DNA of 40,433 bases from a virus. The position numbers and the translations under genes were made by a program. Positions 1-40,433 of this stretch are shown here, piece after piece (positions within the stretch are counted from its first letter, which is position 1; each line of letters opens with the position of its first letter). Location: positions 1 to 40,433 of IMG/VR virus record IMGVR_UViG_3300008625_001155. The stretch is one strand, 5' to 3'. Below the pieces are notes generated by a model that made no database searches, was not told the DNA's origin, and worked only from the letters and a program-made list of their open reading frames with translations.

Positions 1-108
1 CTGAATCGCAGCATAGTGTTGAGTAGCATCGACCCATGTCTGTCTCATGCTACCCGCAATGTTACGATAGATGATATGGTATCGCTTGTTAGTGGCTTTC
101 AATTTCAT
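1..108 (-). CDS. Hypothetical protein, 3' part outside the window
   Basis: The first 36 codons of a minus-strand gene that runs off the left edge. It begins MKLKATNKRYHII and is basic at the N-terminus. Its ATG shares one base with the stop codon of the upstream gene (TAATG), the usual sign of translational coupling in compact phage operons, and this fixes the start. The family is not recognised and too little is visible to suggest a function. Confidence 0.6.
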   Translation of the reverse strand, partial: MKLKATNKRYHIIYRNIAGSMRQTWVDATQHYAAIQ

Positions 109-416
109 TATACGGCTCCCTGGACAACACGGTCCCAGTAGGTGTCATGTAAAACATTCTCACGGAGTCCACGCTCGAGCATCTCGTCCTCGTCCATGTC
201 CAACTCATATCGGACTACCTCATAACGGGGCTCTTCCCCACCGTTTAAGTCACGGTCGAAGCGGGCCATCCGTTCAGCGTGGGTAGCGCCGGCATCGCAG
301 TCAATAATACGAAAGTATGACTGGCTACTGTGGATGTCTTTAAAATCCACAAGGTAGAAGTAGTAACCTTTGGGGTGGTCCTCTGTGGACTGGTTGAACG
401 TGTTGAGAGTTTTCAT
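108..416 (-). CDS. Hypothetical acidic protein, 102 aa
   Basis: Not recognised. The C-terminal half is rich in Asp and Glu (DMDEDEMLERG near residues 74-84) and no membrane segment or signal peptide is seen. The ATG is preceded by a purine-rich CAGGGAAACAG that can act as a weak ribosome binding site. A near-consensus sigma70 promoter lies about 35-60 nt upstream, so early expression by host RNA polymerase is likely. It is coupled by TAATG to the truncated gene at the window edge. Confidence 0.65.
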   Translation of the reverse strand: MKTLNTFNQSTEDHPKGYYFYLVDFKDIHSSQSYFRIIDCDAGATHAERMARFDRDLNGGEEPRYEVVRYELDMDEDEMLERGLRENVLHDTYWDRVVQGAV

Positions 417-447
417 CTGTTTCCCTGTTTCTTTAACCTATATATAC

Positions 448-476
448 ATTATATAGGATTATGGGAAAAATGTCAC
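448..476 (-). promoter_or_regulatory. Sigma70-type promoter
   Basis: Read on the minus strand: -35 GTGACA (476-471), a 17-nt spacer and -10 TATAAT (453-448), firing toward the 102-aa gene. The -10 lies inside a perfect 8-bp inverted repeat (437-457, arms CCTATATA/TATATAGG, 5-nt loop) that could bind a regulator. No gene is visible in the rest of 417-603, which is AT-rich. Confidence 0.55.
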
Positions 477-558
477 GAAGAAAGTGTATCTAAGTGCTTG
501 AAAAATAAGGGGAATTAAAAAAGTTGAAATTTTGAGAAAATCCTTTAAAATCAAGCAT

Positions 559-585
559 TTAAAAAGTCAATGATTTCAATGACTT
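559..585 (-). terminator. Probable intrinsic terminator
   Basis: On the minus strand, about 20 nt beyond the stop of the 604-1062 gene, a hairpin with outer 6-bp arms AAGTCA/TGACTT, one mismatch and an inner TGA/TCA pair is followed by a run of five T. It is well placed to end that transcript before the next sigma70 promoter. The stem is AU-rich, so efficiency is uncertain. Confidence 0.4.
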
Positions 586-603
586 AGGGAAAATGGGGGA
601 TTT

Positions 604-1062
604 TTACCCAGAAACGGCTTTTTCAACTGCATCATCTATGTCTTTAGGACGATCTTTTAGTTTTTGAAAGATATTCTTTTTCTTTGCGGCTAGTGGCGTT
701 TCTTCGTCATCTTTGCCTGTTAGTTTTTTATAACCAGCATATCCAGCACCTGCAAGCGCCGCAAGACTCCGAGCGGCGCCCGCGGCGTCCACGCGGGCAA
801 GCGCCGCAAGACCCGCCACTAGTGGCCAGCCTTCGTATAATGAGCCTTCTTGAATTTGACGCCTAATAGTAGCAGGGTCTTTGCCTGCCAATAACATGCC
901 TTCTTTGCCTTTCATATCTAAAGCATTGTCAGTAGGCTTCCACTTTTTAGTTGGTTTTTTGTTATTGTGTGCTACGTGCGGATTAGCAACGGTAGCGATA
1001 TTACCACTACTAGTGGCTTCTGGTGTTGCGGCTTCAAAGATTTCAAATTCTTTAAGTCTCAT
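604..1062 (-). CDS. Hypothetical protein, likely virion-associated, with an Ala/Gly-rich centre
   Basis: 152 aa. The N-terminus MRLKEFEIFE resembles the short leaders of two other genes here (MKITDILQES and MRIDEFVFG), a style common in marine T4-like structural or packaged proteins. Residues about 78-112 form an Ala/Gly-rich, membrane-like stretch flanked by Lys-rich segments. The DNA for that stretch is unusually GC-rich for this window and contains a 16-bp direct repeat spaced 45 bp, so the LAALA motif recurs every 15 residues. It has a T4-type late promoter and a probable leaderless start. Function unknown. Confidence 0.65.
   Translation of the reverse strand: MRLKEFEIFEAATPEATSSGNIATVANPHVAHNNKKPTKKWKPTDNALDMKGKEGMLLAGKDPATIRRQIQEGSLYEGWPLVAGLAALARVDAAGAARSLAALAGAGYAGYKKLTGKDDEETPLAAKKKNIFQKLKDRPKDIDDAVEKAVSG
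752..812. repeat. 16-bp direct repeat, 45-bp period
   Basis: The 16-mer GCAAGCGCCGCAAGAC occurs at 752-767 and 797-812. The 45-bp offset is 15 codons, so the copy is in frame within the Ala-rich segment of the 604-1062 gene. The local sequence is far more GC-rich than its surroundings. Confidence 0.8.
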
Positions 1063-1067
1063 ACTAT

Positions 1068-1075
1068 TATTTATA
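1068..1075 (-). promoter_or_regulatory. T4-type late promoter
   Basis: TATAAATA on the minus strand, five nt before the ATG at 1062. T4 late promoters consist essentially of this -10 octamer, with initiation about 5-6 nt downstream. Initiation would therefore fall at or beside the start codon, giving a leaderless mRNA. No Shine-Dalgarno is present. Confidence 0.7.
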
Positions 1076-1077
1076 CT

Positions 1078-1416
1078 TTATAGGCGTTTATATAACCACT
1101 GTGAAATAGGAATATACGGATAGTCGTCCCAATCTGAGTACGGTGCGTCCTTTAGTTTCTCGTCTTTAGTTTCTTTTTTATCGTGTGTTTCTTTGTCTTT
1201 TTGTTGAGGAATATGTTGAGAATTACTAATCATTTCCCATTCCTCTTCTGTGTAAGGCATATGTGCTACTTCTTTTTTCTCTTGTGCCTCTGTACTTAAA
1301 TCACGAGTAAACCCACACTTTTTACAAACATAAATGCGATGGTCTATGATGTAACTACTATTTCCCTCACATTGCGAACATTGTATAAGTGTAGATTTTT
1401 TTTCGTTTTTAGCCAT
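1078..1416 (-). CDS. Small zinc-ribbon protein
   Basis: 112 aa. Two CxxC knuckles (C13/C16 and C31/C34) form a probable four-cysteine zinc ribbon in the first 40 residues. The rest is hydrophilic and Lys/Glu-rich, ending in a Trp/Tyr-containing tail. The fold fits a nucleic-acid- or protein-binding accessory, but nothing identifies a partner. The ATG overlaps the end of the SpeD gene by 8 bp, so the two are probably co-translated. The zinc ribbon is seen directly; the role is unknown. Confidence 0.65.
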   Translation of the reverse strand: MAKNEKKSTLIQCSQCEGNSSYIIDHRIYVCKKCGFTRDLSTEAQEKKEVAHMPYTEEEWEMISNSQHIPQQKDKETHDKKETKDEKLKDAPYSDWDDYPYIPISQWLYKRL

Positions 1417-1846
1417 TGTTTAAGACATGATGGTCAGGTAACTCATCTTGTGAGTCGCTCCACTTTCCAACATGTTCCGTTTTAAACTCATGCTCTCTGT
1501 CTAAATATTTCCATTCAAGTTTTACTAAACCGAATTCTTGCAATTTCTCAAAAACTTGAATAGGTTTAAATGGCCCGCAAGTATAAACATCTAATTGAAG
1601 CAATGCTGGGTTTGGTTCGTCCCAAATATGCATTGCAATATGGCTTGTTTCAATGATTGAAACAACTGTGATGCCTGCGTTTCCTTCTACTTTCACATAC
1701 TCACAATGTGGACCTGAAAGTAATTTCATATCGATAGTTTTAATTAAATCTATCATCCATTGTTTTGTTTTTTCTACATCGTTCTCATCAGGAGGATTTG
1801 ATACTTCCGCTCTAATGATTAAATGTTTATGAATTGGCAATGCCAT
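1409..1846 (-). CDS. speD: S-adenosylmethionine decarboxylase proenzyme (SpeD-like)
   Basis: 145 aa. The family decarboxylates S-adenosylmethionine to the aminopropyl donor for spermidine synthesis, using a pyruvoyl group made by self-cleavage. The core block is present: E66-T-S68-H69 is the expected cleavage site, with S68 the pyruvoyl precursor, followed by HIW and the YTCG motif whose Cys90 is the catalytic acid. The length fits the small prokaryotic class. speD is a known auxiliary gene in marine T4-like cyanophages. No spermidine synthase is seen here, so the product probably feeds a host enzyme. Start ATG, weak AGGA upstream. Confidence 0.85.
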   Translation of the reverse strand: MALPIHKHLIIRAEVSNPPDENDVEKTKQWMIDLIKTIDMKLLSGPHCEYVKVEGNAGITVVSIIETSHIAMHIWDEPNPALLQLDVYTCGPFKPIQVFEKLQEFGLVKLEWKYLDREHEFKTEHVGKWSDSQDELPDHHVLNNG

Positions 1847-1857
1847 TATAATAATTC

Positions 1858-2049
1858 CTATATTTTTGCTAATATTGCAATTAATAAGATAATAATTAAA
1901 AACAACTCAGCCGCTAGAATAGTATGATACCAAACCCAACGTGCTTTGTATACTTTCTTTTTGTTAAACGTTTCTTTAATTTCAGTAACAAAGCTAGTGT
2001 CTTTGGCTGGTTCTTTTTTGTTATTATCTTTTGCAAAAAATTGCTTCAT
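1858..2049 (-). CDS. Small single-pass membrane protein
   Basis: 63 aa with a Lys-rich N-terminal half and one C-terminal membrane segment (about residues 43-62, TILAAELFLIIILLIAILA), so a tail-anchored topology with the basic part in the cytoplasm is likely. Family not recognised. A T4-type late promoter ends 6 nt before the ATG and there is no Shine-Dalgarno, which predicts a leaderless late mRNA. Confidence 0.6.
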   Translation of the reverse strand: MKQFFAKDNNKKEPAKDTSFVTEIKETFNKKKVYKARWVWYHTILAAELFLIIILLIAILAKI

Positions 2050-2055
2050 ATATGG

Positions 2056-2063
2056 TATTTATA
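2056..2063 (-). promoter_or_regulatory. T4-type late promoter
   Basis: TATAAATA on the minus strand followed by 6 nt and the ATG at 2049. Initiation is predicted at about the start codon, with no ribosome binding site between. Confidence 0.7.
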
Positions 2064-2079
2064 TAAAACAGTTTTTAGG

Positions 2080-3114
2080 TTAAGAATAGTCTTCTAATTC
2101 ACCGTTACGTTCTATTTCATTTGTAGCACAATGAACACCTGTATCCCAAAAGGTTGTTGCTTTCATGTCTACTGGAACACACGTTATGCCTTTTTTCTCT
2201 AATTTGTCGAATAAAGTAGGATATGTTCCTGTAAACAAAATTGTTTTTTCGTTAATACTTAAACTATTTAAATTAAAATAAGTTTCTTCTGTACATGTCT
2301 CTAAAAACTTATAAAACCATTGAGCAATTATTGGGTGGAATTTTTTATGGCGATGTTCATTCACTTTATGCCATGCTTCTTTTACATCGCCGAAGCCTTC
2401 TACATGAATCCTTTCCCATTTTGCAAAAAACGTAGGTAAACATTCAGAAGGTAAACTTGTTATTAATAGTCCTGGTCGAACAAGGAATAGTTGAGAATCT
2501 ATATGGCCATCTGTATCTAATAAATGAAACTTTGCTTTAGGATTAATAGATTTAATCCACTCCATATATAATTGCTTACCTAACTCATTACCCTCATTAG
2601 CAGAATCTTTAGATAATATGATATCATTGCCACATTTTAGTGAAAGTGTGGGTTCATATAAGGGTCTGCCTAAATCTATTTCTGGATCAAACTTATCATA
2701 GTCACCATCAAAAAATATATCATTAGTAGGTAATTCATATATATTATCAAAACTATATTGATTTAGAACATGATCACATGAATTTATACTAAAGCGGTCC
2801 CAGTCCATTGCATAATTTCCTTTATAAAGACTGTTTCCATATATAGTATACATATCTCTAACAGCTAACGGCGGTGTAGTAATTGATGTGCCGTTGTGAA
2901 ATGGATAATCTTGCACACTTCGATGTGTTTGAATATCATAACTAATGAGTACTTTTTCTAACTCATCTAACTCTTGTCTTGACTTGTTGATTATTTCAGT
3001 AAAATACTTTTCATATCTGTTTTTTAATTTTGTATAAGGAATAATACTTTCAGGATTTGGCAATGTGCCAATGATACAAGATTTTAATGGATTAAATTCC
3101 GCCCAAACACTCAT
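2080..3114 (-). CDS. Amidinotransferase-family protein (glycine/inosamine amidinotransferase-like)
   Basis: 344 aa. The N-terminal SVWAEFNPLKSCIIGT block, the central DTDGHIDSQLFLVRPG block (His about 204) and the C-terminal TGVHCATNEI block (nucleophilic Cys about 329) match the Cys-His catalytic layout of L-Arg:Gly/inosamine amidinotransferases, which move an amidino group from arginine to an amine. The acceptor cannot be read from sequence. It lies next to SpeD, so both may act on arginine/polyamine metabolism (inference). The start is taken at ATG 3114, preceded by TAGGA, rather than at an upstream in-frame TTG. Confidence 0.75.
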   Translation of the reverse strand: MSVWAEFNPLKSCIIGTLPNPESIIPYTKLKNRYEKYFTEIINKSRQELDELEKVLISYDIQTHRSVQDYPFHNGTSITTPPLAVRDMYTIYGNSLYKGNYAMDWDRFSINSCDHVLNQYSFDNIYELPTNDIFFDGDYDKFDPEIDLGRPLYEPTLSLKCGNDIILSKDSANEGNELGKQLYMEWIKSINPKAKFHLLDTDGHIDSQLFLVRPGLLITSLPSECLPTFFAKWERIHVEGFGDVKEAWHKVNEHRHKKFHPIIAQWFYKFLETCTEETYFNLNSLSINEKTILFTGTYPTLFDKLEKKGITCVPVDMKATTFWDTGVHCATNEIERNGELEDYS

Positions 3115-3130
3115 CAAATTTCCTAAATCT

Positions 3131-3559
3131 TTAATATATAAAAATAGATATTATAGTATAAAATACTATAAACAACATTACATAATTCAATAAACGACTT
3201 GATGAGTGTCGCTTTTGAGGATGTAGAAGACCTTGTCTTTCTTCCCACGTTGTGTTTGCTTCTAATACTTGTGTAAAGTGTTCTACTTTAAGTCTACCTT
3301 CTAATATAAATTTACCAATTGCTTCTTGCAACTCTATACGCACAGGAAAAGGAAGTTGCAACTTATTAGTTGGCATTAGTGAAAAATTACGTGACCACTT
3401 ATCCCAAGGATCACCTTGTACACCTACTTGACTGTGTGCATACATATAGGTTTGTTCGTCAGTATAATTTTGGACACTACTAACAACATTAATAAGTTGG
3501 CAATCTGTTAAACCTTGTACTATGACTTCTTGAGCATTGTCTGAGTATGTTGTTTTCAA
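3131..3559 (-). CDS. Hypothetical protein with C-terminal membrane anchor
   Basis: 142 aa. A soluble region of about 120 residues is followed by a C-terminal hydrophobic segment (about 126-141, VMLFIVFYTIISIFIY), suggesting a tail anchor. The apparent start is TTG, overlapping the TGA stop of the upstream gene, so translation is probably coupled; the first in-frame ATG is about 38 codons further in. Family not recognised. Confidence 0.55.
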   Translation of the reverse strand: MKTTYSDNAQEVIVQGLTDCQLINVVSSVQNYTDEQTYMYAHSQVGVQGDPWDKWSRNFSLMPTNKLQLPFPVRIELQEAIGKFILEGRLKVEHFTQVLEANTTWEERQGLLHPQKRHSSSRLLNYVMLFIVFYTIISIFIY

Positions 3560-3957
3560 TGGAATGCACCTTTAATTTTAAGTTCTTCAAGTTTTTCAGC
3601 GAACATTTCTTTATCTTCTATACTCATATCTTCCATGAGTTGCTTTTCTGTCATAAACTTTTTTATTACTTTGGTTCTTTCAGTGTTTTCATCAAAAGTT
3701 ATTTCTGCTTCACCAAAGTCTAACTCTTCCTTAGGAATACGTGGCATTATTTTTAAGAACAAAATATATAACTGCAAATAAGTTTTGGCATAGACATAAG
3801 ATTGCTTCATAGCCTGCTCTTCAATTGAGTCATCAGGATTTATTTTCATATCTTCTTTGTTGCCGGGGTTTTCATGTAACCAATCTTCAAACACCTCTGC
3901 TACATCTGCATAGAGGTCAAGTTCTTCAGCAGTTATTTTAATTTTATCACCCATCAT
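3556..3957 (-). CDS. Hypothetical acidic protein
   Basis: 133 aa, acidic and predicted helical, with no signal peptide or membrane segment. Not recognised. The gene begins ATGATG. A GGTAAATA element lies 5 nt before the second ATG, but an AGGG that could serve as a Shine-Dalgarno overlaps it, so the start mode is ambiguous. The 3' end overlaps the next gene by 4 bp. Confidence 0.6.
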   Translation of the reverse strand: MMGDKIKITAEELDLYADVAEVFEDWLHENPGNKEDMKINPDDSIEEQAMKQSYVYAKTYLQLYILFLKIMPRIPKEELDFGEAEITFDENTERTKVIKKFMTEKQLMEDMSIEDKEMFAEKLEELKIKGAFH

Positions 3958-3970
3958 AGTATTTACCCTT

Positions 3971-4588
3971 TTATTCCCATGGCGTGATTATATCAAAGTC
4001 CAGTGACTTACCATCCGTGCTCATGTCTTGATTATCGATATATTCGCCATCGTAGTATATACCAGTGACGAGAATATCATCGTTAATTTCACATATATCA
4101 AAGTTAACTTTTGATGGATCAAACTTGCCTTCAATATCAATAGTGCCTTCGTAGAATGTACCTTTCTCAGTATGGATACCAGCAAGTGTATATTCTTTAG
4201 GCTTTGGCATGATTTCTTCTTCTTGTAGCATGTTTCCTTCTTCATCATAGTCTTCTACAAATTCGACAAGGCCCCCGTAATAGATATTGTCTAGTTCTTT
4301 GGCTTCCCAACCAATGCCATCCATTTCAACAATCTCAAGTTGGGCATGATCTCGAGACACGCCATATTCATGGCCGCGGTCATCATGCTCATACCAATTG
4401 CTTAATGTTGCGTATTTTGGAATTTTGATGTCAGGGTTTTCTTCAGCAAACCAGTCCGGACTACCTACATACTCGTAAAAGTAATCACTCATTTCGTCTG
4501 ATTGCCAAAACTCGGCGCACTTTTTAGTAATTTTACCAAGTACCACTTCGCCGCCGTAACCGGTTAATATAAATTTAATGTGTGCCAT
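3971..4588 (-). CDS. Hypothetical acidic protein, 205 aa
   Basis: Strongly acidic, rich in Asp, Glu and Tyr, with no membrane segment. Not recognised; acidic proteins of this size are common among early genes of T4-like phages. The ATG has a clear Shine-Dalgarno (AAAGGA, about 9 nt upstream), and a sigma70 promoter lies about 35-65 nt upstream, so early expression is expected. Possibly a host-takeover or DNA-mimic protein, but that is only a guess from composition. Confidence 0.65.
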   Translation of the reverse strand: MAHIKFILTGYGGEVVLGKITKKCAEFWQSDEMSDYFYEYVGSPDWFAEENPDIKIPKYATLSNWYEHDDRGHEYGVSRDHAQLEIVEMDGIGWEAKELDNIYYGGLVEFVEDYDEEGNMLQEEEIMPKPKEYTLAGIHTEKGTFYEGTIDIEGKFDPSKVNFDICEINDDILVTGIYYDGEYIDNQDMSTDGKSLDFDIITPWE

Positions 4589-4623
4589 AACTAATTTCCT
4601 TTAAGGTGATTAAAAGTACTATT

Positions 4624-4652
4624 AGTATAACATTATTTTGAGATCACGTCAA
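4624..4652 (-). promoter_or_regulatory. Sigma70-type promoter
   Basis: Minus strand: -35 TTGACG (4652-4647), 17-nt spacer, -10 TATACT (4629-4624), upstream of the 205-aa acidic gene. Both hexamers are one base from consensus and the spacing is optimal. Confidence 0.65.
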
Positions 4653-4677
4653 GATTAACGAGATTTTTTAAGAAGGG

Positions 4678-5001
4678 TTATTTTTCGCTTGGTTTGTGGG
4701 TCTTATAAGAATTTTCGTCTTTCACCAACGCCAAAATTAATTGATATTTTTCCCAGGCTTCTTGTAATGCTGGGTGTTTATCACGCAATCGTTGTTCATC
4801 AAAGTGTTGTTTACCTATATTCAATAAATCATCGTGAGATAGCCAACGTCCATGCTCTTTTGTTATTGGTGGTTCGTCGTCTGTTGGGACAAGTACTTCA
4901 GTAGTAGATCCCATGGGCACTCTTCTGGTGATAGTTCTCCCATTATCGGGAGTTTCATAGATATATTTTTCTTGTGTTTCTGATCGACGAAAGAGTGCCA
5001 C
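4678..5001 (-). CDS. Hypothetical basic protein
   Basis: About 107 aa. The N-terminal region (LFRRSETQEKYIYETPDNG) resembles short conserved proteins of marine T4-like phages, but no function is known to me. There is no ATG at the 5' end. GTG at 5001 is preferred because GGTAGGG lies about 6 nt upstream; a TTG at 5016, 6 nt after the preceding stop, is the alternative. The C-terminus is charged and probably helical. Confidence 0.5.
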   Translation of the reverse strand: MALFRRSETQEKYIYETPDNGRTITRRVPMGSTTEVLVPTDDEPPITKEHGRWLSHDDLLNIGKQHFDEQRLRDKHPALQEAWEKYQLILALVKDENSYKTHKPSEK

Positions 5002-5022
5002 ATGGAGCCCTACCAATTCTAA

Positions 5023-5619
5023 TTAGAATGAGACGTTTACATTAACGCCTGCTACAGACTCACTAGTTTCCCAATCACTGTCTAATGGCATTTCCCAGTA
5101 AGGTCTAATAGCAAAAGTTGGGGTCATAGCAATACTCCAGCCTACGCCTATAGTGGATCCTAGGAATGCGTCGGCCTCTTCCCAATCCCACCATAATCTT
5201 CCATATGCATCAATATCATATAAAGCAATGCGGGCCAAAACATCTGTATCCAATGCACTTTCATCAATGTTCCAATTTACTCTTGGAACAATGTTTAAAA
5301 TACTTAATTGCATACCTAAACCAGCACCAACTACATAATCTTTATCATCCGCATATTCGGCCCATGAACTCGCACTTAACGTGCCATTACCAATTCCGGC
5401 CGTAACTGAAAAACCAATATCAGTGTCACTATCAGAATAAGCAGAAAGCCTGTCATTACCGATTCTAAATTCATCCTTATCTGAATAGTTAGCACCTGAT
5501 TGGTCATAACTAACAAACCAGTCTGTTGCGCTAATACGAACGCTACTTTTTGATTCGGCTGCATTTGCTGTACTAAATGCAAAAAACGTTGCCATAATGG
5601 CGTACATCATATTTCTCAT
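5023..5619 (-). CDS. Exported outer-membrane beta-barrel-like protein
   Basis: 198 aa. The N-terminus is a Sec signal peptide (hydrophobic MMYAIMATFFAFSTANA, cleavage predicted after ANA). The mature part consists of alternating, aromatic-rich strands with repeated Gly (GFSVTAGIGNG, YVVGAGLGMQL, GSTIGVGWSIA) and ends in VNVSF. A terminal Phe after alternating hydrophobic residues is the usual C-terminal signal for outer-membrane insertion. It is short for a porin and closer to 8-strand barrels. It probably inserts in the host outer membrane during infection, perhaps to alter permeability or block superinfection (inference). Strong start: GGAGATATTAATG. Confidence 0.65.
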   Translation of the reverse strand: MRNMMYAIMATFFAFSTANAAESKSSVRISATDWFVSYDQSGANYSDKDEFRIGNDRLSAYSDSDTDIGFSVTAGIGNGTLSASSWAEYADDKDYVVGAGLGMQLSILNIVPRVNWNIDESALDTDVLARIALYDIDAYGRLWWDWEEADAFLGSTIGVGWSIAMTPTFAIRPYWEMPLDSDWETSESVAGVNVNVSF

Positions 5620-5710
5620 TAATATCTCCTTGTGTGAAATTTACATCTGGGCCTACTAATATATAGTCAAACATTAATATGTTAACCTAGAAACTGATTT
5701 AAGAAAAATA

Positions 5711-7780
5711 TTAACCAGTGCGTTTTGTGATCATTTCAGTGATATTAGCAGGGCACGGTGCGTAGTGACTAAACTCCATACTAAACTGACCACGGCCGCT
5801 CGTCATACCACGCAAGTCGCCAATATAGCCAAACATTTCACCAATTGGTGCTTCTGCCCAAATGCGTACCTTTTGTCCACTAACTTCTTGATTGCTAATC
5901 ATGCCGCGGCGTCTGTTAATGTCGCCAATAACGTCACCAACTTTATCCTCTGGAGCAATTACGTCAAGTTTCATGACAGGCTCTAGTAATTGTGGTCCTG
6001 CTTTAGGCATGGTTTGTCTAAAGCCACCTCGAGCTGCTAATTCAAACGCAATAGCACTTGAGTCAACTGCGTGTGAAGAACCGTCTGTTAATGTCACTTT
6101 AAAGTCTAACAACGGATAACCTGCTACAATGCCGTTATTAGCAGACTCTCTAAAACCTTTTTCAACAGCAGGCCAAAACTCTCTTGGCACATTACCACCG
6201 ACAACTTTTGATTCAAACTCAAAGCCGCCGCCTGATGGCAATGGCTCTATAGTATATTCAATATCACCAAACTGGCCAGAACCACCTGATTGCTTTTTAT
6301 GAACAAATTTGTCTTCCACTGTTTGTGTAATAGTTTCTCTGTATGCTACTTGTGGTTTACCAATACTTACTTCAATGCCATGGGTTCTTTTAAGAATGTC
6401 GCACTTAATGTCTAAGTGTAGTTCGCCCATACCCTTAAGAATAGTTTGCCCACTTTCTTGATCTGTTTCAACATGGAAGGACGGATCTTCAGCGACCATT
6501 TTACCAATAGCAGTTCCTAACTTATCCATGTCACCTTGTGTCTTTGGTTCAACAGCAATACTAATAACCGGGGCAGGGAATACCATTGGCTCTAGTACGG
6601 CGGGTTTATTTTTATCACACAGTGTATGACCTGTTTGTACAGTTTTCATACCAAGCAATGCAATAATATCGCCTGCTTGTGCAGAGTCCTTTTCTTCTCT
6701 ATTGTCGGCATGCATTTCTACAATACGGCCAACACGTTCGGACTTGCCTGTGCTACTGTTATAAATTGTATCACCTTTGTTAAGTTTGCCAGAGTAAATG
6801 CGTGTAAATGTCAATGCACCATACTTGTCGTCCATAATCTTAAACGCAAGTGCTCTTAGTGGTCTGTCATCATCAACAATAGCATGTTCACCTGTTTCAT
6901 TGCCTTCTAAGTCTACTTCTGGCTGTGGATCAACCTCAGTAGGATTAGGCAAATAATCAACCACGGCACTCAATACATTTTGTACGCCTTTATTTTTAAA
7001 TGAACTACCACAGAATGTTGGGAAGAAATCACAATTAATTGTACCCTTGCGAATACACTTTTTAAGATCTTCTTCGCTAATGCTGTCAGGATCCTCCATC
7101 CACTGCATCATTACATCGTCGTCTTGCTCTACAACTTGCTCTACCATTAGATCATAATATTCTTTGGCCTTGTCTGCCAAGTCTGCAGGAATGTCGCTAA
7201 TAGTGTAAGAAGTAGGATCTGCTGAATTTGACCAGGCCCATGCTTTTTGCGTAAGAATGTCTACAATGCCTACAAAATCATCTTCAGCACCAATTGGAAT
7301 AGCCATAATAACTGGTACTGCGTTTAAGCGATCTTTAATTTGCTCTACTACACGATAGAAATCTGCACCAACTCTATCCATTTTGTTAACGTAAATAACA
7401 CGGGCAACTTCACTGTCATTAGCATAACGCCAGTTTGTTTCGGATTGTGGTTCTACGCCTCCTACCGCGCAAAAAACACCAACGCCACCGTCTAATACTT
7501 TCAATGAGCGGTATACTTCAATTGTAAAGTCAACGTGTCCTGGTGTGTCAATAATGTTAAACTGGTGGTCATCCCAAAAGCATGTTGTAGCGGCTGACTG
7601 AATAGTAATACCGCGTTCCTGCTCTTGCTCCATAAAATCTGTAGTAGCGGCGCCGTCATGTACTTCGCCTATCTTATGGATTTTACCTGTTAGTTTTAAA
7701 ATGCGCTCTGTTGTTGTAGTTTTACCTGCATCAACGTGAGCGAAAATTCCTATGTTTCTATACTTTTGTAGATCTGACAT
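5711..7780 (-). CDS. fusA: Translation elongation factor EF-G
   Basis: 689 aa, full length for bacterial EF-G. EF-G is the GTPase that translocates tRNA and mRNA and, with RRF, splits ribosomes. All GTPase motifs are present: G1 AHVDAGKT (14-21), G2 RGITI (56-60), G3 DTPG (78-81), G4 NKMD (132-135). The C-terminal domains are intact ([40 protein letters not shown]). No truncation or lost catalytic residue is seen, so it should be active. It is flanked by phage-type genes, not by the usual rpsL-rpsG-tuf neighbours. It has both a sigma70 and a T4-late promoter, and a GGAG Shine-Dalgarno about 10 nt before the ATG. Confidence 0.97.
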
Positions 7781-7807
7781 TCTTATTGCTCCAGCAAAAA
7801 TTTCTTA

Positions 7808-7815
7808 TATTTATA
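7808..7815 (-). promoter_or_regulatory. T4-type late promoter of fusA
   Basis: TATAAATA on the minus strand, 27 nt before the fusA ATG. The leader that follows contains TGGAGC, so this late transcript, unlike the leaderless ones, carries a Shine-Dalgarno. Confidence 0.65.
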
Positions 7816-7825
7816 AGCAATAAGT

Positions 7826-7854
7826 ATTGTACACTATTATTATGGTAATGTCAA
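7826..7854 (-). promoter_or_regulatory. Sigma70 promoter of fusA
   Basis: Minus strand: consensus -35 TTGACA (7854-7849), 17-nt spacer, -10 TACAAT (7831-7826). It sits just upstream of the late element, so fusA should be transcribed both early by host polymerase and late by the phage-modified enzyme. Confidence 0.75.
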
Positions 7855-7858
7855 ATAA

Positions 7859-9490
7859 TTAGAAACCCCACCAATCACGTACTCCGGGATTAAATGACCC
7901 GCTGGTTGTTCCTGTTATTTTCTCAACTTGCCCATCGCTGTTAGGCACGGGAGTAGAACTGAAATATTTATACTTTATCCATTCTTTACATTTATGACCT
8001 CCAACAAAAATTTCTTGTTCATTATAAGCATCTAATTCTACTTTATATCCCCAGATATAAGCAATATAGTTTAGCACGTCTACAGTAGATTCGTTTGCTA
8101 ATTCTCTACCGCTTTTACCTCTGTATAAATGTAACAATAATGTTCTTTTATCATCATGATCAAAGTCTCTTACTTGTATATCTGGAATGCGATAGTTATA
8201 GTCATATTGTCTTGCTAATTCTTTGCGTATGCTCTTGTAACCAGCGTTGTTATGGATTGCTTTTACTTGATAATGTGGATCTTGCTTGCGGTCGCCAAGT
8301 TGGAACAATCTAAAATCACGTATAACTTTTGGAGATAAAAACTGTAGTATAAAACTCTCGTCCCTATAATTAGCAACGATGTCTAATGTAATCTCTTTCC
8401 AATTACCGCCAGCAACATCAGGAAACCATTCTTTATCTTCTTTTGTTGGCTCATCGCACATACGTTTAATGTCTTGAAAAATAGCAAAACCTAATGCATA
8501 TGGATTTATGCCACCATAATATGGTTTATCAAATGTAAGTTGGTTTAAAACGTTTGTGTGTAGTTTTAAAAACTCTAGCATACTTGCGTCACAAATCAAA
8601 CCTTTTTCATGTAAACGATTCATTGTATAATAATGCACAAAGCAAGCATATCCTTCGTTCATCACTTTTGTTTGTCCTTGCGGATAAAAATATTGTGCTA
8701 TCTTACGCACAATACGACATAATTCGCGTTGCCAATCTGTTAAATTAGGCGCGTTTTTTTCAAGGAAATATATAATGTTTTCTTCTGGTTTATCCAAATA
8801 AACATATTTTCTGTCTGTTTTCTTCTTTTCTTCCTTTTTACGTTTAATTACTGTTGTGTCCCATAACTCATTAACATGTTTGCGTAAGTATTCTGCCCTT
8901 TCACCCGCTTTCTCTGCCTCTGCATACGAATTAAGTTTTACTGGACGCTTATATTTGTTAATACCGTAATTACGAATAGAGTGTAATGCATCTAAAAATA
9001 GTTCTACTTCGTCTAATCCATATTTTTCTTCACACTTCTTAACAAAGTTTTTAGCAAATACAAGATAATCAATAATTGCTTCTGCGTTTGTCCATGTTTT
9101 AAACAAGTAGTTATTTTTAAAGAAATGGTTGTGGCCAAACGCGGCGTGAGCAATAACTAATGCTTGCGTGGTCATTGTATTCTCTTCCATGAGATAGTTT
9201 ATGCATGGATTACTATTAATAACGAGTTCGTATGCTAAACTAGTTCTACCTTTTCTGTATTGATTTTCATAATGTGACCATGCCTTACCATTGCTCCAAT
9301 GGTTATATGATAAGGGCATACCAATACTTGCATATGCATCTAACATTTGCTCAAACGTTACAACTTCAAGTTGGTTCGTGTAAGTATCGCAACCAAGTTC
9401 ATTAACTGCAATATCTTCGCAAGCATCGTAGATGTTACTTACAAGTTCAAAACTCCAATCATCTTGTTGTGTGAATAATAGTTTAGTCAT
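7859..9490 (-). CDS. spoVR: SpoVR family protein (YcgB-like)
   Basis: About 543 aa, full length for the family. Conserved blocks are easy to read: TYTNQLEVVTFEQMLDAYAS, INSNPCINYLMEENTM, IAHAAFGHNHFFKNNYLF, with the His-rich HAAFGHNHFF segment typical of the SpoVR core. In enterobacteria ycgB is functionally linked to the stress kinase operon yeaGH; in Bacillus SpoVR affects spore cortex formation. The biochemical activity is not established. The ATG at 9490 overlaps the end of the YeaH gene (a GTG lies one codon earlier), so the three genes form one operon with PrkA first. Confidence 0.93.
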   Translation of the reverse strand: MTKLLFTQQDDWSFELVSNIYDACEDIAVNELGCDTYTNQLEVVTFEQMLDAYASIGMPLSYNHWSNGKAWSHYENQYRKGRTSLAYELVINSNPCINYLMEENTMTTQALVIAHAAFGHNHFFKNNYLFKTWTNAEAIIDYLVFAKNFVKKCEEKYGLDEVELFLDALHSIRNYGINKYKRPVKLNSYAEAEKAGERAEYLRKHVNELWDTTVIKRKKEEKKKTDRKYVYLDKPEENIIYFLEKNAPNLTDWQRELCRIVRKIAQYFYPQGQTKVMNEGYACFVHYYTMNRLHEKGLICDASMLEFLKLHTNVLNQLTFDKPYYGGINPYALGFAIFQDIKRMCDEPTKEDKEWFPDVAGGNWKEITLDIVANYRDESFILQFLSPKVIRDFRLFQLGDRKQDPHYQVKAIHNNAGYKSIRKELARQYDYNYRIPDIQVRDFDHDDKRTLLLHLYRGKSGRELANESTVDVLNYIAYIWGYKVELDAYNEQEIFVGGHKCKEWIKYKYFSSTPVPNSDGQVEKITGTTSGSFNPGVRDWWGF

Positions 9491-10829
9491 CACTTTTATC
9501 CTTTGGTGTAAAAAACCTTCTAAAAACTGGATATATATCTTTGCTTTGATGAACTCTACCTAATTGTATATTCGACCATTCTTGTGATAACATATAATAT
9601 CTCTTTTCCATACCAGCGCCTGCTACATATTTCAAATCAGCATGTGTCTGACCTGCATTAGGAACAATGCATAAGAATGTAAAATATTGGCAAATAGGTA
9701 AAAGATCGTTGCGTAAAACTTCTGCTACTTTATCATTGTCTGTTGTAAAATTATCACCATCACTTGCCTGGCTAATATAAATGTTCCAGTGTTCTAAATC
9801 ATATCGCTTCTTAATAATTTCATGTGTTAATTCTAATGCTGAACTTACTACTGTGCCGCCACTTTCTTTGCTATTAAAGAATTCATCTTCTGTACATTCC
9901 TTAGCAACAGTATGGTGGCGTATAAACACAATGTCTACCAAGTCATACTTCATATTTAAAAACATATGTAGTAAAATAAAAAAGCGTTTTGCTAAATTCT
10001 TTTCACGTTCTTGCATTGATATTGATACATCTAAAATACAAAACATTACAGCCGCATTTTTAGGCTTTGGTACTTTAGAGAAGTTGTTAAACTTTAGATC
10101 AATTGGATCAATAAACGAGATAGCATTGTATCTTGCTCGTATGCGTTTTATCTCTTCCTCAATCTCTTGCAAACGTAGCCATTCTTGTGTTCTATGATCT
10201 TTGCCTGGTGGCAATGTAGCAAAAAACTCAAGTATTTTATCACGCTCTTCTAGTAGTTCGCGTAATTTTCTTCCCTTAGGCTTTTTAAGAGCCAAACGTC
10301 TGCCAATACTGCGTATCATGCTCTGTTCTAAATTTAGATTGTTTGGTGAGCCTTCATTTACATAACCTGCTCTTTCAACACTAAACTCTTCAATACTTTT
10401 CTTTTGTTTCTCTATTAAATCAGGAAGTTCTAAGTCTTCAAATAATATATCTAAAAATTCATCTTTGTTTATAGAGAATACAAAATCGTCTTCGCCATAT
10501 GCATCATCTGAACCTTCAGATCCGCCGCCGCCTCCTTGGCCACCCTGGGGTGGTTTGCGTATTTTATCGCCAGGAACATATTCTTTATTGCCGGGTAAGA
10601 CATAATCTTTTTCACCTGATTTAGGATCGTATTGGAATTGTGGTTCTTTAATACTTTTAGCAGGAACTTTGACGCGGCTGCCAGACTTTAGATCCTTGAT
10701 AGATCTGTTTTTAATAGTTTCGTCTAAGCTTTCCTTAATATACTTCTTTGACCGCTCAATGAAGCGTTGTCTATTGGAAAGATTCTTTCCCTTAGGATTT
10801 GAACGCCTGTCAATAATATGCTTGGCCAT
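9483..10829 (-). CDS. yeaH: YeaH/YhbH family protein (DUF444) with VWA-like domain
   Basis: 448 aa. The N-terminus has the family signature (IDRRSNPKGKNLSNRQRFIE, then PGNKEYVPGD and a Gly-rich linker at about 95-105) followed by DDFVFSINKDEFLDILFEDLELP. The C-terminal half is a von Willebrand A-like domain with a MIDAS motif D267-x-S-x-S, a Thr in SGGTVVSSAL and an Asp in ASDGDNF. In E. coli YeaH acts with the kinase YeaG in stress and nitrogen-starvation responses. It lies 9 bp after prkA and overlaps spoVR, so the native gene order is preserved. Nothing appears degraded. Confidence 0.93.
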   Translation of the reverse strand: MAKHIIDRRSNPKGKNLSNRQRFIERSKKYIKESLDETIKNRSIKDLKSGSRVKVPAKSIKEPQFQYDPKSGEKDYVLPGNKEYVPGDKIRKPPQGGQGGGGGSEGSDDAYGEDDFVFSINKDEFLDILFEDLELPDLIEKQKKSIEEFSVERAGYVNEGSPNNLNLEQSMIRSIGRRLALKKPKGRKLRELLEERDKILEFFATLPPGKDHRTQEWLRLQEIEEEIKRIRARYNAISFIDPIDLKFNNFSKVPKPKNAAVMFCILDVSISMQEREKNLAKRFFILLHMFLNMKYDLVDIVFIRHHTVAKECTEDEFFNSKESGGTVVSSALELTHEIIKKRYDLEHWNIYISQASDGDNFTTDNDKVAEVLRNDLLPICQYFTFLCIVPNAGQTHADLKYVAGAGMEKRYYMLSQEWSNIQLGRVHQSKDIYPVFRRFFTPKDKSDD

Positions 10830-10838
10830 GGTAAACCC

Positions 10839-12779
10839 TTAACTTGACTTCTGGGTTCTCATGTACCATTCAACAAGTCTACGAACTTGCCTATCAGTAT
10901 AACCTTTCTCTTCCATACGAGCAACAAAGTCATTGTGCTTTTGTTGGTCATCTTTGTTTTGCTTATTACCAAAGGAAATAATAGGTAGTAGTTCTTCTGT
11001 GGACGCAAACATTTTCTTTTCAATAATCTCGCGTAGTTTTTCATAACTCGACCACTTTGGATTCTTACCTTTGTTTTTTGCTTTTGCTCTCAATACAAAG
11101 TTGACTACTTCGCTACGGAAGTCTTTTGGATTAGCGATACCGGCTGGTTTCTCAATCTTCTCTAACTCCTCGTTTAGTACTTCGCGGCTAAACAAGTTGC
11201 CTGTGTCAGGATCTTTAAAGTCAATCTCTTGAATCCAGTGATCAGCGTATTCAATATAACGATCAAACAAGTTTTGTCCATAATCACTATAACTTTCTAA
11301 ATATGCTTTTTGTATTTCATTACCAATAAAGTCAGCATACTTTGGAGCCAACCATTCTTTAATAAAGTTTGTGAGCGTTTTTTCATTTTCCTCACCAAAC
11401 TGATCGCGTCTAATTGCTTGCTCTAGTACAAACATCAAATGTACTGGATCAGCCGCAATCTCGTTTGTGTCAAAGTTAAACACTTGTGACAGTATCTTAA
11501 ACGCAAAACGTGTTGATGAGCCAGACATGCCTTCGTCTACTCCCGCAACGTCTTTATATTCTTGTAGTGACTTTGCTTGTGGATCAGTGTCTTTTAAATT
11601 CTTGCCGTTATACACTTGCATTTTGGAAAACAAATTACTGTTTTCATGCTCACGCAGTCTACTTAAAATACTATACTGCGATAACATTTCAAGTGTTTGC
11701 GGGGCACATGGATGCTGTGCTAGTCCACTTGAGTCTAGCATCTTTTCGTAAATACTAATCTCTTCATCAATACGTAAGCAGTAAGGAACCTTAACAACAT
11801 ACACACGATCTAGGAACGCTTCGTTGTTTTTGTTGTTCTTAAATGACTGCCATTCTGATTCGTTACTATGTGCTAAAATTGTTCCACTAAACGGAATAGC
11901 ACTAATACCTTCTGTACCCATATAGTTGCCTTCCTGCGTAGCAGTTAGCAATGGGTGTAATACTTTGATTGGTGCTTTAAACATTTCAACAAATTCCATA
12001 AGGCCTTGGTTGCCTTTACATAATGCACCACTAAATGCGTATGAGTCTGGATCGTGTTGTGAGAAGTACTCAAGTTGACGAATATCTGTCTTACCAACCA
12101 ATGAACTAATGTCTTGGTTGTTTTCGTCACCTGGCTCTGTTTTTACTACAGCAATCTGTTTTAGTTTACTTGGCTGTAATTTTACTACTGTAAATTTAGT
12201 AATGTCACCATCAAATTCATCCAAGCGTTTAATTGCCCATGGGCTTAGTAAGCCAGTTAGGTAACGCTTTGATATTTTATATTCTTTCTCAATTTGCTCA
12301 CCATATTTCTCAGGAGAGAACAGAGACAACGGACTTTCAAAAACAGGGCTAATTACATCGCCTGCTTTTAGTACATAAATTGGATGTATTTCCATTAATT
12401 CTTTTAAACGTTCAGCAAGACTCGACTTGCCGCCGCCCACTGGGCCCAACAAATATAATATTTGTTTACGTTCTTCTAAGCCTTGTGCGGCATGTTTAAA
12501 AAATCCAACAATTCTTTCTACGGTATCTTCTAGTCCGTAAAAGTCTTTAAATGCTGGATATACTCGTAATGTTCTGTTCAGGAAGATGCGTGACAACCGT
12601 GGATCTTCCGAAGTATCTATATGCTCTGGGTCCCCAATGGCAGCTAACATTCGTTCTGCTGATGTAGCATATGCGAGTGGGTCCTTCTTACATAGATTTA
12701 GATACTCTTCAAGTGTGAACTCTTGCTCTTTATATGATTGGTAATCTGCAGAGAACTCCTTTAATAGTTTGCTTGCCAT
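10839..12779 (-). CDS. prkA: PrkA family serine protein kinase (YeaG-like)
   Basis: 646 aa, essentially the length of E. coli YeaG. It has an AAA-type module with a Walker A GPVGGGKSS (112-120), the PrkA block around TILAHSNESEWQSFKNNKNNEAF, and a C-terminal PrkA kinase-like region. Members are stress-induced Ser/Thr kinases, and Lon-like protease activity has been proposed for Bacillus PrkA. It is the first gene of a prkA-yeaH-spoVR operon. The start is supported by GGAGCAAAGATTATG. A CTAAATA late-like element lies about 35 nt upstream. The gene looks intact, so an active kinase is expected. Confidence 0.95.
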   Translation of the reverse strand: MASKLLKEFSADYQSYKEQEFTLEEYLNLCKKDPLAYATSAERMLAAIGDPEHIDTSEDPRLSRIFLNRTLRVYPAFKDFYGLEDTVERIVGFFKHAAQGLEERKQILYLLGPVGGGKSSLAERLKELMEIHPIYVLKAGDVISPVFESPLSLFSPEKYGEQIEKEYKISKRYLTGLLSPWAIKRLDEFDGDITKFTVVKLQPSKLKQIAVVKTEPGDENNQDISSLVGKTDIRQLEYFSQHDPDSYAFSGALCKGNQGLMEFVEMFKAPIKVLHPLLTATQEGNYMGTEGISAIPFSGTILAHSNESEWQSFKNNKNNEAFLDRVYVVKVPYCLRIDEEISIYEKMLDSSGLAQHPCAPQTLEMLSQYSILSRLREHENSNLFSKMQVYNGKNLKDTDPQAKSLQEYKDVAGVDEGMSGSSTRFAFKILSQVFNFDTNEIAADPVHLMFVLEQAIRRDQFGEENEKTLTNFIKEWLAPKYADFIGNEIQKAYLESYSDYGQNLFDRYIEYADHWIQEIDFKDPDTGNLFSREVLNEELEKIEKPAGIANPKDFRSEVVNFVLRAKAKNKGKNPKWSSYEKLREIIEKKMFASTEELLPIISFGNKQNKDDQQKHNDFVARMEEKGYTDRQVRRLVEWYMRTQKSS

Positions 12780-12819
12780 AATCTTTGCTCCTGTGCTTTA
12801 TGGTTCTTTACTATATTTA

Positions 12820-12845
12820 GCGTTTTTTATTACGGTAATAAACGC
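12820..12845. promoter_or_regulatory. Inverted repeat between divergent genes
   Basis: The arms GCGTTT(TTT)ATTAC and GTAATAAACGC form a bulged stem in the 105-bp gap between prkA (minus) and the glycosyltransferase-like gene (plus). It could be an operator or a structure in either leader. A TAATAAATA late-like element follows on the plus strand (12847-12855). Confidence 0.35.
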
Positions 12846-12884
12846 ATAATAAATACAAGTACACGTTCGTGATATATCATTGCA

Positions 12885-14333
12885 ATGATTACATTTATAT
12901 TTGAGCCAGATATTCCTTCAAACCAGAAAGAAGAAAAAGAGGTTAAAGCAGGTGGCGCTCCGATTATTTCAAACGGAGCGGGGATAGATAAACATTCATC
13001 GTTACCGTACAGTATTATTTCTAATGCTGTTAGACCCGCCACCTTTAAAGATGCTATCAATAACACTGAAGGTATGCAAGCAAAGTCTCTTAAAGAAGTT
13101 GATTTATCAGCTGACGATATCTATATATACCCCATTTTTACAACAGAATTCTTAAGCGTATTTGGTTATACACATGAATATGAATCAAAATATAAATTTT
13201 TAGATCCTGTAAGAGTAATAATACCATCTATTTTCGAGTTTTTGCCAGATTCTATTATTGACAAAGCAAGAAAAAAGGAATTGTATATTGCTGTTATGTC
13301 AATTTGTGAAGGGAAGTCTTATTATTCTGGCTGGGATTATGTTAAGTTTTCTTGTAACATGCACGGAATTTCTGAATCGCAAATTATACCTGTGTTGTGT
13401 GGTGAGCATAGTGAATATAAAGATGATGTCTTAAATTTTCGCAAAGACTATATACATTTAAATTATTATGCATTGGAGCTCAGTTATAAAATAAAAAAAG
13501 GCTATGAAACTATATTAAACACATTATCAAATGAAAAAAAGAAGCATTTTATTTGTCTTAATTCACAAATAAAACCACATAGATATCACTTAGTGTCAAA
13601 TATTTTTAATAACGATTTAATAAATTATGGATATATATCTTGCCAAAATTATGAAAGTCATGTAAACAATTTTTCACAAATTGAAGGAATCTATCAAATG
13701 AGAGAAGTATTAAGACAAGATGGCGCTAATATTTCTGAATTTTTACAATTTTATTCCACCTTACCTTACACTGTAGATAGTATCAATCAAAACAATTACA
13801 CTAATGCATTGCATTCTTCATGGAATCATGATTCAAAATTATATGACCTTAATATTAACAAGGCCTGTGATATTACTAGTAATCAAATTGATGCTTATTA
13901 TAAAGCTGCTGTAATTGATGTTATAACAGAAACAGCATTAATAGATCACGATATTAAATTTTTAACTGAAAAAACATTTAAAGCAATTATGTATAAAATG
14001 CCTTTTATTATATCCGGAGATAAAGGAAACAATAAAGAACTATTACGACATGGTTTTAAGTTATATGACATGCTCTTTGATTATACATTTGACGATTATG
14101 ATTCATACGTTGATAGAAACAATGCTATCACGAAACAACTTAAAAAGTATTGTGATATGCCACTTAAAGACTTCGTCAATAGAGTACAACAAGATGATGT
14201 TCAGAAAGTAATAGAACATAATTTTACAATGCTAAAAAATAATAATGTGTGGCAGAACTTTGCTAACGACTTGGTGCGACAGCTACTGGGGCATAATAAT
14301 GTATGGCTAAACTTTGATAATGATTTATACTGA
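12885..14333 (+). CDS. Putative glycosyltransferase-like protein
   Basis: 482 aa. Most of the protein is unfamiliar, but the segment at about residues 361-405 (LTEKTFKAIMYKMPFIISGD, then LLRHGFKLYDMLFDYTFDDYDS) matches a motif I associate with phage proteins annotated as glycosyltransferase- or exostosin-like, in which E-K-T-x-K and PFI...G lie in the nucleotide-sugar site. Substrate unknown; a role in modifying virion or host surface glycans is an inference. The C-terminal 40 residues contain an imperfect 18-residue duplication (NVWQNFANDL / NVWLNFDNDL). No Shine-Dalgarno is evident before the ATG. Confidence 0.4.
   Translation: MITFIFEPDIPSNQKEEKEVKAGGAPIISNGAGIDKHSSLPYSIISNAVRPATFKDAINNTEGMQAKSLKEVDLSADDIYIYPIFTTEFLSVFGYTHEYESKYKFLDPVRVIIPSIFEFLPDSIIDKARKKELYIAVMSICEGKSYYSGWDYVKFSCNMHGISESQIIPVLCGEHSEYKDDVLNFRKDYIHLNYYALELSYKIKKGYETILNTLSNEKKKHFICLNSQIKPHRYHLVSNIFNNDLINYGYISCQNYESHVNNFSQIEGIYQMREVLRQDGANISEFLQFYSTLPYTVDSINQNNYTNALHSSWNHDSKLYDLNINKACDITSNQIDAYYKAAVIDVITETALIDHDIKFLTEKTFKAIMYKMPFIISGDKGNNKELLRHGFKLYDMLFDYTFDDYDSYVDRNNAITKQLKKYCDMPLKDFVNRVQQDDVQKVIEHNFTMLKNNNVWQNFANDLVRQLLGHNNVWLNFDNDLY
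14241..14326 (+). repeat. Imperfect tandem duplication in a gene 3' end
   Basis: Two copies of a roughly 32-bp segment beginning AATAATGT(G/A)TGG (14241-14272 and 14295-14326), offset 54 bp or 18 codons. Both are in frame and encode NNVW.NF.NDL twice at the C-terminus of the 12885-14333 gene. Confidence 0.6.
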
Positions 14334-14344
14334 ACTCTAACCAG

Positions 14345-15664
14345 TTAGTAATAGATTTTATATATTTCTCTTACGTCATATTCAGGGTGATGTTTTTGTA
14401 GTATTTCTAGAGCGTTTCGAATTCTACTATAATCATTTTCTTTATTGAATGTAAAGTTTTTCAAAGATTCAATTAGATTTTTTATTTGTTCAATATCATC
14501 GCTGTAAAAACAACTACTTTTCTTCAGTGTGTGTTCAATTTTCTCTCTGCAATTTTGGACGACATCATAGGGAACTAATCGCAAGTTAAAATCACTGCTA
14601 TCTACCATTTGAACAAGCCCTGCTATACGCACTCTCTTATGCATAGGTATTTTTTTATTTTTTAGATCCATAAAAGAAAGTAGTTCATCTAAATATGGCA
14701 ACGTTAACGCTGTTATAACTATATTAAACGAAACTGGAGTATGATCGCATTCTAGGCTAATCTGTAAATATTGATCAATATTTTTTTCTAGTTTTGTCCA
14801 TTTTACAGGATATCTCTGTAATTCAATCGCCGGGCCTACACTATCAATACTTAATACTAACATAACAAGTTTAAAATGCTTGATGATTTCAATGAATCTA
14901 GGATGAATCATTGTCGTATTTGTAGTTATTACTAATTCTATATTTTTACTGTGATCGCATTCTATCAAATATTCTAAAAATTTTAAATTTTCTAATATTA
15001 TAGTGGGTTCGCCGCCACTTAAATACAATCGAGTAATATTGCTTATTCTTTTTTCTCCAATAATATTTTTTAATCCTATTTTTGAAGGCCAATTATATTT
15101 TTTAAGTTTTTTAGAAGTTCTACTCGCACCCGCGTATTCATTGTCAGGCCTGCCTGTTTCAGAAAGATCATATTTAAATTGGCTTAAATCATCAACGCCT
15201 AGTCTATTAAAAAATCTTCCATAGGTAATACTATAATCACTATTACAAATTTTACATGCCAAGTTACATGTATTTCCAGACTGTATTTGATAAAAATAAG
15301 GATAGCTATCGTCTAATATAAAATTATTTTTAACACTTTTATCAACAACGTCTTGTATGTGAGGATAGCTATCCTCCGCACCAAGCGCCGCCTGGCGAAC
15401 ACTCCACATGCCACGTTCTTCAGAGTCCCAGCAATTCTGACATTCAGGTGCCTTAACTCCATTATATAGATTTTCTCGAAGTTTAAGCATCCTTTTGGAA
15501 TTCCACGCATCATTTAAAGTATGTGTGTTTATGTTATAGTGATTTCCGTTCTCATCCAAGTGGGCATACTCTTTATCGTTACTCGAGGCACAACAAAATT
15601 TTATATCACCATTGGTTTCTATTTCTTGATGGGCCCAGGGATAAGTGCAAAGTGGTTTATTCAT
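14345..15664 (-). CDS. Radical SAM protein, twitch/SPASM type
   Basis: 439 aa. The radical SAM cluster motif C133-x3-C137-x2-C140 (CNLACKIC) and the SGGEP motif for SAM binding are clear. An N-terminal extension carries extra cysteines (CTYPW near the start, a CC pair near 24-25, CQNC at 75-78) as in twitch-domain radical SAM proteins that are frequent in marine T4-like phages. The family makes radical modifications of peptides or small molecules; the substrate is unknown. The start is ATG 15664, overlapping the upstream gene end (AATGAATAA); an in-frame TTG further upstream is less likely. Confidence 0.85.
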   Translation of the reverse strand: MNKPLCTYPWAHQEIETNGDIKFCCASSNDKEYAHLDENGNHYNINTHTLNDAWNSKRMLKLRENLYNGVKAPECQNCWDSEERGMWSVRQAALGAEDSYPHIQDVVDKSVKNNFILDDSYPYFYQIQSGNTCNLACKICNSDYSITYGRFFNRLGVDDLSQFKYDLSETGRPDNEYAGASRTSKKLKKYNWPSKIGLKNIIGEKRISNITRLYLSGGEPTIILENLKFLEYLIECDHSKNIELVITTNTTMIHPRFIEIIKHFKLVMLVLSIDSVGPAIELQRYPVKWTKLEKNIDQYLQISLECDHTPVSFNIVITALTLPYLDELLSFMDLKNKKIPMHKRVRIAGLVQMVDSSDFNLRLVPYDVVQNCREKIEHTLKKSSCFYSDDIEQIKNLIESLKNFTFNKENDYSRIRNALEILQKHHPEYDVREIYKIYY

Positions 15665-16301
15665 TATCTTGTATTTTAGATTGGACAAATCTATCTAACC
15701 CTTCGTATGTGTCGTACAGCACATAACGCCACGAATCAAACTCTGCCGGATGTGGATATTCTTCTGGCTTTATAAAAATAAAAGTAATATTATAAAAATG
15801 TTTAAACAATAACTCAAACTGTTTTATCCATTTTTCTGGATTACGTGGTCCTTGCTTTTCGTTTCTATAATGTTCTGTATTTAGATATATGTTATTAGCA
15901 TACTTTTGGTTTTTTCCCTTGCCATAAAAGTCGTAACCCAACAACATAATAACATCTGCTTCTTCTTTTATAGCAGTATAAACAGCATACAATCCACTGC
16001 TCCAATTAATAGGTTGTTGGTATGTTTCTAAACCAAAATAAGGAAGATCGGGCAACACTCTTACTTTATCTTTTGCTAAGTAGTGCGCCCAATCCTTACG
16101 GGTGTAAAAGTTAGAGCGTAAGTGAACGCCATTACTGACTGCTTCTCTTGCCCTAAACTTATTACAGCATATCAAATTGTCAACGTGATTGTCTCGCCAA
16201 ATCGCGCCGCATCCGTATAACGGTCCTATGTCGCGCAACTTTTGTAAATCATAACTTTTGCGTGTCTCACCATTGCCAATACAATATGCTATTTTTTTCA
16301 T
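15657..16301 (-). CDS. GNG/YGC-family conserved phage protein (paralogue 1)
   Basis: 214 aa. It shares with the protein at 27727-28311 an N-terminal GNG-x-x-R...L..L...G..YGC.A.(W/Y)R motif, then WSSG, a G-(Y/F)-DF-G block and an NNIY segment. The Gly-rich N-terminus suggests nucleotide binding, and neighbours (radical SAM, glycosyltransferase-like genes) suggest surface-glycan or modification chemistry, but the activity is not known to me. A TATAAATA late promoter and AAAGGT ribosome binding site precede the ATG. Its 3' end overlaps the radical SAM gene by 8 bp. Confidence 0.55.
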   Translation of the reverse strand: MKKIAYCIGNGETRKSYDLQKLRDIGPLYGCGAIWRDNHVDNLICCNKFRAREAVSNGVHLRSNFYTRKDWAHYLAKDKVRVLPDLPYFGLETYQQPINWSSGLYAVYTAIKEEADVIMLLGYDFYGKGKNQKYANNIYLNTEHYRNEKQGPRNPEKWIKQFELLFKHFYNITFIFIKPEEYPHPAEFDSWRYVLYDTYEGLDRFVQSKIQDNE

Positions 16302-16319
16302 CTGGTAATTACCTTTAAA

Positions 16320-16327
16320 TATTTATA
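16320..16327 (-). promoter_or_regulatory. T4-type late promoter, overlapping a divergent start
   Basis: TATAAATA on the minus strand, 18 nt before the ATG at 16301. The octamer overlaps the first base of the divergent plus-strand gene. On the plus strand TTTAAATA (16314-16321) lies 5 nt before the ATG at 16327 and may drive that gene. Confidence 0.6.
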
Positions 16328-16707
16328 TGAGCGAAGTAACATCCCCAGAAGAAGCAGTAGAAAAAGCAGAAAAAACAGCAACAAGTATCGAAGAACTACT
16401 TCTGAATACTAGTTTAGATGCTACTGAATTTTTATTACCTTGGATTGCAATCCTAGTCAGCGTAATTGCGGCATTAATGGTCAAGGACTGGACTGTTGCT
16501 ATTGTTCGTGGTATACGTTTTAAAATGAGTCCTACTTTTAATCCGGGCGACTTGGTATTACTAGAAGGTGAAGAAGCAGTTATTATATCTATAGGACTTA
16601 TTAGAACTATATTTGAACGAACTGAAAATGGCGCCACTGTTTGGCGTTATGTTCCGAACGAAAGACTTGCGTTTTTAAAACTAGAGAAAGTAGTTAGACC
16701 TGCCTAA
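16327..16707 (+). CDS. MscS beta-domain-like membrane protein
   Basis: 126 aa. One or two hydrophobic segments (about 35-54, FLLPWIAILVSVIAALMV) are followed by a soluble domain reading FNPGDLVLLEGEEAVIISIG...T...WRYVPNERL. This resembles the Sm-like beta domain of MscS mechanosensitive channels (F..GD.V...G..G.V..I...T.......PN..L). The length is far below a full MscS channel and lacks the pore helix I would expect, so it may be a stripped-down relative or a modulator. Probable leaderless late gene. The stop overlaps the convergent gene by 4 bp. Confidence 0.5.
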   Translation: MSEVTSPEEAVEKAEKTATSIEELLLNTSLDATEFLLPWIAILVSVIAALMVKDWTVAIVRGIRFKMSPTFNPGDLVLLEGEEAVIISIGLIRTIFERTENGATVWRYVPNERLAFLKLEKVVRPA

Positions 16708-16931
16708 GGCTTTATATAATCAAAATAAGAAGAACGTTCTTCTTCTAATTGTCTATTTTTATTATAATGACTATAAACATTATCTAACACACTTTTATGG
16801 CCCAGGCAAGTGACACCATCAATTGGTAAATCACCGCAACTCATCTTAAAGAATTTAATTGCATCTGCATGAGTTTTTGCTGATGTCACATATAGCGTAG
16901 TACCAGATTTTACTTCAAATTGATATTCCAT
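16704..16931 (-). CDS. Hypothetical protein, 75 aa
   Basis: A small soluble protein, not recognised. The central TSAKTHADAIKFFKM segment is probably helical. ACTTAAATA lies 5 nt before the ATG with no Shine-Dalgarno, fitting the leaderless late pattern seen elsewhere in the window. It is convergent with, and overlaps by 4 bp, the MscS-like gene. Confidence 0.5.
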   Translation of the reverse strand: MEYQFEVKSGTTLYVTSAKTHADAIKFFKMSCGDLPIDGVTCLGHKSVLDNVYSHYNKNRQLEEERSSYFDYIKP

Positions 16932-16949
16932 AGAAGTATTTAAGTATGG

Positions 16950-18032
16950 CTAGTCAAAAGTACCAACAAATCCGAAAAAGATTCTATTTTGATAAAAATC
17001 ATCAGTTGTGGTATAGGTATAGTCCATTACAAAGTCTAATGAATTATTATTAGTTTCACTTTCAAGTAAATTAAATGTTCTTCTTGTACCATACATTTGA
17101 TAATTGTCTGTCAAATCCATTCTCAATTCAAAATCATAATTGGTATGTAGATAGTAGGCACCAAATGCAATCAAAGCAACACCTACAACTGCCATGGCAG
17201 TTTCAGCATCTTTGTTTTTCTTCTCAGGCACTTCTTCTGCACCACAAAACGTAATACTTCTGCCGTTACCTGTGCCTATTGCGCCCGCCGCACATGCCGC
17301 ATCACCTAATGCTCTAGCGTTCGCTGATCTACTTTCAAATGAATACTCGGACGCAACAACTGGTTTACCAGTTACTGCAATTGCATGAGCCACCATGGCC
17401 TTTACTTGTTCTGCTGTCTTACCGAAACCTGTCTGTAGAAATACATAGTCTGCATTTGCAAAGTATGCCGGTTTAACGCCCGGCGTTAAATGCACACCAA
17501 CAGGTTTATTTGTTTTACTTTTTAGATGTGCGACTAGTGCCTGTACTTGCGCGGCACTCCAATACTCATCACATTCTAGGCAAGTAACATATCCTGTGAC
17601 TTTGTCATCAAATCTAGCAACCATATTACTAAAGTGTGCCTTCTGGGCCTCCATGGATTGATTTGTGATAGAAGGACTATCATCAGGTGTCAACCATAGA
17701 ACTGGTTTAAGTCCCATGTTATTAAGTTCATCTAGTCTTGTTTCCCAATCGGGTCGAGGACTGATGGCATTGAGATTATAACCACCGCCATTGTCTCCAC
17801 CGTTTCTGGTGTAGAGATAGATGTGAGTATCGCCGTTTGCTTTGGCGGCATTTCGCATACCAGCCTTATTGGCATTGGGGTGAAGATAATTAAGTGTCAT
17901 CCACTTACTATCTAACATCAAAAAACTGGCACTGTGGCCATGTAGTGAATATGCAGGGTCGTATGCATATGTATTGGAAACGCCTAATACCACTAGTATA
18001 AACGCAACCAATGTTGCAATATACTTTTTCAT
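16950..18032 (-). CDS. Secreted glycoside-hydrolase-like protein with internal membrane segment
   Basis: 360 aa. A Sec signal peptide (KKYIATLVAFILVVLGVSNTYA) is followed by a region of about 230 residues resembling a TIM-barrel hydrolase: KPVLWLTPDDSPS, VTCLECDEYW and KPVVASEYSFES could supply the two carboxylates. A second hydrophobic segment lies near 284-304 (AMAVVGVALIAFGAYYLHT), then a beta-rich tail ending in FFGFVGTFD. A role on envelope polysaccharide or peptidoglycan is an inference; the exact family was not identified. AAGGA precedes the ATG. No gene is seen in the 123-bp gap upstream. Confidence 0.45.
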   Translation of the reverse strand: MKKYIATLVAFILVVLGVSNTYAYDPAYSLHGHSASFLMLDSKWMTLNYLHPNANKAGMRNAAKANGDTHIYLYTRNGGDNGGGYNLNAISPRPDWETRLDELNNMGLKPVLWLTPDDSPSITNQSMEAQKAHFSNMVARFDDKVTGYVTCLECDEYWSAAQVQALVAHLKSKTNKPVGVHLTPGVKPAYFANADYVFLQTGFGKTAEQVKAMVAHAIAVTGKPVVASEYSFESRSANARALGDAACAAGAIGTGNGRSITFCGAEEVPEKKNKDAETAMAVVGVALIAFGAYYLHTNYDFELRMDLTDNYQMYGTRRTFNLLESETNNNSLDFVMDYTYTTTDDFYQNRIFFGFVGTFD

Positions 18033-18155
18033 ATAAGAATCCTTGTCGATATTATTATGACTTAATTGAGATTCTTAATAATTGATAAAGTCTGTATAAT
18101 TTATAATAGTATGTTATTATTTAAGTAAAATTTCACAAAGAATAATATACGCATA

Positions 18156-19088
18156 TTATCCTTTAAATTTTGGACATGGATGTATCGTGCCAAACTCACC
18201 CCAAATACCTGGCTCGCCTGTGCCAATGCAAACCCAACCTATAGGTTTGCCCTGTCTTGGCTCAAGGTTCCAAACAATTTCGCCACGTACATGATAACCA
18301 GAGTCTGGTTGAATTTTAGAGGATGACATCGTAGTTTGTGCAAATTTAATATCACCGCGCACTTCTAATTTAGTGCTAGGATCAATAGTGCCAATGCCTA
18401 CATTGCCGTCAGGTGTGATAGTTAGATGGGATTGTTTTTCGGTAGTCATAGCATCTGTGCCCAGATGCATTTTTTCTTTTCTTGCAGTACCTATGTAGCC
18501 TTCACCTTTTTTGCCGTCAATAAAAAGTTCTGCGCCACCTTGTGTAATAACATGTAAAGTAGCGGCGGGCTCTGATGTATTAATACCAATTCTTTGGTCT
18601 GTTGCATTTACCATGAACGTACCATAACCAGCAGAAAGATTGCCCATTACACCAAGTTTTTCCAAATTACCTACACTTCTTAAATTACTATATACAATAC
18701 TTGGTCCCAATTCATTGCGAGATAAGACCTTATCTGCACCCATGTGAATAAAGTTGCCTTTGCCTAAGTGTAAGTCAGTTTCAAATTCGTTTGATGAAAA
18801 AACATAATGTAAATTTTGTACAGTAAGTTTATTACTGACCGTCATCGTTCGTACATTAATATCTGATGCATCAATGTCTGTTACATAAATGCTGTCTACA
18901 CTTAAACCGTCGTTATCTAAATGTAAAACTTGCTGTGTTGCTTCATCTCTAATACCAGTACTAGAAAAATCGGTAATTGTTCCGCCTTTAATATAATCAC
19001 CTGATAAATCATCTTCAGAAAATTTTAAATAATTTACTGTAATTAAATCCGGATGTATTAATGTTTCTAAAGATGCAATGCTTCCCAT
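18156..19088 (-). CDS. Tail-fibre-like virion protein
   Basis: 310 aa. The sequence is beta-rich and contains two characteristic fibre motifs, RIGINTSEPAATLHV (about 171-185) and NVGIGTIDPSTKLEVRGDI (about 234-252), which recur in phage tail fibres and adhesins ahead of trimerising tips. It ends in GWVCIGTGEPGIWGEFG, a typical distal end. It probably forms part of a host-recognition fibre. A GAGGA ribosome binding site lies about 9 nt before the ATG. Confidence 0.7.
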   Translation of the reverse strand: MGSIASLETLIHPDLITVNYLKFSEDDLSGDYIKGGTITDFSSTGIRDEATQQVLHLDNDGLSVDSIYVTDIDASDINVRTMTVSNKLTVQNLHYVFSSNEFETDLHLGKGNFIHMGADKVLSRNELGPSIVYSNLRSVGNLEKLGVMGNLSAGYGTFMVNATDQRIGINTSEPAATLHVITQGGAELFIDGKKGEGYIGTARKEKMHLGTDAMTTEKQSHLTITPDGNVGIGTIDPSTKLEVRGDIKFAQTTMSSSKIQPDSGYHVRGEIVWNLEPRQGKPIGWVCIGTGEPGIWGEFGTIHPCPKFKG

Positions 19089-19098
19089 AATTTATTCC

Positions 19099-19869
19099 TC
19101 ATCGAGTTATAGATATAATATATTGATTCTCACTACTATACATTGGCTTGTAAATAAGTTTTTTATGTACAACAAAATTGTTCCAGCCCAGTGATGCTGT
19201 ATGATAAGCAAGTTGCTTAAAGAACATTGCTTGGCGATCTACTGGTTCAAATGAATTTAATTCATTCGTAGTTTGATTAATAACGTATGCATAATGACGC
19301 CATTTCTTTCTATCTTCTTGATTCCATTTTCTATTGTTAATAAAGATAAATTCGGAATCATCATTTCTTAGATAAAATGGATCTGCGAATAATTTACTGT
19401 TAAATTTGATATTTTTATAATCCATTAGCGTAGTTAACAATATTCCATCATCATTAAGTAACGTTAGTGAGTCTTGTAGTTGTGAATGTTGGTCGTCTTC
19501 ACTAGTAGAAAATGTATAATACTGATCTAGTGCTAATACACAATCATATTTTTCAATATCTTCATCCATATGGAACTTCATACTAAATGTGTCTAATGGT
19601 GCATTATGGTTGGTAATAGTAACATCATATGCTTCACACAATGCGTTAGCATAATCTATGGCATCAGGATCATCTGAAATATAGCTGACATCGTAACCAC
19701 TGGTGGCGAAATCGACCAAGGAACAATGCCAATTCAAACTAATAATTTTTTTAGGACTAACATTACTTTCTTCAAATGCTTTAAGAATAGTTTCTGTTTT
19801 ACGATTAATTATTTTTTGAATCTTGTCTTTATTAATTAACGTTTTCGCTAAATTATAGAAATCTTTCAA
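19099..19869 (-). CDS. Putative SAM-dependent methyltransferase-like protein
   Basis: 256 aa. The order of elements fits a class I Rossmann methyltransferase: KKIISLNW (strand 1), VSYISDDPDAIDYANAL (acidic end of strand 2), KYDCVLALDQYYTF (strand 4) and NDDGILLTTLMDY (strand 5). The glycine-rich SAM loop is degenerate (NWHCSLVDFATSG), so activity is uncertain. The start codon is TTG with CGGAG about 8 nt upstream. A TATAAATA late promoter lies about 50 nt upstream. Directly follows a 160-bp gene-free gap. Confidence 0.45.
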   Translation of the reverse strand: MKDFYNLAKTLINKDKIQKIINRKTETILKAFEESNVSPKKIISLNWHCSLVDFATSGYDVSYISDDPDAIDYANALCEAYDVTITNHNAPLDTFSMKFHMDEDIEKYDCVLALDQYYTFSTSEDDQHSQLQDSLTLLNDDGILLTTLMDYKNIKFNSKLFADPFYLRNDDSEFIFINNRKWNQEDRKKWRHYAYVINQTTNELNSFEPVDRQAMFFKQLAYHTASLGWNNFVVHKKLIYKPMYSSENQYIISITR

Positions 19870-19917
19870 AAGTGTCTCCGGTAAATCTTAATAATAGTTA
19901 AAGTAATTTCTTTATGG

Positions 19918-19925
19918 TATTTATA
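19918..19925 (-). promoter_or_regulatory. T4-type late promoter
   Basis: TATAAATA on the minus strand, 48 nt before the TTG start at 19869. The gap 19870-20029 holds no gene; it contains this promoter and a 9-bp inverted repeat at 19999-20017. Confidence 0.65.
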
Positions 19926-19998
19926 CAAAATTCCGCAGAAATACGCTATAAGTTTAGCCGTTAAAATACTTTTAGGTTATGAAGTCGTGCAGAAACCC

Positions 19999-20017
19999 AT
20001 ATAACAAATTGTTATAT
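19999..20017 (-). terminator. Inverted repeat downstream of the 66-aa gene
   Basis: Perfect 9-bp arms ATATAACAA/TTGTTATAT around one central base, just after the stop at 20030. There is no following T run, so it may be a weak terminator or a protein-binding palindrome. Confidence 0.35.
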
Positions 20018-20029
20018 AGTGTAATTAAT

Positions 20030-20230
20030 TTAGGATTGTTCGCCAGTAGAGATGAATTCTAAACCGGCATATCTACCAACGTATGTTTTATCAACAGGAG
20101 TTTTTCTATATAGCTTAATAGGAACGTCTGTTCCATGAATAGCCACCTCAAGTATTTTATCGCTTTTACGTAAAATATCTGCTGGAACCTTTTGATTGTT
20201 GTCAGTACAAGTTAATTCAGTTGTTTTCAT
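20030..20230 (-). CDS. Hypothetical protein, 66 aa
   Basis: A small soluble protein, not recognised, predicted mostly beta (ILEVAIHGTDVPIKLYR). It starts inside the 3' end of the SGNH gene (4-bp overlap). A TATAAATA element lies 10 nt upstream of the ATG, inside the coding end of that gene, giving at most a very short leader and no Shine-Dalgarno. Confidence 0.55.
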   Translation of the reverse strand: MKTTELTCTDNNQKVPADILRKSDKILEVAIHGTDVPIKLYRKTPVDKTYVGRYAGLEFISTGEQS

Positions 20231-20988
20231 TTAAGTAATTTATTTATAAACTCCTGTTCTATATAGTTTGCATAATCTTTATGTGCTTCGGGACCAAAAT
20301 GTTGCCATTTGTCCGATTTATGACCTAAGGCCACTGACTTACGAGTGAAAGCAATGGATGGATCATAGGGATCATTAAACAACCATGCGTCATTATTCCA
20401 GTTATTTTTAAAGAATTCGTTTACATTAAAAACCTCGTGTAAATGTAAAAACATGTGCTTAAAGTTTCTTTTAGTTAACCAATCACTAAATTCTTTAAAG
20501 TAGTATTGAAACTCTAGAGTTCTAGATTGAAATATTATGTTGCCTGTTTCCTTATGGTCATTTAATAGTCTATTTGTATAGTTAGACCACATCATGCTAA
20601 GTGTAATCCATTCAGCACTTTTGTCATGCCAGCGTATTTTATCAAAATTGGGAGGAAGCACACTTTCGCGAAAATTATACTGGTATAACGGTTCGCCACA
20701 TATTTGATGCCATACTCCATCTGCATACCATTCGGTACGTTCAACTGTTGACCACCCTATTAGAACTATAGTATTTTCAGGGTCTTTATCTCTTAGAAAT
20801 TCTTTACTAGTGCGAATAATTCTGTTGTTACTACATCCAGCAACGGATTCATTTATATAGTCTAGATTATGTTTTTTTGCTAGTAATCCAGCAAATGATA
20901 CTTCAGGCTGAAACATTATAGATTCTTCACTGTTTGGATGTTGGTAAGTTGCCGCAAGATGGCTGTCGCCGTTAGTGTATAAAAGCAT
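20227..20988 (-). CDS. SGNH/GDSL hydrolase-like protein (1)
   Basis: 253 aa. Block I appears as NGDSH at residues 6-10, carrying the candidate nucleophile Ser. A block-III-like Asn occurs in GCSNNRI (about 51-57) and a C-terminal His in HFGPEAHKDYANYI. SGNH enzymes are esterases, including sugar O-acetyl esterases. A similar, more divergent protein lies at 28792-29577, and such proteins cluster with glycan genes in marine T4-like phages. The substrate is unknown. No clear Shine-Dalgarno; GTAAATA abuts the ATG. Confidence 0.6.
   Translation of the reverse strand: MLLYTNGDSHLAATYQHPNSEESIMFQPEVSFAGLLAKKHNLDYINESVAGCSNNRIIRTSKEFLRDKDPENTIVLIGWSTVERTEWYADGVWHQICGEPLYQYNFRESVLPPNFDKIRWHDKSAEWITLSMMWSNYTNRLLNDHKETGNIIFQSRTLEFQYYFKEFSDWLTKRNFKHMFLHLHEVFNVNEFFKNNWNNDAWLFNDPYDPSIAFTRKSVALGHKSDKWQHFGPEAHKDYANYIEQEFINKLLK
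20241..20248 (-). promoter_or_regulatory. T4-type late promoter inside a gene end
   Basis: TATAAATA on the minus strand, within the last codons of the SGNH gene and 10 nt before the ATG at 20230. Confidence 0.55.
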
Positions 20989-21006
20989 TATTTACAAGTC
21001 AATATG

Positions 21007-21465
21007 TTAATTAACATAATCATCAAATAAACCATGTATTACATCAACAGCATTTTGAAAATCGTTAAACACCCAATTTGCCTTCGCTTTAATAAGTGGA
21101 TGGTTAGCGAGATATTCATCATCTGTGACGACAATAAGAGGTTTTCTTAAGCCAATTGCCCAACCAATTTCAATAATTGTGCCATATGACGGTCTACGGT
21201 TATTTAGTTCTTTTGGCAAAAATGCTAATACTAAGTCACATGTTTCTGTGTCATACCAATTTTTAGCGGCAATTGCTCCGGGAGCATTAAATCTTGGGTC
21301 ATTTCCAGGACCATATGTTTCTCCTTGCATTGGCTCACAACGCAACGGAGAAATTCCAATAATATTAGGATTTAGTTTTTCACTAACTTCATTTCGCCAG
21401 TCGTTCGCTTCGCCGTAAGTGCATTCCGCAATCGGGCCTGCGAGATAGATGTATTTTTTAGTCAT
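21007..21465 (-). CDS. Nucleoside 2-deoxyribosyltransferase family protein
   Basis: 152 aa, the usual size. The fold-defining blocks are YLAGPI (7-12), AKNWYDTETCDLVLAFLP (about 67-84) and YGTIIEIGWAIGLRKPLIVV (about 93-112), whose Glu in IIEIG is the likely nucleophile. The family swaps bases on deoxynucleosides or hydrolyses deoxynucleotides, so a role in phage nucleotide salvage or clean-up of modified nucleotides is likely. A weak sigma70-like promoter lies just upstream. Confidence 0.8.
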   Translation of the reverse strand: MTKKYIYLAGPIAECTYGEANDWRNEVSEKLNPNIIGISPLRCEPMQGETYGPGNDPRFNAPGAIAAKNWYDTETCDLVLAFLPKELNNRRPSYGTIIEIGWAIGLRKPLIVVTDDEYLANHPLIKAKANWVFNDFQNAVDVIHGLFDDYVN

Positions 21466-21473
21466 AACACAAT

Positions 21474-21500
21474 TTTATACTATGTTACTAAGAAAGTCAA
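21474..21500 (-). promoter_or_regulatory. Weak sigma70-like promoter
   Basis: Minus strand: TTGACT (21500-21495), 15-nt spacer, TATAAA (21479-21474), 8 nt before the ATG at 21465. The spacing is suboptimal. The TATAAAA could instead be a late-element variant, again with almost no leader. Confidence 0.35.
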
Positions 21501-21510
21501 GTATATTGTT

Positions 21511-22143
21511 CTAGTCTGCTAAACCTGCGGCCTTAAGGAATAACTCGTCGTTAAAACGTGGGTTGTCTTGTCTAAACAAGGTTACCAAACGATCAGCAAA
21601 GTCCATTCTTGCATTAAGGTCTGTAATTTCTTGCAACATACTTGCAAATAGTTCATAATGCTTGCGTGAAAATGCTTCGTCTAGTTGTTGATCAGAAGTT
21701 TCATCAACTTCTTCAACACTTTCTGATGTTGCTAACATAGCACGTTGAACGGCTGGGTGCTCTGATAAGCCTGGAGCAATACCTTCAATTGCTTCTATTG
21801 CGTCTGTTAAGTTGCCACCTTTATAACGTGGATCATTTAAAATACCAAAAGCCATTCTAATTTGTTTTTCTGTGAACTCGCCATCTTCTCTTTCATACTT
21901 GGATTTATGGAGTGTTCCATGGTCTGTGTCTTCTTCTTCACTGCTTACAAGTTTATATTCACTCGCTGGGCGATCATCAAAGTCATCAACACTTACCCAT
22001 GCTTCTTCTAACTCGTCATCTTCTTCTAATGCTTCAAGTTCTTCTAGAGTAAGTTCTTCTTCAACCTCGTCCTCTGCAATAACATCTGCAGGCTTTGGTT
22101 GGTTAATTAAGTCTAGTGTTGTTAAAATGCTTCTCATATCCAT
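21511..22143 (-). CDS. Hypothetical acidic protein, possibly virion-associated
   Basis: 210 aa. Residues about 23-50 are almost entirely Glu, Asp and Leu, followed by a more ordered helical C-terminal half. The N-terminus MDMRSILTTLDLIN resembles openings of marine T4-like structural proteins. Not recognised further. A CATAAATA late-like element (22182-22189, minus) lies about 38 nt upstream. Confidence 0.55.
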   Translation of the reverse strand: MDMRSILTTLDLINQPKPADVIAEDEVEEELTLEELEALEEDDELEEAWVSVDDFDDRPASEYKLVSSEEEDTDHGTLHKSKYEREDGEFTEKQIRMAFGILNDPRYKGGNLTDAIEAIEGIAPGLSEHPAVQRAMLATSESVEEVDETSDQQLDEAFSRKHYELFASMLQEITDLNARMDFADRLVTLFRQDNPRFNDELFLKAAGLAD

Positions 22144-22200
22144 AGTAATGTTTCCATCGTAAAGTTAATAAAGTACTATTGTATTTATGTAAATATTAAT

Positions 22201-23088
22201 ATGAACGATGATTTAAAAAAAGTCCGTAAAATGGATTTAGATGTACTAGACAAATTTCTACTAGAAAAAACAGATTATTCTAATGTAAAACCATTAAATT
22301 TAAAGTTTGATGTTATTTTTATGAGTTATTATGAAAAAGATGCTGATAAAAACTTTGAAACTTTAAAAAAACTAGTACCAAATGCAAAAAGAGTAAATGG
22401 CGTTACGGGCATACTCAATGCTTATAACGCATGTAGGGAATTGTCCGAAACAAAATTTTATTATATTGTCGAAGGAGACAATATTATATGTAATGATTTT
22501 GACTTTAAACTTCCTATTCAATGGTATAAAAACGTTTTGTACCATAATATTCGTGATCAAAAAGAAAATTCTATTCCGGTTGACATAGAAACAATTTATC
22601 CAAATTTATCAGTTATGTGGGATACAGTAAATCCTATTAACGGAGAAATTTTACCACACAGTCCAATAGGCTTTACATATAAATCTAATAAACCATATAT
22701 ATATTATCCAAAAGCTACCGCAGCTGATACATTTAAAGCGTCCGGAGTTCCTGTACGACGAATCGGAAGTATTGATGCATTTAATTCTTCTTCTTACGAT
22801 GCATGGAAGGCAGGCTTTAGAATAGGAAATAGACTTACTTATCAAATACTAAATATGAAGACACCCAAGCACGATACACTTTACCAAGAAGAAAGATTGC
22901 ACCATTGGGAAAGCGTAGGTTATGATCGTTATAACGGTAAATATTGCATAGAAGGTGTTAAGTTAGGAATGTCGTTAGCCTTGAAGGACGATAATTGGTG
23001 GCTAAAATATAGAGAGACGTCACAAAATTTTAATAATTTAAAAAATATTTTTAAAAAAGAGTATGGAACAGAGTATCACAATAACTGA
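22201..23088 (+). CDS. Putative glycosyltransferase (GT-A-like)
   Basis: 295 aa. Residues about 36-105 read as a GT-A nucleotide-sugar domain: FDVIFMSYYEKDADKNFETL, KRVNGVTGILNAYNACRELS, then FYYIVEGDNII where E-G-D takes the place of the DxD metal-binding motif. The remainder is not diagnostic. Surface or virion glycosylation is an inference. TGTAAATA lies 5 nt before the ATG with no Shine-Dalgarno (leaderless pattern). The next gene starts inside its last 26 bp. Confidence 0.45.
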   Translation: MNDDLKKVRKMDLDVLDKFLLEKTDYSNVKPLNLKFDVIFMSYYEKDADKNFETLKKLVPNAKRVNGVTGILNAYNACRELSETKFYYIVEGDNIICNDFDFKLPIQWYKNVLYHNIRDQKENSIPVDIETIYPNLSVMWDTVNPINGEILPHSPIGFTYKSNKPYIYYPKATAADTFKASGVPVRRIGSIDAFNSSSYDAWKAGFRIGNRLTYQILNMKTPKHDTLYQEERLHHWESVGYDRYNGKYCIEGVKLGMSLALKDDNWWLKYRETSQNFNNLKNIFKKEYGTEYHNN

Positions 23089-23395
23089 ATCAGCACTAGC
23101 ACAACTACTAGTGATTGCAAACAAAAACGAAGTATCCGACGTTAGATACTTTTTAGATGGCGGCGGATGTTCCGGGTTGCTTGGTAAATGGGCAATTGGA
23201 ACAGGTAAAGAGGAAAGCGATATTACTTTTGATCTAGGCGAAAGTAAAGAACTTCTAATAGATAGTTTAACAGCATCATATATGAAAGATGCTACTATAG
23301 ATTATACTGGTGATTTTATGCCTGCTTTTAAAGTAACAATACCAGACACTAATTCATGCGGTTGTGGCGAATCTTTTCAGATGCCTAATAATTAG
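23063..23395 (+). CDS. A-type iron-sulfur carrier (IscA/ErpA/HesB family)
   Basis: 110 aa, the usual length. The three conserved cysteines are C36 in GGGCSG and C99/C101 in the C-terminal SCGCGESF. These proteins carry and insert Fe-S clusters into target enzymes. Two radical SAM proteins, which need [4Fe-4S] clusters, are encoded nearby and are plausible clients (inference). The start lies inside the end of the glycosyltransferase-like gene, so it is translationally linked. The 3' end overlaps the convergent HAD gene by 4 bp. Confidence 0.88.
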   Translation: MEQSITITESALAQLLVIANKNEVSDVRYFLDGGGCSGLLGKWAIGTGKEESDITFDLGESKELLIDSLTASYMKDATIDYTGDFMPAFKVTIPDTNSCGCGESFQMPNN

Positions 23396-24051
23396 ACTGT
23401 AAATCTTTCCGCACTTTTATTAATAATTAAATTATAAATTTCTTCCCAATTTTTTGCTAAGGGAATGTCACCTTCATAGTCCATATTATGCCCGTGTTCG
23501 AATATAACGCTGTTAAGTCCTAAACGTTTTCCTACTTCTGCATTTTTTACTTTATCTTCGATCCACCAGCATTGTGTATTTCTGTACGGCGATAGTGCTT
23601 CATCTTTGTCGGCACCAGTATCTAGACAAATAACTTTCTCAAATGCTGTTTCACCAAACAGTTTTGCCAAGTTTCTCTCACGTAGTTTACCTGCGTATGG
23701 ATCTGTGCTTAGTGATGTAATAGCATGGAAAACATAACCGTGCTGTTCATGTAATTTCTTAACATAGTGAACAGAGTCACGCGAGGGCGGCAAAAATCCA
23801 ATTGACGCACTTTCATTAAAACTTGATGTGAGTCGTTTGCCTTGTTCTGGTGTAATGCTAAAACGTTTAGCAATACCATATATTTGTTTGTGTTCTTTTA
23901 TAGGAGTGTGTCCGTGTTTTTCCATCCATACGTGAAAAGCAAACTCCCAATCTAGTAAAACGCCATCTACGTCTGTTAGTATTATTTTGTCTTTTATCAT
24001 GTCTTTGTATTGTTCATAAGTTTTTATATTATATGTGGATATTGTAGTCAC
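23392..24051 (-). CDS. HAD-superfamily phosphatase
   Basis: 219 aa. HAD motif I is TDVDGVLLDWE with D27 and D29 as nucleophile and acid. Motif II Ser/Thr is in HAITSLS, and motif IV is CWWIEDK near residue 165. The C1-cap size fits small 5'-nucleotidase or sugar-phosphate phosphatases. The substrate cannot be read. The start is GTG, sharing one base with the TAG of the FmdB gene upstream. Confidence 0.75.
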   Translation of the reverse strand: MTTISTYNIKTYEQYKDMIKDKIILTDVDGVLLDWEFAFHVWMEKHGHTPIKEHKQIYGIAKRFSITPEQGKRLTSSFNESASIGFLPPSRDSVHYVKKLHEQHGYVFHAITSLSTDPYAGKLRERNLAKLFGETAFEKVICLDTGADKDEALSPYRNTQCWWIEDKVKNAEVGKRLGLNSVIFEHGHNMDYEGDIPLAKNWEEIYNLIINKSAERFTV

Positions 24052-24248
24052 TATTCACTAGAAGGCTTTGCTGTGGTTTTAAACCAGCCAGTCCCTTTAA
24101 GAACAAAGTTAGATTGTGATATTATTTTTTTAAGTGTTTCTTGAGAGCAATGTGGGCAAAACTTTAATGGCTCATCATTTATTTTTTGCATGACTTCTAC
24201 CATCATTTCACATACTTCATTTGTGCATTTATATTCGTATATTGGCAT
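24051..24248 (-). CDS. FmdB-family zinc-ribbon protein
   Basis: 65 aa. MPIYEYKC at the N-terminus, C8 and C13, then C31PHC34, and ISQSNFVLKGTGWF at the C-terminal end match the FmdB family of small zinc ribbons, annotated as putative regulators. Function is unproven. It begins 2 nt after the stop of the upstream gene and is coupled to the HAD gene downstream. Confidence 0.8.
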   Translation of the reverse strand: MPIYEYKCTNEVCEMMVEVMQKINDEPLKFCPHCSQETLKKIISQSNFVLKGTGWFKTTAKPSSE

Positions 24249-24250
24249 AT

Positions 24251-24547
24251 TTAAATATCCAAATCTTGATCATCCAATATTGATTCAATATGTGGTGATA
24301 CTGTTTTATAATCAGCGATTTCCATTAAAAGCGCATCATCTTTAACCATATATATATAGGCTATACTATTTGGATTTCTCTTTCGCATAACTTTTTCAAG
24401 CCACACTATTTTATTTGATTCTGCAACCTTTCTTTCTTCGCCTTTTGAAATGATATGCCAAAGTCTTACTGGCTTCCAAGCAAACCAAATATGCCATTCT
24501 TGTAATCTTATACGCTTTTCATCCCTGGTTTCTTTTGTCCAATGCAT
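24251..24547 (-). CDS. Hypothetical protein, 98 aa
   Basis: Basic, Trp-rich N-terminal half (EWHIWFAWKPVRLWH) and acidic C-terminus. Short proteins with a W..WFAW.PV segment are common in T4-like phages but I know no function. An AGGA ribosome binding site precedes the ATG, which lies just after the cytidylyltransferase-cupin gene, so the two probably share a transcript. Confidence 0.6.
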   Translation of the reverse strand: MHWTKETRDEKRIRLQEWHIWFAWKPVRLWHIISKGEERKVAESNKIVWLEKVMRKRNPNSIAYIYMVKDDALLMEIADYKTVSPHIESILDDQDLDI

Positions 24548-24559
24548 TGTTGAGATTTC

Positions 24560-25351
24560 CTATGCAAACTGTTCTCCATATTCATCAATTGATTCAAAAT
24601 CATGCTCATTTGCTAACATCGCATTTCCATATTCAATAACCATTAACTTACATGCTTTGCGTTTGTTTTCATTACGCAATGCATGGAATTGACCCAATGG
24701 AATATAAAAATGTTGATGAGCGTCTAAATCACGTGATTTAATATTTCCTAATGTTTCTTCCCATGCATAGTCTACTATACATTGACCACCCATAACAAAC
24801 CAAAATTCACTTTTTCTCATATGGCGCCCAAAAGTCATTTGATGTTTGGGTTCCAAACTTACTTCTTTTACTCTACAATTACTATCTTGATATACAACAT
24901 TATAATAACCATAATCCGTATAACACATACCAAATTTATAATTACGAATCAATTGACTAGATGAAGTCTTCTTTTCAAAACCACCAACGCCAAAAATAAA
25001 CTCAACGTCTGCTATTGCTTGTTCAGGAACATTGGTGGTGTCTCTGTCACCCCCGTTGGCAAAAACAATTGTATCATTTGGATAATGTTCCTTTATTTTT
25101 TCTAATGCATGGATGGCAGTATTGTCTTTGTCATTAAATCCAACTACATCGTCTACTACTGAAAGACTATTAAGAATAAGTGCCCTCTCTTCAAAAAGCA
25201 TAAATGATCTACCTTTTTTACGAGAAAGCCACTTGTCACTGTTTAAAGCCACGATAAGTTTGTCGCCAAGTTTTTTGGCCTCATTAAATAATGCAATGTG
25301 CCCTTTATGAATCGGATCAAATCCGCCTGAGACTACTACTATCGTCGCCAT
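24560..25351 (-). CDS. Nucleotidyltransferase-cupin fusion (cytidylyltransferase-like + ManC-type cupin)
   Basis: 263 aa in two modules. Residues 1-135 form a cytidylyltransferase-like domain with H15-K-G-H18 (HxGH) and a C-terminal TSSSQLI that fits the ISSTxI motif, as in HldE-C or glycerol-3-phosphate cytidylyltransferases. Residues about 150-245 resemble the cupin of type II mannose-6-phosphate isomerases (HMRKSEFWFVMGGQ, HFYIPLGQFHALRN). It may make and channel an activated sugar for the glycan genes nearby (inference). A consensus sigma70 promoter lies upstream, and GAATAAATA also lies 5 nt before the ATG. Confidence 0.75.
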   Translation of the reverse strand: MATIVVVSGGFDPIHKGHIALFNEAKKLGDKLIVALNSDKWLSRKKGRSFMLFEERALILNSLSVVDDVVGFNDKDNTAIHALEKIKEHYPNDTIVFANGGDRDTTNVPEQAIADVEFIFGVGGFEKKTSSSQLIRNYKFGMCYTDYGYYNVVYQDSNCRVKEVSLEPKHQMTFGRHMRKSEFWFVMGGQCIVDYAWEETLGNIKSRDLDAHQHFYIPLGQFHALRNENKRKACKLMVIEYGNAMLANEHDFESIDEYGEQFA

Positions 25352-25388
25352 ATTAATATTTATTCGTAATCTATTTTACTGTACTATA

Positions 25389-25417
25389 ATTATATATTAC
25401 ATTACGGTCATTGTCAA
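25389..25417 (-). promoter_or_regulatory. Consensus sigma70 promoter
   Basis: Minus strand: -35 TTGACA (25417-25412), 17-nt spacer, -10 TATAAT (25394-25389). Both hexamers are perfect consensus. It drives the cytidylyltransferase-cupin gene and probably the FmdB and HAD genes beyond. The -35 overlaps the last bases of the SbmA-like gene. Confidence 0.8.
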
Positions 25418-26436
25418 GAAATAGCGTATTTGTTTAGATTGCGCTCGAATTCGCTCAAACGTTTATATATTGAACGCAATTCTGTAATTGTTGTCCAGTT
25501 ATGCAAGAATAATGCAAACCCACCATGTACTTTCTGGAACGCATTTGACACTTGCACTACTACACCTAATAATACAGCACCAGTAAACAAACTTGGACCT
25601 ACGATTAAGTAAGGCACAATAACCATTGCTTGATCATACATAATCATCCATGTGTCAAAATATCCATAGTGTAAGTACAAACGTTGATAGTTGAAACGTA
25701 TGCCTGTGAATAAACTTGCTAATGTTTCTGGTTGTGCATAGTTTACTTTGTCATCTTCACCAAACACTAAATCCTTTCTAAATGCGGCTTCGACACGTTG
25801 ATTGTTATATTCAAGTCCGGGCAGTTTAATACCTACAAACCATGAAATAACCAACCCGCCTATAGATACAAATAATGCTACCCATACAAGTGAGCCAGGA
25901 ATGTCGCTAAAGAATGGAATAGTAACTGAAGAACTTAACCCCCACAGCACTGGAATAAACGCAACGAGTGTCATTAACGCCCGCACAACTTGCAATCCCA
26001 AACTTTCTACAATTCTAGCAAACCGATTGCAGTCCTCTTGAATACGCTGTGATGCACCTTCAATTTCTTCTTCAACATTGCGCCAACGCGGAATGTAGTC
26101 AAAGGTCATTGCCTCTCGCCAACGGAGTCCGTATATGCGTGTAAACCACCCAGTGAGCACCGCTAACAGCACATATGGAAATGCTAATACAGCAAATGAG
26201 GGATCACCATCACTAAAATATTGTAAGCCTAGTAATTTTTCATAAAATAAAGAAATGCCTTCACTGGCATTATTTTTATATTCACCAGACTTTTGTAGTA
26301 AGTCATAAAATCCACCATACCATGTGTTTATCGCTACTGTTAATTGAACTTGTAACCATAACGATATAACTAATAGAGAGCCACCGCCATAAGCCCATAG
26401 TGCCCATTTCTTAGTTTTATAAAATGCTTTTATCAT
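25414..26436 (-). CDS. SbmA/BacA-like peptide transporter
   Basis: 340 aa with about six to seven hydrophobic segments. The family core reads clearly: LTGWFTRIYGLRWREAMT, DYIPRWRNVEEEIEGASQRIQEDCNRF, and NAFQKVHGGFALFLHNWTTITELRSIYKRL. SbmA/BacA are inner-membrane, proton-driven importers of peptides, microcins and related compounds. The protein is shorter than E. coli SbmA (about 406 aa), mostly at the ends, and has no ABC ATPase domain. Its ATG overlaps the previous stop (ATGA). What it would import for a phage is unknown. Confidence 0.85.
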   Translation of the reverse strand: MIKAFYKTKKWALWAYGGGSLLVISLWLQVQLTVAINTWYGGFYDLLQKSGEYKNNASEGISLFYEKLLGLQYFSDGDPSFAVLAFPYVLLAVLTGWFTRIYGLRWREAMTFDYIPRWRNVEEEIEGASQRIQEDCNRFARIVESLGLQVVRALMTLVAFIPVLWGLSSSVTIPFFSDIPGSLVWVALFVSIGGLVISWFVGIKLPGLEYNNQRVEAAFRKDLVFGEDDKVNYAQPETLASLFTGIRFNYQRLYLHYGYFDTWMIMYDQAMVIVPYLIVGPSLFTGAVLLGVVVQVSNAFQKVHGGFALFLHNWTTITELRSIYKRLSEFERNLNKYAIS

Positions 26437-26678
26437 TTATTTTTGTGCCGATAAATTAAAGTGTCCATTAATTGAACTATGATTGATAGATCATGATTAA
26501 AATCTTCATTATCAGTATCAATACCGCTTTCTGCTAAAACATCGAGTGTCTTAATTAACCAACGATCAGATACTGTTTTAGTAAATTCATCATCGAAAAT
26601 TTTATGTAGGAAATTTCCGTCAATATTGGTTTCGTCTATTTTCTTTCCTTTAATATCAACGACGTTGTCATCACTCAT
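26433..26678 (-). CDS. Hypothetical acidic protein
   Basis: 81 aa from the ATG that overlaps the end of the upstream gene (GATGAGTGATG); a start 12 codons further upstream is possible but would lie deep in that gene. It begins MSDDNVVDIKGKKIDE, like short conserved proteins of marine T4-like phages, and has a helical C-terminal half. Function unknown. Coupled by ATGA to the SbmA-like gene. Confidence 0.55.
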   Translation of the reverse strand: MSDDNVVDIKGKKIDETNIDGNFLHKIFDDEFTKTVSDRWLIKTLDVLAESGIDTDNEDFNHDLSIIVQLMDTLIYRHKNK

Positions 26679-27024
26679 CTGGCCAGTCCCTGTATAATGC
26701 GTGTTGGATATCATCTGCTACAAATTGATTGAACGACTTATGTTTTTCATCAACCTTGCCTTCCACTTCATCTAAAACATAGCGATCAGGCCTGGCAACG
26801 CGATGGAAAGCTGACTCCAATTGCGACATGTCTGTTGTTTCAATCATAATATGCCATTCTGGCAAATCTTGTATACTGCGAAATCCTAACTTACAACGTG
26901 TAATACGATATGATTCGATTTTATTTTCTTCTTTGAGTTGATTAAGGAAACTTTTAATATTGTCGACAAATTCTTCGTCGGTAATATCACCTTCAATATT
27001 TGCCCAGACGTGATAGATATCCAT
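26671..27024 (-). CDS. Conserved hypothetical protein
   Basis: 117 aa. The N-terminal half (YHVWANIEGDITDEEF, then IESYRITRCKLGFR and EWHIMIETTDMSQLESAF) looks like an alpha/beta ferredoxin-like fold found in small marine bacterial proteins; I recall a similar family as DUF6614 but cannot verify it. No catalytic motif is visible. A CATAAGTA sequence 5 nt before the ATG may be a degenerate late element. Confidence 0.45.
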   Translation of the reverse strand: MDIYHVWANIEGDITDEEFVDNIKSFLNQLKEENKIESYRITRCKLGFRSIQDLPEWHIMIETTDMSQLESAFHRVARPDRYVLDEVEGKVDEKHKSFNQFVADDIQHALYRDWPDE

Positions 27025-27053
27025 AATAATACTTATGCATAAAGAATTTATGT

Positions 27054-27473
27054 TTAATTTAAATTGAAATTGTTACATACATTATGTTCTTCACAATCTT
27101 TAATAGAATTTTTAGCAACGTCTATTGCTTTTTCTAGCATTGCGAACCAATGTTCAGCGTCGATATAACCAACCCATCTTACAATTTCTCGCTTTTTTTC
27201 TTCGTCCCATATAAAGAACGTAGGAGTGGCATAAAGTTTTTTTATTTTGCCGTCACGATAGTATTGAATATAATCTAAGTTTTCAATAATACCATGTGTA
27301 ATGTTAATTTCTATCAAAGGAAGATACGAATCTAATTCTGGAGTATAGAGTGGCTGTACTTGTGCCTGCCATGCGCGACACGACGGACACCAATCTGCTT
27401 CTACAACAAATAGTTGTAAACTATACGCTGTTGTTGGTATTAATAATAACAAGAATAATAATAATTTTCTCAT
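27054..27473 (-). CDS. Exported thioredoxin-fold protein
   Basis: 139 aa. A signal peptide (RKLLLFLLLLIPTTAYS, cleavage near 18-19) is followed by LFVVEADWCPSC with the redox pair C29/C32, and a cis-Pro-like ATPTFFIWD near residue 85. This is a periplasmic thioredoxin-like protein related to SoxW/DsbE types. Two further cysteines near the C-terminus (DCEEHNVC) could form an extra disulfide. It may maintain disulfides in the exported phage proteins of this region (inference). AATAAATA lies 4 nt before the ATG (leaderless pattern). Confidence 0.78.
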   Translation of the reverse strand: MRKLLLFLLLLIPTTAYSLQLFVVEADWCPSCRAWQAQVQPLYTPELDSYLPLIEINITHGIIENLDYIQYYRDGKIKKLYATPTFFIWDEEKKREIVRWVGYIDAEHWFAMLEKAIDVAKNSIKDCEEHNVCNNFNLN

Positions 27474-27477
27474 ACTG

Positions 27478-27497
27478 TATTTATTATTTAATAAATA
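27478..27497. promoter_or_regulatory. Divergent pair of T4-late-like promoters
   Basis: Minus AATAAATA (27485-27478) lies 4 nt before the ATG at 27473, and plus TAATAAATA (27489-27497) lies 6 nt before the ATG at 27504. The 30-bp intergenic space therefore holds two elements and no Shine-Dalgarno on either side. Confidence 0.55.
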
Positions 27498-27503
27498 TTG
27501 ATT

Positions 27504-27737
27504 ATGGACGATGGCATAATAGACTTTGACAAAATATTGAAGTTAAAGAAGAAAAAACAACAAGAAATTGAAGAACTTCGTACAAGAATTAAAGAATTAA
27601 ACAACAACAAATTTTGGATTGAAAAGGAAATTCAAATAGCCGAGTTTCTCATTTTTTCTATAGAAAAAGAAATTGCGCCCGGGGCAGTTGTAGCTGCATT
27701 AATCGAAAATGAGTTGAGAGATCTTGATGAAGAATAA
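27504..27737 (+). CDS. Small coiled-coil protein
   Basis: 77 aa, with a Lys/Glu-rich heptad pattern at about 8-40 (FDKILKLKKKKQQEIEELRT) indicating a coiled coil. Not recognised. ATG at 27504 is preferred over an in-frame TTG 6 nt earlier because a late-like element sits exactly 6 nt upstream. The next gene starts inside its last 11 bp. Confidence 0.55.
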   Translation: MDDGIIDFDKILKLKKKKQQEIEELRTRIKELNNNKFWIEKEIQIAEFLIFSIEKEIAPGAVVAALIENELRDLDEE

Positions 27738-28311
27738 TATAGCATTTGTACTAGGGAATGGCACAAGTAGACAAGCGATATCTTTAGACAGTTTAAAAGA
27801 AAATGGAATAGTCTATGGATGTAATGCATTGTATAGAGAGTTCACTCCACATCATCTTGTCGCCGTTAATCCTGAAATGATATTTGAAATTAATAAGGCA
27901 AAATATAAAGGAGCAACCTACTTTGAAAATCCACACGGCTGGAGTTCTGGACCTACAGCATTGTGGTTAGCAAGTAACATTGGACATACCACCATCTACA
28001 TATTAGGATTTGACTTTACTGGTTTAAACGGAAAAATTAATAATATATATGCCGGCACACCAAACTATCTAGACACTGATTCTGAAGAAGTGTATTATGG
28101 TAACTGGTTAAAACATACTGCTGAAGTTATAGAAGAGTTCCCACAAATAGATTATATTAGAATTAAAAACAACAATTATAATCCTGAAAAATTATCTATA
28201 CTTAGTAATTACAATGAAGAGGAAATAAGTATGTTTGCAAAAAGAATAAACTTAGCAAATGATATCGGCCAAATTCATCAGGTATTACGAACTAAAAAAG
28301 TTTTTAATTAG
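27727..28311 (+). CDS. GNG/YGC-family conserved phage protein (paralogue 2)
   Basis: 194 aa. It aligns with the 15657-16301 protein through GNGTSR, YGCNALYREF, WSSGPTALW, ILGFDFTG and NNIYAGT. The N-terminal Gly motif and the conserved Asp in GFDF hint at nucleotide or nucleotide-sugar binding, but no family function is known to me. ATG 27727 overlaps the upstream gene. The C-terminus overlaps the convergent nuclease gene by 8 bp. Confidence 0.6.
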   Translation: MKNNIAFVLGNGTSRQAISLDSLKENGIVYGCNALYREFTPHHLVAVNPEMIFEINKAKYKGATYFENPHGWSSGPTALWLASNIGHTTIYILGFDFTGLNGKINNIYAGTPNYLDTDSEEVYYGNWLKHTAEVIEEFPQIDYIRIKNNNYNPEKLSILSNYNEEEISMFAKRINLANDIGQIHQVLRTKKVFN

Positions 28312-28795
28312 CGGGGTTTGAAAGGAAACGATCTTTTTCTAGGCCATACTTGTCTAATATATAGTAATATAAATCTACATATTTTTCATAATGCAGTATT
28401 TCGTAATCTCTGCCGCGCCCATCTTGCGATCGTTCTAGCCATGTTTCTGGATTTGCTGATCCTTTTGACCTGTTAATAGAAGAACATGCCGGAACATGAT
28501 TTTCCGAATCATTAGCAAACTCTACCCAAAGTTCTTTTGGTAATCCTAACTCACATGCTTCTTTTAAACTTACAACATGGTCAATGTCAATACCGTCGCA
28601 TAGTGGATGAACACCTCGTTCATAGCCTGTATACCAACCATGTGTTGCATCACTTGAGTAGGATCGAAAGTTAAATTGTTCTCTAACGTTAGTACAACCT
28701 TCAACACACGCAACCGCATTAATGCTTGCGTATGTTAGTAAGCCTAATAACCCTAATACTAATATAACATTTTTAATAATATTTCTTGTTATCAT
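28304..28795 (-). CDS. Exported HNH / His-Me finger nuclease-like protein
   Basis: 163 aa. An N-terminal hydrophobic segment (VILVLGLLGLLTYASINAVA) acts as signal peptide or anchor. The catalytic region shows D72-H73-V-V, then W..FAND..N (90-99) and INRSKG (107-112), the pattern of GmrSD/DUF1524-type HNH nucleases. Four to five cysteines suggest disulfides outside the cytoplasm. A secreted nuclease could degrade incoming rival DNA or external DNA (inference). Its ATG overlaps the stop of the SGNH gene upstream. Confidence 0.7.
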   Translation of the reverse strand: MITRNIIKNVILVLGLLGLLTYASINAVACVEGCTNVREQFNFRSYSSDATHGWYTGYERGVHPLCDGIDIDHVVSLKEACELGLPKELWVEFANDSENHVPACSSINRSKGSANPETWLERSQDGRGRDYEILHYEKYVDLYYYILDKYGLEKDRFLSNPAN

Positions 28796-29577
28796 GAATA
28801 CATACTTCCATATAAATCTAAATAAGGTACTAACACATTTTTACACCAGTCACAATGACCTTCATAACTCGGATGCATCCCGTCTTCATAGAGGGTAATA
28901 TTTTTATCTATAGACCATTGCAGTATGCTTTTTTCTAGAGGTATTACTTTAATATTAGAATATCTATGTAAAAAATCCAATGTTTGTGGGTACATCTCGT
29001 CTTTGTATTCTCCATACCAATCCCAACCAAAATATAATATTATTTCTTTGACCGTATTAGACCATAAGCCTATATTAACAAGCGTTTCTTGCAAATGATA
29101 AATTGTTCGGGTAAGGCAGCCAAATTTCATTTCATAATGAAATCTTTGATTGTTTGCTCTAATACTTATTGCTTTCCTGTTAAAAATACTCCATTCTTCT
29201 TCAGTATAACTTTTTAGTTTATTGTGATAGAACCACATCCAATCCCAGTCAGGTTTCTTCTCAACGTCGTCTTCCCCATATTTAAGACCATGAAACTCTA
29301 CATCTTGATCGTCATTCAATAGATAAAAAAGTCTATCTGGCGCTGTTAACTGCCAAAGTAGTGTGGTATCTTTATTAATTAAATTTTTTGCATAAAGATT
29401 AGATAATCTATGGTGTTGTAAATAATTGTCTCCACCGCCTTGTGAAATATGTTTAATATCTAAACTATAGGTACCATTTAAATAGTGCACATAGCCGTGC
29501 TGTTGAGTTAAACTACATCCTGTTAAACTACATCCTAAAGCAACATATTTGTAAGGCGTTTCTTCTTTCGTTTCCAT
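28792..29577 (-). CDS. SGNH-like protein (2)
   Basis: About 261 aa. Block I is ALGCSLTG (Ser near residue 18), an Asn is in GGGDN (about 48-52), and the C-terminal DGMHPSYEGH gives the Asp and His of an SGNH catalytic site. It is a distant relative of the 20227-20988 protein. The start is taken at the second ATG (29577) because ACTAAATA lies 5 nt upstream of it; an ATG two codons earlier is possible. It is the first gene after the tmRNA and is coupled by ATGA to the nuclease gene. Confidence 0.6.
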   Translation of the reverse strand: METKEETPYKYVALGCSLTGCSLTQQHGYVHYLNGTYSLDIKHISQGGGDNYLQHHRLSNLYAKNLINKDTTLLWQLTAPDRLFYLLNDDQDVEFHGLKYGEDDVEKKPDWDWMWFYHNKLKSYTEEEWSIFNRKAISIRANNQRFHYEMKFGCLTRTIYHLQETLVNIGLWSNTVKEIILYFGWDWYGEYKDEMYPQTLDFLHRYSNIKVIPLEKSILQWSIDKNITLYEDGMHPSYEGHCDWCKNVLVPYLDLYGSMYS

Positions 29578-29590
29578 ACACATATTTAGT

Positions 29591-29847
29591 GGGGGCGACT
29601 TTGTTAAGAAGGTGTCGCCCCCGAAACCCCCTACGCGACCGCTAATTAGGCGGCTAATGCGTAATCGTAATAATCGTCATTTGCAATTATATAGTTTGCT
29701 GTTTTTTAATATGGAACTGCTCCCATATGTCGTCCATTTATCCTCTTCACCCTGTCGAAACTGTGTCACCCCCGTAAAAAATTTGGTGGAGGTGCCGGGC
29801 ACTGCCCCCGGGTCCAGAATGCGTACTTTCAACTTCATACGACAATC
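29591..29847 (-). ncRNA. ssrA: Circularly permuted (two-piece) tmRNA
   Basis: Read on the minus strand. The acceptor part comes first and ends in encoded CCA (29786-29784); after a 10-nt AT-rich linker the coding part begins GGGGGTGAC (29773). The 7-nt ends GGGGGTG and CACCTCC pair to form the acceptor stem, with discriminator A. The T-stem is CCGGG/CCCGG with a 7-nt loop. The tag frame (29684-29646) encodes ANDDYYDYALAA then TAA, ending in the degradation signal ALAA. A 9-bp GC-rich hairpin (29622-29591) closes the gene. tmRNA rescues stalled ribosomes with SmpB, which is not encoded here. Confidence 0.92.
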
Positions 29848-29852
29848 AAAAT

Positions 29853-29860
29853 TATTTATA
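29853..29860 (-). promoter_or_regulatory. T4-type late promoter of the tmRNA
   Basis: TATAAATA on the minus strand, with predicted initiation near 29847, about 60 nt before the encoded CCA. The tmRNA therefore appears to be its own late transcription unit, separated from bL33 by a terminator. Confidence 0.7.
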
Positions 29861-29872
29861 TAGGTGTAGAAG

Positions 29873-29902
29873 AATAAAGGAATACCTGAGCATTCCTTTA
29901 TT
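29873..29902 (-). terminator. Hairpin terminator after bL33
   Basis: Perfect 11-bp arms AATAAAGGAAT/ATTCCTTTATT with an 8-nt loop. The upstream arm on the minus strand overlaps the bL33 stop codon. It ends the ExbB-to-bL33 operon just before the tmRNA promoter. The T run after it is short and broken. Confidence 0.6.
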
Positions 29903-30071
29903 TAATTTTCTTTTCTTCAAACCAGACGTGTTTTCTTAAAACTGGATCGTATTTCTTTTTACGTAGTTTTTCAGGATTGCGTCCGTTTTTAGTAGTAGTA
30001 TAATAGTAGCCAGTGCCTTCTGTTGACACTAGTTTAACTATTCTAATTGATTTACTAGTAGGATAAGACAT
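29898..30071 (-). CDS. rpmG: Ribosomal protein bL33
   Basis: 57 aa, full length. After a variable N-terminus the protein reads [37 protein letters not shown] and ends EEKKIK, matching bL33 throughout. The zinc-binding cysteines of some bL33 forms are absent, as in the E. coli type. bL33 sits near the E site of the 50S subunit. It is the last gene of a long operon and its ATG shares one base with the preceding stop (TAATG). Host bL33 would normally lie beside rpmB, which is not the case here. Confidence 0.95.
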
Positions 30072-30397
30072 TAGTATTGATTTTTTGTTGTGTTGTCGGC
30101 AAACGCATGATTGTCAATAACATGTTCTTTTGCTTTTTCATTTGTCATTTCATCAGATGTTTCCGGAATAAAAGGAACATCAAGATTTGTGTAAGTGTTA
30201 TACCAACGTGATGATGGGCCCCATGTTGCGGGCCCGCAATCGAAATATGGTGTTTCAGTGTACCTATGTGTTTCTTTGAGTATTTGTTTTGAATTTGATT
30301 CTTGCAGATCTTTACAAAATGCGTAAAAAGTTTCTGCTTTTTCAACATCGCCTTCTGCAAGTTTGAGACACTCTAATTTTAAAGTTGAGTCATCCAT
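30071..30397 (-). CDS. Hypothetical protein, 108 aa
   Basis: Not recognised. The N-terminal 35 residues form a probable helix ([22 protein letters not shown]) of the kind seen in small phage helical proteins; the rest is rich in Pro, Trp and Tyr. The start is ATG 30397, preceded by TAGGA; an in-frame TTG 6 nt upstream is unlikely. Coupled to bL33 by TAATG. Confidence 0.55.
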
Positions 30398-30411
30398 AAT
30401 CAAATCCTATA

Positions 30412-30579
30412 TTAGTCTTGCCAAATTCTCCATGCACCGTAAATAATAGCGGCCCATGCAATCCAAGTAACTAGTGGTGAAAATAATAGTGCAAGAACAC
30501 CAACACCTACTAGTACTGTGCCATCCCAAGTTGATCTTTCTGACCATTTTGCTTTGGCCCAATCAATTAAATTAAACAT
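30412..30579 (-). CDS. Small membrane protein, 55 aa
   Basis: Begins MFNLIDWAKAKWSERSTWDG and continues into two short hydrophobic stretches (VLVGVGVLALLFSPLV and WIAWAAIIYGAW). Similar tiny Trp-rich membrane proteins recur in marine T4-like phages, with no known role. Strong Shine-Dalgarno (AAAGGAGC about 7 nt before the ATG). It lies between ClpS and the 108-aa gene in the same operon. Confidence 0.65.
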   Translation of the reverse strand: MFNLIDWAKAKWSERSTWDGTVLVGVGVLALLFSPLVTWIAWAAIIYGAWRIWQD

Positions 30580-30602
30580 AATAAGCTCCTTTAAAATATA
30601 AG

Positions 30603-30902
30603 TTATTTATCCGCTTCTACTTTAACTTGTAGCGGATAATTATTATTTCGTGCCAAAAGTGTCACTTCAATACCGTGTTGTTCAGCAATTTCATATGGCA
30701 AAATAGCAACAATAGCAGAACCTTCTGCATCTACTTTATATGTTAGTTCTTGTGCTTCTTCTAATGTGTGGCTAAACACAGTCATAAGAACATTAACAAC
30801 AAAGTCCATTGGTGTTACATCATCATTGATGAATATAACTTTATACAATGATGGCTCTTTTAAATCTAATTGCTTTTTAATCTTGGTTGCAGTATCAGAC
30901 AT
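30603..30902 (-). CDS. clpS: ClpS-like protease adaptor with altered N-degron pocket
   Basis: 99 aa. ClpS delivers N-end-rule substrates to ClpAP. The fold is clear: YKVIFINDDVTPMDFVVNVL, then AILPYEIAEQ and YPLQVKVEAD. The NDD triplet (26-28) and gating Met32 are kept. The conserved His that holds the substrate amino group (H66 in E. coli, in V-H-x-x-G) is Asp58 here, and the pocket Met62 equivalent is Thr54. Binding specificity is therefore probably changed, or the protein competes with host ClpS (inference). The ATG overlaps the upstream stop (TAATG). Confidence 0.9.
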   Translation of the reverse strand: MSDTATKIKKQLDLKEPSLYKVIFINDDVTPMDFVVNVLMTVFSHTLEEAQELTYKVDAEGSAIVAILPYEIAEQHGIEVTLLARNNNYPLQVKVEADK

Positions 30903-31465
30903 TAATTATCCTTTTCGTAATCTTTCTTAATATTTTTATCTACAAAGTCTTTTAGTCTATATATTTTATATCTTGCGCCTTCTCGAGTTTGTCCACTTTG
31001 CCCTCGCTCCAGCATACCCTCTAAAAATTCAATAACTAGTGGGTTTCCTTTTTTCTTTGCTTCTCTTCCACGTTTAAGTTCTTCTTGCATTTCTCGTGAG
31101 AAAGGTATTTTATATAAACGAGTATTTCTCTCTCCTAAATGTTGCACCCATATTTCTATTACATGCCCTTGTCGTTGTCCATCAAGTAGCACAACTTTTC
31201 CTGAAGGGTATGTAGGAAGTGCATATCCTAGAAAATTATTTAACTTCACTATTGTACTATAGAATAAGAAAAAAATCAATGGAATTGTTAAAAACTTTAT
31301 ATAAAACTTAGCTGGTGTTTTTAGTAATGCGTATAATACTAATATTGCTAATACTAGCATGGCACCCAATTGTAAACCAAACTCGTATATAATATTATAC
31401 CAGTCTGATAAAACGATTTCATCCGTAGTATAATCAGTAAAATCTATTATTTCTTTCTCTGACAT
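30902..31465 (-). CDS. Two-pass membrane protein, unknown
   Basis: 187 aa. Two hydrophobic segments (about 31-48, LQLGAMLVLAILVLYALL, and 53-72, FYIKFLTIPLIFFLFYSTIV) are followed by a basic soluble domain of about 110 residues with beta strands and a Lys/Arg-rich end. Not recognised. It lies 2 nt after the ExbD-like gene and overlaps clpS by one base, so it is probably a third component or partner of the motor-like pair. Confidence 0.6.
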   Translation of the reverse strand: MSEKEIIDFTDYTTDEIVLSDWYNIIYEFGLQLGAMLVLAILVLYALLKTPAKFYIKFLTIPLIFFLFYSTIVKLNNFLGYALPTYPSGKVVLLDGQRQGHVIEIWVQHLGERNTRLYKIPFSREMQEELKRGREAKKKGNPLVIEFLEGMLERGQSGQTREGARYKIYRLKDFVDKNIKKDYEKDN

Positions 31466-31467
31466 AA

Positions 31468-32298
31468 CTAATTAGTTCCCTCTTGTTGCCATTTTCTCAA
31501 TTGAGTTGTCATTCCATCCCATAGACTAGGATCATATGTATCACCAATTGCCATAGGATGATTGCCATTATCGTCTTCAAAGTGTGTTAACCCATCTGTA
31601 TATACAAATGGTGTCGGATGATTATTAACGTATTCTATAGAATATGTATAACTTTGGGTACCGTCTGGGGTTGCGATTCCATTCTCTCTTTGTACAACTG
31701 TAAAGTTAAATGCAGTAACTTCTTCGCCAGTTTCTGTCATTTCAAATTTGGCAGTAGTAATTTCTTTAAACGGATTTACTCTTACTAATTCAACTGTTAC
31801 AGGTATTGGATATTTGGGAGGATTTGGAGATATGTCCTCAGGATTATCTGCTCCCGTGTATCCGGAAAGTCTTGACCGATGTGCATAATAGTGTACATTA
31901 ACTGTCCATTCACCTGGAATCCAGCCACGTATAGTAGCAACTTCAACATTTTCATCTACTGCTACTATAGTGCCGTCTGCTAACATAAGTGTATCGTTTG
32001 CCGCGCCCAAATCATCTCTATCTAAATGCATTAAGCCTGATGTGCGCGATTTAAAACTAACAACATTACCTTCAGGATCTTTTACCCACAAGTCAATATC
32101 ACTGTAATTGCCAACTTCCCAAGTCAATGTAATAATTAGTTCAGACTTAGGGTCTATTTTTTTATTCGTAGGTATAGGAGGTTGTATTAGCAAAAAAGAG
32201 ATAACAAACAGAAATACGAAACCTACTAATGTATTAAAAAGTAGATCAGTAAATCCTAGTCCTGAAAATTTTGATCGCTCACGCTTTCCTGTGGTCAT
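31468..32298 (-). CDS. ExbD/TolR-like protein with beta-sandwich periplasmic domain
   Basis: 276 aa. A single N-terminal membrane segment (about 19-40) starts GFTDLLFNTLVGFVFLFVIS; Asp18 is placed like the ion-coupling Asp of ExbD, TolR and MotB. Instead of an OmpA/peptidoglycan-binding domain, the rest is beta-rich, including SDIDLWVKDPEGNVVSF, which resembles D-x-D-L-x-V-x-DP-x-G sandwich domains (YfaP/DUF2135-like). With the adjacent ExbB/MotA-like protein it probably forms an ion-driven stator unit. The gene overlaps that partner by 20 bp. The load it drives is unknown. Confidence 0.65.
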   Translation of the reverse strand: MTTGKRERSKFSGLGFTDLLFNTLVGFVFLFVISFLLIQPPIPTNKKIDPKSELIITLTWEVGNYSDIDLWVKDPEGNVVSFKSRTSGLMHLDRDDLGAANDTLMLADGTIVAVDENVEVATIRGWIPGEWTVNVHYYAHRSRLSGYTGADNPEDISPNPPKYPIPVTVELVRVNPFKEITTAKFEMTETGEEVTAFNFTVVQRENGIATPDGTQSYTYSIEYVNNHPTPFVYTDGLTHFEDDNGNHPMAIGDTYDPSLWDGMTTQLRKWQQEGTN

Positions 32299-32749
32299 AT
32301 TCTAAGTTTATCAATTGAAGTTTTGAAAGTAACGAACACGTTAAACCCACCAATGTAGTAGTTAATGCTGTACTCATACCAGCAGCCATGTCGCGAATGA
32401 CTTCTTTTGCCTGTCCGATGTTTGATAAATCTAGATCGTTAAACGAGCCACCAAGCATTATAATAAATCCAGTTACTGTTCCAATTAGTCCTAGTGATAC
32501 CATCGACTCGGCGAAGAACCAAGATACTTCTATAGATCTAAAGTTTAATGGTTTGCGTTTAGAAACTTTGTATGTTTGTAACCCTATATTGGCTGTTACG
32601 CCTGTAAACAATGCTATAATAAAGAAACTAATTTTTGTTTGGTCTAAATACCAAAGAGTACGCCACATATCAAAATAATATAATACTGCGGCACTACATG
32701 CTATTACGCAGGTCAATAACCACCACTTTAAGAAACTATTAGACTTCAT
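32279..32749 (-). CDS. MotA/TolQ/ExbB-like proton channel protein
   Basis: 156 aa with four hydrophobic segments. The family core is clear: ESMVSLGLIGTVTGFIIMLG (81-100) followed by a short loop and GMSTALTTTLVGLTCSLLSK (124-143), equivalent to the pore helices of TolQ/ExbB. There is no long cytoplasmic tail. The start is ATG 32749, five nt after CATAAATA, rather than a longer reading of the frame that lacks any start signal. It is the first gene of an operon running through the ExbD-like protein, ClpS and bL33. Confidence 0.8.
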   Translation of the reverse strand: MKSNSFLKWWLLTCVIACSAAVLYYFDMWRTLWYLDQTKISFFIIALFTGVTANIGLQTYKVSKRKPLNFRSIEVSWFFAESMVSLGLIGTVTGFIIMLGGSFNDLDLSNIGQAKEVIRDMAAGMSTALTTTLVGLTCSLLSKLQLINLEYDHRKA

Positions 32750-32754
32750 TAATA

Positions 32755-32762
32755 TATTTATG
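32755..32762 (-). promoter_or_regulatory. T4-late-like promoter of the ExbB-like operon
   Basis: CATAAATA on the minus strand followed by 5 nt (TATTA) and the ATG at 32749, with no Shine-Dalgarno. On the plus strand TATAAATA (32777-32784) lies 8 nt before the radical SAM ATG at 32793, so the 43-bp gap is a divergent late promoter pair. Confidence 0.6.
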
Positions 32763-32792
32763 TAAAAGAATATTATTATAAATATTTGTACC

Positions 32793-33860
32793 ATGCACGA
32801 CAAAAAGTTCTTTTGTATAGAGCCTTTCGTAAGTCTTTCTATAGTTAAAGAAGATCATATTTTTCCTTGTTGTCTTAATGAAGGGCAAAAAAGCACTCAA
32901 AAAGATGACCTATGGAACGATCCTTATCTTGAAAATATACGAAAACAAATTCTAAACAACGAAGTTCCTGAAGAATGTCGCGCCTGTGTTGAACAAGAAA
33001 AGTTTGGTCGATATAGCAGACGATTACATTCTAATGATGTTTGGTTAGAACAACACGGCAATTTTGAAGATGCTCTTGAAAATGATGCTCCGTATAAGTT
33101 AGATTTTTGGACTGGAAACTTGTGTAATTTGGCTTGTAGTACTTGTACATATACAAATAGTTCATCATGGTTTACACTTCTTAAAAAAGCAGATAAAGCA
33201 GGAAAAACTGATTTACGTTATAAAGGAAACTATGTAAGTAATTTAGATTACTCTTATGAATTTAAAAAAGAAGATATTCCGAATATTGACTTTAAAAATA
33301 TGGAAAATATACACTTCAACGGCGGTGAACCCTTGCTAACAGATTCACACTTTAAAATTTTAAATTTAATTCCGCCAGAACAAAGAAAGGATGTTTATGT
33401 CATTTATAACACAAACGGTACCGTCAGAATAGATTTAGAAGATGAAAAATGGAGTATTTTCAAAGAATACAAAAGTGTCGATATGTGTTTTAGTATAGAT
33501 GGCATTGAAGAAACATTTAATTATGTTAGATGGCCTGCTAAATGGGAAGAAGTACAAAGCAACATTGATCTATGGGCTGAATATTGTTATGGAAAATATG
33601 ATGACTGCCACTTTGAAATGAGTGTAAACATGGTAAAAACTCCGCACAATTATACAACGTTTGATAATGCCGTTAAATATGTCACTGATCGTTGGTTTAC
33701 CAAACTTATTGCGATTCGAAACGCAAGCATTGATGAATATGTGTTTACTACTAATGATCATTCTTTTATGGATTGGTCAGACGCACAATTTGAAGAATAC
33801 ACAAAGACAGAAGAATTTTTCTTGCAAACAAAAAATTTAGAAACACTACGAAATCTTTGA
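32793..33860 (+). CDS. Radical SAM protein, twitch/SPASM type (second copy)
   Basis: 355 aa. The cluster motif C111-x3-C115-x2-C118 (CNLACSTC) and FNGGEP are present, as is the N-terminal cysteine set (C8, C26-C27, C62 and C65) shared with the 14345-15664 protein. The C-terminal part differs, so the two probably act on different substrates. Function unknown. A TATAAATA promoter lies 8 nt upstream of the ATG with no clear Shine-Dalgarno. Confidence 0.85.
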   Translation: MHDKKFFCIEPFVSLSIVKEDHIFPCCLNEGQKSTQKDDLWNDPYLENIRKQILNNEVPEECRACVEQEKFGRYSRRLHSNDVWLEQHGNFEDALENDAPYKLDFWTGNLCNLACSTCTYTNSSSWFTLLKKADKAGKTDLRYKGNYVSNLDYSYEFKKEDIPNIDFKNMENIHFNGGEPLLTDSHFKILNLIPPEQRKDVYVIYNTNGTVRIDLEDEKWSIFKEYKSVDMCFSIDGIEETFNYVRWPAKWEEVQSNIDLWAEYCYGKYDDCHFEMSVNMVKTPHNYTTFDNAVKYVTDRWFTKLIAIRNASIDEYVFTTNDHSFMDWSDAQFEEYTKTEEFFLQTKNLETLRNL

Positions 33861-33869
33861 TAAATATTA

Positions 33870-33898
33870 TTGACATATTAAAGCAAAGATGCTATAAT
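33870..33898 (+). promoter_or_regulatory. Consensus sigma70 promoter of hsp20
   Basis: Perfect -35 TTGACA (33870-33875), 17-nt spacer, perfect -10 TATAAT (33893-33898), then a leader of about 60 nt ending in AAGGAGG. This is as strong a host-type promoter as the window holds, pointing to early, high expression. Confidence 0.88.
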
Positions 33899-33964
33899 AT
33901 GTAATATAAGTGCTCAATTGGGAGGCTTATAACTTTACTCGCTTAATATAAGGAGGAACTTAAA

Positions 33965-34399
33965 ATGACAGAGTATAGAATCACATCTGGGAATCTAATC
34001 CCAACACTTAACCGACACATGGTAGGCTTCGATCGTCTCTTTGGCGATATGGACAGATTGTTTACAAGGGGCCAAGCACCATCTTACCCACCTTACAACA
34101 TCGAAAAACTTAGCGATACAGAATATGTTATCACTATCGCTGTCGCTGGTTTTGATCAAGGTGATCTTTCAGTAACCGTTGACAACGGCGTTCTTAATGT
34201 CTCAGGACACAAAGAAGATTCAGATAAGCAAACATGGTTACACAAGGGCATCGCTACACGCGACTTCCAACGCTCTTGGAACCTTGCTGAATTTGTTAAG
34301 GTTGTCTCAGCAGAGTGTAAAAACGGTATGCTTGAAGTTCGTTTGGTTCAAGAAGTTCCTGAAACCGCTAAACCCAAGGAAATTGAGATTAAATTTTAA
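33965..34399 (+). CDS. hsp20: Small heat shock protein Hsp20 (IbpA-like)
   Basis: 144 aa. The alpha-crystallin domain runs from about 40 to 130 (YPPYNIEKLSDTEYVITIAVAGF, GVLNVSGHKED, LHKGIATRDFQRSW, NGMLEVRLVQEVPE) and the C-terminus ends IEIKF, an I-x-I/V tail used for oligomerisation. Hsp20 proteins hold unfolded proteins; the gene is common in marine T4-like phages. It has its own consensus sigma70 promoter, an excellent Shine-Dalgarno (AAGGAGGAACTTAAAATG) and a terminator, so it is a single early unit. Confidence 0.95.
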   Translation: MTEYRITSGNLIPTLNRHMVGFDRLFGDMDRLFTRGQAPSYPPYNIEKLSDTEYVITIAVAGFDQGDLSVTVDNGVLNVSGHKEDSDKQTWLHKGIATRDFQRSWNLAEFVKVVSAECKNGMLEVRLVQEVPETAKPKEIEIKF

Positions 34400-34422
34400 T
34401 CTTTTTAGGGAGGAGATGGAAG

Positions 34423-34445
34423 TGGGGGCAGTTTGCCCCCATTTT
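34423..34445 (+). terminator. Intrinsic terminator after hsp20
   Basis: Stem TGGGGGCA/TGCCCCCA with a 3-nt GTT loop, followed by TTTT, 24 nt past the hsp20 stop. On the opposite strand it also lies after the bS21 stop but lacks a T run there. Confidence 0.88.
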
Positions 34446-34470
34446 CATAGCAAATTTTGTATCTTAGTCG

Positions 34471-34779
34471 TTAGTATAATCTATTTTTACTAGGTATTCT
34501 TTCTGCTTGCTCTTTAAGATGCCGCTTGCGGGCAACGTCTCTTGCTCTTTTTCTTTTAATACTTGGCTTTTCATAATGTTCGCGGGCTTTTAGTTCTTGC
34601 AATTTGCCGTCGTTGTCTATTTTCTTCTTAAGTTTACGTATTGCCTTTTCAACATTTCCGTCATTAACCCAAACTCTGAGTCCTGTAATTTTTACTGGAG
34701 CCCGTTTATCTTTTTGTTTGAATGGCGCTCTTCTATTATTATTCCATTTTGTATTTCTATTATTCCAAGTTTGTGCCAT
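34471..34779 (-). CDS. rpsU: Ribosomal protein bS21
   Basis: 102 aa. The bS21 core is VWVNDGNVEKAIRKLKKKID..GKLQELKAREHYEKPSIKRKRA (about 34-80). It is longer than typical bS21 (about 70 aa) because of a basic Asn/Trp/Arg-rich N-terminal extension. bS21 sits on the 30S platform near the anti-Shine-Dalgarno and affects initiation. The gene begins ATGATG; the second ATG is preferred because GGAGGA directly abuts the first. It shares the junction with the stop of the upstream gene. Confidence 0.93.
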   Translation of the reverse strand: MAQTWNNRNTKWNNNRRAPFKQKDKRAPVKITGLRVWVNDGNVEKAIRKLKKKIDNDGKLQELKAREHYEKPSIKRKRARDVARKRHLKEQAERIPSKNRLY

Positions 34780-35168
34780 CATTCCTCCAAGTATTGTAGT
34801 GGCTCTATAATATTTTTTATTCTGTTTTTATTTAATAAACTATATGATTCTGCGATACTATCATCGCAAAAGTAATAGCAGTTATTTTTATTTAACATCC
34901 ATCCAAACACGTGAGCAATAATATGATTGTATCGTAAATCAATTATTATGATATCTGATTGTTGCGTAGTATTAAGCAACCAATCTATATTGTCATTCAT
35001 AACCGGATCATAGATACATAAACTAACATCTAAATCTACATGTTTTAGTGTATTTAAAATTTCTCTTTGATCTTCTAAACCACATGCCGCAATTAATATG
35101 TTTAATGCTGATCCGTAATATTTGTCAGGTGGAGTTATAAGTGTAATTGTGTTATTCGCCGAGGACAT
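34779..35168 (-). CDS. Hypothetical alpha/beta protein
   Basis: 129 aa. Begins with a TITLITPPDKYYGSALNILIAACG segment and has SDIIIIDLRY further on, an alternating strand-helix pattern like a small Rossmann or response-regulator fold, without recognisable catalytic residues. It lies between bS21 and the large coiled-coil gene and overlaps the latter by 17 bp, so the three genes form one operon. Not recognised. Confidence 0.55.
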   Translation of the reverse strand: MSSANNTITLITPPDKYYGSALNILIAACGLEDQREILNTLKHVDLDVSLCIYDPVMNDNIDWLLNTTQQSDIIIIDLRYNHIIAHVFGWMLNKNNCYYFCDDSIAESYSLLNKNRIKNIIEPLQYLEE

Positions 35169-37092
35169 CTTTACGTTTTAAGGTTGTTTGTAAGTATTCT
35201 TGTTCTTCTTCTGTAAACTCTGTAACACTTACACCATTATTTACACGTGACATTAAGTCGTCGATCTGTTTTTGACTTAATTTCTTTTGTTTGTCAGACT
35301 TGTTTAATTCTTTCTTAAGTTTTTCTATTTCTTTTTCTAACTTTTTAACTTTTTTAGTATCTTCTTTATGTACCACAAATGGTTTGCCTTCTAACTGTTC
35401 CTTTTCTACTACTTTCTTTTCTACAATTTTCTCTACAATAACTTCAACAGGAACTTCTTTAATCACTTCCTTTTCAACTATTACCTCTACTGGCACTTCC
35501 TTCTCAACCAGTTTCTCAACCTCTACTATCTTTTCAACTTCAACAGGAACTTCCTTTTCTACTATCTTCTCAACCTCTACTATCTTTTCTACAACCTTCT
35601 CTACTTCAACAGGAACTTCCTTCTCAACTAGTTTCTCAACTTCTACAATTTTCTCTACAACTTTCTCTACTTCGACAGGAACTTCCTTTTCTACTATCTT
35701 CTCAACCTCTACTATTTTCTCTACGACTTTTGGCTGATCAGTCTTTTTTTTACTAGCAGGTGGTTCTGTAGGTGGTGTTGGTTTTCGTGGTTTATCTGTG
35801 CGGAATCTTATTAGTGTCATATTACCAGCAATAACTAACAATACTGCTAATGGATCAAATACAAATATAATAACAATAATAACCCATCTTACAGCATCTT
35901 CCAGTAAGTCAGTCGTAATATCATTGCCATATATTAAACCAGCAATGTACTTAATTGGGCCCACTTCTGCTTCTAATTCTCTTACTTGGCTTGCTAACAC
36001 AAAACGTTCTTCATTTAATGTGTCTATTTGTGTATAATAGTTTTCAATTTCTATCTCTAACTCTTTTACTTTGCCTTCTACTTCGTCTGCTTTAACGCCC
36101 ATTTGCTCTTGTAATGATTTAATTTCATTATTAGCGGCGGTAATTTCTGCTTGTGTTTGCTGTCTTAACTCATCAATCTTTTGCTGATGTGGTTTAACTT
36201 TATTAGTGTAGTCTGCTCTTAATGCTGTTATTTGTTTTTGAACATCATCTGATACATCAATCTCTTTTTGTCGCAGTTCATTAATTTCGTTTTCAATTTC
36301 TCTAATTTGTGCGGCAAGTTCATCTCTGCGTGGTTGCTGTTCTTTTCTTAATTCTCTACCTTTTTCAACCCAATCTGTAATATTACCCCACGCACTTTTT
36401 TCTACACCTTTGTCTGTATATGCTTTAACATCAGTGTCTAATTGTGCTATTGTTTGATTAACACGCTCGATGGCTTGTTGTTTTACTACAACATCTTCTT
36501 GAACACGAGATTGTGCTACTTTAATGCGTTCTTCTTCTACGTCAATATTGTTTTCTAACTGCTCACGTAATGACTGTATCTGTGCTTCTTCTTGTGCTAT
36601 TAAACTGCTGACTCTATTCCAAGCACCATCACGTATTTGCTCTTGCTGTTCTATTGCTCTTGCTATATTTGTATTGTGTTGTCCTGTATCATTACTTTCT
36701 AATCTAGTAATTTTTTCTTTAGTAACATTTACTCTGCCATTATAGCGAGCAATTTTTTCATCAATACGTTCTACTTGTGCTTGTGCTTGTCCTGCGCCAG
36801 TAGTTTGTTCTACGTGGGCCTTGGATAAAAAGCCAAAGATACCCATAGAGGTAATAAACATTAGCACAACAACCGCAAGAGTAAGATAATACTTTAAAAA
36901 TTTAGGTATGTTGAACCAAAACTGGTAGAGCCACGAGGCAGTTACTAACTTACCTACTTCAAGAACCGCCCCCATAATAGCAATGGGTACAGCCGCGGCG
37001 GCAAATATAGCCATTAATCCTATAATGCTATAATATGCGGCAACGGCACTGATAGACAGCGCCGTCAATAGTACAAATAATGCAAAACCCAT
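35152..37092 (-). CDS. Large membrane coiled-coil protein with 22-residue repeats
   Basis: 646 aa. Three to four membrane helices at the N-terminus (SISAVAAYYSIIGLMAIFAA, AVPIAIMGAVLEVGKLVTAS, YYLTLAVVVLMFITSMGIFG) are followed by about 270 residues of coiled coil, another membrane segment near 400-425, a Pro/Lys linker, then repeats of VEKxVEKEVPVE with a 22-residue period, and a C-terminal coiled coil. Homologous proteins seem frequent in marine T4-like phages, but I know no function. The build suggests an envelope-spanning tether. AATAAATA lies 8 nt before the ATG with no Shine-Dalgarno. Confidence 0.65.
   Translation of the reverse strand: MGFALFVLLTALSISAVAAYYSIIGLMAIFAAAAVPIAIMGAVLEVGKLVTASWLYQFWFNIPKFLKYYLTLAVVVLMFITSMGIFGFLSKAHVEQTTGAGQAQAQVERIDEKIARYNGRVNVTKEKITRLESNDTGQHNTNIARAIEQQEQIRDGAWNRVSSLIAQEEAQIQSLREQLENNIDVEEERIKVAQSRVQEDVVVKQQAIERVNQTIAQLDTDVKAYTDKGVEKSAWGNITDWVEKGRELRKEQQPRRDELAAQIREIENEINELRQKEIDVSDDVQKQITALRADYTNKVKPHQQKIDELRQQTQAEITAANNEIKSLQEQMGVKADEVEGKVKELEIEIENYYTQIDTLNEERFVLASQVRELEAEVGPIKYIAGLIYGNDITTDLLEDAVRWVIIVIIFVFDPLAVLLVIAGNMTLIRFRTDKPRKPTPPTEPPASKKKTDQPKVVEKIVEVEKIVEKEVPVEVEKVVEKIVEVEKLVEKEVPVEVEKVVEKIVEVEKIVEKEVPVEVEKIVEVEKLVEKEVPVEVIVEKEVIKEVPVEVIVEKIVEKKVVEKEQLEGKPFVVHKEDTKKVKKLEKEIEKLKKELNKSDKQKKLSQKQIDDLMSRVNNGVSVTEFTEEEQEYLQTTLKRKDVLGE
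35395..35735 (-). repeat. In-frame 66-bp (22-codon) repeat array
   Basis: About three full and several partial copies encoding K(V/I)VEKIVEVEK(I/L)VEKEVPVE. The copies differ at synonymous and Ile/Leu positions, so the array is not a very recent duplication. The opposite strand reads as an open Thr/Ser-rich frame purely because of this repeat. Confidence 0.8.
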
Positions 37093-37153
37093 TGTACTAG
37101 TATTTATTGTTATATATAAACTTTATAACCACTAATTTTGCTGTAAATATGGG

Positions 37154-37174
37154 TAACCACACCGAGTGTGGTTA
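37154..37174 (+). promoter_or_regulatory. Hairpin upstream of the small secreted protein gene
   Basis: Perfect 9-bp stem TAACCACAC/GTGTGGTTA with a 3-nt CGA loop, 18 nt before the ATG at 37193 and directly ahead of its GGAGG. It may stabilise the leader, act as an operator, or terminate upstream transcription. Confidence 0.5.
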
Positions 37175-37192
37175 TATTATGGAGGTATTATA

Positions 37193-37408
37193 ATGATAAA
37201 GGCTCTTTTAAGCGCAGCTTTATTACTAGGTCTTTCTGGAATCGCATCTGCAGAAGGTCGTGATGTAGCTTGGGAGAATTTCCAAGGAACAGTCGGCACT
37301 CCTGGCCCTTGCGAAGTTCTAGTAAATGATAAAGGTAAACCATATGTTTGTTGGACTATCTTTCCAGGACCTGGTGCAGAAGGCTCCGGAGAAGATTACC
37401 GCAAGTAA
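37193..37408 (+). CDS. Small secreted protein, 71 aa
   Basis: A signal peptide (MIKALLSAALLLGLSGIASA, cleavage before EGRD) leaves a mature peptide of about 51 residues rich in Gly, Pro and Trp with two cysteines (GPCEVLV and YVCWTIF) that could form a disulfide. Not recognised. The start is fixed by ATGGAGGTATTATAATG with a strong Shine-Dalgarno. It stands alone between a hairpin and a probable terminator, so it is likely a single-gene unit. Confidence 0.65.
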   Translation: MIKALLSAALLLGLSGIASAEGRDVAWENFQGTVGTPGPCEVLVNDKGKPYVCWTIFPGPGAEGSGEDYRK

Positions 37409-37434
37409 ACATTAATTTATTTCTATTATAGGAG

Positions 37435-37485
37435 AAGGGCGTACGGAATGGTTTTGCTATTAGCAGGATTACCGGCGCCCTTTTT
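37435..37485 (+). terminator. Possible terminator after the small secreted gene
   Basis: A 7-bp stem AAGGGCG/CGCCCTT encloses a 34-nt structured loop and is followed by TTT. It lies between convergent genes. The long loop makes the call uncertain. Confidence 0.4.
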
Positions 37486-37492
37486 CACTCCA

Positions 37493-38326
37493 TTAATTAT
37501 TATACATTTCCATAGCACGAATAAAACGTGTCATACCAATGCCACCGCCTACTCTTGGAAAGAAGTCCATTGCTAAAAAGTCTTCCAACTCTTTTTCAAC
37601 TCTTTCTCTACCAAACGTATCAAATAGTATATTAGCATAACCGCCGTCACTAATAGTATGGAACATATGTTTCATTTGTTCTTTATCTGTAGCACGTTCT
37701 GCTGATCCAATTGTTTCTTGTCCAGCAATAATAACATCAATCTTTGCCGCAGTTTCGCCATCGTCGTTTTGTTTCATGTTCCAAAATGGACTTGTGTAGT
37801 TTGGAAAGTTTTTAATCATTGCTACACGGCCATTAAAGTTTTGGCACATTTTTTCTTCATGCTCGTGTTCTAATTCTTTAACGCCGTAAATATCACACCA
37901 TTCTAAATAATCTTTAGCAACAATGTTTTCGCCATCGGACCATGTTAAGTAGTCCATAAGTTCGCGTTCCATCTTCTCTAAATCTAAAATAGTTCCTGGA
38001 AACTCAAACTCAAACATTGGAAATATTAGTTCATGTCTACCAGCTACCGGATTTGGCTCTTGCCTATAGGAGGTGGAAATACAAAAAAACCCCGGAACGT
38101 CGGGGCGTGTTAGTAATTCATGTTCGAGCCACATTTGGCCCGTTTGTGGCAGGGGCCATAGTTGCCCTGCGTAATTATAGGTCGCTATTGTTGTTGGATC
38201 TTCGCATGCCGCTAGTATGCTTAATCTATTTTGTGTGTGTACTTCTAAGAATCCTTTAGCCATAAAAAAAGACCTTAATAGGTCTGCGGCTTGTGTAAAG
38301 TGTTGTGGATTGATAAGTTGTGTCAT
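37493..38326 (-). CDS. Class II aminoacyl-tRNA-synthetase-like catalytic domain (Asn/Asp type)
   Basis: About 277 aa. Motif 2 is CISTSYRQEPNPVAGRHELIF followed by MFEFEF, and motif 3 is GGGIGMTRFIRAM, both typical of class IIb (Asp/Asn/Lys) enzymes. There is no N-terminal OB-fold anticodon-binding domain, so it resembles stand-alone paralogues such as archaeal-type asparagine synthetase or EpmA-like enzymes more than a true synthetase. It may make asparagine or modify a protein or tRNA (inference). The start is the ATG with GGAG about 7 nt upstream; an ATG four codons earlier would place the ribosome binding site inside the gene. Confidence 0.7.
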   Translation of the reverse strand: MTQLINPQHFTQAADLLRSFFMAKGFLEVHTQNRLSILAACEDPTTIATYNYAGQLWPLPQTGQMWLEHELLTRPDVPGFFCISTSYRQEPNPVAGRHELIFPMFEFEFPGTILDLEKMERELMDYLTWSDGENIVAKDYLEWCDIYGVKELEHEHEEKMCQNFNGRVAMIKNFPNYTSPFWNMKQNDDGETAAKIDVIIAGQETIGSAERATDKEQMKHMFHTISDGGYANILFDTFGRERVEKELEDFLAMDFFPRVGGGIGMTRFIRAMEMYNN

Positions 38327-38373
38327 TGTTTTCTCCATTCAAAATTTTTTTAGGCCTGTTGCCTAAACTGTTT

Positions 38374-38389
38374 CTATTTATATAAATAG
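38374..38389. promoter_or_regulatory. Palindromic divergent T4-late promoter
   Basis: The perfect palindrome CTATTTATATAAATAG contains TATAAATA on both strands (overlapping by four bases). It lies between the synthetase-like gene (minus) and the 86-aa gene (plus) and could start transcription either way, but probably not both at once. Confidence 0.65.
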
Positions 38390-38421
38390 TATAAAATAGA
38401 TACTATATATGGAGTAATAAT

Positions 38422-38682
38422 ATGGCAGCAAACGGAATTTCAACACTAGGAACAAGACAAGCAAGGCAAGATGCAAAACTTAATATTGCTGAAGCCAAGC
38501 GACAAGGTAAGGTTGTGGCAACTGATGGCACAATCACTGGCGCGGCTGATCCATCTAAACCATATTATAGAACTTTAAATACATTAGACAAGAATTTACT
38601 TCCTAATCCATATAACGGAAACAATGTCGCTCCGGATGATGGAGCAAGTGCGCCTTTAACTTCTGGTAGGCCCTGGACTTAA
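38422..38682 (+). CDS. Conserved marine phage protein, 86 aa
   Basis: Begins MAANGISTLGTRQARQDAKL and contains AEAKRQGKVVATDGT and KPYYRTLNTLD. I recognise this pattern from short conserved proteins of marine T4-like phages, probably virion-associated, with no known function. GGAG lies 6 nt before the ATG. Expression is probably from the palindromic late promoter upstream. Ends 4 bp into the convergent gene. Confidence 0.65.
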   Translation: MAANGISTLGTRQARQDAKLNIAEAKRQGKVVATDGTITGAADPSKPYYRTLNTLDKNLLPNPYNGNNVAPDDGASAPLTSGRPWT

Positions 38683-39275
38683 TACTTGTCTCGGAAGTCT
38701 GAAGGATTATTTTTATCATAGTCATATGCGCGACTATGCTTTTCTAATTTACCAACAGTTTTACTAGCATAATCCTTGGCAATGCCAAGTTCTTTAACTC
38801 TATCTGCCACTGCTCTAGCAACGGCTACTTGGTCCGCTGTTGGTGGATTTGCTTTGGAGGATGATAAGAAGCCTGACAGTAGATTAGCAACATCATCATC
38901 AAATTGCCCTACTACGTCTCTTAAAATATGAAGTAATAACGCAGTAGCGCCGGCTTCTTTTGAAATTAATGCAGGACTTTTGCCTGGTTTTAGGTTTGTT
39001 GTTTTAATTCGACTAATCATATCACTAACATCACGGCCTGCTTTGGTCTGTTGTGTTTCATAATCAGGAATAGACATACCAGTTTGTTTAATAAATTTAT
39101 CATTTACTTCAGTGGCTTGGTTGTTTAACTCTTCGGCGTCTGCTACCTTGCCTTTTTCTTCAAGTTCGCCAGCTTTATCAATTAATTTATTAAATAATTT
39201 AACTTGTCGCTTAAGAATTGCCTGTTTTGCTTTTTCGGCTGCTTTGCTTTCTTGTAGTATGTCTGTAATTTTCAT
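38679..39275 (-). CDS. Hypothetical helical protein, likely virion-associated
   Basis: 198 aa. The leader MKITDILQES is followed by a long charged helix (about 11-60) and a helical C-terminal domain ending NNPSDFRDKY. The short leader resembles those of the 604-1062 and 39277-39837 proteins. No enzymatic motif. It starts 1 nt after the stop of the upstream gene, so the last three genes of the window form one operon. Not recognised. Confidence 0.6.
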   Translation of the reverse strand: MKITDILQESKAAEKAKQAILKRQVKLFNKLIDKAGELEEKGKVADAEELNNQATEVNDKFIKQTGMSIPDYETQQTKAGRDVSDMISRIKTTNLKPGKSPALISKEAGATALLLHILRDVVGQFDDDVANLLSGFLSSSKANPPTADQVAVARAVADRVKELGIAKDYASKTVGKLEKHSRAYDYDKNNPSDFRDKY

Positions 39276-39276
39276 T

Positions 39277-39837
39277 TTACTTTCTAGCGTTTAACATCTC
39301 ATCACTCATATCACCTATTGTACCACTAGGCTTTTTCGTTTTCTTTGCAACAGATTTTGGTTGTCTTTGGTTAAACTTATCTTGGGCAGCTTTGCTTGTT
39401 GCAGTACCTGCTACGCTTGAAGTTGAAGCACGTGGTAGTACGCTTCTTGCTCTTTTTGGTGTGCTTGTTTTTGCTTTTGCACTACCAAATTCGCCGGCGG
39501 CGTCAGCAGTTTGTCCTGCTTTAACATTTTTGTTAACTATAGCTGATTTCTTTGCTTTTGCTACTGGTGTACCAGCAAACTCACCTGCATCCATTGGTGT
39601 TGGTGTTTTATCAGCGCCCGTTCCGCCAAATGCGTCTAAGCCAACATTTCTTTCTCTTTGGGCGGCAACATTTGTATCTCTTGCTAGTGAGCCTGCGGCA
39701 ATTTTACCAATTGTGCCTCCTACTTTTTCATCTTGTCCTTTATTTAATTCTGCTTTATTTTTCTGAACATATTGCTTCACTTTAGCAGTTGCGTCTGATG
39801 TGTTTTTTTTGCCAAATACGAATTCATCAATTCTCAT
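39277..39837 (-). CDS. Low-complexity basic protein, modular paralogue A
   Basis: 186 aa, rich in Lys, Ala, Thr and Gly and probably disordered. Leader MRIDEFVFGKK, then the module TPMDAGEFAGTPVAK (about 81-95), which also occurs in the next gene, encoded by an identical 39-bp DNA segment. The C-terminal Lys/Arg-rich half could bind DNA. Possibly a packaged or head-internal protein (inference from composition). AAGGA precedes the ATG. Confidence 0.6.
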   Translation of the reverse strand: MRIDEFVFGKKNTSDATAKVKQYVQKNKAELNKGQDEKVGGTIGKIAAGSLARDTNVAAQRERNVGLDAFGGTGADKTPTPMDAGEFAGTPVAKAKKSAIVNKNVKAGQTADAAGEFGSAKAKTSTPKRARSVLPRASTSSVAGTATSKAAQDKFNQRQPKSVAKKTKKPSGTIGDMSDEMLNARK

Positions 39838-39849
39838 AATAATTATTCC

Positions 39850-40433
39850 TTATTTTCTATCGTCGTCACTTCGAAAAGCGTTTTGAGATGTTGAAGTATT
39901 TGGATTTTTCCAGGATTTCTTACGTTTACCATCTCTTACAACAACATCTGAACCTGCTTTACGTGTATCAGGTGATGGTTCAAACAAGTTTCTAAGATCA
40001 CCGTGTGGGTATTTTAGACGTCTACCATCAGGTGCCTTATAAGGATATTGTTTATCTAAAGCCATATCTCGCGCCGTTCTCTTAGAACCTTGGGACGTTT
40101 TATATTCGCTGTCTTTCATACCGGCATTAGCCTTGATACGAGCAATAGTATCGTCCAATACACTTGGATCTCCCGCATAGGCTTCTTGATCGCCGGATCC
40201 TGCGTCTTGTACCGCACTTGGATCTCCCGCATAGGCTTCTTGATCTGTTTTTGCTACTGCTGTTCCAGGTGGCGGAGTATTTGGTAATTTGACCGCTACT
40301 GCTGTTCCAGGTGGTGGAGTATTTGGTCCTTTGGCCGCTACTGCTGTTCCAGGTGGTGGAGTATTTGGTAGTGGTGCTTTCTTTGTTTTTGCTCCTGGTG
40401 TACCAGCAAACTCACCTGCATCCATTGGTGTTG
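39850..40433 (-). CDS. Low-complexity repeat protein, modular paralogue B (5' end outside window)
   Basis: At least 193 codons; the frame is open to the window edge, and the TPM junction matches an internal position of paralogue A, so the true start lies outside. Visible parts in order are the TPMDAGEFAGTPGAK module, three 14-residue PNTPPPGTAVA repeats, two QEAYAGDPS repeats, and a basic C-terminus (RDGKRKKSWKN). It looks disordered and is probably virion-associated. Function unknown. Confidence 0.6.
   Translation of the reverse strand, partial: TPMDAGEFAGTPGAKTKKAPLPNTPPPGTAVAAKGPNTPPPGTAVAVKLPNTPPPGTAVAKTDQEAYAGDPSAVQDAGSGDQEAYAGDPSVLDDTIARIKANAGMKDSEYKTSQGSKRTARDMALDKQYPYKAPDGRRLKYPHGDLRNLFEPSPDTRKAGSDVVVRDGKRKKSWKNPNTSTSQNAFRSDDDRK
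40161..40245 (-). repeat. 31-bp direct repeat, 54-bp period
   Basis: Identical 31-bp segments at 40161-40191 and 40215-40245 encode QEAYAGDPS twice. Being identical at the DNA level, the duplication is recent or kept by recombination. Confidence 0.8.
40253..40369 (-). repeat. Three 42-bp tandem repeats
   Basis: Near-identical 33-bp cores at 40253-40285, 40295-40327 and 40337-40369 (one base difference in the first) encode NTPPPGTAVA with a 14-residue period. Confidence 0.85.

Follow-up and report, generated by a model that had tools for sequence, protein, structure and literature searches.

Late promoter boxes at start codons in the window

The window, a stretch of 40,433 nucleotides of viral DNA (positions 1 to 40,433 of IMG/VR record IMGVR_UViG_3300008625_001155), carries genes for EF-G (fusA), PrkA (a name taken from the preliminary description), Hsp20 and ribosomal protein bS21, a tmRNA gene, and a series of TAAATA elements close to ATG start codons, some within a full TATAAATA late box. 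The gap is the number of nucleotides between the final A of TAAATA and the ATG. The sites are listed below, the last two being contrasting cases with leaders.

1068–1075, minus strand: TATAAATA late box, gap 5 to ATG 1062 (gene 604–1062)
2056–2063, minus strand: TATAAATA late box, gap 6 to ATG 2049 (gene 1858–2049)
3960–3965, minus strand: TAAATA, gap 5 to ATG 3954 (ORF 3556–3957); absent from the earlier list
16316–16321, plus strand: TAAATA, gap 5 to ATG 16327 (gene 16327–16707)
16937–16942, minus strand: TAAATA, gap 5 to ATG 16931 (gene 16704–16931)
22190–22195, plus strand: TAAATA, gap 5 to ATG 22201 (gene 22201–23088)
25357–25362, minus strand: TAAATA, gap 5 to ATG 25351 (cytidylyltransferase-like gene 24560–25351)
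27478–27483, minus strand: TAAATA, gap 4 to ATG 27473 (thioredoxin-like gene 27054–27473)
27492–27497, plus strand: TAAATA, gap 6 to ATG 27504 (gene 27504–27737, divergent from the thioredoxin-like gene)
29583–29588, minus strand: TAAATA, gap 5 to ATG 29577 (gene 28792–29577), at the 3' edge of the tmRNA gene
32755–32760, minus strand: TAAATA, gap 5 to ATG 32749 (MotA/ExbB-like gene 32279–32749)
32777–32784, plus strand: TATAAATA, gap 8 to ATG 32793; predicted leader of about 3 nt
37101–37106, minus strand: TAAATA, gap 8 to ATG 37092; to be read with the same caution as 32793
7808–7815, minus strand: TATAAATA late box of the leadered EF-G gene (5711–7780), gap 27, GGAG present
12814–12819, minus strand: late box of the leadered PrkA gene (10839–12779), gap 34, AGGAG present

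The preliminary description had placed (N)TAAATA close to the ATG at 12 of these starts and had noted that they lack Shine-Dalgarno sites. All 12 elements are present when the sequence is read, including those with a gap of 8 at 32793(+) and 37092, and none of the 12 starts has a match of at least three letters to TAAGGAGGTGA (holding GG or GAG) between −20 and −4. The start at 3954(−) is an extra gap-5 case that had been overlooked, and a weak AAGG is present there. The element at 16316–16321(+) overlaps a minus-strand TATAAATA (16320–16327) located 18 nt from the start at 16301(−), which has AAGG. The starts at 32793 and 37092 are less certain because a gap of 8 forms no peak in the whole phage (2/204 genes). 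Two PHROG and Pfam scans of the window proteins named few of them, and the window genes with the close box are, as scanned, accessory or unknown. Shine-Dalgarno sites had also been attributed to fusA and prkA; these are confirmed, but both genes additionally own leadered late boxes. A TTGACA-17-TACAAT promoter accompanies the late box of fusA, and hsp20 has TTGACA-17-TATAAT at gap 66, plus TAAGGAGG.

TAAATA is not enriched in the window alone (67 found versus 82 expected), and TAAATA-N3-12-ATG gives a weak signal there (22 matches versus 15.9 expected, with 12 of 100 shuffles reaching 22). The significance of the arrangement derives from anchoring at gene starts in the whole phage.

A five-nucleotide peak in the whole phage and its relatives

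The same phage is represented by a record of 201,690 bases (G001), which matches the window at 100% identity across the genes for PrkA and EF-G. Anchored at gene starts, TAAATA occurs at gap 5 in 18 of the 204 genes of G001, at gap 4 in two and at gap 6 in four; shuffling yields a gap-5 mean of 0.58 and never more than 3 over 300 rounds, and each of the 14 remaining orderings of these six letters occurs at gap 5 in 0–3 genes. Gap 5 is occupied in 21/186 genes of the relative G003 (shuffle mean 0.40) and in 27/377 genes of G002 (shuffle mean 0.83), and in all three genomes no hexamer is more frequent at any single upstream position than TAAATA at gap 5. Raw counts of TAAATA-N5-ATG against a reversed control are 25/4 in G001, 46/7 in G002, 27/4 in G003, 28/0 in G008 and 40/0 in G010, and single-mismatch variants of TAAATA form no gap-5 peak. 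The genome-wide plot of TAAATA-to-ATG distance that the preliminary description had proposed thus yields a sharp 5-nt peak in the same phage and in six others. Its view of a genome-wide strategy, not chance, is upheld in that the peak stands far above shuffles, but the spacing does not hold for every late promoter: late boxes in G001 precede 24 genes at gaps 4–6 and 29 at gaps 12–40, so that just over half are leadered, often with Shine-Dalgarno sites.

Shine-Dalgarno matches of at least 4 occur in 8/87 genes with the box at gaps 4–6, 54/92 with the box at gaps 12–40 and 262/573 without a box. Of 182 triplets lying in frame at gap 5 across seven phages, 117 are ATG, one GTG and one TTG, in a count that the ATG-only gene caller tilts toward ATG; the same count in seven leadered phages gives ATG in 8/92, a contrast that the same caller favours. 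The spacing class is often conserved: of 19 G001 genes of the leaderless type that have an orthologue in G003, 10 keep it, against 9 of 93 box-less genes that show it in G003. The TAAATA of 25351(−) is kept in G003 although its flanks have diverged, and the G003 orthologue of gene 22201–23088 falls in the same spacing class via an alternative start. Compared with the more distant G005, 1/8 genes keeps the class and 5/8 are leadered.

Predicted position of the transcription start

T4 late boxes are described as occupying −13 to −6 (PMC1524935), about one helical turn upstream of the transcription start (PMC2988020). With a gap of 5, this geometry would put +1 on the A of the AUG, and a transcription start on the start codon is predicted from it together with the base at −1. 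That base is a pyrimidine at 109 of 111 gap-5 sites from 80 terL-selected loci (T 90, C 19). At leadered late promoters of ten genomes, by hand sums, a purine occupies box+6 in 267/354, box+5 in 179/354 and box+7 in 216/354 cases. A gap of 4 cannot give +1 exactly 6 nt past the box, so the choice of start must flex by 1 nt.

The leading TA of the box is relaxed, the full octamer TATAAATA being present in 4 of the 18 G001 gap-5 sites and A at −12 in 30 of 66 gap-5 sites; a relaxed −13 in most phages, and C at −12 in Aeh1, have been described (PMC1524935). In 66 gap-5 sites, judged by eye from the counts, no position from −35 to −12 is conserved, in keeping with the lack of a −35 element. TTGACA/TATAAT promoters are found at gap 6 in four genes of G001, four of G003 and seven of G002; the mode of this sigma70 class is exactly gap 6, which predicts the same +1 on A. 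In G001, sigma70 promoters are mostly leadered (4 at gap 6 versus 14 at gaps 12–60). Because some sigma70 promoters of G001–G003 are placed likewise, the leaderless strategy may be wider than the late genes.

Genes behind the box and late-transcription factors

Large and small terminase, neck, baseplate wedge and PAAR proteins are found among 10 of 28 G001 proteins scanned. In HTVC008M, where 12/12 gap-5 starts coincide with RefSeq starts, the gap-5 genes include end protector, head closure, tail tube cap, wedge, tape measure and tail completion genes, and an oxygenase, a curli gene and a cyclase are also among the close-box genes. Because not all close-box genes are virion genes, late expression is deduced from the box itself. 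G001 encodes a gp55-family sigma factor (61068–61883; phrog_12791, 8.9e-79), and this family was found in 9/14 records but not in G003, G006, G007, G008 or G009. Searches of G001 seeded from T4 and KVP40 did not find gp33 or gp45, which at this divergence may nonetheless be present, and the seeds T4 gp45, regA and rpbA and KVP40 gp33 gave no G001 match at E 1e-3; both gp33 and gp45 were found in HTVC008M.

Distribution among T4-related phages

The peak is present in G001, G002, G003, G005, the isolated SAR11 phage (pelagiphage) HTVC008M and the analysed parts of G008 and G010. Boxes at gaps 4–6 precede 10/262 genes in G005 (against 42 at gaps 12–40), 13/178 in HTVC008M, 14/216 in the G010 part (59% GC) and 11/231 in the G008 part (56% GC); GG is often found at the end of the spacer in these GC-rich relatives but not in the remaining phages. 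Across the 80 terL-selected loci, gap 5 is occupied in 111/1137 genes from 66/80 loci (shuffle mean 2.4, maximum 7 in 100) and gap 7 in 35/1137. The terminase gene itself has a box at gaps 4–7 in 40 of these loci, none in 34 and a leadered box in four, with no start found in two. No gene has the box at gaps 4–6 in T4 or in 200-kb parts of KVP40, 121Q, Atu_ph07 and Phosso; four genes of the 121Q part have it at gap 7, and P-SSM2, scored as leadered, has 5/284 genes at gaps 4–6. By raw pattern, the count being the only measure used for G004, G006, G007, G009, G011, G012, Vibrio phage 2.275.O and Munch, TAAATA-N5-ATG is entirely absent from the PrkA-bearing record G009, and matches versus reversed control are 3 versus 3 in 2.275.O and 8 versus 11 in Munch.

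In a terminase tree, which left out KVP40 (its 200-kb part yielded no terL) and any locus with under 17 called genes, the close-box trait falls in separate branches. This distribution fits several gains or losses, the late promoter apparently having been joined to the start codon on separate branches by several groups of T4-related phages.

Phage-encoded bS21 and tmRNA

Two further features of the window concern translation.

34471–34782, minus strand: ribosomal protein bS21, Shine-Dalgarno-led (Pfam PF01165, 4.4e-16)
29588–29882, minus strand: permuted alphaproteobacterial-type tmRNA (Rfam RF01849, 83.7 bits; RF04321, 121.8 bits; ARAGORN)

The alphaproteobacterial type of the phage tmRNA is a clue to the host. 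Comparison of the window bS21 with genome contigs gave mixed phyla at 37–61% identity among the best 80 of 210 relatives and pointed to no single host. bS21 is encoded by 7/7 phages scored with the peak and by 3/7 scored without it (PA5oct, Atu_ph07 and Phosso), and was accordingly rejected as a marker specific to the arrangement. Phage bS21 is a candidate partner of altered initiation. A broader, rather doubtful scenario is a late takeover of translation, in which Shine-Dalgarno-led bS21 would come first and give the leaderless class access to the ribosome; sigma-directed leaderless late mRNAs would be paired with a phage bS21, often alongside a phage tmRNA, that biases host ribosomes toward leaderless AUGs at the expense of Shine-Dalgarno mRNAs.

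Proposed mechanism and alternative explanations

The arrangement is best explained by T4-type late promoters whose spacing makes the A of the AUG coincide with +1, giving leaderless mRNAs (probability about 0.86). The late box would act as a gp55 'TATA' box in the −10 position with no −35 element, and transcription would start at a fixed 6 nt past it, landing on the A. Host RNA polymerase with the phage gp55-like sigma would thereby initiate at the AUG, and ribosomes would start at the 5'-terminal AUG with no need for Shine-Dalgarno pairing. Other late genes carry the same box 12–40 nt upstream, with an ordinary leader and often a Shine-Dalgarno site.

That the element is instead a translation signal, either an AU-rich enhancer or a stop-restart site using the upstream gene's TAA, is suggested by its adjoining the AUG and beginning with TAA, which serves as the stop codon of the called gene upstream in 13 of 100 gap-5 genes from seven phages. 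The other 87 are not such stops, which rules out stop-codon coupling for most sites, and 22 of the 100 have a divergent upstream neighbour. Sequence specificity also opposes a translation signal, since 14 rearrangements reach at most 5 at gap 5 in G002 versus 27 for TAAATA and single-mismatch variants do not peak there. The same hexamer makes a leadered hump with Shine-Dalgarno sites, nothing stands at this place in T4 or the examined parts of the four other phages named above, and the sigma70 boxes at gap 6 would be left unexplained, making this reading highly improbable.

Late promoters that start a few nucleotides upstream of the AUG, with a leader of 1–5 nt or start-site slippage, would account for the gaps of 4, 6, 7 and 8 that also occur, gap 7 in 35 of the 1137 genes of the terL-selected loci. 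They are nevertheless improbable given a mode of exactly 5, with the near-invariant pyrimidine at −1, and a sigma70 mode of exactly 6, both of which predict +1 on A. The raw window counts, which are not significant, would suit a chance pattern in AT-rich DNA or mistaken start calls, but this reading is already strongly disfavoured, to the point of being negligible: shuffles and rearranged hexamers stay far below TAAATA, the peak occurs in a 59% GC relative and not in the similarly AT-rich T4 (35% GC) or 121Q part (34%), and the gap-5 starts of HTVC008M match RefSeq.

Comparison with known systems

Searches of open-licence papers turned up no account of leaderless late promoters among T4 relatives, and earlier reports elsewhere are possible. 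Placement of the box on the AUG makes predictions precise to one nucleotide and would aid start-codon correction in such genomes, where gene finders that depend on Shine-Dalgarno sites may err.

T4 late transcription, by gp55, gp33 and gp45, is a textbook system. The promoters described here resemble those of T4 in the TAAATA core of TATAAATA, in the lack of a −35 element, in preceding virion genes among others and in the gp55-family sigma encoded by the phage. Unlike here, T4 has the box at gaps 4–6 in 0/243 genes, mostly placing it 12–29 nt upstream, and has Shine-Dalgarno matches of at least 4 in 70% of its genes. Leaderless mRNAs are likewise known, among them lambda cI from PRM, those of mycobacteria and late genes of phiKZ. 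Common to these and the present phages are an AUG start (here as called by a gene finder that uses ATG only), the lack of a Shine-Dalgarno site and a promoter that puts +1 at the AUG (here predicted); the promoter differs in being of the T4 late type, and virion and packaging genes are included. In one account phage transcripts are called 'often leaderless', yet leaders of 26–491 nt are given for AR9 (PMC5312081). Phage bS21 has been reported alongside late virion genes, and its selection of late phage mRNAs proposed, for phages with predicted Bacteroidetes hosts, in an article whose main text contains neither 'leaderless' nor 'promoter' (Chen et al. 2022; PMC9723584). Here, unlike in that work, bS21 accompanies boxes on the AUG, although it is also encoded by three leadered phages; the arrangement offers concrete material for asking what phage bS21 does.

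Distance between late box and start codon

All 12 TAAATA-ATG sites from which the preliminary description predicted leaderless late mRNAs are present in the window, at the spacing it gave and without a Shine-Dalgarno sequence; a thirteenth, at start 3954 (minus strand), was absent from its list. That the arrangement is not chance is unsupportable from the window, because TAAATA is unenriched there and the motif-ATG count is matched or exceeded by 12 of 100 shuffles, but the claim holds on gene-start counts in whole phages. Five back-to-back pairs of late boxes lie between divergent genes:

16316-16327, late-box pair
22182-22195, late-box pair
27478-27497, late-box pair
32755-32784, late-box pair
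38375-38388, late-box pair

At 16316-16327 the boxes overlap, with a leaderless start on one side and a leadered one (box 12-40 nt upstream) on the other.

A single caller, blind to the motif, called genes by longest ATG ORF and by codon log-odds; the gap was counted from the last A of TAAATA, the T4-type late box, to the ATG. The genome-wide distance plot proposed earlier yields a narrow mode at 5 nt in G001 (the longer record of the window's phage) and its relatives G003 and G002. Gap 5 is found in 18 of 204 genes in G001, against two at gap 4 and four at gap 6, in 21/186 in G003 and in 27/377 in G002. In 300 rounds of dinucleotide shuffling, G001 averaged 0.58 (at most 3), G003 0.40 (at most 2) and G002 0.83 (at most 4). 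Rearranged hexamers of the same letters reached at most 5, and in all three phages no hexamer at any single upstream position is commoner than TAAATA at gap 5. First internal in-frame ATGs, taken as a control, have gap 5 in 3/190, 1/177 and 4/357 cases, probably true starts that the caller passed over for an ATG further upstream. These genomes also show a second TAAATA hump, broad and at gaps 12-40. Shine-Dalgarno matches of at least 4 accompany 8/87 of their genes at gaps 4-6, 54/92 at gaps 12-40 and 262/573 without a box. With a caller that favours ATG, in-frame triplets at gap 5 are ATG in 117/182 cases in seven phages (GTG and TTG once each) and in 8/92 in seven leadered phages.

Predicted position of the transcription start

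T4 late boxes span -13 to -6 (PMC1524935), so a gap of 5 would put +1 on the A of ATG. The preceding base is T or C at 60/66 gap-5 sites in G001-G003 and 109/111 in loci selected by terminase (terL set); in contrast, other G001 genes have A 76, T 74, C 18 and G 18. Across ten genomes, leadered late promoters have a purine at box+6 in 267/354 cases, at box+5 in 179/354 and at box+7 in 216/354 (hand sums), a sign that the box+6 purine is an initiator at the same place as the A of AUG in gap-5 sites; it is weak in P-SSM2 (36/56).

Sigma70 promoters (TTGACA-16/18-TATAAT) form a separate peak at gap 6, the spacing that sets sigma70 +1 on the A, in 4, 4 and 7 genes of G001, G003 and G002, though the majority sit further upstream. 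The remaining gaps below 12 in these genomes comprise four at gap 7 (G002), one at gap 1 and two at gap 11. Elsewhere, gap 6 occurs twice each in the pelagiphage HTVC008M and P-SSM2 and once in G005, and not in T4, PA5oct or the parts of G008 and G010 covered. Sites with the -10 box ending 6-7 nt before ATG are:

G001 133588, 150560, sigma70-type promoters
G002 139411, 201143, 210827, 247484, 286456, sigma70-type promoters
G003 72579, 87045, sigma70-type promoters

Host-type promoters thus apparently also give predicted leaderless transcripts, and the strongest argument for +1 on AUG is that two promoter classes of unlike box geometry converge on the same nucleotide.

Distribution and turnover

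The peak (gaps 4-6) is present in G005 (10/262 genes), HTVC008M (13/178) and GC-rich parts of G010 (14/216; 59% GC) and G008 (11/231; 56% GC), where the spacer often ends in GG directly before ATG, e.g. TAAATACGGGATG. No box stands at gaps 4-6 in T4 (0/243) or in the parts covered of KVP40 (0/316), Atu_ph07 (0/252), Phosso (0/247) and 121Q (0/345, yet four at gap 7); PA5oct (1/346) was scored without a peak and P-SSM2 (5/284) is borderline. Each of these seven has 21 to 52 genes with boxes at gaps 12-40. Raw counts of TAAATA-N5-ATG, compared with a reversed control, give matches in 11 of 12 IMG/VR records, with clear excess in G001, G002, G003, G008, G010, G011 and G012, a smaller one in G004 to G007, and zero in G009.

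In the terL set (80 IMG/VR loci, L227-L306, 59-84% terminase identity), gap 5 occurs in 111/1137 genes, at least one in 66/80 loci. Gap 7 is a second preferred spacing, in 35/1137 genes here, versus 22 at gap 6 and 11 at gap 8, and in the four 121Q genes. The terminase gene's own start has a box at gaps 4-7 in 40/80 loci, is leadered in 4, lacks a box in 34 and was not found in 2. Gap 5 occurs in 27/759 genes of 80 loci picked with the HTVC008M terminase, and in 44/1666 of a PrkA-selected set that includes near-duplicate records.

Leaderless-type G001 genes keep their class in 10/19 G003 partners and 13/20 in G002; of box-less genes, 9/93 have it in G003. In the more distant G005, 1/8 keep it and 5/8 are leadered. 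Displayed G001-G003 pairs hold box and spacing constant, with flanks and spacer letters diverged. The terminase tree has 56 rows, of which 31 carry the leaderless label, 7 the leadered one and 18 none (IMG-locus labels rest on few sites); it requires at least four label changes, three forced by well-supported branches. Leadered PA5oct and Phosso/Atu_ph07 adjoin leaderless branches, 121Q lies outside those, and HTVC008M is remote from other leaderless branches, near leadered P-SSM2; long branches of unsure placement are flagged for T4, Atu_ph07, PA5oct, G008, G005 and others.

Genes carrying the box

The window's own leaderless-type genes are accessory or unnamed, and recur in G001. G001 has 28 proteins whose genes carry a box at gaps 4-8; the 10 scanned include large terminase, neck protein (head-tail adaptor), baseplate wedge and PAAR protein, a weak small-terminase match, and the product of the gene after portal, which by position would correspond to gp67 in T4. 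In HTVC008M, 12/12 gap-5 starts coincide with RefSeq starts; the genes encode virion proteins (end protector, head closure, tail tube cap, wedge subunits, tape measure, tail completion) and an oxygenase, curli gene, cyclase and regulator. The sigma factor gp55 is encoded in 9 of 14 phages searched (G001, G002, G004, G005, G010, HTVC008M, PA5oct, T4, P-SSM2) and was not found in G003, G006, G007, G008 and G009, whose records are possibly incomplete.

Relatives and phage-borne genes

The window, a 40,433-base IMG/VR virus record, shares its PrkA and EF-G genes with G001 (201,690 bases) at 100% identity; relatives' records measure 322,647 (G002), 158,042 (G003) and 578,292 bases (G010). A T4-type portal is encoded in 6/12 records tested (G001, G002, G003, G004, G005, G010), and the G001 large terminase has 53% identity to Pseudomonas jumbo phage PA5oct and 52% to Sinorhizobium phage Phosso. 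The window phage and its relatives are large T4-related phages. The window encodes:

1409-1846, minus, S-adenosylmethionine decarboxylase
5711-12779, minus, EF-G gene, then PrkA run (PrkA 10839-12779, named in the preliminary description)
25414-26436, minus, SbmA/BacA-type transporter
29588-29882, minus, permuted (two-piece) tmRNA of alphaproteobacterial type, with tag peptide ANDDYYDYALAA by ARAGORN
30603-30902, minus, ClpS adaptor
34471-34782, minus, ribosomal protein bS21 with N-terminal extension and GGAGG Shine-Dalgarno

Two genes in the PrkA run presumably resemble YeaH (9483-10829) and SpoVR (7859-9490); PrkA has 121 relatives in IMG/VR, of which 80 were retained. In a sample of 14 records without T4, P-SSM2, 121Q and KVP40, alpha-type tmRNA scores over cut-off in 8 (G001, G003, G004, G005, G008, G010, HTVC008M, Phosso), but not in PA5oct, Atu_ph07 or G002, which has the peak. 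This tmRNA suggests that several of these phages infect alphaproteobacteria; since Phosso is leadered despite it, the arrangement is not set by host class alone.

Interpretation and comparison with known systems

The pattern is real and strongly non-random: chance is excluded by the shuffles and rearranged hexamers, the presence or absence of the peak across phages and the terL-set counts. A stop-restart signal, with the TAA of the box as the upstream gene's stop, would fit 13/100 gap-5 genes and is excluded for most, 22/100 having a divergent upstream neighbour. A short leader of 1-3 nt is possible where the gap is 6-8, as at 2049, 27504, 32793 and 37092 in the window. From sequence, the arrangement is best read as predicted leaderless late mRNAs from T4-type promoters.

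bS21 occurs in 7/7 phages scored with the peak and 3/7 scored without (PA5oct, Atu_ph07, Phosso). Chen et al. (PMC9723584) propose phage bS21 as a selector of late phage transcripts; leaderless late mRNAs would be its natural candidate target. The combination of leaderless mRNA and T4-type late promoter across T4-related phages was not found in the open-licence papers searched; each of the two is already known.
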